DNA of 64,000 nucleotides, taken from NCBI GenBank assembly GCA_914767715.1, contig OU612072.1:7192001-7256000 (forward strand), written 5' to 3'. The DNA is from Membranipora membranacea. Taxonomy: Eukaryota > Bryozoa > Gymnolaemata > Cheilostomatida > Membraniporidae. The notes below the pieces were generated by a model, which ran no database searches, was not told the DNA's origin, and saw only the letters and a list, made by a program, of their open reading frames with translations. Shown here in pieces: positions 1 through 64,000 of this stretch; position 1 is the first letter of the stretch, and each line of letters begins with the position of its first letter. Made by a program: the position numbers and the translations under genes.

Positions 1-1289
1 TCCATAAGTTCTAGTCAAATAACTGTATCGATCGACCCAAGCAAGAAACTCCTTGATCCAAGTCAACAGACAATTTTGTATTATGATAAGTAAACTAGGC
101 TGCCCCTCAATATCAAACACAGACAGCATGTCACTGACAGTTGATTTGATGAGTGACCCGTCTTTCAGTGCCACAAGCTGCCGCCTTACTTACTGAACAG
201 CTGCGGTACAGGGAGTACGAGCTTGATTCATTTCTTTGAATGGCATTGTAGGGAGAAACCTTAAAATCAAGGCAAATATTATCTAGCCTACCTCCACCTG
301 ACCTAGATATATAAGCTGATAAGAAGCTCAGTTGATGATCTCCCTCCCCAAAACCCTCCCCCCCCCTCCCGCAATGTATGTGTTAGAGAAAGCAATCAAA
401 TAAACGAACAGAATGTGTAGCTTTGTGTAGACACATCAGATATCACTGATTCACGGCTTACCGTCTGACTTACTGTGGTCTCAGAGCTTCCTAAGCTATA
501 GAACTCTCAGTGTAACGTTTGACATACAGAAGCCTGATGCTGCTCAGTACAAGCAATGAGTATTTATAATCTTTGGTACAAGTGTTGGCCTAACTCTGTG
601 GACTGTGCGGTCTACTAACACGATAAATAGAACACTGCTATGTGACTGTGAAGTGAGCTATAAAGTCAATGATGCAATAATAGACTTTGGTCCAACAGGA
701 ACATGTAATACAGGATTGTTAGTGATGAAAAACTGGTTATTATAGCAACTTTTTATACAGTGTTATCAAATCTTAGGCTAGAAAAGTGAGTCAGGGGATT
801 TCCCAAATAGATGACGCCATCCATTGAACAACATTCTAAATGTGACAAAGAAGTTTAATGCCAATAGACAGTTAATATTCAGTTAATCTTCATTCATTCT
901 GCCAGTGTAATCCATACTTCATATTGACAAGGATAGAATCTAATTGTCGTTGATGGTATATCATTGCCCCTGTACACTAAAACCTATCAACGGACACGGC
1001 TTATGTACCATGCGGAAACAGCCCCTGACCAATTTGAAATATTGCATATGTTCCATCAGTTTATTAATTTGTGAGGCATTCCAACAGGTTACAATATTGT
1101 AAGTTTTTTACGGAGGAAAATGTGCAATGCTTCAACAGCACCACAGTAGCCAGAAAAGCGAAGCATATGTATCTGAGTTGAAGTGATCCTTCAACATTTT
1201 TAGTTACAATTCCTTCAAACCCATACAAACACCTTTTATTTCCTTAGAATTCACTGCAAGGCTGCTAAAATACTGGAGTCATCAGTTAA

Positions 1290-1990
1290 ATTCCCAGATT
1301 TGTAGCAACACATGGATGGCGATGCGCTAGAATAGTTATCTACTCGGGCTAAGCCTTCTCCATAGTTCTTGCCCTGGGTATAATATGTTCAGTGCTAGGT
1401 ATTTCAGTTTTCTCTATTCCTTGTCATTGTTCTTGTGACTTGATAGAGAACCATGAGGAGCATGCGTAGGTGAGGTGATGATTGGTCGAATACAAGCCAC
1501 ATATAATTGTCTTATATTAAGTACAGGAACGATGATGTCAAGATGATTTTTCAAGTCAGACGGTTATCTATCAACACCTTCAGGAATTAGGTTCTTTCAT
1601 CACGTTGAATCATCTTCCCATTCATAATGAAGTTTGTTGCATGCGGAACATGACATTTGCGCATGTTGGAAAATTGTACTGTCATAGATTTTTCGCATTT
1701 TCTATCATGTTGTGATTCTCACAACATCATCAATTGTATGCTGTTAATCTGTTTAGCCCTACCAGCGCTGTTTGGTCGTCAGCGGTTTTTGTCAGGCTTC
1801 CATGTTCTGTCGCTAAAGTGCCAACAATGCAACCAGAAGAGAGGCCTGAGGAGAGTGCCTTGGAGACCTGTGTCTTTTTTGCAAATTTCTTTGGAAAATT
1901 CTGCTGACGTACGTAAGAGGGTAAAGTAATAGCAGAAGGATAAGTTTGAGCACATGTATGGGATAGTAAAATAACAGCAATCATTCACTC
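1290..1990 (-). mobile_element. Degenerate non-LTR retrotransposon (LINE) reverse-transcriptase fragment, unit 1
   Basis: On the minus strand, 1872-1813 reads TGLQGTLLRPLFWLH, a clear match to the RT box usually written G(V/L)PQG(T/S)xLGPLLF. A few dozen codons later, in a shifted frame, comes TADDQTALVGL (about 1789-1755), the (Y/F)ADDTALVGL catalytic box with the two aspartates. Further along is a remnant of the RT thumb, better kept in unit 2 (LYVACIRPIITYA). Frameshifts and stops show that it is dead. It is ancestral to the array, since all four units carry it. The family (CR1/L2/Jockey-like) is not resolved. Confidence 0.72.
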
Positions 1991-3959
1991 AACCTAATAA
2001 CTTTAAATTAACTCCATTCAATGCAAGTAAACATTTGTGCTAATTAACATCAAATTATCTCCAAACTTGCTAAACTTAACTTAACCAATATTAACCCCTA
2101 TATGGTAGCTGTCTGTGTATATCCTACACCAATCCTCTTCAAATATAAAAACCTGTACCTCAATAGTTTAAAATGCTGAAACAAGAAACAAGAAACACAG
2201 CATTGCATAACAGCCTGTAACTTCAAGTTACTTTAAGTATAAAGACTGAAAATTTATAAAATCTCCCCCATCCTCCCAGACACTACTCTCATATACTCTT
2301 CAGGTATATCTGCACTGACTTGTATCTACACATAGATTGTGATGATCTTGAGAAGTTGTCTACTCCGACTCATATTACTATTATTTTGTATATTCCTGTA
2401 ACACTTTTGTCTGATAACTTCCGAATTTTGTCTTTTTATTGTCTTTTTATTGACTTTTAACGATTGTATGAATGCCGATAAAGTATAACTTGCCTGTTTA
2501 ATAATTAATAAAAGTTTGGTAAAGACTTACTACTTGGTATTTTTGGAAGGTAAAAAGATACATGATTGGTGTTTGACATACAGCGCTGACAGGTGTGATG
2601 TATTTTTGAGGCAAACTCAAGGATGCTGACTTACTACAGTAAATATAGTGCTAGAAGAAGGTGTCATAGGTATTTATAACTTATGTGTCAGAGGACGATT
2701 TAACGCTATGCACAGAACGATGTAAATTATTTCTAGCTAATAGAAAATGGATTTGTACAGATAGAGCTTGCCGACTGTTTGCGATATTGCAACTTTTCCA
2801 GCCGCTAACATTATTTTAAGTGATCAGCCTCACTCTCAGGAGGGACAATTTGCACTGATGTAGCAGAAAACTATCCACATGGATTAGATTTGAAAACATT
2901 GTTTTGTTAGCAGCTCATTTCTTCCTTGAAAGCTTAATACTTTTTGCTTCCTGAATCATATCAAACACAAGTTTTATACTTTGGAGATGAAGCGAGGCAA
3001 ATAACTTTGAATATTTCCATTACAATGTGTGCAGACCCAGCCAGGAGTCGTCTGAAGGTTAAGGGTAAGGATTTATGATCCAGGTTCAATTACTGGCGTT
3101 GGCTGTGAATTTTTATTTTGCACTGGCAAGCTATTCATCCTGGCCAGGTCTGATCAGAGCAGGACCATGAATACAGGAGGTCTGCTGAGTGCTTGCAGGC
3201 AGGACAAAGTACTGCCTCTTCAAAAAAGAATAGCTGGCAACGGCAGGCAAGGGTAACAGGTTTCTACCCCACACAAGCCACCTGCCCTTAAGATTGGCCC
3301 TGAAATAGGGTGGTCACATAAAGACCTAGAGTATAGAACAGTCACAAAAACATTTAATTAACATATTATATTGTATTGTGATGAGGTATGCAGAAAATAT
3401 CCAATCCAGTTGATGCAGTTTACACAATGCCAACTGAAGGAAGTCCCTTGGTTATCACAATATACATACTATATTATAAACAAGCTTATGTGCACCTCCA
3501 TCTAAAGTAGAATTTTATTACTCATGGAAATCCCTCATTAAGTGCACTATAACTGGACCTCAATTACAGGAGTATACCTCTCATCTTCTGAGCAATGTGT
3601 TAAACTGCATTATTCATTGCACTATAGTAGTATTGTGTAAGTGTATCTTTCATGTACATATAAAAAAGGAAGTATATGCTTTATGTTATGATCTGTTGAT
3701 GTAGCCTGTCTCAAATACATTGGTGATAATCTGTTTAGAATACTTCACATTGGTCTGTTTATCCGCCTGCATCAAGCCTAAACTTAACCCTCAGTAGGTT
3801 GACTTATTTATTCAGGTGGTATTAATAGTCCATGGGGACTTTTGTTAAGAAAACGAATTAGAAAGAATGTCTTTTAAATCATGTTATCCTTCCTTTTTAG
3901 AACAAATGTTACAATGGTCGAAGCAACACAAAACAACTTCCCAGGAAAAAATACTATCT

Positions 3960-4265
3960 AAAATATTTGTCAGTATTTATTTTTTTGTTTGGTTCCTGCA
4001 TCCAGTAAATATTGAAATTCAGGCATAAACTGGCGACTAAAAATTTATTGCAGCGTATTGTCATGTACTCAGGTCCTTGGTCTATAAGCTTTCGCTCTGA
4101 TTCTAGGGAATCTATTATTTTATTAACTTTATTGACAGCCTGTAAGAGGTTTGGTATCGAGCATCCGAAGTTGTCTTCATCACATCTAATATTTTAAAAA
4201 CTTGCTGTGTGTATAACAGTATAGTCGGTCCTCAAATTGCACCATTTCAGCAGAATTTGTCTCTA
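3960..4265 (-). pseudogene. Decayed copy of uncharacterised ORF (cf. 19993-20397)
   Basis: This aligns to the 19993-20397 ORF of unit 2 but contains an in-frame TAA (GTT TTT TAA context, near 4192-4197) and lacks about 60 nt around position 4215. The peptide segment ...DEDNFGCSIPNLLQ... is recognisable. I know no family for it. Confidence 0.4.
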
Positions 4266-5052
4266 ACCTAGCTTGGTAAATAAATATACAAGACCTCAAC
4301 TAACTTGATTTGGTCCTCAGTTGTTGTGTTATTCTTGATTGCGGATTGATTCTAAATTGTGTGCATATAATTAGTAATTAAAAACAAAACATCCAAATAT
4401 AACATAAAATTATTATTGAGCCTTTCAAGATAAAAATTGAACTATCGAAATGGCCAACTGACTGTGGTATCATGGTATTTTATTGAAGGCGTAACCTTGG
4501 CCTGTTAGATTACAAACATTGTTATGACAGAATGGGATCAAATTAAAACATTATAAAATTAGTATTCAAGAGCCTGGTTGACATTCAAAAGTAGCATAGA
4601 ATTAAAGTGCACGTATAAAGAAATGTCAAGATAAGATTGGTCTCAAAGATAAATCAAAGTTGTCCCCCCTCGCAGATAAAAACATCAAGCGAAGCAGTAG
4701 CATACATACAGAGGATAATACAATGCACTCCACTTAATCCAAACCTCTTGGGCCCTAGAATGCATGAAGGTTTGAGTGGATGGATTACTACTCCTATCTG
4801 AATAAGCAGGAGCTCGGAGTTAAACTATACACTATGTATGCGTTTAACGTCTTAAAGTGAACATTGATTTAATCAAAAAATCCTCATTATATATCTTCCA
4901 TCTAACAAAAAAAAACAATTGAGGATAGATGATACAGTGAATTAATAATCAGAGACAGTAAATAGATATCAGCTAATGTCTCTGATTATATAGGTATATG
5001 CTGTTATAATTATTGTTTATATCAATATAAAATCATTCAATCATTGTTTAAA

Positions 5053-5177
5053 TTATTTCAGTCTACAGTATGCAATCTTTGAAATTCCAGAAGACACTAC
5101 CAGCTGATCACCTTCTAGTTGGATATCCCTAGTTAATGAAATACCAAGCTTTAGGTCCAGTCCCTTTACAAAATGAC
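5053..5177 (-). CDS. Gene A exon 13: last propeller strands and C-terminus
   Basis: The acceptor is CTTTTTGAAG|GT and entry is phase 1, completing a Gly codon with the propeller exon. It encodes HFVKGLDLKLG...LEGDQLVVSS...YCRLK and stops at TAA. The stretch after KLG varies in sequence and by whole codons between the four copies (exons at 21200-21333, 36653-36780, 57479-57612), while the flanks LEGDQLV and RLK are conserved. It probably closes the last blade against the N-terminal strand of the propeller. Confidence 0.75.
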
Positions 5178-8100
5178 CTTCAAAAAGAAATTAAAATTAT
5201 CATATATCCCTAATATCCAGGTCAATTTTGTTATCAAGGATTGGGCTTGGTAATAGTGTAGAGTGTAAAAATTGTATGCTTGTCAGCTATCAAACGTAGT
5301 AGTTGAATTAGTTGAATATTTTTTGTTTATCTTAAAATATTGAGTTGACATTGCCAAATTATGTCGCTGCTTGTTTTTCCAATAATCATGACCTATGGTA
5401 AAGCGTTGTAGCTCAGGAACTGTCACAATTTCTAATTTGAGCAAACAAACAAGCATTGTGTAACACAGTCATTCTTACAACAATTTATCAGACATACCTG
5501 TGTTGATATCCAGTACAGAGATAGATGTGCCGGATGACTCTGCTACCAGCACATAGCGCTTAGCGTAACGTACTACAGCTTCCGGGATCCTCACATTAGT
5601 AGATGTCCACTCTATCTCTTCTGTAGTCAGGTTTAGCTTGTATACTTTGTGGGTGCACCAGTCAGTGATGATAACAGAGTCATCTCCAGCCTCACATATA
5701 CATGAGTTCCGGCTAAGCTGAGTACAGGGAATGTGTCTGATGATGTCACCAGTTAGTGAATACACAGTGAGCCTCTTATTAGAAACATCACATACTATCA
5801 CATGAGATCCTACTAAAGCTAACTTATTACCGTAATTAAAGGTACTGTCAGGATGATACCATGCGGTAATAAGCTGACCTAGCATATTAAAGATGCATAG
5901 TCTACTCTTATTCAGAATCGTCTGAATTACAAATATTTGATTATTTTTAGCTCTGATACTACCTGCAAATTCCCCTGATTGAAATGAAGTAAATTTAGTC
6001 TGGTTTCCCTGAGAATCAATCTGTGATATTGACCCCTTGAATCCTACATATGTCACACCTTTATACTGACAGATGGCCCTGGGAGTGTAGCCTAAAGATA
6101 ATGTTTTGATTGTATTTATAGCAGATGGTGGTTTGATATTTTTGAGCACAGACTGATTGTTGAGGCTGATTATGAAACTCTCTGCTGTTGCAAGCTTCAC
6201 CTCTATGTCTCTACTCTCATTCTCTGGAAAAAAATCTTAGAGTGATTAAAAATGCCTGATTTGATTGTCAAATGACCAAAATAATCTAAATAATATATTA
6301 CAATACATAATTTTAATTATTTGTATTAAAAGGATCTTTGACATGTGTATTTACCAGTATTAACCCATACCTTTGATAGTAAAGAACAAAAGAGTAGAAT
6401 GAACGTTTTTAGATAAAAATTGATTCAAATGGTGTACAAATTTTGGAAATCACTTTGAATGCGTAAATAAATTGGATTTTCGGTGTCCACTCAATTGGAT
6501 TCAAATCTAAGTTATATAAACACACCTTGGATAACAAATATTACCTGTTAGGAGAGGTTCTATAAGAGGGTTTGGTACAATGAGATCACTGTGCTGACTC
6601 TCCATCATTTCTGACAGCTTTCTCTCTATCTGGGTTTTCTTCTTCAGTAGAGAGATCTGAGGAAAAGAGAGTTTACATTACAGTGATACAGAGCTGCACA
6701 GGACCAGTACTCCCATATTTTAATCCCCGAAAATGATTTGTGATCTATAGTATCGAAATTGGATTTGTCTTCTCATTTGTGACAAGGAGCCCACAACTAC
6801 AGGTTATCTTCATAACATCAGGATTTTGTAAAAGATAATGGATGCAGATGAAATGGAGAGATGGATAAATATAAAAGTTCCCATGACAATCACTGATATG
6901 ATTGAAAGATTATTTGAAGAAGATTTTATCAAAAACACAGGATTATTGCGAAAGAATGAAGTAAATAATATGTGGACCCGCACTGTGTCCAGTATGGAAC
7001 TAATTTAAGAGGTTTGCATGGCTTGGAAAAGGCAAGACGAGTCTGCGTTCCACATACATCAACATGAATCCATTTGACAATTGACGCGTCCCAGGTAACA
7101 TGTGACTTGTGTTATCAACTTACCCGATTGCAGGGATCAAACATAACTCTGATTTTCTTCATCTCTTCACAGAAACCAGTATACTTGAGATTGTACTGAG
7201 ATACTGACTCCTTACTTTCTCTTCTTCTCTGTATATATTCAGCTTCCAGCTGTTTGTATTTCTCATTTATTGCCTGGATCTACAAACATTAGCAGGCGAA
7301 TGAATATAAGTAATGATTAACCATATCGTCATGAGAAAATACCATATCCATACTCATATCCTTACTCCTTGTAGCTGCCGAAACCAACATAAAAAAACCA
7401 TTTCAGTTCAGATCAACGAAATCAGAGACCAAAAACTAATCAATCACAGTTTTCTTGCCCAAGTTGTCATTGTCAACAAACAAAATTGAGATTAATCTAT
7501 AAAGGCTGGTAGAGAACAAAACTCTTCACCCTACAAGTTTGGCCCAGTGATTCCGTCTAATGCTGAGTCATGTCCCAAGATTGACAATTTTTAAGATACA
7601 GCTAAAATGGAACTTTTCCCTTCCAACAGATCTAAGATCACTATAGTAATTTTGTTTCAGTCTTTGAGGTTTTTTGATGTCCATGCACCCATTGTCTTCT
7701 GACAATCTAAATCCTTGAGACGAATGGTCCCTCAGCAGTGCCTGCAGACAATTCAGAGGCAAATTTACACACAGACCTGCTGATCACGAGTGTGATGTAT
7801 AGATCTTACTCCATCACCAGTCTCTTCATCCCATTGAGTCAGTAAATCTGAAGTCTGACTTATAACTTCAGTGAACCCTTCGAGTTTCCCTTCTGCACAA
7901 GATTTCAAAGGCTCCAGTGTGGACCGAATCCTTTCTGCAAGCTGGGAGAGTGGAATATACTTGTGTGATGAGCCTGTAACTATAACAAAAATAAAGTTTC
8001 GGATTCGGTAGTAAAATTTTATCAATAGCAGCAATTTAGTTAAATTATGACATTTCCTGAACTATATTGACATGGCGCTGGTCAATCCCAATTCAATAGT

Positions 8101-11100
8101 TTGAGATGCAAAATTAGGAAGAATACAAATTATGTGCCTCTTGTTAATATTTGGGAAATAAATGCAACAAATGTTGCAAAATTATTATTACCCAAACAGA
8201 ATGTGGTTGGTGAGTTTAGGCAGTTACAACAGAACATCTCACAACAGTTTTCACATCCCACAGATGATTGTTCTGCGAAGTGTATGCTACAAAATGTCCC
8301 TTCTTGTAGTGATATTGTGTCCGTGGACTGCGTATGATGAGCTGATGTTCTCCAGTTGTCTGTCCGGCCAACCATTGCAGCTTCATCTGTAAGCGATGGT
8401 GACTGGGCTATATCCATTATTGGTCGAACTAACTGCACTACCTGGTGAGGAGACACAATAAGCACGATGAATTTCAGGCTATTATTGTGGTGGCATTTGT
8501 ACATATAGAACAATTAAAAGGCATCAAATTTTATGGTGTAAAACTAGAGAAGAACCCCCAGTGATTTCATCGACTTCTATTTACTTCAAGCTGGGCTTAT
8601 GGCCGTGCATAAACACAAGATATTTGTAAAGCTGGTGGTACAATTTAGAGTTTTTGGAAATAGGTGGCTCATTATTGCCAGTTTATTACTTCTACCTTGC
8701 CCGCTGGCTTGTTGCCTGCTTGTTTACATGGCGGTCGACTCTGATTAGTCTCAATCAGCACACATTCATATTGTCTACTGTCAATGTTAGCATCAGCTTC
8801 AGGATGAAAACCTGTAAAAATCAGACAGGATTATTTAATGAGAACAATAGACCATGTGGTAAATCCTTATGGCTGCATGCCTGGCTTTTGAAGTGTGTAG
8901 AGTGCGTATGAGAGGACATTGTGGCATGTGGAAATCTTATCAAATAAAGGAAAAAAGAGAGGCAATTTGGAATTCATTTCAATGTAGGAAACCAGTCATC
9001 TCATATGGTAGAGAGTGTTACCAGTTTAAATTGAAGACAGAATACAATAAATTTGTGAAAATTGTCTATTGAGTATTTAAAATTTGAGCCTTTGAAAAGG
9101 GGCATTGATCTCTGCCTTAAATAAAAAAGCAAGATCCACCAGCTTACACTTTAGTCGGCTTAGTGTGAAATGAGCGCAGCAGCAAGAAAGAGCATGCTCT
9201 GCAATAAAGTTATTTTGACTTTACGTTAATTTAAAATAGGCGCCTCCATTTACGGTTCGATAGATTGATAAAGTGAATACATAATGATGGCGAGTCTCTA
9301 ACTAGCACTACATAAGCTGATGTTCTTTAAGACATAAAGATGACAATGGCAACAGGTGAATCAATTTTTTCCATGGTAATAATATTTAACTACATGTAAA
9401 GTATTATAACCTTGATGTGGAGAAGTGAGAGCAATGAGGCCTTCTGCTGCAAGGGTGGCTTCTGGTGTAGGAGGGTTACACAAATCAATGGATGATATAG
9501 AAAGGGGAGCAGGCATTCCCTCTCTGCCATACTCAGAGGGTGATATTGATAGATTTTTATCATCTGATAATGTCTCATCTGTCACCTGATGATGGAACTC
9601 ATCTGATGACAAGCTGAAGTTGGGCTGTGGTAAGAAAGAGTCAAAAAATCAGGGTAAGGGTTAAGAGATATCGAACAGTGTAATTAAAAGGACAACTCCA
9701 GACTGCCTGTCATTATATACCATGGGACATGCACAAGAGATTTTGGAGATTTGTACCAAACTCCCTAGAACAAGTTTAATCCGATTGCCTGCATTCCTGT
9801 TGCTCCATTCTACTGGTCACGCCGTGGATCGGGAGCGACTCAGAATGCAGTCAAATAGACCAAAGTTGGTCTACAAACTCCCTAACATGCACCGATAAAA
9901 AAGTTAGACTTGTAAGACTTCTGATAAATGAGGATTTGAATTTGAAAGTTTATATTAATCAGGGGCAGTTAGGCTAATATGGAATAATCCTCCCAAATGC
10001 AATCAAAGCATTCAAATATGACAGATTTGACAGATGTCAAATGTCACAGAAAACTTTACCTCAAGATTAAGAGCACTGTTATCATCTTCACCTTGGCATC
10101 TGCACATCTGATATTTAATGTTACACCGCTGACAGAGAGGTAGATTGTCATCATCACCGTCAGCGCCTTCAGGGGAAAGTTCAGTAACGGTTGTAGGCAG
10201 GTTGGAAGGTACTGTCTGTAATCAAGGGTTACACTTTTGTATACAGTTGAACATTCAAGGGAAAGGAAACTTGTATTCAAAGTTGATCGCGGTATGATAT
10301 CATAATATTATTTCACACTTTAACACTTTAATTTATTTAAAAATGCTGTTGGCTAGCAGTCTATCAAAACTCCTCCCATACTAGCAAGTTATGCACCCCC
10401 GACAGAAAGAGACAGATTTATAATGACAGCGATAATTTTTCAATTTGACGAAACAAATCTGTTCCACCCGACCTCTTGCTAAGCGATAAAAAACTGCAAT
10501 ACTTACTTCATCTTTTTTTTCTTTACAAATACAAGGTACGAAGTGGTTTGGCCTCCATTTCCCTTGATCCAGCAGATCAAAAGAGGATTCATCGGTGCTT
10601 GTCCAGCTAATGACATTTCTTCGAACAGCTGTCCCTTCAGGCTTGATGGTCCCAGAAAAGAGTTCTCTCTTTGTGTAAGAGTTGTTGTGGCTGGGATAAA
10701 TCACCTGTATTTCAACACTCAGATGTTGACTCAAAAAGAAGATGTCTACCATTGAGCTGTACTTTCTGGAATCGAGCATCGATCTGCTGTGGTTTTTAAT
10801 CGCCCTCACGGAATCTTTAGCGACAAAGTCAGCGATGGATGATTGTAGAATCATATCTAGGTCTTGTTCAGTAAGATCATTTCTGAATGTTTTTTTCAGC
10901 ATTGTCAGGTTTAAAAGGTTGGCATTGTTGTGCATAAATATGCAGTTTCTCACTCTGAGCTCGAATGCTTTGTCTTCAGAGCCAAAGAGCAACCAGCATA
11001 CAGAGTTGAAGAGGCAACTACCATCCTTACTAACATCAATCGGTATGAGATTTGTGACAGACTGGCGCCTAAAATAAAATATTGATGATTTGGTTAAAAT

Positions 11101-14100
11101 GCGGTTAAAATCACAAGGTTTCATATATATATATATATATACAATTTTATTGCATCAACCACCACCTGAAAATGTTCTCCCTCATGTGCAAAAAAAATCA
11201 ACAAAAACCAAGAAAATCAAGTTTAGCGATTCGTCAGAAATACTTTGCGCAGGTTTTGGAGTACCTAGAATCTCAAAATTCAATTTTTTTTGCATCATGT
11301 ACCCGCAAATTTAGTTATCTCAAACATATAGTTATATCTTATGAAATCTTGTCTTCCTATAAAGCTGCTCTTAGCTTGATGCTACATCAGGCAGTTTTCA
11401 ATCCTGAAACTAAATTCTGCAAGTTTTGGTGTACACCAACATAATAGTCCAGTGGCAGCCTACCAAAAATATGGCTAAAAACGCAAATTCATTTACGAAA
11501 TTGGATGCATAAATTCCAAGAGTGGATTCTAGGGTAGTTTTTTGAGGCGGTCGCAATGGTGATGATGTACCTTACACAAAGTTGCACAATAGGCAGCAAA
11601 TTGCCAAAAACGCTGCCAAAAATGGCCAAAATTGCTGTTCTTATGATATTTCAAAGGTCTGTCCCTTGCTCACCTTATGAGTTGCGCTGCTCAAACTCTG
11701 CAATCAGATTCATACATACCTTGGTCAGTTTTTGGTAAAATATCAGCATAATATCTCAAATATTGAGTGAATAACCAAGCTTATAAAAAGTGATAGAGTG
11801 AAAAACGCTGCCAAAAAAAGGGAAAGTGATGAAAAAAATGATGATATGGTTTCAAAACAGCCAAAATCTGAAAGCGCATGTCATAATTAGTGGATCTACA
11901 ACTTTACATGGGTCTGCTATCATAAATAGCCGAGATGTGGCCAACAACGGTTGCAATACCCCCCTATATCACCTGTATATAACTATCATTGAAACGACAC
12001 TACTTTTTCAATTTTGCAGACGCCTCGAGATCTGACTTTGAATATTCGTATTGATCTGATTTTATTATGGTGGTTTTGTATTGACTCAATCAATGACAAA
12101 ATAATTTTCTCTCAGCACTACGCAACTTCCTGATGATCCTTGAAGGAGTGAACTTTTGCTTTACACACTATATAACCTTGTAAAGACGACTATTATGATA
12201 CTATAAAGGAATCCTAAGAATACGCACTATCTCAAAAAAGACACACTCAGAGCATTGAAAACTGGTGTTATGCGATGGGAGGGTCAATACACAGTCACCA
12301 TACAAAAATCAGATCAATACAAACATTTGAAGCCTGTTTTATAGGCAGAAAAAGTAGTTTCACTTTAATGATAGTTATACACAGGTGATAGAAGGGGCAT
12401 TGCAACTGTTGTTGACCGCATCTCAGCTTTTTATGATAGCAGACCCATGTAAAGTTGTAGATCCACTATATTATGACATGCTCTTTTAGATTTTGGATGT
12501 TTTGAAACCATATCATCATTTTTTGATCACTTTCCCTTTTACCGGCAGCGTTTTTGGCAATTAGCGACCCATTGTGCAACTTAGTGTAAGGTACACTGTT
12601 ACCATTGCGATCAGCGTGAAAAACTGTACCAGTAACAACTGACAAACCTTATCCATCCAAAAGTGCAAATGGAAGTGACAAGATAGGCAGGGGCTGCCAC
12701 CGGACTATAACAACATCAATATTCCCAATTATTTACCATAATAATTATCAAAAGAGTCGAATGTAGCAAATTTCTTTTCATCATTGTCTGTATAATACGA
12801 ATGTTGCTGGGCATAGGTTGAATTGGATTCAAACCAAAACTTGACATACTCTAGAATTTGCAAGACGACAACTTTACCATTCCACAGATGCTTAAAACAG
12901 CTAGATTAGGCTAGCTAACAAATACACACCTACTTTATTCTATATAAGCTCCCGTGCCACCTAATGAGCTAAATTAAACTCTAGCCAACTAGACAAACTC
13001 TAGCTAACAATTACACACCCACTTAAGCCCAGATAGACTCCAACCCCAACTAACTATTAACAAGTTAACTCAGACTCTAGCTAACATTAACTAGCATATG
13101 TAGCCCTACATATCAACAAGAAAAATACTTTACCTGAATATCTTCTCAGTGACTCTATCCACATTTACATTGCGCGCCTTTGTACTAACAGCGATTGGGA
13201 CGTGAAAAAACTGATCAGCCTGAAAATAAAAACACCTGATATAGCATGATCTCAAAGCTAAGCAAGAATTTGGACATCATATTGGCTAAGAATCTAATAA
13301 ATAAAAATACTCACTGCGGGTAGGGCGTTGGACCAGTCCTCCTGTGTTTTGAGAGTGTCTGCCAGCTCCCTAAAGTCTAACTTCCCCGGACACCTGGGAC
13401 TTTGAAAACCTACAAAGGCCAAAATATTTTTCTGGTTTAGACTGGAATACAGAATATTTAATTTTTTTCAAGGAGACAAACTCGCTGACTTTGTAGAGCT
13501 TTCCTATATTCAATTACTTGATCATCTCTGTGGAACCATTAAAATTCCGATATCACATAAAGCATATCTACCAAAGTGTTTAAATATAAGGTACAGGATG
13601 TGAGATAGTATATACAGATGCCTTATTAGGAAGTCTATTTTTAATTGGACCAGCTGCCATACTATTCCTCTATTGATATGGCTTCAGTGGGATTTACTAG
13701 ATCTAGATCTAAAGAGCAATAAAAATGTGTGACCAAGGAGTTATCCTTTGATTGATTCACTGAAAAATCACTCATTTTATCTTGGTCAGCAACCTCGACT
13801 GTTTTTATTCAAACTTTACTAAACACACGAATCTTAAATATTTACCCTCATCCTGATGTTCTCCAGATACTTTGCTCGGGACTCGCGATTTTTCTTCTTT
13901 TGGCCTATCACCGGGTTTGTGCCTTTTCCGTGACAATAAGGCGGGAGATGAGTCGTATTTGGCCCAAATTTCATTCCTTTTACTTTTGATATTATAAACT
14001 GTGCGCTCAGCTATTCCGTACTCCTTCGTAATGTCATCCACAGTGAACCCCTGATTAATCTTACCCAAAATCTCAATTTTCTGTTTACCACTTAGATCCT

Positions 14101-14134
14101 TTCTTTTATGCTTTGGAGTTTTGTTGGAAGCCAT
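5053..14134 (-). CDS. Gene A: HTH-OTU-B-box-coiled coil-NHL-like propeller protein (13 exons, intact)
   Basis: Proposed coding exons, 5'->3': 14134-13846, 13409-13315, 13219-13134, 11068-10507, 10215-10060, 9624-9411, 8811-8696, 8441-8192, 7973-7777, 7279-7124, 6656-6545, 6223-5498, 5177-5053 (stop TAA 5055-5053). All introns are GT..AG, every junction phase matches, and the sum is 3084 nt = 1027 aa plus stop. Residues: 20-65 CENP-B/Psq-like HTH; about 157-344 OTU (Cys in DGSC about 175, His in NHFVP about 332); about 345-396 acidic with CQRCNIKYQMCRC; about 397-467 PLSIS..PTP module; about 560-600 B-box; about 600-740 coiled coil; about 745-1027 propeller. A likely nuclear or cytosolic multidomain, TRIM-like protein without a RING; the OTU could supply deubiquitinase activity. 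No signal peptide or membrane segment is seen. Function is inferred from domains only. Confidence 0.82.
5498..6223 (-). CDS. Gene A exon 12: NHL-like beta-propeller exon
   Basis: This 726-nt exon lies between a TTTTTTTCCAG acceptor and a CACAG|GTATGT donor. It encodes about 242 residues with a repeated blade pattern, each blade of about 42 residues ending in strand-loop motifs such as KNNQIFVIQ, GSHVIVCD, GDDSVIITD and KRYVLVA. These pair with 'ISVLDINTG', 'LTVYSLTGD', 'VYKLNLTTE' and 'LCIFNMLGQ', the typical x-x-V-x-D-x-x-G ends of NHL/TRIM propellers. With exon 13 this gives about six blades. The likely role is protein or ligand recognition. Differences between copies are concentrated in the loops (see findings). 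Confidence 0.75.
6545..8441 (-). CDS. Gene A exons 8-11: B-box zinc finger followed by coiled coil
   Basis: Exon 8 (8441-8192) carries CSIH-x8-CENC-x4-CCNC, i.e. C-x2-H-x8-C-x2-C-x4-C-x2-C, the spacing of a type-2 B-box. It ends in phase 1 and joins exon 9 (7973-7777), giving ...CLGSSHKY, which supplies a following His. Exon 9 (QLAERIRSTLEPLKS...), exon 10 (7279-7124, IQAINEKYKQLEAEY...) and exon 11 (6656-6545, ISLLKKKTQIERKLSEMM) are heptad-rich and charged, as in the BBC coiled coil of TRIM proteins. That region normally mediates dimerisation. No RING precedes the B-box. Confidence 0.78.
8696..8811 (-). CDS. Gene A exon 7: short linker exon
   Basis: This 116-nt exon runs from TTTTTACAG|GT to GGCAAG|GTAGAAGT and fits phase 1->0 between exons 6 and 8. 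It encodes FHPEADANIDSRQYECVLIE followed by a basic, Cys-containing tail. It shows no recognised domain. The reading frame and splice sites are kept in unit 2 (24997-25112), and the exon is recognisable in unit 3 (about 47090-47205). Confidence 0.6.
9411..10215 (-). CDS. Gene A exons 5-6: Cys-rich acidic segment and PLSIS/PTP module
   Basis: Exon 5 (10215-10060) is acidic and holds C-x2-C-x6-C-x-C (CQRCNIKYQMCRC), which may be a small zinc-binding knuckle. Exon 6 (9624-9411) is Ser/Asp/Glu-rich and ends in PLSISSIDLCNPPTPEATLA, followed by AAEGL. This motif is clearly related to the three tandem exon modules of gene B (40874-42133). It is probably disordered and could be a docking or phosphorylation segment; that role is inference. 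Confidence 0.65.
10507..11068 (-). CDS. Gene A exon 4: OTU-family cysteine protease domain
   Basis: This 562-nt exon has a TATTTTATTTTAG acceptor and a GATGAA|GTAAGT donor. The encoded domain starts IPIDVSKDGSCLFNSVCWLL, the OTU catalytic Asp-Gly-x-x-Cys box, and ends with KWRPNHFVPC, where the His is the expected catalytic base. The about 180-residue length and the internal strand/helix order fit OTU deubiquitinases. This is the only copy of the exon in the window: unit 2 carries a clean deletion of it, a larger deletion removes it from unit 3, and type-B genes never contain it. Activity is not shown, but all visible catalytic residues are present. Confidence 0.8.
11123..11142. repeat. (TA)n microsatellite at the OTU exon's upstream intron edge
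   Basis: A run of alternating T and A lies about 55 bp into the intron upstream of the OTU acceptor. In unit 2 the corresponding tract (26838-26885) is longer and sits directly at the OTU deletion junction. Confidence 0.85.
11443..12710. mobile_element. Long terminal-inverted-repeat (foldback-type) element in gene A intron 3
   Basis: The left end AATAGTCCAGTGGCAGCC is mirrored by the right end GGCTGCCACCGGACTATAA. The inverted similarity continues for several hundred bases: CGCTGCC..AAAGGGAAAGTGAT at about 11805-11830 and its complement at about 12530-12560, and TGGATCTACAACTTTACATG and its complement at about 12450. CAACAT flanks both ends (11437-11442 and 12711-12716), a candidate 6-bp target duplication. 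No transposase ORF is seen, so it is non-autonomous. A copy sits at the same place in unit 2, so insertion preceded that duplication. Confidence 0.7.
13134..13409 (-). CDS. Gene A exons 2-3: linker between HTH and OTU
   Basis: Exon 2 (13409-13315) encodes FQSPRCPGKLDFRELADTL and onward, and exon 3 (13219-13134) encodes ADQFFHVPIAVSTKARNVN and onward. The intron between them is only 95 nt. Phases 1->0 and 0->2 fit the HTH and OTU exons. Both are conserved in units 2 and 3, including splice sites. No known domain is recognised. Confidence 0.65.
13846..14134 (-). CDS. Gene A exon 1: CENP-B/Psq-type helix-turn-helix
   Basis: It starts at ATG 14134-14132 and encodes MASNKTPKHKRKDLSGKQKI, then an ITKEYGIAERTVYNIK recognition helix region, matching the N-terminal HTH of CENP-B/pogo-type and Psq proteins. 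A basic KRHKPG motif follows, also found after the HTH of gene B. It ends in phase 1 at GATGAGG|GTAAAT. A pyrimidine-rich acceptor (CATCTTTTTAG, about 14160) lies just upstream of the ATG, so a 5' UTR exon farther upstream is likely. Confidence 0.75.
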
Positions 14135-14190
14135 GATGTTTGTTGATTCACTCTATAATCTAAAAAGATGAAGAAAATACTTAAATATTG

Positions 14191-14216
14191 TTGCAAGCAT
14201 TGCAAGCATTGCAAGC
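14191..14216. repeat. 9-bp tandem repeat upstream of gene A
   Basis: TTGCAAGCA-type 9-mers are repeated about three times here, about five times at 29807-29850 (unit 2), and about twice with substitutions at 49878-49900 (unit 3). It lies about 60 bp upstream of the HTH start codon, so repeat number varies in the presumed promoter or 5' UTR. Confidence 0.8.
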
Positions 14217-16149
14217 TACCACCGATCACAATCTAAGCGACCAATCCATTTGTAACAACTAATTACAACTCTCTACAGGCTTTGATATGAATTTATGGAT
14301 CAGTGGTGAAATACATAACGTGGCTATTTGTAAAGATTTGCCATCAGTAAAAAGCTTTGTGTGAGGATCACACTGCTTGCAGATTGATTTGTGATACGAG
14401 TCTCTCTGCACGGTAGCGTTTGTATTCATCCAAAGGTGCTTGAGTTCCCAGTTCTCCAGTTCTGGTGGGATGACTTTTCTGTTTGATAACTCGCGCACAT
14501 TTGAATTGATTCAGTCGCTACGGTGCAAAGATATCCAACCTATATTGATTGGTGCACATGCGCATAGTGGTCAGGATCTAAATAAAGCTATCTGGCAGCT
14601 TTTACGTTACGCATTTGACGTCCCAGTAACAACCTTGAAAAACCAAGGCAAGCTGCTTGACCAATGTTTACAACTGTCCGCAGTGATAGTTTCTAAACTT
14701 GTGGACCAATCAAAGATGCGGTCCAGCAACCAATACATAAATAGCCATAGCTTTCTCAAGATCAGTTACATACTCCTCATCCAAATAATAAAATGTATCA
14801 GTGTCTACAGGCGTAGGATTGACCCTTTGATTGGATGTTTCCATAAGTTCTAGTCAAATAACTGCATCGATCGACCCAAGCAAGAAACTCCTTGATCCAA
14901 GTCAACAGACAATTTTGTATTATGATAAGTAAACTAGGCTGCCCCTCAATATCAAACACAGACAGCATGTCACTGACAGCATGTCACTGACAGTTGATTT
15001 GATCAGTGACCCGTCTTTCAGTGCCACAAGCTGCCGCCTTACTTACTGAACAGCTGCGGTACTGGGAGTACGAGCTTGATTCATTTCTTTGAATAGCATT
15101 GTAGGGAGAAACCTTAAAATCAAGGCAAATATTATCTAGCCTACCTCCACCTGACCTAGATATATCAGCTGATAAGAAGCTCAGTTGATGATCTCCCTCC
15201 CCAAAACCCTCCCCCCCCCCCTCCCGCAATGTATGTGTTAGAGAAAGCAATCAAATAAACGAACAGAATGTGTAGCTTTGTGTAGACACATCAGATATCA
15301 CCGATTCACGGCTTACCGTCTGACTTACTGTGGTCTCAGAGCTTCCTAAGCTATTGAATCCTCAGTGTAACGTTTGACATACAGAAGCCTGATGCTACTC
15401 AGTACAAGCAATGAGTATTTATAATCTTTGGTACAAGTGTTGGCCTAACTCTGTGCGGTCTACTAACACGATAAATAGAACACTGCTATGTGACTGTGAA
15501 GTGAGCTATAAAGTCAATGATGCAATAATAGACTTTGGTCCAACAGGAACATGTAATACAGGATTGTTAGTGATGAAAAACTGATTATTATAGCAACTTT
15601 TTATAAAGTGTTATCAAATCTTAGGCTAGAAAAGTGAGTCAGGGGATTTCCCAAATAGATGACGCCATCCATTGAACAACATTCTAAATGTGACAAAGAA
15701 GTTTAATGCTAATAGACAGTTAATATTCAGTTAATCTTCATTCATTCTGCCAGTGTAATCCATACTTCATATTGACAAGGATAGAATCTAATTGTTGTTG
15801 ATGGTATATCATTGCCCCTGTACGCTAAAACCTATCAACGGACAACGGCTAATGTACCATCCGGAAACAGCCCCTGACCAATTTGAAATATTGCATATGT
15901 TCCATCAGTTTATTATATTGTGAGGCATTCCAACAGGTTACAATATTGTAAGTTTTTTACGGAGGAAAATGTGCAATGCTTCAACAGCACCACAGTAGCC
16001 AGAAAAGCGAAGCATATGTATCTGAGTTGAAGTGATCATTCAACATTTTTAGTTACAATTCCTTCAAACCCATACAAACACCTTTTATTTCCTTAGAATT
16101 CACTGCAAGGCTGCTAAAATACTGGAGTCATCAGTTAAATTCCCAGATT

Positions 16150-16850
16150 TGTAGCAACACATGGATGGCGATGCGCTAGAATAGTTATCTACTCGGGCTA
16201 AGCCTTTTCCATAGTCCTTGCTCTGGTCAAGTATGTTCAGTGCTAGGTATTTCAGTTCTCTCTATTCCTTGTCATTGTTCTTGTGACTTGATAGAGAACC
16301 ATGAGGAGCATGCGTAGGTGATGATTGGTCGAATACAAGCCACATATAATTGTCTTATAGTAAGTACAGGAACGATGATGTCAAGATGATTTTTCAAGTC
16401 AGACGGTTGTCTATCACCACCTTCAGGAATTAGGTTCTTTAAACACGTTGAATCATCTTCCCATTCATAATGAAGTTGGTTGCATGCCATTGGAACATGA
16501 CATTTGCGTATGTTGGAAAATTGTACTGTCATAGATTTTTTTGCATTTGCTATCATGTTGTGATTCTCACAACATCATCAATTGTATGCTGTTAATCTGT
16601 TTAGCCCTACCAGTGCTGTTTGGTCGTCAGCGGTTTTTATCGGGCTTCCATGTTCTGTCGCTAAAGTGCCAACAATGCAACCAGAAGAGAGGCCCGAGGA
16701 GAGTGCCTTGGAGACCTGTGTTTTTTTTGCAAATTTGTTTGGAAAATTCTGCTGACGTACCTTAAGAGGGTAAAGTATTAGCAGAAGGAGAAGTTTGAGC
16801 ACATGTATGGGATAGTAAAATAACAGCTATCATTCACTCAACCTAATAAC
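16150..16850 (-). mobile_element. Degenerate LINE reverse-transcriptase fragment, unit 2
   Basis: This is the best-preserved copy. TADDQTALVGL (catalytic ADD box) continues in one frame, through two stop codons, into CCENHNMIANAKKSMTVQFS, which fits the W/C..N.L..N..KT....F segment that follows the ADD box in non-LTR RTs. About 60 codons on is LYVACIRPIITYACSSW, the RT thumb motif. Upstream the QGTLL box lies in another frame. Orientation is the same as the genes. Confidence 0.72.
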
Positions 16851-17756
16851 TTTAAATTAACTCCATTCAATGCAAGTGAACATTTGTGCTAATTAACATC
16901 AAATTATCTCCAAACTTGCTAAACTTAACTTAACCAATATTAACCCCTATATGGTAGCTGTCTGTGTATTTCCTACACCAATCCTCTTCAAATATAAAAA
17001 CCTGTACCTCAATAGTTTAAAATGCTCAAAAACTCTTTGTTGATACAAAAGGCTGTCCTGTGTCTTGTACAGAAACACCTCAAAGACAATTTATAATAAT
17101 GTAATATTTTCCAACAGGGAAATTTACACCGCTGTACTTAGAAAATGGTCCACGAGATTGGATGTGAGTTCATCCTTTGAATTCTCAATAGATCAAGACT
17201 TCCTTGAAACCCGGGACACTTTACGCATTCTGAGAGTCAATTAAGTCAAGAGTAATATATTTGGGGGATGTGAGTGAAACGTTATAAAAGTTACACCAAA
17301 AATGGAAAGTCTCAGATGCAACACTTTTATGTCTAATCTGTCTGACAGCCAACTTTTTTTTGGCAGTTACTCCATTACAATAAGTGTGAACCCAACAAAT
17401 AATAAACAAATACATTGGTATGGTGATAAGACCTGCATAAACATTGAAACCCATATCAGGTTACTGCAGTTGACAGTTGAGTACACGCAATGTTAACACT
17501 TTTGTTATCACTATATACAGGTAATGTGCAGAAGAATCTTATTATTCATGGAAATCCCACATTATGTGCATTATAAAGTGACCTCTATACTGCAGTGTTC
17601 TAATCAGCATTGGAGCAAAGACTGTCAACACTATATTGTATTCATCAGTGTATGACAAAGTGTATGATAAATAAGTACATAATACACCAATGGTATAAAT
17701 AGGTTGAGTTCCCAACAGTGGGATAAGTGATCAAAAATTTCTGCCAGTGTCAAATA

Positions 17757-17998
17757 TAGGCAGAGTCAAACAAAGCGTTGCTGCAGTCAAAATTGGTGGA
17801 TTGAATGTTTTTAAATATGACAACTTCGAGCCGACTATTATTAGATAAGGAAAATAATTCTTGGAAATATTTCTTTTTATTCTTGATCATTATTCTCTTC
17901 TCGTAACCCTTTCGGCTATGCTGTTTGGTTGAATCTGACAACAAACCCTCAGACATCTGGTTGAAAAATTGTTCAGCACCCTTAGTCCCAATATCCGT
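17757..17998 (-). other. Candidate exon following a 68-nt intron (uncharacterised)
   Basis: It lies after a TTTGTTGCAG acceptor and directly follows the candidate exon at 18067-18303 across a 68-nt GT..AG intron. One frame reads TDIGTKGAEQFFNQMSEGLL and stays open to a TGA near 17755, but that is not the frame the upstream exon's phase would give. Copies in units 3 and 4 (about 33387-33644 and 54081-54338) differ mostly by amino-acid-changing substitutions, so constraint is doubtful. Confidence 0.25.
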
Positions 17999-18066
17999 CT
18001 GCAACAAACTAAAAGTATTGAAATGGCAACTCAATCCTTAGTAGGTTTACTAATCACAATAGTAAC

Positions 18067-18303
18067 CTTTTAAACTTTCCTGCAAGGTGAATAACCTCAT
18101 GTACACTATACTCTGTAGATTTCCAGTTTGCTGCTCGAGCTGAACCTGACAAGATACAATAGCCTGTAGATGACAGTGACGAAGAGGACGAATAGTCAAC
18201 AGCAGTGATCAATATATCTTCGATGTGGCTGGACAATCTCAGAACTATATAGGCGTATTTGTCCGTATATACATCAGCGAGAAACACAGCATTCCATAAC
18301 AGC
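18067..18303 (-). other. Candidate exon, uncharacterised
   Basis: A long open segment between an acceptor (GAGGTAACAG|G) and a donor (TTTAAAAG|GTTACT) encodes LLWNAVFLADVYTDKYAYIV and onward, with a Ser-rich middle and ending HEVIHLAGKFK. It is kept open in units 3 (33697-33933) and 4 (54391-54627) and absent from unit 1. I recognise no family; it may be a gene fragment carried in the duplication. Confidence 0.3.
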
Positions 18304-18408
18304 CTGTTACCTCAAGTTACTTTAAGTATAAAGACTGAAAATTTATAAAATCTCTCCCATCCTCCCAGCCACTACTCTCATATACTCTTCAGTTACATCT
18401 GCACTGAG

Positions 18409-18449
18409 TTGTATCAGGGAGTTTGGCACCCAAACTCCCTGCTTGTATC
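18409..18449. repeat. Small perfect hairpin insertion flanked by TTGTATC
   Basis: A 12-bp stem CAGGGAGTTTGG and its exact complement surround a CAC loop. TTGTATC lies on both sides. Unit 1 has a single TTGTATC and no hairpin (about 2318-2330). Units 3 (34046 onward) and 4 (54745 onward) have the hairpin. Confidence 0.75.
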
Positions 18450-19992
18450 TACACACAGTTGTGATGATCTGGAGAAGTTGTCTACTCCGACTCATATTAC
18501 TATTATTTTGTATATTCCGAATATTGTCTTTTTATTGTCTTTTTATTGACTTTTAACGATTGTATGAATGCCGATAAAGTATAACTTACCAGTTTAATAC
18601 TTAATAAAAGTTTGGTAAAGACTTACTACTTGGTATTTTTGGAAGGTAAAAAGATACATGATTAGTGTTCGACATACAGTGCTGACAGGTGGGTGGTGAC
18701 TGGCAACAGTGAATATAATGCTAGAGGAAGATGACATAGGTATTTATAACTTATGTGTCAAAGGACGATTTAACACTACGCACAGAACGATGTAAATTAT
18801 TTCTAGCTAATAGAAAAAATGATTGGTACAGATAGAGCTTGCGGACTGTTTGCGATATTGTAACTTTTCCAACCGCTAACATTATTTTAAGTGATCAGGC
18901 TCCTTCTCAGGAGGGACAAGTTGCACTGATGTAGCAGAAAACTGGCCACATGGATTAGATTTGAGATCATTGCTTAACTCTGTTAGCAGCTCATTTCTTC
19001 CTTGGAAGCTAAATACTTTATGCTTCCTGAATCATATCAAACACAAGTTATATACCTCTATTCGGAGATGAAGCAAGGCAAATAACTTTAAATATTTCCA
19101 GTACAATGTGTGTAGATCAAGTCAGGAGTCATCTGACAGTTAAGGGTAAGGATTTGTGATCTTATGATCCAGGTTCAATTGCTGGCGTTGGGTGTGAATT
19201 TTGATTTGGCACTGGCAAGCTATTCATCCTGGCAAGGTCTGATCAGAGCAGGACCATGAATACAAGAGATCTACTGAGTGCTTGCAGGCAGGACAAAGTA
19301 CTTCCTCTTCAAAAAAGAATAGCTGGCAACGGCAGGCAAGGGTAACAGGTTTCTACCCCACACAAGCCACCTGCCCTTAAGATTGGCCCTGAAATAGGGT
19401 GGTCAAATAAAGACCTAGAGTATAGAACAGTCACAATAACATTTAATTAACATATTATATTGTATTGTGATGAGGTATGCAGAAAATATCCAATCCAGTT
19501 GATGCAGTTTACACAATGTCAACAGAAGGAAGTCCCTTGGTTATCACAATATACATACTATATTATAAACAAGCTTATGTGCACTTCCATCTAGAATCTT
19601 AATACTCATGGAAATCCAACATTAAGTGCACTATAACTGGACCTCAATTACAGGAGTATACCTCTCATCTTCTGAGCAATGTGTTAAACTGCATTATTCA
19701 TTGCACTATAGTAGTATTGTGTAAGTGTATCTTTCATGTACATATAAAAAAGGAAGTATATGCTTTATGTTATGATCTGTTGATGTAGCCTGTCTCAAAT
19801 ACAGTGGTGATAATCTTTTTAGAATACTTCACATTGGTCTGTTTATCCGCCTGCATCAAGCCTAAACTAAACCCACAGTAGGTTTACTTATTTATTCAGG
19901 TGGTATTAATAGTCCATGGGGACTTTTGTTAAGAAAACGAATTAGAAAGAATGTCTTTTAAATCATGTTGTCCTTCCTTTTTAGAACAAATG

Positions 19993-20397
19993 TTAAAATG
20001 GTCGAAGCAACACAAAACATCTTCCCAGGAAAAAATACTGTCTAAAATATTTGTCAGTATTTATTTTTTTATTTGGTTCCTGCGTCCAGTAAATATTGAA
20101 ATTCAGGCATAAACTGGCGACTAAAAAAATATTGCAGCTTATTGTCATGTACTTAGGTCCTTGGTCTATAAGCTTTCGCTCTGATTCTAGGGAATCTATT
20201 ATTTTGTTAACAGCCTGTAAGAGGTTTGGTATTGAGCGTCCGAAGTTGTCTTCGTCACATCTAATATTTGAAAAACTTGCCGTGTGTATTACACCACTTG
20301 TCACTGACAGATTTAGATGATTTACTCCTGGTAATTGCGACAATGTATGAGTATAGTCAGTCCTCAAATTGCACCATTTCAGCAGAATTTATCTCTA
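19993..20397 (-). other. Uncharacterised ORF of the intergenic block, unit 2
   Basis: The open segment reads NLRTDYTHTLSQLPGVNHLN, then ...RCDEDNFGRSIPNLLQAVNK and LESERKLIDQGP. It is nearly identical in unit 3 (35479-35883), open with changes in unit 4 (56362-56695), and broken in unit 1. An AG before the first codons could be a splice acceptor. No domain is recognised; it may be part of a mobile element or an exon fragment. Confidence 0.3.
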
Positions 20398-21663
20398 ACC
20401 TAGCTTGGTAAATAAATATGCAAGACCTCAACTAACTGGATTTGGTCCTCAGTTGTTGTGTTATTCCTGGTTGCGGATTGACTCTAAATTAAAAAAAAAA
20501 ACATTCAAATTTAACATGTAGTATTATTATTGAGCCTTTCAAGATTAAAATTGAACTATCGAAATGGCCAACTGACTGTGGTATCATGGTATTTTATTGA
20601 AGGCGTAACCGTGGCCTGTAAGATTACAAACATTGTTACGACAGAACGGGACAAAATTAAAACATTATAAAATAAGTAATTAAGAGCCTTCTGGACATTC
20701 GAAAATAGCATATAATTAAAGTGCACATATAAGGAAATGTCAAGATAAAGATCTCAAAGATTAATAACAGTTCTCACAGATAAACCACTCTATCAAGCGA
20801 AACATTAGCCACCTACAGATGTAAATACCAAACACTCCACTCAACCTCTTTGGCCTGCCAGACTGTGTCTGAATCGAGTAACACTAGTAGCACGAAGATT
20901 TGAGTGGATGGATTACTATTCCTATCTGATAAAGCAAGAGTTCTGAGTTAAAAATCTACGAAATAGTTGTGTACACTTAATGTGCTATTCTATCATGGTC
21001 TAAAAGTGAATTTTGATTTAATCAAAAATCTTAATCATATATCTTCCCTCTCGTCAAAAAAGACAATTGAAGATGGATGGTACAGTAAATTTATTATCAT
21101 AGTCAGTGAAAAGACATCTACCGTCTCTGGTTATATATATGTGTGCTGTTATAATTATTGTATAAATAACGATATAAAATAGTTTAATCATTGTATAAAC
21201 TACTTCAGTCTGTAGTATATAATCTGATCTGGATCCCTGGAAGACAATACCAGCTGATCACCTTCTAGATGGATATCCATAAGCCAAGTATATGAATTAC
21301 CAAGATCTAGGTCCAGATTCTTCACATAATTACCTTCAAAAAGAAATTAAAATTATCATAAATCCCTAATATCCAGGTAAATTTGGTAACCAAGGATTAG
21401 GCTTTGTATTTAGAGTGTATTGTAGAGTGGAAAAATTCTTCAGCTGTCAGGTGTTAAGAAAGAGCATGTATTAGTTAATATTTTGTTGCATCTTGAAAAT
21501 ACAGAGTTAACGATGCCTTATTATTATTATGTCAGAGCTTAATTGTCTAATAATCTTGGTAATCCAGGAACTTCGGAGCATTTTGCGACAATCTTTAACT
21601 TGAGCAGACAGAAAAGCATTGCATAACAATAATATGCTCCCTACAATAATTTATCAGACATAC

Positions 21664-22392
21664 CTGTGTTGATATCCAGTACAGAGATAGATGTGCTGTA
21701 GAAATCTTTTACCAGCACATAGCGCTTAGCGTAACAAACTACAGAGGCCGGGCGCATCACATGAGTAGATGTCCACTCTATCTCTTCTGTAGTCAGGTTT
21801 AGCTTGTATACTTTGCTGGTCCACCGGCTATTGATGATAACAGAGTCATCTCCAGCCTCACATATATATGAGCTCCAGCTAAGCTGAGTACAGGGAATGT
21901 GTCTGATGATGTCACCAGTTAGTGAATACACAGTGAGCCTATTATTAGATACATCACCTACTATCATATGAGATCCTAATAAAGCTAACTTATTACAGAT
22001 ATTACAGTGACTACTGTCAGGATGATACCATGAGGTAATCAGCTGACCTAGCATATTATAAATGCATAGTCTACTCTTATTCTGAATCATCTGAATTACA
22101 AATATATGATTATTTTTAGCTCTGATACTATCTACACGTCCCTCTGATTGTAAAGAAGTAAATATTGTCTGATTTCCCTGAGAATCAATCTATAATATTA
22201 ACCCCATGGATTCTACATATGTCACACCTTTATACTGACAAATGGCCGAGGCATAGTAGTCTAAAGACAATGTTTTGATTGTATTTGTAGCAGACGGTGG
22301 TTTGATATTTTTGAGCACAGACTGATTGTTGAGGCTGATTATGAGACTCTCTGCTGCTGTAAGCTTCACCTCTATATCTCTACTCTCATTCT
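21664..22392 (-). pseudogene. Propeller exon of gene A' (contains TAG)
   Basis: This 729-nt exon is homologous to 5498-6223. TAG at 22192-22190 replaces the Gln codon of the SISQIDSQGN motif. The loop variants are closest to gene B of unit 3 (SSHCNICNK, RPASVVCYAKRY), not to gene A. Confidence 0.75.
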
Positions 22393-23221
22393 CTGGAAAA
22401 AAATCTTAGAGTGATTAACAATGCCTGAGTTGATTGTCAAATGACCAAAATAATCTAAATAATATATTACAATACATAATTTTAATTATTTGTATTAAAA
22501 GGATCTTTGAAATGTGTATTTACCAGTATTAACCCATACCTTTGATAGTAAAGAAAAAAAGAGTAAAATGAACGTTTTTAGATAAATATTGATTCAAATG
22601 GTGCACAAATTTTGGAAATCACTTTGAATGCGTAAAAAAATTGGAATTTTGGTGTCCACTCAATTGGATTCAAAGCTAAGTTATATAAACACACCTTGGA
22701 TAACAAATATTACCTGTTAGGAGAGGTTCTATAACAGTGTTCGGTACAATAAGATCCCTGTGCTGACTCTCCATCATTTCTGACAGCTTTCTCTCTATCT
22801 GGGTTTTCTCCTTCAGCAGGGAGATCTGATGAAAAGAGAGTTTACATTACAGTGATACAGAGCTGCACAGGACCAGTACTCCCATATTTTAATCCCCGAA
22901 AATGATTTGTGATCTATAGTGTGGAAATTGGATTTGTCTTCTCATTTGTGACAAGGAGCCAACAACTACAGTTTATCATCATAACAGCATGATTTTGTTG
23001 AAGGTATATAGATGCAGATGAAATCGAGTGATAGACAAATATGATAATCACTGATATGTTTAAAATATTTTTGAAAAAGATTATACCCAAATCACAGGAT
23101 TATTGCGAAAGTATGAAAGGAAATATGTGGACCCGCACTGTGTCCAGTATGAAACTAATTCGAGAGAGATTCGAGAAATTCGAGAGATATGAAACTAATT
23201 CGAGAAGCTGATCTATCATTA

Positions 23222-23275
23222 GATATATATATATATAATGTATATATTTATATATATCTGTATACAATATATATG
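23222..23275. repeat. (TA)n-rich tract in gene A' intron
   Basis: Alternating TA/TATATG runs replace the simple sequence found at the matching place in the other units. A short duplicated segment (GAAACTAATTCGAGA, twice at 23150-23205) lies next to it. Confidence 0.75.
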
Positions 23276-26200
23276 TTACATGTTGTACCGTAGACATACA
23301 AATAGACAGTTTTCTGAGCTCTGATTTAGGCTTGAAAAAGACAAGACGAGTCTGCGTTCCACATACATCAACATGAATCCATTTGACAATTGACTCGTCC
23401 CAAGTAACTTGTGATTTGAGTTATCAACTTACCCGATTGCAGGGATCAAACATATCTCTGATTTTCTTCATCTCTTCACAGATACCAGTATACTTGATAT
23501 TGTACTGCGATACTGACTCCTTACTTTCTCTTCTGTTCTGTATAAATTCAGCTTCCAGCTGTTTGTATTTCTCATTTATTTCCTGGATCTACAAACATTA
23601 GCACGCGAATGAATCTAAGTAATGATTGACCATATCGTCATGAGAAAATACTTCGCTCATATCCTTACTCCTTGTAGCTGCCGAAACCAACATCAAAACC
23701 ATTTCAGTTCAGATCAACGAAATCAGAGACCAAAAACTAATCAATCACAGTTTTCTTGCCCAAGTTGTCATTGTCAACAAACGAAATTGAGATTAATCTA
23801 TAAAGGCTGGTAGAGAACAAAACTCTTCACCCTACAAGTTTGGCCCAGTGATTCCGTCTAATGCTGAGTCATTTCCCAAGATTGACAATTTATAAGATAC
23901 AGCTAAAATGGAACTTTTTCCTTCCAACAGATCTAAGATCACTATAGTAATTTTGTTTCAGTCTTGGAGGTTTTTTGATGTCCATGCACCCATTGTCTTC
24001 CGACAATCTAAATCCTTGAGACGAATGGTCCCTCAGCAGTGCCTGCAGACAACTCAGAGGCAAATTTTCAAACAAACCTGCTGATCACGAGTGTGATGTA
24101 TAGATCTTACTCCGTCATCAGTCTCTTCATCCCATCGAGTCAGTAAATCTAAAGTCTGACTTATAACTTCAGTGAACCCTTCGAGTTTCCCTTCTGCACA
24201 AGATTTCAAAGGCTCCAGTTTGGACCGAATCCTTTCTGCAAGCTGGGAGAGTGGTATATACTTGTGTGATGAGCCTGTAACTATAACAAAAATAAAGTTT
24301 CGGTTTCGGTAATAAAATTTTATCAATAGCAGGAATTTAGTTAAATTATGACATTTCTTGAATTATATTGACATGGCGCTGGTCAAACCCAATTCAATAG
24401 TTTGAGATACAAAATTAGGAAGAATACAAATTATGTGCCTCTTGCTAATATTTGGGAAATAAATGCAACAAATGTTGCAAAATTATTATTACCCAAACAG
24501 AATGTGGTTGGTGAGTTTAGGCAGTTACAACAGAACATCTCACAACAGTTTTCACATCCCACAGGTGATTGTTCTGCGCTGTGTATGCTACAAAATGTCC
24601 CCTCTTGTAGTGATATTGTGTCCGTGGACTGCGTATGATGAGCTGATGTTCTCCAGTTGTCTATCCGGCCAACCATTGCAGCTTCATCTGTAAGCGATGG
24701 TGACTGGGCTATATCCATTATTGGTCGAACTAACTGCACTACCTGGTGAAGAGACACAATAAGCACGATGAATTTCAGGCTATTATTGTGGTGGCAACTG
24801 TACATATAGAACAATGACAAGGCATCAAATTTTATGGTGTAAAACTAGAGAAGAACCGCCAGTGATTTCATCGACTTCTATTTACTTCAAGCTGAGATTA
24901 TGGCCGTGCATAAACACAAGATATTTGTAAAGCTGGTGGTAGAATTTAAAGTTTTTGGAAAAAGGTGGCTCATTGTTGCCAGTTTATTACTTCTACCTTG
25001 CCCGCTGGCTTGTTGCCTGCTTGTTTACATGGCGGTCGACTCTGATTAGTCTCAATCAGCACACATTCATATTGTCTACTGTCAATGTTAGCATCAGCTT
25101 CAGGATGAAAACCTTTAAAAATCAGACATGATCATTTAATGAGAACAATACACCATGTGGTAAATCCTTATGGCTGCATGCCTGGCTTTTAAAGTGTGTA
25201 GAGTGCGTATGAGAGGGCTTTGTGGCACACTATAGCATGTGGAAATCTTATCAAATAAAGGAAAAAAGAGAGGCAATTGGGAATTCATTTCAATGTAGGA
25301 AACCGGTCATCTCATATGGTAGAGAGTGTTACCAGTTTAAATTGAAGACAGAATACAATAAAATTGTGAAAATTGTCTATTGAGTATTTAAAATTTGAGC
25401 CTTTGAAAAGGTGCATTGATCTCTGCCTTTAATAAAAAAGCAAGATCCACCAGCTTAAGCTTTAGTCGGCTTATTGTGAAATGAGCGCAGCAGCAAGAAA
25501 GAGCATGCTCTGCAATAAAGTTATTTTGACTTTATGTTAATTTAAAATAGGCGCCTCCATTTACGGTTCGATAGATTGATAAAGTGAATAGATAATGATG
25601 GCGAGTCTCTAACTAGCACTACATAAGCTGATGTTCTTCAAGACATAAAGATGACAATGGCAACAGGTGAATCAATTTTTTTCATGGTAGTAATATTTAA
25701 CTATATGTAAAGTGTTATAACCTTGATGTGGAGAGGTGAGAGCAATGAGGCCTTCTGCTGCAAGAGTGGCTTCTGGTGTAGGAGGGTTACATAAATCAAA
25801 GGATGATATAGAAAGGGGAGCAGGCATTTCGTCTCCGCCATGCTCAGAGGGTGATATTGATAGATTCTTATCATCTGATAATGTCTCATCTGTCACCTGA
25901 TGATGGAATTCATCTGATGACAAGCTGAAGTTGGGCTGTGGTAAGAAAGAGTCAAAAAATCAGGGTAAGGGTTAAGAGTTGTCGGAACATTGTAATTAAA
26001 TGGACAACTCCAGACTTCCTGTCATTATATACCATGGGACATGCACAAGGGATTTTGGAGATTTGTACCAAACTCCCTAGAACAAGTTTAATCCGATTGC
26101 CTGCATTCCTGTTGCTCCATTCCACTGGTCACGCCGTGGATCGGGAGCGACTCGGAATGCAGTCAAATAGACCAAAGTTGGTCTACAAACTCCCTAACAT

Positions 26201-26806
26201 GTGCTGATATAAAAAGTTGTAAGACTTCTGATAAATGAGGATTTGAATTTGAAAGTTTATATTAATCAGGGGCAGTTAGGCTAATATGGAATAATCCTCC
26301 CAAATGCAATCAAAGCGTTCACATTTGACAGATGTCAAATGTCACAGAAAACTTTACCTCAAGATTAAGAGCACTGTTATCATCTTCACCTTGGCATCTG
26401 CACATCTGATATTTAATGTTACACTGCTGACAGAGAGGTAGATTGTCATCATCACCGTCAGCGCCTTCAGGGGAAATTTCAGTAACGGTTGTAGGCAGGT
26501 TGGAAGGTACTGTCTGTAATCAAGGGTTACACTTTATATACAGTTGAACATTCAAGGCAAAGGAAACTCGTATTCAAAGTAGATCACGGTATGATATCAT
26601 AATATTAATTCACACTTTAACACTTTAATTCATTTAAAAATGCTGTTGGCTAGCAGTCTATCAAAACTCCTCCCATACTACTAGCATGTTATGCACCCCC
26701 GACAGAAAGAGACAGATTTATAATGACAGCGATATTTTTTCAATTTGACGAAACAAATCTGTTCCACCCGACCTCTTGCTAAGCGATAAAAAACTGCAAT
26801 ACTTAC

Positions 26807-26885
26807 TTCATCTTTTTCTTCTTTACAATACAAGGTTTCATATATATATATATTTATATATACATATACATATATATATATATAC
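26807..26885 (-). pseudogene. OTU exon remnant and deletion junction in unit 2
   Basis: Only the last codons before the exon 4 donor survive (KKEKDE-like, GATGAA|GTAAGT). They join at ACAAGGT to sequence that in unit 1 lies upstream of the OTU acceptor (about 11113). ACAAGGT occurs at both unit 1 endpoints (10533-10539 and 11113-11119), so the deletion of about 580 bp has microhomology at its junction. Confidence 0.8.
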
Positions 26886-27184
26886 AATTTTATTGCATCA
26901 ACCATCACCTGAAGATGTTCTCCCTCAATAGAAAAAAAATCAACAAAAACCAAGAAAATCAAGTTTAGCGATTCTTCAGCAATACTTTGCGCAGGCTTTG
27001 GAGTACCTAGAATCTCAAAATTCAACTTTTTTTGCATCAAGTACCCGCAAATTTAGTTATCTCAAACATATAGTTATATCTTATGAAATCTTGTCTTCCT
27101 ATAAAGCTGCTCTTAGCTTGATGCTACATCAAGCAGTTTCCAATCCTAAAACTAAATTTTGCAAGTTTTGGTGTACACCAACAT

Positions 27185-28341
27185 AACAGTCCAGTGGCAG
27201 CCTACCAAAAATATGGCTAGAGATTCAACTTCATTTACGAAATTGGATGCATAAATTTTAAGAGTGGATTCTTGGGTAGTTTTTTTGAGGCGGTCGCAAT
27301 GTTGATGATGTACCTTACACAAAGTTGTCCCGTGCTCACCTTATACTCAAACTCTGCAATCAGATTCATACACACCTTGGTCAGTTTTTGGTAAAATATC
27401 AGAATGACCAATCTTATAAAAAGTGATAAAGTGAAAAACGCTGCCGAAAAAAGGGAAAGTGATGAAAAAATAATGATATGGTTTCAAAACAGCCAAAATC
27501 TGAAAGCGCGTGTCATAATTAGTGGATCTACAAATTTACATGGGTCTGCTATCATAAAGAGCCTAGATGTGGCCAACAACGGTTGCAATACCCCCTTATA
27601 TCACCTGTATATAACTATCATTGAAACGACACTACTTTTTCAATTTTGCAGACGCCTCGAAAACTGACTTTGAATGTTCGTATCGATCTGATTTTTTGAT
27701 GGTGGTGTTGTATTGACTCAATCAAAGACAAAAAATTTTTTTCTCAGCACTACGCAACTTCCTGATGATCCTTGAAGGAGTTATCTTTTGCTTTACACGC
27801 TATATAACCTTATAAAGACGATTTTTATGATACTATAAAGGAAACCTAAGAATACGCACTATCTGAAAAACGACACACTCAGAGCATTGAAAACTGGTGT
27901 TATGCGATGGGAGGGTCAATACACAGTCACCATACAAAAATCAGATCAATACGAACATTCGAAGCCTGTTTTTTAGGCAGAAAAGGTAGTTTCACTTTAA
28001 TGATAGTTATACACAGGTGATAGAAGGGGTATTGCAACTGTTGTTGGCCGCATCTCAGCTTTATATGATAGCAGACCCATGTAAAGTTGTACATCCACTA
28101 ATTATGACATGCTCTTTCAGATTTTGGATGTTTTGAAACCATATCATCATTTTTTTATCACTTTCCCTTTTACCGGCAGCGTTTTTGGCAATTAGCGGCC
28201 CATTGTGCAACTTAGTGTAAGGTACATTGTGACCATTGCGATCAGCGTGAAAAACTGTACCAGAAACAACTGACAAACCTTATCCATCCAAAAGTGCAAA
28301 TGGAAGTGACAAGATAGGCAGGGTCTGCCACCGGACTATAA
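27185..28341. mobile_element. Foldback-type TIR element in gene A' intron 3
   Basis: This is the orthologous copy of 11443-12710. CAACAT flanks both ends (27179-27184 and 28342-28347). It is about 110 bp shorter because internal left-arm sequence (unit 1 about 11585-11770) is partly missing. The inverted arms are still clear (e.g. TGGATCTACAAATTTACATG near 27522 and its complement near 28085). Confidence 0.68.
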
Positions 28342-29461
28342 CAACATCATATATTCCCCATTATTTACCAGAGTCGAATGTAGCAAATTTCTTTTCATCA
28401 TCGTCTGTATAATACGAATTTTGCTGGGCATGGGTTGAATTGGATTCAAACCAAAACTTGACATACTCTAGAATTTGCAAGAGGACAACTTTACCATTCC
28501 ACAGATGCTTGAAACGGCTAGATTAGGCTAGCTGACAAATACACACCTACTTTATTCTATATAGGCTCCCATGTCACCTAATGAGCTAAATTAAACTCTA
28601 GCCAGCTAGACAAACTCTAGCTAACAATTACACACCCTCTTAAGCCCAGATAGACTCCAACCCCAACTAACTATTAACAAGTTAACTCAGACTCTAGCTA
28701 ACATTAACTAGCATATGTAGCCCTACATATCAACAAGAAAAATAATTTACCTGAATATCTTCTCAGTGACTCTATCCACATTTACATTGTGCGCCTTTGT
28801 ACTAACAGCGATTGGGACGTGAAAAAACTGATCAGCCTGAAAATAAAAACACTTGATATAGCATGATCTCAAAGCTAAGCAAGAATTTGGACATCATATT
28901 GGCTAAGAATCTAATAAATAAAAATACTCACTGCGGGTAGGGCGTTGGACCAGTCCTCCTGTGTTTTGAGAGTGTCTGCCAGCTCCCTAAAGTCTAACTT
29001 TCCCGGACACCTGGGACTTTGAAAACCTACAAAGGCCAAAATATTTTTCTGGTTTAGACTGGAATACAGAATATTTAATTTTTTTCAAGGAGACAAACTC
29101 GCTGACTTTGTAGAGCTTTCCTATATTCAATTACTTGATCATCTCTGTGGAACAATTAAAATTCCGATATCACATAAAGCATATCTACCAAAGTGTTTAA
29201 TTATAAGGTACAGGATGTGAGATAGTATATACAGATGCCTTATTAGGAAGTCTATTTTTAATTGGACCAGCCGCCATACTATTCCTCTAGTGATATGGCT
29301 TCAGTGGGATTTACTAGATCTAGATCTAAAGAGCAATAAAAATGTGTGACTTAGGAGTTATCCTTTGATTAATTCACTGAAAAATCACTCATCTTATCTT
29401 GGTCAGCAACCTCGACTGTTTTTATTCAAACTTTACTAAACACGCGATCTTAAATATTTAC

Positions 29462-29750
29462 CCTCATCCTGATGTTCTCCAGATACTTTGCTCGGGACTC
29501 GCGAATTTTCCTCTTTTGGCCTCTCACCGGGTTTGTGCCTTTTCCGTGACAATAAGGCGGGAGAAGAGTCGTATTTGGCCCAAATTTCATTCCTTTTACT
29601 TTTGATATTATAAACTGTGCGCTCAGCTATTCCGAACTCCTTCGTAATGTCTTCCACAGTCAACCCCTGATTAATCTTACCCAAAATCTCAATTTTCTGT
29701 TTACCACTTAGATCCTTTCTTTTATGCTTTGGAGTTTTGTTGGAAGCCAT
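29462..29750 (-). CDS. HTH exon of gene A' (CENP-B/Psq-like), open
   Basis: It has the same length and phase as gene A exon 1, with a few substitutions (GLTVEDITKEFGIAERTVYN). If transcribed it could still make an HTH-only product. The rest of the gene is broken downstream. Confidence 0.6.
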
Positions 29751-32700
29751 GATGTTTGTTGATTCACTCTATAATCTAAAAAGATGAAGAAAATACTTAA
29801 ATATTGTTGCAAGCATTGCAAGCATTGCAAGCATTGCAAGCATTGCAAGCTACCACCGATCACAATCTAAGCGACCAATCCATTTGTAACAACTAATTAC
29901 AAATCTCTACAGGCTTTGATTTGAATTTATGGATCAGTGGTGAAATACATAACGTGGCTATTTGTAAAGATTTGCCATCAGTAAAAAGCTTTGTGTGAGG
30001 ATCACACTGCTTGCAGATTGACTTTGTGATACGAGTCTCTCTGCACCGTAGCGTTTGTATTCATCCAAAGGTGCTTGAGTTCCCAGTTCTCCAGTTCTGG
30101 TAGGATGACTTTTCTGTTTGATAACTCCAGCACATTTGAAATGATTCAGTTGCTACGGTGCAAAGATAACCAACCTATATTGATTGGTGCACATGCGCAT
30201 AGTGGTCAGGATCTAAATAAAGGTATCTGGCAGCTTTTACGTTACGCATTTGACGTCCCAGTAACAACCTTGAAAAACCAAGGCAAGCTGCTTGACCAAT
30301 GTTTACAACAGTCCGCAGTGATAGTTTCTAAACTTGTGGACCAATCAAAGATGCGGTCCAGCAACCAATACATAAATAGCCATAGCTTTCTCAAGATCAG
30401 TTACATACTCCTCATCCAAATAAAAAATGTATCAGTGTCTACAGGCGTAGGATTGACCCTTTGATTGGATGTTTCCATAAGTTCTAGTCAAATAACTGCA
30501 TCGATCGACCCAAGCAAGAAACTCCTTGATCCAAGTCAACAGACAATTTTGTATTATGATAAGTAAACTAGGCTGCCCCTCAATATCAAACACAGACAGC
30601 ATGTCACTGACAGTTGATTTGATAAGTGACCCGTCTTTCAGTGCCACAAGCTGCCGCCTTACTAACTGAACAGCTGCGGTACAGGGAGTACGAGCTTGAT
30701 TCATTTCTTTGAATAGCATTGTAGGGAGAAACCTTAAAATCAAGGCAAATATTATCTAGCCTACCTCCACCTGACCTAGATATATCAGCTGATAAGAAGC
30801 TCAGTTGATGATCTCCCTCCCCAAAACCCTCCCCCCCCCCCCTCCCGCAATGTATGTGTTAGAGAAAGCAATCAAATAAACGAACAGAATGTGTAGCTTT
30901 GTGTAGACACATCAGATATCACTGATTCACGGCTTACCGTCTGACTTACTGTGGTCTCAGAGCTTCCTAAGCTATAGAACTCTCAGTGTAACGTTTGACA
31001 TACAGAAGCCTGATGCTACTCAGTACAAGCAATGAGTATTTATAATCTTTGGTACAAGTGTTGGCCTAACTCTGTGCGGTCTACTAACACGATAAATAGA
31101 ACACTGCTATGTGACTGTGAAGTGAGCTATAAAGTCAATGATGCAATAATAGACTTTGGTCCAACAGGAACATGTAATACAGGATTGTTAGTGATGAAAA
31201 ACTGATTATTATACCAACTTTTTACACAGTGTTATCAAATCTTAGGCTAGAAAAGTGAGTCAGTGGATTTCCCAAATAGATGACGCCATCCATTGAACAA
31301 CATTCTAAATGTGACAAAGAAGTTTAATGCCAATAGACAGTTAATATTCAGTTAATCTTCATTCATTCTGCCAGTGTAATCCATACTTCATATTGACAAG
31401 GATAGAATCTAATTGTTGTTGATGGTATATCATTGCCCCTGTACGCTAAAACCTATCAACGGACAACGGCTAATGTACCATCCGGAAACAGCCCCTGACC
31501 AATTTTAAACATTGCATATGTTCCATCAGTTTATTATATTGTGAGGCAAATGTGCAATGCTTCAACAGCACCACAGTAGCCAGAAAAGCGAAGCATATGT
31601 ATCTGAGTTGAAGTGATCCTTCAACATTTTTAGTTACAATTCCTTCAAACCCATACAAACACCTTTTATTTCCTTAGAATTCACTGCAAGGCTGCTAAAA
31701 TACTGGAGTCATCAGTTAAATTCCCAGATTTGTAGCAACACATGGATGGCAATGCTCTAGAATAGTTATCTACTCGGGCTAAGCCTTCTCCATAGTCCTT
31801 GCTCTGGTCTAGTATGTTCAGTGCTAGGTATTTCAGTTCTCTCTATTCCTTGTCATTGTTCTTATGATATGATAGAGAACCATGAGGAGCATGCGTAGGT
31901 GATGATTGGTCGAATACAAGCCACATATAATTGTCTTATATTAAGAACAGGAACACCGGAGTGTTTGAAGTCAATAAGAGTGTGTCAATCGGAGGTAGGG
32001 GGGGGGGGGGTTTCTTGACGATGATGTCAAGAGGATTTTTCAAGTCGGACGGTTATCTATCACCACCTTCAGGAATTAGGTTCTTTCAACACGTTGAATC
32101 ATCTTCCCATTCATAATGAAGTTTGTTGCATGCGGAACATGACATTTGCGTATGTTGGAAAATTGTACTGTCATAGATTTTTCGCATTTTCTATCATGTT
32201 GTGATTCTCACAACATCATCAATTGTATGCTGTTAATCTGTTTAGCCCTACCAGCGCTGTTTGGTCGTCAGCGGTTTTTGTCAGGCTTCCATGTTCTGTC
32301 GCTAAAGTGCCAACAATGCAACCAGAAGAGAGGCCTGAGGAGAGTGCCTTGGAGACCTGTGTCTTTTTTGCAAATTTTTTTGGAAAATTCTGCTGACGTA
32401 CCTAAGAGGGTAAAGTAATAGCAGAAGGATAAGTTTGAGCACATGTATGGGATAGTAAAATAACAGCTATCATTCACTCAACCTAATAGCTTTAAATTAA
32501 CTTCATTCAATGCAAGTGTACATTTGTGCTAATTAACATCAAATTATCTCCAAACTTGCTAAACTTCACTTAACCAATATTAACCCCTATATGGTAGCTG
32601 TCTGTGTATTTCCTACACCAATCCTCTTCAAATATAAAAACCTGTACCTCAATAGTTTAAAATGCTCAAAAACTCCTTGTTGATACAAAAGGCTGTCCTG

Positions 32701-35700
32701 TGTCTTGTACAGAAACACCTCAAAGACAATTGATAATAATGTAATATTTTCCAACAGGGAAATTTACACCGCTGTACTTAGAAAATGGCCCACGAGAATG
32801 GATGTGAGTTCATCCTTTGAATTCTCAATAGATCAAGACTTCCTTGAAACCCGGGACACTTTACGCATTCTGAGAGTCAATTGAGTCAAGAGTAATATAT
32901 TTGGGGGATGTGAGTGAAACGGTATATAAAAGTTACGCCAAAAATGGAAAGTCTCAGATGCAACACTTTTATGTCTAATCTGTCTGACAGCCAACTTTTT
33001 TTTGGCAGTTACTCCATTACAACAAGTGTGAACCCAACAAATCATAAACAAATACATTGGTATGGTGATAAGACCTGAATAAACATTGAAACCCATATCA
33101 GGTTACTGCAGTTTACAGTTGAGTAGACACAATGTTAACACTTTTGTTATCACTATATACAGGTAAGGTGCAGAAGAATCTTATTATTCATGGAAATCCC
33201 ACTATAAAGTGACCTCTATACTGCAGTGTTCTAATCAGCATTGGAGCAAAGACTGTCAAGACTATATTGTATTCATGAGTGTATGACAAAGTGTATGATA
33301 AATAAGTGCACATACACCAATGGTATAAATAAGTTGAGTTACCAACAGTGGGATCAGTGATCAAAAATTTCTGCCAGTGTCAAATATAGGCAGAGTCAAA
33401 CAAAGCGTTGCTGCAGTCAAAATTGGTGGATTGAATGTTTTTAAATATGACAACTTCGAGCCGACTATTATTAGATAAGGAAAATAATTCTTGGAAATAT
33501 TTCTTTTTATTCTCGATCATTATTCTCTTCTCGTAACCCTTTCGGCTATGCTGTTTGGTTGAATCTGACAACAAACCCTCAGACATCTGGTTGAAAAATT
33601 GTTCAGCACCCTTAGTCCCAATATCCGTCTGCAACAAACTTAAAGTATTGAAATGGCAACTCAATCCTTAGTAGGTTTACTAATCACAATAGTAACCTTT
33701 TAAACTTTCCTGCAAGGTGAATAACCTCATGTACACTATACTCTGTAGATTTCCAGTTTGCTGCTCGAGCTGAACCTGACAAGATACAACAGCCTGTAGA
33801 TGACAGTGACGAAGAGGACGAATAGTCAACAGCAGTGATCAATATATCTTCGATGTGGCTGGTCAATCTTAGAACTATATAGGCGTATTTGTCCGTATAT
33901 ACATCAGCGAGAAACACAGCATTCCATAACAGCCTGTTACCTCAAGTTACTTTAAGTATAAAGACTGAAAATTTATAAAATCTCTCCCATCCTCCCAGCC
34001 ACTACTCTCATATACTCTTCAGGTACATCTGCACTGAGTTGTATCAGGGAGTTTGGCACCCAAACTCCCTGCTTGTATCTACACACAGTTGTGATGATCT
34101 GGAGAAGTTGTCTACTCCGACTCATATTACTATTATTTTGTATATTCCGAATTTTGTCTTTTTATTGACTTTTAACGATTGTATGAATGCCGATAAAGTA
34201 TAACTTGCCCGTTTAATAATTAATAAAAGTTTGGTAAAGACTTACTACTTGGTATTTTTGGAAGGTAAAAAGATACATGATTAGTGTTCGACATACAGTG
34301 CTGACAGGTGGATGGTGACTGACAACAGTGAATATAATGCTAGAGGAAGATGACATAGGTATTTATAACTTATGTGTCAGAGGACGATTTAACGCTATGC
34401 ACAGAACGATGTAAATTATTTCTAGCTAATAGAAAAAATGATTGGTACAGATAGAGCTTGCGGACTGTTTGCGATATTGTAACTTTTCCAACCGCTAACA
34501 TTATTTTAAGTGATCAGGCTCCTTCTCAGGAGAGACAAGTTGCACTGATGTAGCAGAAAACTGGCCACATGGATTAGATTTGAGATCATTGCTTAACTTT
34601 GTTAGCAGCTCATTTCTTCCTTGGAAGCTAAATACTTTATGCTTCCTGAATCATATCAAACACAAGTTATATACTTCTATTCGGAGATGAAGCAAGGCAA
34701 ATAACTTTAAATATTTCCATTACAATGTGTGTAGATCAAGTCAGGAGTCATCTGACAGTTAAGGGTAAGGATTTGTGATCTTATGATCCAGGTTCAATTA
34801 CTGGCGTTGGCTGTGAATTTTGATTTGGCACTGGCAAGCTATTCATCCTGGCCAGGTGTGATCAGAGCAGGCCATGAATACAGGAGGTCTGCTGAGTGCT
34901 TGCAGGCAGGACAAAGTACTGCCTCTTCAAAAAAGAATAGCTGGCAACGGCAGGCAAGGGTAACAGGTTTCTACCCCACACAAGACACCTGCCCTTAAGA
35001 TTGGCCCTGAAATAGGGTGGTCAAATAGAGACCTAGAGTATAGAACAGTCACAATAACATTTAATTAACATATTATATTGTATTGTGATGAGGTATGCAG
35101 AAAATATCCAATCCAGTTGATGCAGTTTACACAATGCCAACTGAAGGAAGTCCCTTGGTTATCACAATATACATACTATATTATAAACAAGCTTATGTGC
35201 ACTTCCATCTAAAGTAGAATCTTATTACTCATGGAAATCCCTCATTAAGTGCACTATACGATCTGTTGATGTAGCCTGTCTCAAATACAGTGGTGATAAT
35301 CTTTTTAGAATACTTCACATTGGTCTGTTTATCCGCCTGCATCAAGCCTAAACTAAACCCACAGTAGGTTTACTTATTTATTCAGGTGGTATTAATAGTC
35401 CATGGGGACTTTTGTTAAGAAAACGAATTAGAAAGAATGTCCTCTAAATCATGTTATCCTTCCTTTTTAGAACAAATGTTAAAATGGTCGAAGCAACACA
35501 AAACATCTTCCCAGGAAAAAATACTGTCTAAAATATTTGTCAGTATTTATTTTTTTATTTGGTTCCTGCGTCCAGTAAATATTGAAATTCAGGCATAAAC
35601 TGGCGACTAAAAAAATATTGCAGCTTATTGTCATGTACTCAGGTCCTTGGTCTATAAGCTTTCGCTCTGATTCTAGGGAATCTATTATTTTATTAACAGC

Positions 35701-36652
35701 CTGTAAGAGGTTTGGTATTGAGCGTCCGAAGTTGTCTTCGTCACATCTAATATTTGAAAAACTTGCCGTGTGTATTACACCACTTGTCACTGACAGATTT
35801 AGATGATTTACTCCTGGTAATTGCGACAATGTATGAGTATAGTCAGTCCTCAAATTGCACCATTTCAGCAGAATTTATCTCTAACCTAGCTTGGTAAATA
35901 AATATGCAAGACCTCAACTAACTTGATTTGGTCCTCAGTTGTTGTGTTATTCCTGGTTGCGGATTGACTCTAAATTAAAAAAAAAACATTCAAATTTAAC
36001 ATGTAGGCCTAATTATTATTGAGCCTTTCAAGATTAAAATTGAACTATCGAAATGGCCAACTGACTGTGGTATCATGGTATTTTATTGAAGGCGTAACCG
36101 TGGCCTGTAAGATTACAAACATTGTTACGACAGAACGGGACAAAATTAAAACATTATAAAATAAGTAATTAAGAGCCTTCTGGACATTCGAAAATAGCAT
36201 ATAATTAAAGTGCACATATAAGGAAATGTCAAGATAAAGATCTCAAAGATTAATAACAGTTCTCACAGATAAACCACTCTATCAAGCGAAACATTAGCCA
36301 CCTACAGATGTAAATACAAAACACTCCACTCAACCTCTTTGGCCTGCCAGACTGTGTCTGAATCGAGTAACACTAGTAGCACGAAGATTTGAGTTCTGAG
36401 TTAAAAATCTACGAAATAGTTGTGTACACTTAATGTGCTATTCTATTATGGTCTAAAAGTGAATTTTGATTTAATCAAAAATCTTAATCATATATCTTCC
36501 CTCTCGTCAAAAAAGACAATTGAAGATGGATGGTACAGTAAATTTATTATCATAGTCAGTGAAAAGACATCTACCGTCTCTGGTTATATATATGTGTGCT
36601 GTTATAATTATTGTATAAATAACGATATAAAATAGTTTAATCATTGTATAAA
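29751..36652. other. Intergenic block between gene B and gene A' (spans the unit 2/3 junction)
   Basis: It holds the A' upstream region with the expanded 9-bp repeat (29807-29850), a poly-C tract near 30830, the LINE remnant (31700-32480), the two candidate exons (33387-33644, 33697-33933), the hairpin insertion (34046 onward) and the uncharacterised ORF (35479-35883). An insertion of about 75 bp with a G13 run at about 31945-32020 is unique to this unit. No complete gene is seen. Confidence 0.6.
31700..32480 (-). mobile_element. Degenerate LINE reverse-transcriptase fragment, unit 3
   Basis: This copy has the same QGTLLRPLFW and TADDQTALVGL boxes in different frames as at 1290-1990. It is interrupted by a unit-specific insertion containing poly-G (about 31990-32003). 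Confidence 0.7.
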
Positions 36653-39600
36653 CTACTTCAGTCTGTAGTATATAATCTGATCTGGATCCCTGGAAGACAA
36701 TACCAGCTGATCACCTTCTAGTTGGATATCTGTAGTATATGAATAATCAAGCTTTAGGTCCAGATTCTTCACATAATTACCTTCAAAAAGAAATTAAAAT
36801 TATCATAAATCCCTAATATACAGGTAAATTTGGTAACCAAGGATTAGGCTTTGTATTTAGAGTGTATTGTAGAGTGGAAAAATTCTTCAGCTGTCAGGTG
36901 TTAAGAAAGAGCATGTATTAGTTAATATTTTGTTGCATCTTGAAAATACAGAGTTAACGATGCCTTATTATTATTATGTCAGAGCTTAATTGTCTAATAA
37001 TCTTGGTAATCCAGGAACTTCGGAGCATTTTGCGACAATCTTTAACTTGAGCAGACAGAAAAGCATTGCATAACAATAATATGCTCCCTACAATAATTTA
37101 TCAGACATACCTGTGTTAATATCCAGTACAGAGATAGATGTGCTCCAGATATCTGCTACCAGCACATAGCGCTTAGCGTAACAAACTACAGAGGACGGGC
37201 GCATCACTTGAGTAGATGTCCACTCTATCTCTTCTGTAGTCAGGTTTAGCTTGTATACTTCGTTAGTGTTGTAGTTAGTGATGATAACAGAGTCATCTCC
37301 AGCCTCACATATACATGAGTCATAACTAAGCTGAGTACAGGGAATGTGTCTGATGATGTCACCAGTTAGTGAATACACAGTGAACCTCTTATTAGATGCA
37401 TCACCTACTATCACATGAGATCCTAATAAAGCTAACTTATTACAGATATTACAGTGACTACTGTCAGGATGATACCATGAGGTAATAAGCTGACCTAATA
37501 TATTATAAATACATAGTCTTCTCTTACTCATAAAATTCTGAATTACAAATATTTGATTATTTTTAGCTCTGATACTATCTACACGTTCCCCTGATTGTAA
37601 AGAAGTAAATATTGTCTGATTTCCCTGAGAATCAATCTGTAATATTGACCCAATGGATCCTACATATGTCACACCTTTATACTGACAGATGGCCCAGGGA
37701 TAGTCGTCTAACGATAATGTTTTGATTTTATTTATAGCAGATGGTGGTTTGATATTTTTGAGCACAATGTGATTGTTGAGGCTGATTATGAAACTCTCTG
37801 CTGCTGCAAGCTTCACCTCTATGTCTCTACTCTCATTCTCTGGAAAAAAATCTTAGAGTGATTACCAATGCCTGAGTTGATTGTCAAATGACCAAAATAA
37901 TCTAAATAATATATTACAATACATAATTTTAATTATTTGTATTAAAAGGATCTTTGACATGTGTATTTACCAGTATTAACCCATACCTTTGATAGTAAAG
38001 AACAACAGAGTAGAATGAACGTTTTTAGATAAATATTGATTCAAATGGTGTACAAATTTTGGAAATCACTTTGAATGCGTAAAAAAAATGGATTTTCGGT
38101 GTCCACTCAATTGGATTCAAAGCTAAGTTATATAAACACACCTTGGATAACAAATATTACCTGTTAGGAGAGGTTCTATAACAGTGTTCGGTACAATAAG
38201 ATCCCTGTGCTGACTCTCCATCATTTCTGACAGCTTTCTCTCTATCTGGGTTTTCTCCTTCAGTAGAGAGATCTGATGAAAAGAGAGTTTACATTACAGT
38301 GATACAGAGCTGCACAGGACCAGTACTCCCATATTTTATTACCGAAAATGATTTGTGATCTATAGTATCGAAATTGGATTTGTCTTCTCATTTGTGACAA
38401 GGAGCCCACAACTACAGGTTATCTTCATAACATCAGGATTTTGTAAAAGATGAATGGATGCAGATGAAATGGAGAGATGGATAAATATAAAAGTTCCCAT
38501 GACAATCACTGATATGATTGAAAGATTATTTGAAGAAGATTTTATCAAAAACACAGGATTATTGCGAAAGAATGAAGGAAATAATATGTGGACCCGCACT
38601 GTGTCCAGTATGGAACTTATTTAAGAGATTTGCATGGCTTGGAAAAGGCAAGACGAGTCTGCGTTCCACATACATCAACATGAATCCATTTGACAATTGA
38701 CGCATCCCAAGTAACATGTGACTTGTGTGATCAACTTACCCGATTGCAGGGATCAAACATATCTCTGATTTTCTTTATCTCTTCACAGATACCAGTATAC
38801 TTGATATTGTACTGAGATACTGACTCCTTACTGTCTCTTCTTCTCTGTATATATTCAGTCTCCAGCTGTTTGTATTTCTCATTAATTTCCTGGACCTACA
38901 AACATGATCGGGATGATGGTAAACGCCCGCACAGGCAAATATTGATTAAAATTCATAGCTGATTACCAAATTCAAACCTAGGGGACAGATATTTATTCTT
39001 GAATAGTTTTCAACTTTGATAAGTTTTAAAGTTGATTTACAAGTAAAAAACAATCCTGCATACCTGCTCTCCTCGGACACGACGAATAGAGCTCAATCCG
39101 TCTTCAGTCTCTTTATCCCACGGAAAGAGAATATCTGAAGTCTCACTTATCACATCAGTGATATTTCTGTATTTCTCCTCCACTCTCGCTTTCAGAGGAT
39201 CCAGATTGCATCGAGCTTCCACTGCAAGCCTGCCCAGTTGAGGGAGCTCATGTGACATATCTGAGGGATAGGTGGAAGTCCTGAATAAGTTTCTCTCGGG
39301 AGACATTTTCACTGTTACTGATCGACGGATAGGATATATTTTAGTTAATTTAATTAATTTAATTATATTTAACACATTTCTCACTAGATTGATGTGCTAG
39401 ACTGTTAAAGCTTTTAATCGGAACAGATTTGCTATTAACATAGACGATTTTGTGGCCCAACGCATTTATAAACTAGCCACCGATTTTATTGAGTTCAATG
39501 ATCACATTTTAAATCATTGTTATAGTTGTCAAAGGAGTAATTACATAATGCCTAAGATACGTACAAGCAGATTTTTACAGAATTTTGTACCAACTAGTAT

Positions 39601-42600
39601 AAAACTTTTAAACAACAGAGCATTCCATGAATAATTGTATTTTGTCTTTGACAAAAATACCTAATAAATCTAAATCTAAGTTTGCTGTTACATCTATCAG
39701 GTTGACTGTAGGAAAGGTAATTCAGGTCCACAATTGACCTCACAGCCATCACCTGGATATCACCAGTAAAACCTCAGTGGGTAAAAGCTCAGTAGATAGA
39801 TGATCAGGGTACTTACTCGTTGATCCATGTAGCTGCCTCAGATCTGACTCAGGAGGTGAGTGAGGTATCACAGTCGGTAAATCAAACCTTACAACCTGTA
39901 GAATGTACAGTGAAAGATCAGTAATCATGTATAGAGTATGTGAGGTGAGTAACACAAACGGCAATGGTGACATCACCAATGATGGGAATATCAGCAGCAA
40001 TGATAAGAACGTTGGAGGGACATTCAAAATTTAAATGGGCCAACAAAAGCAGTAAAAGATGAGCGCTCTCATTTAGTTACCTTGCTGGCCACTTTGTTCG
40101 ACGTTGTAGGTCCTCTTGTGTTGTAGCCTGAGTCATCATACCATGAACATCCCGGTTTAGGACTGTTTATAGGTACACTTGTATTGTGAACTTGACGCAT
40201 CACAAGACCTACAAGAACAAACAGAGACTCGACTGGACCTAATTGTGAGTTATCTGACCATTCATATCTTTATAGACTCTGGTGGAGTAAATATAAGCTA
40301 GACTTTAGTCTCTAGTCTCTCTGGTTTTGAGGTGAGTTTTTATTAGCTGCTACTAATTTAATTGCTTTGAGGTGAGTTAACATTAGGTACTACCAATTTA
40401 ATGGTTTTGTGGTGAGTTATAATTAGCTACAACCAATTTAATTAGCTGAATCAAGCGAACAGGTAAAATAATGATGAGGATTTATATTTTTCTAGCATTG
40501 AAAAGGGCAAACTAGGGCTGTTTATGGGTGCGCTTGTATTGTCAACTTAATGCACAAAAATACCTAGAAAACAAGCTTAGATTCTAATGGACCAAAGACC
40601 TTAGTTTAATCTAGCTTTAAAAAGGGGCAAATTATGGAATATTATTTAAACTTTCTTTGTGCTATGGGAAAGTCACATTACTAGACAAAAAATTGTTAAG
40701 GGCGCTCAGGCTTCAGATCACCAGAGTTCATCAAGCCTCCAATCAAACTCATTTTGTTTGCAACAACGACTATCATTAAGAAGGTAATATGTTACTAGAT
40801 AGAATATGAATCAGTTGACTGGTGGTATTACTATATAAGACCAAGTTTCTCCGAATGATGGTAGAACACAAACCTTGTTGGTGTGATTGATCAGCTAACA
40901 GAGAATCGACTGCCTCCACTATTTTAGGTGTCGGTACAGATGAATTAGTAGAAGCTACAGATAATGGTGACATGTAATCATACTGCTCTGACGCCCCAAA
41001 CAGCGGTTCACCTGTACAGAGAGAGAGAAAATTAAGTGGGATCCATGAGAAACCCATAAACAGTGTTTTGTCTATGGTGAAACCTATCAATATTAGTGGA
41101 ATTACCCAAACACAAATACTCAAGAGGAGGTATACCCATGAGGAAACTTTTGCCATTGCTACAATCTTGAAGTAGTGAAATTTATAATTAGCTAACATTC
41201 TATCAACCTGATTAAATTTATAAACTCCAATGTTGGCTCAAAAAGGTGCATTTCAGAAGCTGTGTTCTTTGGGTTATGAATATTGATTATGATCATAATC
41301 TAGGTCAATTTTCATCGTTTAATTGACTCTTACCTGGAAATTGTGAGTCAGTTGCAGACATCAGTCCCACATCTTCTAACGCTTGGTTAAGCCTAGGGGT
41401 AGGTACAGACATATCACTAGAGACTGACAGTGGTCCTGTGTTCATGTAATGTTCAGGTGACTGTAGTAAGACTTCCTGTTTGCATCCTGTAATATATATG
41501 GATGACTCAGATGTATGAATGAAGAGACTGCTGATAACCCACCATATACTTTTTTAATAATATAGTGTGATCTCAAGTTGGGCTGGCGGGGCGTCTCTGG
41601 TCTAGTGGTGGATAGCACGTGTGGTGGGCATGTTTTGTCTGGGCTCTTCACGATGTTTTTGTGTTCCTTGATAGCAGAATACAAAAAAATCAGCTTTGTC
41701 TTTACTTAATTTATGGCCAGAATTTTGCAAAATGGTGACTCAAAATCCCGGAGGTCCACAGGGTTTATAGTTCACCAACCACCGAGATCTACGGCAGGTA
41801 AGGGTACATAATACAGCTAGAGTGCTTCAGCATTTCTGTACACTCGAGGAGATAAATCTCTGTATGGAAGACTACTGGCTTATTTTGTTAGATTCAGTTT
41901 TTGGTGTATAAACTTGCATGCCACTTGTTTCGCAACAACTGATTCTAAGAATAAATTCAAACCTTGCTGAGGAGGGTTGAGAGACAGGATTGCCTCTGCT
42001 GCATGGATGGCTTCTGGTGTAGGAACACATAGATCACTAGATGATACTGAAAATGGTGCAGTGAAATTAATATCATCCTCTTCTTTATCCTCCTCCTCAA
42101 TGTCAAGTTGTGACATTCTGGTCCTCTGATGATCTGTGAAAGACAACGATGACAACAATAAATAGATCAATGGTGAACTTGGGGCAACAAATCTCGAACT
42201 GAACCTTCTGCTTTTGCCGTAAGGTGCATTGGATGATCCTGGGTTAGATTATATTGCATGCATCACTCAATGCTTATAGTTACTCAGAAGCTAGCTCAAA
42301 TTTAACAGTTGCCCGCCCACCACCTGTATGCAGTAACTTCATGTGATTTGAGCAATAAGTATATGAATGTCTACAAACTTTGCTGTCTTCGTCACCTCGC
42401 TTTCTCAATTGATTGAGAAATGATTGAGAAAGGGAGGTGTAAGAGGCAACAACTCTTGTTTACAAATCATATCACAGTCTTGGCAAACTGTTCCGGCTAG
42501 AGGTGGAATGAAGTTTGTCAAGATGTTCCTTCACCACTGACAAAGTTTGCCAAAGCAGGCTTAGGACCACCATGAAAAAACAAAACGCAAAGTTGCTGTC

Positions 42601-43433
42601 ACTGACTAGTATAAACTGATATACCCTGGTCTGAATTTTAAGTCAGTACTGCTGGTAACATCTTTTACTTACCTGTGTAATCATGTAAACCAACACTTGC
42701 CGTAGCTGGCTCTCTGGGCTCTTGGATGGCCATTGTGATTGTTGTAGCTTTGCTGGTGGTTCCGGTCTGTACGGGGTCAAATAGAACTTCTTTGATAACT
42801 GAAAAGAATAGGAGCAGATATAATAGTGACTGTAAGAATCTCAGAGTTAACTACAAGATACAAAATCAGCTCAGCTTATCAGAACTTACCTCTAGGCATC
42901 CGGACTTTTCCGCCACATCAAGACTTACCTGTCACATCAAGAGTTATCCGTCACATCAGGACTTATCCGTCACATCAGGACTTACCCGTCACATCAGGAC
43001 TTACCCCTCACATCAGGACTTACCCCTCACATCAGGACTTACCCATCACATCGTCCTCAGAATTATCAGGTTGTATTTTTGGCTTCACTTCAATCACAGA
43101 ACCAGTGACCTCTGGTTCTGATTCTTCAGTATTAATAGTATCGCCTCTGTGTTCTCCTGGTTTGTGTCTCTTTACTTTCTCTCTGTTAGGTGCAGCCCAG
43201 TTCATCCGCTTGCTCAAAGGTTTGGTTGTAGGTGCTGCTGATATAGCTGCACGGATCGTCTGCTCCTGTCTTCTTAGTTTATACAGTTGACGCCTTTGTA
43301 GGCCGTTCTCCCGAGCAAACTCTGAGACATTGTCTGTTTGTCTTGATTGATCTATGAGCTCCAGTTTCTTCTCAAGGGTGAGTGCTTGCCTTGTCCGCTT
43401 TTGACTAGAAGAATTCTGACAACCCTCTGCCAT
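36653..43433 (-). CDS. Gene B: HTH - triple PTP-module - coiled coil - NHL-like propeller protein (12 exons, intact)
   Basis: Proposed exons 5'->3': 43433-43043, 42798-42673, 42133-41963, 41486-41334, 41011-40874, 40208-40081, 39895-39817, 39311-39064, 38895-38740, 38272-38161, 37839-37111, 36780-36653 (stop TAG 36655-36653). All introns are GT..AG and all phases agree; 2559 nt = 852 aa plus stop. Residues: about 15-65 HTH of the CENP-B/Psq type, followed by a KRHKPGE basic motif shared with gene A; about 173-326 three tandem modules ending PLSV.S...PTP; about 396-567 coiled coil homologous to that of gene A but with no B-box before it; about 568-852 propeller. The start is the ATG at 43433; the GTG six bases upstream in the same frame is not needed. 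No OTU. It is the only other complete gene of the array here. Confidence 0.8.
37111..37839 (-). CDS. Gene B propeller exon
   Basis: This 729-nt exon is homologous to gene A exon 12, open throughout, and has one extra codon in the loop after HPDS. The framework is nearly identical to gene A, but loops differ: FMSKRR, SSHCNIC, DASNKRF, SYDS, NYNTNE, MRPSSV and DIWS against gene A's ILNKSR, STFNYG, DVSNKRL, SRNS, DWCTHK, RIPEAV and ESSG. Confidence 0.78.
39387..39680 (+). mobile_element. 5'-truncated LINE 3' end inserted in gene B intron 7 (unit 3 only)
   Basis: Sequence absent from the matching intron of unit 4 encodes on the plus strand RTSRFLQNFVPTSIKLLN and a stop. This fits the conserved C-terminus of many LINE RT proteins (PxCRTxRfxxSFiPxxixLLN). 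It ends in TAAATC repeats, a plausible LINE tail. It is antisense to gene B and probably harmless to splicing, since it is well inside the intron. Confidence 0.6.
40874..42133 (-). CDS. Gene B exons 3-5: three tandem phase 1-1 PTP modules
   Basis: Exons of 171, 153 and 138 nt each begin and end in phase 1. Each encodes a variant of one motif: PFSVSSSDLCVPTPEAIHAA, PLSVSSDMSVPTPRLNQALE and PLSVASTNSSVPTPKIVEAV. Gene A carries one related copy (PLSISSIDLCNPPTPEATLA). Symmetric phase allows such exons to be duplicated without frameshift. The first also has a long acidic run. The role is unknown; Ser-rich plus PTP suggests a phosphorylated docking peptide (inference). Confidence 0.75.
42904..43055. 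repeat. 19-bp minisatellite overlapping the gene B exon 1 donor
   Basis: About eight copies of a 19-mer of the type ACTTACCCGTCACATCAGG. On the minus strand most copies read GGGTAAGTCC, so each contains a splice-donor-like GTAAGT. The copy nearest exon 1 provides the donor used in the gene B model (ATGG|GTAAGT at 43043/43042). Another copy reads ACAG|GTAAGT near 42927, a near-ideal donor. The window's final bases (63985-64000) reach the same region in gene B'. Confidence 0.85.
43043..43433 (-). CDS. Gene B exon 1: HTH domain
   Basis: It encodes MAEGCQNSSSQKRTRQALTL, then EFARENGLQRRQLYKLRRQE as the HTH core, then a linker with KVKRHKPGEH and an acidic tail ending EDDVM. The HTH is similar in fold signature to gene A exon 1 but only distantly in sequence. 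The shared RHKPGE motif suggests the two 5' ends are ancient paralogues. It ends in phase 1. Confidence 0.72.
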
Positions 43434-43930
43434 TTCCACAGAATGCCAAATCCAAAGTTAGTAAGCAATAGTAATACTGCGTCCTGCTGTCTCAAACTTC
43501 TCCTGTTAAATGAACTAGCAGTTTACTAAAACTTCTATTGCGCTTGATCAGTGTAATCAATAGTATATTGTCGTGTGTAAGGGAACAATGATGAATCGTC
43601 CCTCAAATAATTAAAATTGCGTAAGATATCAGTCTACATAACAGGGAAGTTGGATTTTCCATGATGAGTCATAACTATAAGGCTCACAAACAATCCAATA
43701 AGTGGAACGTAATGAAACAAAGGCAAATTCATATCACAAGACCTAGTTATAATTTTTAAGGCCCACAACCCACACACTCTTTCGAAACGAAACTGCATTG
43801 ATAGTGAAATGTGACAATAAATGTATATTTCTGGCCCAATCAGTTACATATTGATAATTTCTTAGCATGCAGTCACATCTATCCAGGACCATCTATCCTA
43901 CTAACCATCATGGCTATCGTGTGGCTTACG
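43434..43930. other. Gene B 5' flank / junction with gene A'' remnant
   Basis: This is the upstream region of gene B. At about 43930-43950 it passes abruptly into the middle of the gene A'' propeller exon (at LGQ). I see no exon here. Confidence 0.6.
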
Positions 43931-44489
43931 GATGGTTACAGCAAAATGCTGACCTAGCATATTATAAATACAAAGTCTTCTCTCACTCTTATAATTCTGA
44001 ATAACAAATATTTGATTATTTTTAGCTCTGATACTCTCTACACGTTCCCCTGAATGTAAAGCAGCAAAAATTTTCTGATTTCCCTGAGAATCAATCTGTG
44101 ATATTGACCAAATGGATCCTACATATGTAACCCCTTTATACTGACAGATGGCCCAGGGAGTGTAGCCTAAAGATAATGTTTTGATTGTATTTATAACAGA
44201 GGGTGGTTTGATATTTTTGAGCACAGACTGATTGTTGAGGCTGATTATGAGACTCTCTGCTGCTGTAAGCTTCACCTCCATGTCTCTACACTCGGTAACT
44301 GGAAAACAAGAATCTTTTTACAATCCCAGAGCTGATTGGTGAGACAGTATGACTAAAATCATTATTTACATGACAAATATGGTGATTATAATACGATAGT
44401 TATTATCAACGGTAATCCTGCAGCTGTTTCTCTCAATAATCCAAATGGAAAAACATAAAAGAACAGTGCTGACTTTTTGACAAGCAAGC

Positions 44490-45280
44490 ATTCAAATACG
44501 GTGGCAGCCTATGCAAAATGTGGCTAGAAATACAACTTCAGTTACGAGTTTGGATCGATAAGGCTGTCAGTTGTTTCTGGAACAATTTTTCGCACTGAAC
44601 ACAATGGTAATATTGTACCTTACACTTAGTTACACAAGAGGCCGCTAATTGTCAAAAACGCTGCCAGTAAAAGGGAAAGTGATCAAAATATGATGATATG
44701 GTTTGAAAATATTCAAAATGTGAAAGAGCATGTCATAATTAGTGGATCTACAACTTTACATGGGTCTGCCATCATAGATAGCCAAGATGCGGCCAACAAC
44801 GGCTGCAATACCCTTTACATCACCTGTATAATTATCATTGAAATTTCAATTTTGCAGTCGCCTCTAAAACTGACTTCAAATGTGTGTATCGTGCATCAAA
44901 GACCAAAAATATTTTTGCAGCACTACGCACCTTTTTGGTTATACTTGAAGGAGTTAATATTTGCTTTACACGCTATAAAACCTTATAGGAACCTACTATA
45001 ATAGAAACTTCAAATTACACGCTATTCGAACAACGACACACTCAGATCATTGAAAACTGTTATACGATGGGAGAATCAATACAATGTCACTATAAAAAAA
45101 TGAGATCAGTACGAACATTCAAAGCCAGCTTTTTAGGCAGCAGCATTGATGAAAAAGTAGTTTTGCTTTAATGATAGTTATATACAGGTGATATAAGGAT
45201 TATTGCAACCGTTGTTGGCCGGATTTTGGCTAATTATGATAGCAGACCAATGTTAAGTTGTAGATCCATTGATAATAACA
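44490..45280. mobile_element. Diverged, 3'-truncated TIR element in gene A''
   Basis: It begins at CGGTGGCAGCC and carries AACGCTGCC..AAAGGGAAAGTGATC and TGGATCTACAACTTTACATG, like 11443-12710, then the beginning of the opposite arm (ACAGGTGATATAAGG at about 45186). It stops at about 45278, where gene intron sequence resumes. It is more diverged from the 11443 and 27185 copies than those are from each other, so it is a separate insertion. Confidence 0.6.
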
Positions 45281-47917
45281 TCAGGATTTTGTTGAAGATG
45301 AATTAATGCAGTTGAAAGGGAGAGATCGGCAAATATAAAATTCACTGATATGTTTGAAAGATTGTGTAAAGAAGATTTAACCAAAAACACAGGATTATTG
45401 CGAAAGAATGAAAGGAAATATGCAGACCCGCACTGTGTCCAGGACGGGACTACTTTGAGAGATATGCATTGCTTGAAAAAGACAAGAAGAATCTTTATTC
45501 CACATGCATCAACGTCTCAAGTTACATGTAACTTGAGTTAGCAACTTACCCGATTGCAGGGATCAAACATATCTCTGATTTTCTTCATCTCTTCACAGAT
45601 ACCAGTATACTTGATATTGTACTGAGATACCGACTCCTCACTTTCTCTTCTTCTCTGTATATATTCAGCTTCCAGCTGTTTGTATTTCTCATTTATTGCC
45701 TGAATCTACAAACATTAGCAGGCGAATGAATATAAGTAATGATTAACCATATCGTCATGAGAAGATACTTCGCTCATATCCTTATTCCTTGTAGCTGCCG
45801 ACCCCAAGATCAAAACCATTTCAGTTCAGATCAACGAAACCAGAGACCAAAAACTAATCAATCACAGTTTTCTTGCCAAAGTTGTCATTGTCAACAAAAG
45901 AAATTGAGATTAATCTATAAAGGCTGGTAGAGAAGAAAACTCTTCACCCTACAAGTTTGGCCCAGTGATTCCGTCTAATGCTGAGTCATTTCCAAAGATT
46001 GACAATTTATAAGATGCAGCTAACTTTTTCCTTCCAACAGATCTAAGATCACTATAGTAATTTTGTTTCAGTCTTTGAGGTTTTTTTGATGTCCATGCAC
46101 CCATTGTCTTCCTAAAATCTAAATCCTTGAGACGGATGGTCCCTCAGCAGTGCCTGCAGACAACTCAGAGGCAAATTTTACACATCAACCTGCTGATCAC
46201 GGGTGTGATGTATAGATCTTACTCCGTCACCAGTCTCTCCATCCCATCGAGTCAGTAAATCTGAAGTCTGACTTATAACTTCAGTGAACCCTTCGAGTTT
46301 CCCTTCTGCACAAGATTTCAAAGGCTCCAGTTTGGACCGAATCCTTTCTGCAAGCTGGGAGAGTAGTATATACTTGTGTGATGAGCCTGTAACTATAACA
46401 AAAATACAGTTTCGGATTCGGTAATAAAATTTTATCAATAGCAGCAATTTAGTTAAATTATGACATTTCTTGAATTATATTGACATGGCGCTGGTCAAAC
46501 CCAATTCAATAGTATGAGATGCAAAATTAGGAAGAATACAAATTATGTGCCTCTTGCTAATATTTGGGAAATAAATGCAACAAATGTTGCAAAATTATTA
46601 TTACCCAAACAGAATGTGGTTGGTGAGTTTAGGCAGTTACAACAGAACATCTCACAACAGTTTTCACATCCCACAGATGATTGTTCTGCGCTGTGTATGC
46701 TACAAAATGTCCCCTCTTGTAGTGATATTGTGTCCGTGGACTGCGTACGATGAGCTGATGTTCTCCAGTTGCATGTCCGGCCAACCATTGCAGCTTCATC
46801 TGTAAGCGATGGTGACTGGGCTATACCCCCTATTGGTCGAACCAACTGCACTACCTGGTGAAGAGACACAATAAGCACGATGAATTTCAGGCTATTATTG
46901 TGGTGTCAACTGTACATATAAAAAAAAGACAAGGCATCAATTTTTATGAGGTAGAAGCGGATATTTCATCGACTTCTTTCAACATGAAGCTTACGGCCAT
47001 GCATGGATACAAGACATTTGATAAGCTGGTAGTAGAATTTAACATTTTTGGAAAAAGGTGGCTCATTATTGACAGTTTATTACTTCTACCCTGCTCGCTG
47101 GCTTGCTGACTGTTTGTCTATACGGCAGACGACTTGGACCATCCTCGGTCTGTGAAGATTCATGTTGTCTCCAGTCGATATTAACTACAGCTTTAGGATG
47201 AAAATCTGTAAAAATCAACAAGGATCATTTAATCGAGAACAAAAAACTATGTGGGAAATCCTGATGGCTGCATGTGTGGTTTTTGAAGTGTGTAGGGTGC
47301 TTATGAGATTGGGCACTGTGGTGCACTACAGCTTGTGCAAATCTTATCGAATACAGGAAAAAAGAGAAGCAATTAGGAGTTCATTTCAATGTAGGAGACC
47401 AGTCATCTCATATGGTAGAGAGTGTTACCAGTTTAAATGGACGACAGAATACAATAAAAATGTGAAAATTGTCTATTGAGTATTCAAAATTTGAGCTTTT
47501 GAAGAGATGCAGTGATCTCTGCCTAAATAAAAAAAACAAGATCCACCAGCTTACGCTTTAGTCGGCTTATTGTGAAATGAGCGCGGCAGCAAGAAAGAGC
47601 ATGCTCTGCAATAAAGTTATTTTGACTTTATGTTAATTTAAAATAGGTGCCTCCAATTACGGTTCGATAAATTGATAAAGTGAATACATAATGATGGCGA
47701 GTCTCTAACTAGCACTACATAAGCTAATGTTCTTCAAGACATAAAGATGACAATGGCAACAGGTGAATCAATTTTTTCCATGGTAATAATATTTAACTAT
47801 ATGTAAAGTGTTATAACCTTGCTGTGGAGAGGTGAGAGCAATGAGGCCTTCTGCTGCAAGAGTGGCTTCTGGTGTAGGAGGGTTACATAAATCAAAGGAT
47901 GATATAGAAAGGGGATA

Positions 47918-48419
47918 TAAAGGAAACCTAAGAATACGCACTATCTGAAAAACAACACACTCTGAGCATAAAAAACTGGTGTTATGCGATGGGAGGGTCA
48001 ATACACAGTCACCATGCAAAAATCAGATCAATACGAACATTCGAAGCCTGTTTTTTAGGCAGAAAAAGTAGTTTCACTTGAATGATAGTTATACACAGGT
48101 GATAAAAGGGGTATTGCAACTGTTGTTGGCCGCATCTCAGCTTTTTATGATAGCAGACCCATGTAAAGTTGTAGATCCACTATATTATGACATGCCCTTT
48201 CAGATTTTGGATGTTTTGAAACCATATCATCATTTTTTGATCACTTTCCCTTTTACCGGCAGCGTTTTTGGCAATTAGCGGCCCATTGTGCAATTTAGTG
48301 TAAGGTACATTGTTACCATTGCGATCAGCATGAAAAACTGCACCAGAAACAACTGACAAACCTTAACCATCCAAAAGTGCAAATAGAAGTGACAAGATAG
48401 GCAGGGGCTGCCACCGGGT
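47918..48419. mobile_element. Right half of the intron-3 TIR element in gene A''
   Basis: It corresponds to unit 2 positions about 27836-28333. The left half, exon 5 and part of exon 6 are gone. The right end is also clipped: CTGCCACCGG runs straight into GTCGAATGTAGC. Confidence 0.7.
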
Positions 48420-51400
48420 CGAATGTAGCAAATTTCTTTTCATCATTGTCTGTATAATACGAATTTTGCTGGGCATGGGTTGAATTGGATTCAAACCAAA
48501 ACTTGACATACTCTAGAATTTTCAAGAGGACAACTTTACCATTCCACAGATGCTTGAACAGCTAGATTAGGCTGGCTGACAAATAAACACCTACTTTATT
48601 CTATATATACTCCCATGCCACCTAATGAGCTAAATTAAACTCTAGCCAACTAGACAGACTCTAGCTAACAATTACACACCCACTTAAACCCAGGTAGACT
48701 CCAACCCCAACTAATTATTAACATGTTAACACAGACTCTAGCTAACATTTACTAGCATATGTAGCCCTACATATCAACAAGAACAATAATTTACCTTAAT
48801 ATCTTCTCAGTGACTCTATCCACATTTACATTGCGCGCCTTTGTACTAACAGCGATTGGGACGTGAAAAAACTGATCAGCCTGAAAATAAAAACACCTGA
48901 TATAGCATGATCTCAAAGCTAAGCAAGAATTTGGACATCATATTGGCTAAGAATCTAATAAATAAAAATACTCACTGCGGGTAGGGCGTTGGACCAGTCT
49001 TCCTGTGTATTGAGAGTGTCTGCCAGCTCCCTAAAGTCTAACTTCCCCGGACACCTGGGACTTTGAAAACCTACAAAGGCCAAAATATTTTTCTGGTTTA
49101 GACTGGAATATTAATACAGAATATTTAATTTTTTTCAAGGAGACAAACTCGCTGACTTTGTAGAGCTTTCCTATATTCAATTACTTGATCATCTCTGTGG
49201 AACAATTAAAATTCCGATATCACATAAAGCATATCTACCAAAGTGTTTAATTACAAGGTAAGGTACAGGATGTGAGACAGTATATGATACAGATGCCTTA
49301 TTAGGAAGTCTAATTTTAATTGGACCTGCCGCCATACTATTCCTCTAGTGATAAGGCTTCAGTAGGATTTACTATTAATGAATCTGATCTAGATCTAAAG
49401 AGCAATAAATATGTGTGACCAAGGAGTTATCCTTTCATTGATTCACTGAAAAATCACTCATTTTATCTTGGTCAGCAACCTCGACTGTTTTTATTCAAAC
49501 TTTACTAAACACACGATCTTAAATATTTACCCTCATCCTGATGTTCTCCAGATATTTTGCTCGGGACTTGCGTTTTTTTCCTCTTTTGGCCTCTCACCAG
49601 GTTTGTGCCTTTTCCGTGACAATGAGGCAGGAGAAGAGTCGTATTTGGCCCAAATTTCATTCCTTTTACTTTTGATATTATAAACTGTGCGCTCAGCTAT
49701 TCCGTACTCCTTCGTAATGTCTTCCACAGTGAACCCCTGATTAATCTTACCCAAAATCTCAATTTTCTGTTTACCACTTAGATCCTTTCTTTTATGCTTT
49801 GGAGTTTTGTTGGAAGCCATGATGTTTGTTGATTCACTTTATAATCTAAAAAGATGAGGAAAATGCTTAAATATTGTTGCAAGCATTGCAAGCGTTACAA
49901 GCTACCACCGATCACAATCTAAGCGACCCATCTATTTGTAACAACTAATTATAATTCTCTAGAGGCTTTGATATGAATTTATGGATCAGTGGTGAAATAC
50001 ATAACGTGGGTATTTGTAAAGATTTGCCATCAGTAAAAAAGCTTTGTGTGAGGATCACACTGCTTGCAGATCAACTTTGTGATACGAGTCTCTCTGCACC
50101 GTAGCGTTTGTATTCATCCAAAGGTGCTTGAGTTCCCAGTTCTCCAGTTCTGGTGGGATGACTTTTCTGTTTGATAACTCCCGCACATTTGAATTGATTC
50201 AGTCGCTACGGTGCAAAGATAACCAACCTATATTGATTGGTGCACATGCATAGTGGCCAGGATCTGAATAAAGCTATCTGGCAGCTTTTACGTTATGTAT
50301 TTGACGTCCCAGTAACAACTTTGAAAAACGAGGCAAGCTGCTTGACCAATTTTTACAACAGTCAGCAATGATAGTTTCTAAACTTGTGGACCAATCAAAG
50401 ATGCGGTCCAGCAACCAATACACAAATAGCCATTGCTGTCTCAAGATCAGTTACATACTCCTCATCCAAATAATAAAATATATCGGTGTCTACAGGCATA
50501 TGGATTGACTAAAGCTGTGCTTTGGTTGGATGTTTCCATAAGCGCTAGTCAAATAACTACATCGATCGACCCAAGCAAGAAACTCCTTGATCCAAGTCAA
50601 CAGACAATTTTGTATTATGATAAGTAAACTAGGTTGCCCCTCATATATCAAACCAATCAAATAATACGCATTACATCTGTGTGTGGTTAAGACTCCAAAT
50701 GTTAGCACACCCAGTTCGCATTTAAACTTGACCAGCCATCATTTTGAATTTTTGATGTCAGAATAGTGTATTATGAACTCTATTGTTTGTCTTTGATTTG
50801 TTTTTTTATTGAAGAGAGACACCTATTTTGACCTTACAAAGCTATAGGCCCCTTTCCATAGACATTCTTAAATCAAAGTTTCTCACACAGAGCTATTCAT
50901 GTCCCATGTGGACGGAGTATCTCTAATACCTTATGAGCAGAGGTTGTACAGGTGGTGACCTGTCCTTCAGTGCCACAAGCTGCCGCCTTCGAGTTTTGCC
51001 GATACCGTGTTGCAGGTGGTATTTCAAAGGCATGAAACGCCCTGTGTACAAACAGCTAAGAGTTTTAGAGCTCTGTCAGCCTCCTCAATGGGTCCGGCCG
51101 CCAAAGCCTAGAGAAAAATTTAGGCTCTGCATATGAATGATACTGGTGTTTTAGGGTTGTTAGCAGATCATTGATACAGAATCTCTGTAAAATTCATCCT
51201 GTTGAATGATTTCATATATCACAACGTAAAATTGTTTCTTTATAATCATACAACTAGGCCACACCGGGGGAATGCCCCAACTTCGATGAATATGAATATG
51301 AATAAAATCCCCTGAGTTGCTTGAGTTGAACCCAAAAACCTGAGTAACTTGGGCTAAATCTGAGTGGTTGAGAGCCCTGGCCACCTTACTTACTGAACAG

Positions 51401-51725
51401 CGGCGGTACAGGGAGTACGAGCTTGATTCATTTACTTTGAATAGCATTGTAGGGAGAAACCTTAAAATCTCGACAAATATTATCAAGCCTACCTCCACCT
51501 GACCTAGAAATATAAGCTGATAAGAAGCTCAGTTGATGATCTACCTCCCAAAAACCCTCCCCCCCGCAATGTATGTGTTAGAGAAAGCTATCAAATATAA
51601 ACGAATAGAATGTGTAGCTTTGTGTAGTCACATCAGTTATCACTGATGGCTTACCTTCTGACTTACTGTGGTCTCAGAGCTTCCTAACCTATAGAATTCT
51701 CAGCGTAACGTTTGACATACAGAAG

Positions 51726-51746
51726 CTGCTGCTGCTGCTGCTGCTA
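51726..51746. repeat. (CTG)n trinucleotide run
   Basis: About six CTG repeats lie where the other units have CCTGATGCTACTC, so the run is specific to unit 4. Confidence 0.85.
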
Positions 51747-52449
51747 CTCAGAACTAGCGTTGGTCTAACTCTGTGCGGTCTACTAACACGATAAATAGAA
51801 CACTGCTATGTGACTGTGAATGTTTAACTGAGCTATAAAGTTAATGATGCAATAACAGACTTTGGTCCAACAGGAACATGTAATACAGGATTGTTAGTGA
51901 TGAAAAACTGATTATTATAGCAACTTTTTATACAGTGTTATCAAATCTTAGGCTAGAAAAGTGAGTCAGGGGATTTCCCAAATAGATGACGCCATCCATT
52001 GAACAACATTCTAAATGTGACAAAGAAGTTTAACGCCAATAGACAGTTAATATTCAGTTAATCTTCATTCATTCTGCCAGTGTAATCCATACTTCATATT
52101 GACAAGGATAGAATCTAATTGTTGTTGATGGTATATCATTGCCCCTGTACGCTAAAACCTATCAACGGACAACGGCTAATGTACCATCCGGAAACAGCCC
52201 CGGACCAATTTGAAATATTGCATATGTTCCATCAGTTTATTACATTGTAAGGCATTCCAACAGGTTACAATATTGTAAGTTTTTTACGGAGGAAAATGTG
52301 CAATGCTTCAACAGCACCACAGTAGCCAGAAAAGCGAAGCATATGTATCTGAGTTGAAGTGATCCTTCAACATTTTTAGTTACAATTCCTTCAAACCCAT
52401 ACAAATACCTTTTATTTCCTTAGAATTCACTGCAAGGCTGCTAAAATAC

Positions 52450-53160
52450 TGGAGTCATCAGTTAAATTCCCAGATTTGTAGCAACACATGGATGGCGATG
52501 CGCTAGAATAGTTATCTACTCGGGCTAAGCCTTCGCCATAGTTCTTGCCCTGGGTCTAATATGTTCAGTGCTAGGTATTTCAGTTCTCTCTATTCCTTGT
52601 CATTGTTCTTGTGACTTGATAGAGAACCATGAGGAGCATGCGTAGGTGATGATTGGTCGAATACAAGCCACATATAATTGTCTTATAGTAAGTACAGGAA
52701 AGATGATGTCAAGATGATTTTTCAAGTCAGACGGTTATCTATCACCACCTTCAGGAATTAGGATCTTTCAACACGTCGAATCATCTTCCCATTCATAATG
52801 AAGTTGGTTGCATGCGGAACATGACATTTGCGTATGTTGGAAAATTGTACTGTCATAGATTTTTTTGCATTTGCTATCATGTTGTGATTCTCACAACATC
52901 ATCAATTGTATGCTGTTAATCTGTTTAGCCCTACCAGCGCTGTTTGGTCGTCAGTGGTTTTTATCAGGCTTCCATGTTCTGTCGCTAAAGTGCCAACAAT
53001 GCAACCAGAAGAGAGGCCCGAGGAGAGTGCCTTGGAGACCTGTGTTTTTTTTGCAAATTGTTTTTCAAAATTCTGCTGACGTACCTTAAGAGGGTAAAGT
53101 ATTAGCAGAAGGAGAAGTTTGAGCACATGTATGGGATAGTAAAATAACAGCAATCATTCA
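52450..53160 (-). mobile_element. Degenerate LINE reverse-transcriptase fragment, unit 4
   Basis: This fourth copy of the RT remnant has the first Ala of the ADD box changed (TDDQTALVGL, about 52944-52915) and the QG box preserved in another frame. Confidence 0.68.
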
Positions 53161-56100
53161 CTCAACCTAATAACTTTAAATTAACTCCATTCAATGCAAG
53201 TGAACATTTGTGCTAATTAACATCAAATTATCTCCAAACTTGCTAAACTTAACTTAACCAATATTAACCCCTATATGGTAGCTGTCTGTGTATTTCCTAC
53301 ACCAATCCTCTTCAAATATAAAAACCTGTACCTCAATAGTTTAAAATGCTCAAAAACTCTTTGTTGATACAAAAGGCTGTCCTGTGTCTTGTACAGAAAC
53401 ACCTCAAAGACAATTTATAATAATGTAATATTTTCCAACAGGGAAATTTACACCGCTGTACTTAGAAAATGGTCCACGAGATTGGATGTGAGTTCATCCT
53501 TTGAATTCTCAATAGATCAAGACTTCCTTGAAACCCGGGACACTTTACGCATTCTGAGAGTCAATTAAGTCAAGAGTAATATATTTGGGGGATGTGAGTG
53601 AAACGTTAAAAAAGTTACGCCAAAAATGGAAAGTCTCAGATGCAACACTTTTATGTCTAATCTGTCTGACAGCCAACTATGTTTTGGCAGTTACTCCATT
53701 ACAATAAGTGTGAACCCAACAAATCATAAACAAATATATTGGTATGGTGATAAGACCTGCATAAACATTGAAACCCATATCAAGTTACTGCAGTTGACAG
53801 TTGAGTACACACAATGTTAACACATTGGTTATCACTATATACAGGTAATGTGCAGAAGAATCTTATTATTCATGGAAATCCCACATTAAGTGCACTATAA
53901 AGTGACCTCTATACTGCAGTGTTCTAATCAGCATTAGAGCAAAGACTGTCAAGACTATATTGTATTCATGAGTGTATGACTAAGTGTATGATAAATAAGT
54001 ACATAATACACCATTGGTATAAATAGGTTGAGTTACCAACAGTGGGATCAGTGATCAAAAATTTCTGCCAGTGTCAAATATAGGCAGAGTCAAACAAAGC
54101 GTTGCTGCAGTCAAAATTGGTGGATTGAATGTTTATAAATATGACAACTTTGAGCCGACTATTATTAGGTAAGGAAAATAATTCTTGGAAATATTTCTTT
54201 TTATTCTTGATCATTATTCTCTTCTCGTAACCCTTTCGGCTATGCTGTTTGGTTGAATCTGACAACAAACCCTCAGACATCTGGTTGAAAAATTGTTCAG
54301 CACCCTTAGTCCCAATATCCGTCTGCAACAAACTTAAAGTATTGAAATGGCAACTCAATCCTTAGTAGGTTTACTAATCACAATAGTAACCTTTTAAACT
54401 TTCCTGCAAGGTGAATAACCTCATGTACACTATACTCTGTAGATTTCCAGTTTGCTGCTCGAGCTGAACCTGACAAGATACAACAGCCTGTAGATGACAG
54501 TGACGAAGAGGACGAGTAGTCAACAGCAGTGATCAATATATCTTCGATGTGGCTGGACAATCTCAGAACTATATAGGCGTATTTGTCCGTATATACATCA
54601 GCGAGAAACACAGCATTCCATAACAGCCTGTTACCTCAAGTTTCTTTAAGTATAAAGACTGAAAATTTATAAAAATTTAATCTCTCTCATCCTCCCAGCC
54701 ACGACTCTCATATAATCTTCAGGTACATCTGCACTGAGTTGTATCAGGGAGTTTGGCACCCAAACTCCCTGCTTGTATCTACACACAGTTGTGATGATCT
54801 GGAGAAGTTGTCTACTCCGACTCATATTACTATTATTTTGTATATTCCGAATTTTGTCTTTTTATTGTCTTTTTATTGACTTTTAACGATTGTATGAATG
54901 CCGATAAAGTATAACTTGCCCGTTTAATAATTAATAAAAGTTTGGTAAAGACTTACTACTTGGTATTTTTGGAAGGTAAAAAGATACATGATTAGTGTTC
55001 GACATACAGTGCTGACAGGTGGATGGTGACTGACAACAGTGAATATAATGCTAGAGGAAGATGACATAGGTATTTATAACTTATGTGTCAGAGGACGATT
55101 TAACGCTATGCACAGAACGATGTAAATTATTTCTAGCTAATAGAAAAAATGATTGGTACAGATAGAGCTTGCGGACTGTTTGCGATATTGTAACTTTTCC
55201 AACCGCTAACATTATTTTAAGTGATCAGGCTCCTTCTCAGGAGAGACAAGTTGCACTGATGTAGCAGAAAACTGGCCACATGGATTAGATTTGAGATCAT
55301 TGCTTAACTTTGTAAGCAGCTCATTTCTTCCTTGGAAGCTAAATACTTTATGCTTCCTGAATCATATCAAACACAAGTTATATACTTCTATTCGGAGATG
55401 AAGCAAGGCAAATAACTTTAAATATTTCCATTACAATGTGTGTAGATCAAGTCAGGAGTCATCTGACAGTTAAGGGTAAGGATTTGTGATCTTATGATCC
55501 AGGTTCAATTACTGGCGTTGACTGTGACTGTTGGCTGTGAATTTTGATTTGACACTGGCAAGCTCTTCATCCTGGCCAGGTCTGATCAGAGCAGGACCAT
55601 GAATACAGGAGGTCTGCTGAGTGCTTGCAGGCAGGACAAAGTACTGCCTCTTAAAAAATGAATAGCTGGCAACGGCAGGCAAGGGTAACAGGTTTCTACC
55701 CCACACAAGCCACCTGCCCTTAAGATTGGCCCTGAAATAAGGTGGTCAAATAGAGACCTAGAGTATAGAACAGTCACAATAACATTTAATTAACATATTA
55801 TATTGTATTGTGATGAGGTATGCAGAAAATATCCAATCCAGTTGATGCAGTTTACACAATGTCAACGGAAGGAAGTCCCTTGGTTATCACAATAATTATA
55901 CATACTATATTATAAACAAGCTTATGTGCACTTCCATCTAAAGAAGAATTTTATTACTCATGGAAATCCCTCATTAAGTGCACTATAACGGGACCTCAAT
56001 TACAGGAGTATTCCTCTCATCTTCTGAGCAATGTGTTAAACTGCATTATTCATTGCACTATAGTAGTATTGTGTAAGTGTATCTTTCATGTACATATAAA

Positions 56101-56361
56101 AAAGGAAGTATATGCTTTATGTTATGATCTGTTGATGTAGCCTGTTTCAAATACAGTGGTGATAATCTGTTTAGAATACTTCACATTGGTCTGTTTATCC
56201 GCCTGCATCAAGCCTAAACTAAACCCACAGTAGGTTTACTTATTTATTCAGGTGGTATTGATAAGTCCAGGGACTTTTGTTTTAGAACAAATGTTACAAT
56301 GGTCGAAGCAACACAAAACAACTTCCCAGGAAAAAATACTGTCTAAAATATTTGTCAGTAT

Positions 56362-56695
56362 TTATTTTTTTATTTGGTTCCTGCGTCCAGTAAATATTGC
56401 AATTGCAAATTTATTGCAGCGTATTGTCATGTACTCAGGTCCTTGGTCTATAAGCTTTCGCTCTGATTCTAGGGAATCTATTATTTTATTAACTTTAATG
56501 ACAGTCTGTAAGAGGTTTGGTATTGAGCATCCGAAGTTGTCTTCATCACATCTTATATTCGAAAAACTTGCTGTGTGTATTACACCATTTGTCACTGACA
56601 GATTTAGATGATTTACTCCTGGTAATTTGGACATTGTATGAGTATAATCAGTCCTCAAATTGCACCATTTCAGCAGAATATGTCTCTAACCTAGC
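56362..56695 (-). other. Uncharacterised ORF of the intergenic block, unit 4
   Basis: This is a copy of 19993-20397 in which the start side is open further (RHILLKWCNLRTDYTH) after a possible GGTTAG acceptor. The downstream part differs (NKFAIAIFTGRRNQ). No family is recognised. Confidence 0.3.
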
Positions 56696-57929
56696 TTGGT
56701 AAATAAATATACAAGACCTCAACTAACTTGATTTGGTCCTCAGTTGTTGTGTAATTCCTGATTGCGGATTGACTCTAAATTGTGTGCATATAATTAGTAA
56801 TTAAAAACAAAATATCCAAATATAACATATAATTATTATTGAGCCTTTCATGATAAAAATTCAACTATCGAAATGGCCAACTGACTGTGGTACCATGGTA
56901 TTCTATTGAAGGCGTAACCTTGGCCTGTAAGATTACAAACACTGTTACAACAGAATGGGATCAAATTAAAACATTATGAAATTAGTATTTAAGAGCCTGG
57001 TTGACATTCAAAAGTAGCATAGAATTAGAGTGCACGTATAAAGAAATGTCAAGATAAGATTGGTCTCAAAGATTAATCAAAGTTGTCCCCCCTCGCAGAT
57101 AAAAACATCAAGTGAAGCAGTAGCATACATACAGATGTTAATATAATGCACTCCACTTAATCCAAACCTCTTGGGCCCTAGAATGCATGAAGGTTTGAGT
57201 GGATGGATTACTACTCCTATCTGAATAAGCAGGAGCTCGGAGTTAAACTATACACTATGTATGCGTTTTACTTAGTCTTAAAGTGAACATTGATTTAATC
57301 AAAAAATCCTCATTATATATCTTCCATCTAACAAAAAAAAACAATTGAGGATAGATGATACAGTGAATTAATAATCAGAGACAGTAAATAGATATCAGCT
57401 AATGTCTCTGATTATATAGGTATATGCTGTTATAATTATTGTTTATATCAATATAAAATCATTCAATCATTGTTTAAATTATTTCAGTCTACAGTATGCA
57501 ATCTGATTTGAAAATGCAGAAGACACTACCAGCTGATCACCTTCTAGTTGGATATCCATAATCCGTGGAGTTCTGATGTCGAGGTCGAGGTCCAGTCCCT
57601 TTACAAAATGACCTTCAAAAAGAAATTAAAATTATCATAAATCCGTAATATCCAGGTCAATTTTGTTATCAAGGATTGGGCCTGGTAATAGTGTAGAGTG
57701 TAAAAATTGTATGCTTGTCAGCTATCAAACGTAGTTGAATTAGTTGAATATTTTTTGTTTATCTTAAAATATTGAGTTGACATTGCCAAACTATGTCGCT
57801 GCTTGTTTTTCCAATAATCATGACCTATGGTAAAGCGTGGTAGCTCAGGGACTGTCACAATTTCTTATTTGAGCAGACAAACAAGCATTGTGTAACAGAG
57901 TCATTCCTACAACAATTTATCAGACATAC

Positions 57930-58655
57930 CTGTGTTGATATCCAGTACAGAGATAGATGTGCGGGAGAGATCTGCTACCAGCACATAGCGCTTAGCGTAA
58001 CGTACTACAGCTTTTGGGACCCTCACATGAGTAGATGTCCACTCTATCTCTTCTGTAGTCAGGTTGAGCTTGTATACTTTGTCGGTGCACCAGTCAGTGA
58101 TGATAACAGAGTCATCTCCAGCCTCACATATACATGGGTAATTGTTAAGCTGAGTACAGGGAATGTGTCTGATGATGTCACCAGTTAGTGAATACACAGT
58201 GAGGCTCTTATTAGGTTCATCACCTACTATCACATGAGATCCTACTAAAGCTAACTTATTACAGAAATTAACGGTACTGTTAGGATGATACCATGAGGTA
58301 ATAAACTGACCTAGCATATTATAAATACATAGTCTTCTCTCCCTCTTATAATTCTGAATTACAAATATTTGATTATTTTTAGCTCTGATACGCTCTACAA
58401 GTTCCCCTGATTGTAAAGAAGTAAAGATTGTCTGATTTCCCTGAGAATCAATCTGTGATATTGACCCAATGGATCCTACATATGTAACCCCTTTATACTG
58501 ACAGATGGCCCTGGGAGTGTAGCCTAAAGATAATGTTTTGATTGTATTTATAGCAGATGGTGGTTTGATATTTTTGAGCACAGACTGATTGTTGAGGCTG
58601 ATTATGAAACTCTCTGCTGTTGCAAGCTTCACCTCTATGTCTCTACTCTCATTCT
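57930..58655 (-). CDS. Propeller exon of gene B' (open)
   Basis: This 726-nt exon is open. The framework matches gene A exon 12 very closely (e.g. LGYTPRAICQYKGVTYVG, HVR.P.AVVRYAKRY) although the 5' half of the gene is type B. Loop differences from gene A: SIG, NYKRER, STVNFC, EPNKSL, NNYP, DWCTDK and LSRT. Confidence 0.72.
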
Positions 58656-60865
58656 CTGGAAAAAAATCTTAGAGTGATTAACAATGCCTGATTTGATTGT
58701 CAAATGACCAAAATAATCTAAATAATATATAACAATACATAATTTTAATTATTTGTATTAAAAGGATCTTGGACATGTGTATTTACCAGTATTAACCCAT
58801 ACCTTTGATAGTAAAGAACAAAAGAGTAGAATGAACGTTTTTAGATAAAAATTGATTCAAATGGTGTACAAATTTTGGAAATCACTTTGAATGCGTAAAT
58901 AAATTGGATTTTCGGTGTCCACTCAATTGGATTCAAAGCTAAGTTATATAAACACACCTTGGATAACAAATATTACCTGTTAGGAGAGGTTCTATAAGAG
59001 GGTTCGGTACAATAAGATCAATGTGCTGTCTCTCCATCATTTCTGACAGCTTTCTCTCTATCTGGGTTTTCTCCTTCAGTAGAGAGATCTGATGAAAAGA
59101 GAGTTTACATTACAGTGATACAGAGCTGCACAGGACCAGTACTCCCATATTTTAATCCCCGAAAATGATTTGTGATCTTTAGTATAGAAATTGGATTTGT
59201 CTTCTCATTTGTGACAAGGAGCCCACAACTACAGGTTATCTTCATAACATCAGGATTTTGTAAAAGATGAATGGATGCAGATGAAATGGAGAGATGGATA
59301 AATATAAAAGTTCCCATGACAATCACTGATATGTTTGACAGATTATTTGAAGAAGATTATATCAAAAACACAGGATTATTGCCAAAGAATGAAGGAAATA
59401 ATATGTGGACCCGCACTGTGTCCAGTATGGAACTAATTTAAGAGATTCGCATGGCTTGGAAAAGGCAAGACGAGTCTGCGTTCCACATACATCAACATGA
59501 ATCCATTTGACAATTGACGCGTCCCAAGTAACATGTGACTTGTGTTACCAACTTACCCGATTGCAGGGATCAAACATATCTCTGATTTTCTTCATCTCTT
59601 CACAGATACCAGTATACTTGATATTGTACTGAGATACTGACTCCTTACTTTCTCTTCTTCTCTGTATATATTCAGCTTCCAGCTGTTTGTATTTCTCATT
59701 AATTGCCTGGATCTACAAACATGATCGGGATGATGGTAAACGCCCGCACAGGCAAATATTGATTAAAATTCATAGCTGATTACCAAATTCAAACCTAGGG
59801 GACAGATATTTATTCTTGAATAGTTTTCAACTTTGATAAGTTTTAAAGTTGATTTACAAGTAAAAAACAATCCTGCATACCTGCTCTCCTCGGACACGAC
59901 GAATAGAGCTCAATCCGTCTTCAGTCTCTTTATCCCACTGAAAGAGAAGATCTGAAGTCTCACTTATCACATCAGTGATATTTCTGAATTTCTCCTCCAC
60001 TCTCTCTTTCAGAGGATCCAGATTGCATCGAGCTTCCACTGCAAGCCTGCCCAGTTGAGGGAGCTCATGTGACATATCTGAGGGATAGGTGGAAGTCCTG
60101 AATAAGTTTCACTCGGGAGACATTTTACTGTTATTGATCGACGGATAGGATATATTTTAGTTAATTTAATTAATTTAATTATATTTAACACATTTCTCAC
60201 TATATTATATTTGGTTGCTGTTACATCTATCAGGTTGATTGTAGGAAAGGTAATTCAGGTCCACAATTGACCTCACAGCCATCACCTGGATATCACCAGT
60301 GAAACTTCAGTGGGTAAAATCTCAGTAGATAGATGATCAGGGTACTTACTCGTTGATCCATGTAGCTGCCTCAGATCTGACTCAGGAGGTGAGTGAGGTA
60401 TCACAGTCGGTAAATCAAACCTTATAACCTGTAGAATGTACAGTGAAAGATCAGTAATTATGTATAGAGTTTGTGAGGTGAGTAACACAAACGGCAATGG
60501 TGACATCACCAATGATGGGAATATCAGCAGCAATGATAAGAACGTTGGAGGGACATTCAAAAATTTAAATGGGCCAACAAAAGCAGTAAAAGATGAGCGC
60601 TGTCATTTAGTTACCTTGCCGGCCACTTTGTTAGACGTTGTAGGTCCTCTTGTGTTGTAGCCTGAGTCATCATACCATGAACATCCCGGTTTAGGACTGT
60701 TTATAGGTACACTTGTATTGTGAACTTGACGCATCACAAGATCTACAAGAACAAACAGAGACTCTACTGGACCTAATTGTGAGTTATCTGACCATTCATA
60801 TCTTTATACACTCTGGTGGAGTGAATATTAGCAAGACTTTAGTCTCTAGTCTCTCTGGTTTTGAG

Positions 60866-61186
60866 CTCACCTGTCACATAACGCCATGTCCAATATTTTT
60901 TAATGATGAGGGACACCCACTCAACAAGCTGATAATAAGGAAGAGTGGACGACAGACTCGGGTGTCACTTGCCACCCAGATGCCCCGCTGTCGGACTGAA
61001 AAGCTACGAAACACTTTTTTTATAAAGACTCTAATATTTAATATAATTTTTAGTATACATTTTTATCATTTTATATTTTACTGCTGTGTATTTTACTGAC
61101 TTAATTTTTTTTCTAGTGGAATTCACTCCGGTACATCGCACTGTTGATTTTAGGAGGAACAAAAATACAAACATACATACATACAT
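60866..61186 (+). mobile_element. 5'-truncated LINE 3' end with CATA-repeat tail in gene B' intron (unit 4 only)
   Basis: It is absent from the matching intron of gene B. The plus-strand peptide includes MPRCRTEKLRNTFF, the C-terminal LINE RT motif. An AT-rich 3' UTR and an ACATACATACATACAT tail (about 61171-61186) follow. It is a different family or subfamily from the 39387-39680 insertion. Confidence 0.6.
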
Positions 61187-61439
61187 TAGGTAAATTCGCG
61201 CCCTTGGTATCTATATTAAATAATCATTAATCAAAATCATTTTCATGGGGAAATCCATGAATAGATTATATGATTAGGTATACCGTTTTTCAATGATATT
61301 GACATGAAACTTAGAATTATCTCCTCATTGGTAATAGGGAGACAACTTGAATTCATGTTGGATTCAGTTGGATTTCCCCATGAAAATGATTAAGATTAAT
61401 GATTATTTAATATAAATACCAAGGGCACGAATTTACCTA
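61187..61439. mobile_element. Palindromic MITE-like element with about 70-bp inverted repeats
   Basis: The left arm 61187-61257 (TAGGTAAATTCGCGCCCTTG...AAATCCA) is the near-perfect complement of the right arm 61369-61439 (TGGATTTCCCC...ATTTACCTA), separated by about 110 bp. No ORF. It directly abuts the LINE tail and is absent from unit 3, so both arrived after the B/B' duplication, or as a pair. Confidence 0.75.
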
Positions 61440-64000
61440 TTAGCTACTACTAATTCAAAATAATTGAGGTGAGTTAACATTAGGTACTACCAATTTAATG
61501 GTTTTGTGGTGAGTTATAATTAGCTACTACCAATTTAATTAGCTGAATCAAGTGAACAGGTAAAATAATGAGGAGGATTTATATTTTTCTAGCATTGAAA
61601 AGGGCAAACTAGGGCTGTTTATGGGTGCGCTTGTATTGTCAACTTGATGCACCAAAATACCTTGAAAACAAGCTTAGATTCTAATGGACCAAGACCTTAG
61701 TTTAATCTAGCTTTTAGAAGGGGCAAATTATGGAATATTATTTGAACTTTCTTTGTGCTATTGGAAATTCACATTACTAGACATTGACAAAAGGTTGACA
61801 AGGGCGCTCAGGCTTCGACTCACCAGAGTTCATCAAGCCTCCAATCAAACTCATTTTGTTTGCACTAACGACTATCATTAGGAAGGTAATATGTTACTAG
61901 ATAGAATATGAATCAGTTGACTGGTGGTATTACTATATAAGAACAAGTTTCTCCGAATGATGGTAGAACACAAACCTTGTTGGTGTGATTGATCAGCTAA
62001 CAGAGAATCGACTGCCTCCACTATTTTAGGTGTCGGTACAGATGAATTAGTAGAAGCTACAGATAATGGTGACATGTAATCATACTGCTCTGACGCCCCA
62101 AACAGCGGTTCACCTGTACAGAGAGAGAGAAAATTAAGTGGGATCCATGAGAAACCCATAAACAGTGTTTTGTCTATGGAGAAACCTATCAATATTATTG
62201 CAATTACCCAAACACAATACTCAAGAGGAGGTATACCCATGAGGAAACTTTTGCCATTGCTACAATCTTGAAGTAGTGAAATTTATAATTAGCTAACATT
62301 CTATCAACCTAACTAAATTTATAAACTCCAATTTTGGCTCAAAAAGGTGCATTTCAGAAGTTGTGTTCATTGGGTTATGAATATTGATTTATGATCATAA
62401 TCTAGGTCAATTTTCATCGTTTAATTGACTCTTACCTGGAAATTGTGAGTCAGTTGCAGACATCAGTCCCACATCTTCTAACGCTTGGTTAAGCCTAGGT
62501 GTAGGTACAGACATATCACTAGAGACTGACAGTGGTCCTGTGTTCATGCAATGTTCTGACTGTAGTAAGACTTCCTGTTTGCGTCCTGTAATAAATATGG
62601 ATGACTCAGATGTATGAATGAAGAGACTGCTGATAACCCTCCATATACTTTTTTAGTAATATAGTGTGATCTCAAGTTGGGCTGGCGGGTGCTCTGGTCT
62701 AGTGGTGGATAGCACGTGAGGGCATGTTTTGTCTGGGCTCTTCATGATATTTTGGTGTTCCTTGATAGCAGAATACAAAAAAATCAGCTTTGTTTTTACT
62801 TTATTTATCGCCAGAATTTTGCAAAATGGTGACTCCAAATCCCGGAGGTCCACAGGGTTTATAGTTCACCAACCACCGAGATCTACGGCAGGTAAGGGTA
62901 CATAATACAGCTAGAGTCCTTCAGCATTTCTGTACACTGGAGGAGATAAATCTCTGTATGGAAGACTACTGGCTTATTTTGTTAGATTCAGTTTTTGGTG
63001 TATAAACTTGCATGCCACTTGTTTCGCAGCAACTGAATCTAAGAAAAAATTCAAACCTTGCTGAGGAGAGTTGAGAGACAGGATTGCCTCTGCTGCATGG
63101 ATGGCTTCTGGTGTAGGAACACATAGATCACTAGATGATACTGAAAATGGTGCAGTGAAATTAATATCATCCTCTTCATTATCCTCCTCCTCAATATCAA
63201 GTTGTGACATTCTGGTCTTATTATGATCTGTGAAAGACAACGATGACAACAATAAATAGATCAATGGTGAACTTGGGACAACAAATCTCGAACTGAACCT
63301 TCCGCTTTTGCCGTAATGTGCATTGGATGACCCTGGGTTAGATTATATTGCATGCATCAGTCATTGCTTATAGTTACTCAGAAGCTAGCTCAAATTTAAC
63401 AGTAGCCCCGCCCACTACCTGTATGCAGTAACTTCATGTGATTTGAGCATTGAGTATATGAATGTCTACAAACATTGTTGTCTTCGTCACCTCGCTTTCT
63501 CAATTGATTGAGAAATGATTGAGAAAGGGAGGTGTAAGAGGCAACAACTCTTGTTTACAAATCACATCACAGTCTTGGCAAACTTTTCCGGCTAGGGGTG
63601 GAATGAAGTTTGCCAATTTGTTCCTTCACAACTGACAAAGTTTGCCAAAGCAGGCTTAGGACCACCATGAAAAGACAAAACGCAAAGTTACTGTCACTGA
63701 TTAGTATAAACTGATATACCCTGGTCTGAATTTTAAGTCAGTACTGCTGGTAACATCTTTTACTTACCTGTGTAATCATGTAAACCAACACTTGCCGTAG
63801 CTGGCTCTCTGGGCTCTTGGATGGCCATTGGGATTGTTGTAGCTTTGCTGGTGGTTCCGGTCTGTCCGGGGTCAAATAGAACTTCTTTGATAACTGAAAA
63901 TAATAGGAGCAGATATAATAGTGACTGTCAGAATCTCAGAGTTAACTACAAGATACAAAATCAGCTCTGCTTATCAGAACTTACCTCCAGGCATCCGGAC

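Follow-up and report, generated by a model that had tools for sequence, protein, structure and literature searches.

The window studied here, a 64,000-nucleotide stretch of chromosome 8 of the bryozoan Membranipora membranacea (C8:7192001-7256000, within an assembly of 339,339,785 bases), is made up of tandem units of about 16 kb that are 84-99% alike across long stretches. The minus strand of a unit carries a multi-exon gene composed of coiled-coil-like exons, a long exon for the propeller and a short last one, and a B-box-like exon is present in only some of the units (Table 1). The four propeller exons which the initial annotation had placed in the window were recovered exactly, on the minus strand and flanked by AG/GT splice sites. 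They belong to an array at C8:7.10-7.31 Mb that holds 11 full and 4 truncated propeller copies, of which c02 and c06 are near-identical duplicates. The splice from the propeller exon to the last exon is supported because two database proteins from other samples, P0006 and P0007, which probably derive from cDNA, are continuous across the predicted junction between NTG and HFVKG.

Table 1. Exons of the tandem gene copies, in positions of the window.
Copy	Feature	Positions	Strand
A (c06)	Propeller exon in open reading frame; codes for blades 1-5 of an NHL-type propeller	5498..6223	-
A	Last exon (HFVKGLDL...CRLK stop); carries two further variable loops, presumed blade 6	5053..5177	-
A	Coiled-coil-like exon CC3 (ISLLK...)	6545..6656	-
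A	Coiled-coil-like exon CC2 (IQAINEK...)	7124..7279	-
A	Exon CC1a (VTGSSHKYIPL...)	7810..7980	-
A	B-box-like exon (GTFCSIH...GCENCCEMFCCNCL), almost the same sequence across copies	8190..8441	-
B (c10)	Propeller exon; TAG stop in frame (alignment column 67)	21664..22392	-
B	Last exon	21200..21333	-
B	B-box-like exon	24491..24742	-
C (c11)	Propeller exon	37111..37839	-
C	Last exon	36653..36780	-
C	First coiled-coil-like exon of divergent type, CC1b (about 50% identity with CC1a)	39097..39261	-
E (t12)	Truncated propeller open reading frame, homology stops in blade 2	about 43901..44317	-
E	B-box-like exon, 5' of the truncated propeller	46603..46854	-
D (c13)	Propeller exon; copy used for the structure model	57930..58655	-
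D	Last exon	57479..57612	-
D	Divergent first coiled-coil-like exon CC1b	59914..60078	-

The units contain other elements as well. Upstream of copy A lies an open reading frame for an OTU-like cysteine protease (10381-11154, minus strand; Pfam OTU E 1e-4, just below the cut-off), and within this stretch about 10538-11122 is without counterpart in the next unit. Another open reading frame, upstream of the exons of copy C (43032-43457, minus strand, ATG near the start), has a CENP-B/transposase-like helix-turn-helix (HTH_Tnp_1 match E 2e-4, below the cut-off). The motif SVSS...VPTP...AAE...QQG recurs in several short stretches resembling exons, which lie upstream of copies C and D (40776-42248 and 61878-63342, minus strand) and is also seen near 9400-9520, upstream of copy A. 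Two units share a conserved open reading frame on the opposite strand (14395-14853 and 30030-30464, plus strand) that has no Pfam match, and an element of about 300 nt, possibly a small transposon, is found inside units in both orientations (12317-12661, 27915-28186, 44549-44891, 47997-48375). Two truncated copies, L042 and L043 (C8:7.156 and 7.183 Mb), are near-identical to each other and have a shortened propeller exon; the loops that can be read in them match the loop set of no full copy, and both copies are possible conversion donors.

The gene anatomy, as read from sequence, resembles that of a cytosolic TRIM-NHL protein, i.e. of TRIM subfamily C or class VII in the available part of the classification (PMC3503706). 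The B-box-like exon is present in 7 of the 11 full copies, and the 10-kb loci of c04, c08, c11 and c13 showed none. This GCENCCEMFCCNCL exon is 42% identical to the B-box region of the Watersipora protein P0019 in an alignment of 36 columns (E 2e-4 to 4e-4), and its best Pfam zf-B_box match has an E of 1.7. The coiled-coil-like exons are charged and stand in register with the corresponding region of P0019, and they were assigned on that basis. P0019 (Watersipora subatra, a bryozoan; NCBI/UniRef) has, like the window genes, a B-box region, a coiled-coil region and a propeller, the latter about 30% identical, but it differs from them by an N-terminal cysteine-rich region that is RING-like by eye, without Pfam RING match at E 0.1. 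With P0019 as tblastn query, residues 1-91 of that protein found no match in the window, although a RING could lie in a divergent or distant exon.

At the C terminus we find an NHL-type propeller of six blades, with blades 1-5 in the long exon and the presumed sixth in the last exon. The AlphaFold model of copy D is a propeller (mean pLDDT 82.8) nearest to the NHL domains of Brat and Mei-P26, and a profile search against the PDB gave likeness to NHL-type propellers as well. A single copy had no match in the PDB by phmmer, Pfam gave only weak propeller matches on single exons, and by eye the blades are unlike one another in the alignment of the 11 full copies.

Related propellers occupy at least 183 places in the genome, many of which fall in arrays, counted as the best 150 of 412 candidates plus the places found only among the best 150 of 371 from a second search, which adds 23 places at C11 2.2-2.7 Mb and 10 at C8 16.4-16.9 Mb. 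Arrays were located at C11 2 Mb, at C8 16 Mb, on C6 and on C10, and the array at C2:20.84-22.60 Mb comprises 57 or more full propeller copies, which lie on the minus strand as far as 21.13 Mb and on the plus strand from 21.24 Mb onwards. Our analysis of this chromosome 2 array covers 40 of the 57 full copies, all drawn from the 45 plus-strand copies, the other 12 being on the minus strand. Coiled-coil-like charged exons lie upstream of its copies too; the two arrays share only about 35% identity, and both vary on the same face of the propeller.

The initial annotation had described two series of variable clusters, both stepping by about 42 residues along an otherwise near-invariant scaffold. 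The differences among the 11 full copies indeed fall in these clusters: pN is 0.253 in the 26 columns of series 1, 0.304 in the 24 columns of series 2 and 0.040 in the other 194 columns. The autocorrelation of residue entropy in these copies peaks at lags 41-42 and 84-86, and the spectral peak lies at 21 residues, which corresponds to a pair of variable loops in each blade; this peak was reached by none of 2000 residue shuffles and by 16 of 2000 eight-residue block shuffles. For the 40 chromosome 2 copies the lags are 42 and 84, and the corresponding shuffles reached the peak 0 and 13 times out of 2000. An additional cluster, absent from the annotation, lies at model residues 48-53 (SLGYTPRA / SLDDYPWA) and extends series 2 by one blade upstream. 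The last exon shows the expected length changes after LDL, and its length also varies after VVSS/VLSS (the match of c01 is partial).

The framework DNA is near-identical as claimed, with zero nucleotide differences in LTTEEIEWTST and two variants of GDIIRHIPCTQL in the 11 copies. The near-invariant scaffold stands for the exon and for 500 nt of the upstream intron (pi about 0.03), but not downstream, where pi is 0.13-0.27. Therefore the neutral background is not uniform, and with such a jump a uniform background was rejected as a yardstick for the exon. The two series correspond to the BC and DA loops, and propeller topology puts both kinds of loop on one face. With few exceptions the variable sites do lie on one face, as had been proposed: the entropy is 0.836 bits there and 0.098 bits in the loops of the other face.

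The diversifying selection suggested by the annotation is supported by pairwise Nei-Gojobori counts and by site models. In nine copies of the chromosome 8 array (c02 and c10 omitted; bootstrap intervals in brackets) pN/pS is 1.83 (1.20-3.22) on the variable face, 2.53 (1.41-6.72) in BC loops, 1.54 (0.88-3.30) in DA loops, 1.14 (0.58-2.52) in strands, 0.24 on the other face and 1.25 (0.85-1.85) over the whole exon, and the picture is unchanged with all 11 copies. At the clusters of the window's array the ratio is above 1 in both series (2.74 and 1.62), but the interval for all DA loops includes 1. On chromosome 2 the ratios are 0.87 (0.60-1.26) on the variable face, 0.93 in BC loops, 0.85 in DA loops, 0.33 on the other face and 0.56 over the whole exon, so that no class average exceeds 1 and individual sites do so in the site models only.

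The site models (M1a against M2a) were purpose-written, with a FastTree topology, fixed relative branch lengths and limited optimisation. They gave a 2dlnL of 187 for ten chromosome 8 copies, with 21% of codons at omega 8.2, and of 358 for 38 of the 40 chromosome 2 copies, with 16% of codons at omega 5.2. Sites with a posterior above 0.9 number 30 on chromosome 8 (22 in DA/BC loops, 7 in strands, none in AB/CD loops) and 19 on chromosome 2 (14, 4 and none, respectively). Because exchange between copies can inflate site models fitted on a single tree, refits with separate trees were added to the pairwise counts. Cut into three pieces, the exon gave 3 of 3 at p below 0.05 in both arrays; cut into six, 5 of 6 were significant on chromosome 2 and 3 of 6 on chromosome 8. 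The piece with codons 1-40, before the first loop, acts as a control and was negative in both arrays. In the upstream exons, pN and pS are 0.012 and 0.015 for the B-box exon (6 copies), 0.010 and 0.021 for CC1a (6 copies), 0.035 and 0 for CC1b (4 copies), 0.044 and 0.062 for CC2 (10 copies) and 0.031 and 0.086 for CC3 (10 copies).

Exchange between the copies was evident in both arrays, where the PHI statistic was lower than in all 1000 permutations. Mean incompatibility on chromosome 8 is 0.19 within 15 bp and levels off near 0.6 past 50 bp; on chromosome 2 the rise is slower, from 0.42 to 0.68. By a GENECONV-like test, 5 of 45 pairs on chromosome 8 and 21 of 780 pairs on chromosome 2 share tracts at global p below 0.05, although such pairs are not independent and recent duplication may also leave shared tracts. 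The cassette-like conversion of the annotation is supported in that the recombination tests are positive, but the exchange is not one of discrete cassettes, because the shared tracts measure about 80-520 nt. Loop variants are also shared between copies out of register, such as one of BC2 in 13 and 16, one of BC4 in 4 and 15 and another in 1 and 13, and a pair of DA45 and BC5 in 10 and 15. Gene halves are mosaic too, as c06 and c13 are 95% identical over their 3' part and have different N-terminal exon types, namely the B-box-like exon in c06 and the divergent first coiled-coil-like exon in c13. Since pN/pS in the window's array, the site models and the recombination tests are all positive, selection and short-tract exchange both act on the propeller exon.

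Three database sequences from other samples, of species not stated (P0001, P0006 and P0007), have loops that differ again from those of the array copies, and none of them repeats the full loop set of any of the 11. Against these copies they agree in 91-97% of framework residues (108-115 of 119; 58-62 of 64) and in 46-70% of loop residues, a contrast that arises partly by construction, as the loops were defined as the variable ones of the array. This suggests repertoires that differ between animals or close species, though polymorphism is not thereby proven.

The NHL propeller is best known as a platform for RNA or protein in development, and Brat, Mei-P26, Thin, TRIM2, TRIM3 and TRIM71 are single developmental or neuronal genes. 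The window genes share the NHL-type propeller with these TRIM-NHL proteins and differ from them in their tandem arrays and hypervariable face. The top surface of TRIM-NHL propellers is a known or putative binding site, and in Brat and LIN41 it binds RNA, according to the sections available of PMC9634614 and to entry titles. Teleost finTRIMs are described in the available text as a large duplicated TRIM family with positive selection in loops of the C-terminal ligand domain, in a study that allowed for recombination (PMC2657112). Duplication and selected C-terminal loops are common to both families; however, the variable domain of finTRIMs is B30.2, whereas the bryozoan genes end in an NHL-type beta-propeller with one-face loops and no RING was found in the window. 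For het-d/het-e (HNWD) of Podospora the portion available of PMC1805685 reports a beta-propeller whose interaction face carries positively selected residues, and highly conserved WD-40 repeat units exchanged within and between NACHT-carrying genes. We likewise observe a conserved frame, positive selection on one face with few exceptions, and pieces exchanged between family members; in contrast to the fungal genes, the exchange is between paralogous exons, and the gene has B-box- and coiled-coil-like exons. The finTRIM B30.2 loops and the het-d/het-e WD propellers are the closest precedents. In our search of open-licence PMC literature, with subscription papers outside its scope and broad queries covering the top 10-20 matches, no listed paper dealt, to judge by title or opening of the abstract, with a TRIM-NHL family of diversified propeller face or with a bryozoan TRIM expansion.

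A face selected to differ between many copies on a homogenised frame is best explained by recognition of changing non-self ligands. We therefore favour, with a probability of roughly 0.7, a reading in which the arrays hold tandem TRIM-NHL-like genes for intracellular non-self sensors. The top face would be a ligand platform built from the DA and BC loops of every blade; non-allelic gene conversion would keep the frame uniform and carry pieces from copy to copy that span about one to several blades, and selection for new specificities would hold the loops apart. The proteins would probably be intracellular sensors of pathogen or other non-self molecules, be it protein or RNA, with the coiled coil holding the sensors together, and signalling or ubiquitination is proposed to go through partners because no RING was found in the window. 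In this sense we infer a ligand and an immune role for a TRIM-NHL-like family of non-self recognition.

One could argue that the surface loops of a duplicated propeller simply tolerate change, without selection for it. Loops exceed strands in variability in most proteins, copy B carries a stop, four copies are truncated and the pooled pN/pS of the chromosome 2 array is below 1. However, relaxed constraint is very improbable when the other-face loops of the window's array are near-invariant, the pN/pS ratio is above 1 both in series 1 (2.74) and for the BC loops (2.53, interval 1.41-6.72), and the site model fits an omega near 8. It is scarcely more probable that conversion acts by itself, with divergent donors importing blocks of differences into a homogenised exon and no selection on amino acids. 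The recombination signal, the shared tracts, the raised pS of the series-2 loops and the mosaic of N-terminal types and propellers would all fit; yet imported blocks should carry synonymous and nonsynonymous changes alike, while pN in series 1 is 2.7 times pS, and the same structural face varies in two arrays at about 35% identity.

The hypervariable face could also serve allorecognition, telling self from other colonies at contact or fusion as fungal het genes do. The animal is colonial, and Podospora het-d/het-e offers, in the portion available, a precedent of single-face propeller diversification with exchange (PMC1805685). We nevertheless regard this as unlikely, as the domain make-up resembles that of cytosolic TRIM proteins and there are several large arrays instead of one polymorphic locus.

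The sensing of non-self thus remains our preferred reading, and it may be carried further. To our knowledge, little is known of pathogen or mutual recognition by bryozoans. Tentatively, and at somewhat less than even odds, we suggest that they have a germline-encoded combinatorial recognition repertoire on TRIM-NHL propellers, in which each propeller could present up to twelve loops on one face, reshuffled among paralogues through conversion of short tracts, and with sets that differ between individuals. This would give animals a counterpart to the propeller repertoire of fungi and, within the literature searched, would be an immune system of a type undescribed for Bryozoa. If the preferred reading is true, the NHL propeller has been recruited for rapidly evolving recognition, and the one-face diversification of propellers known from fungi arose also in animals. 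It would mean a large receptor repertoire whose binding surface can be read directly from sequence.
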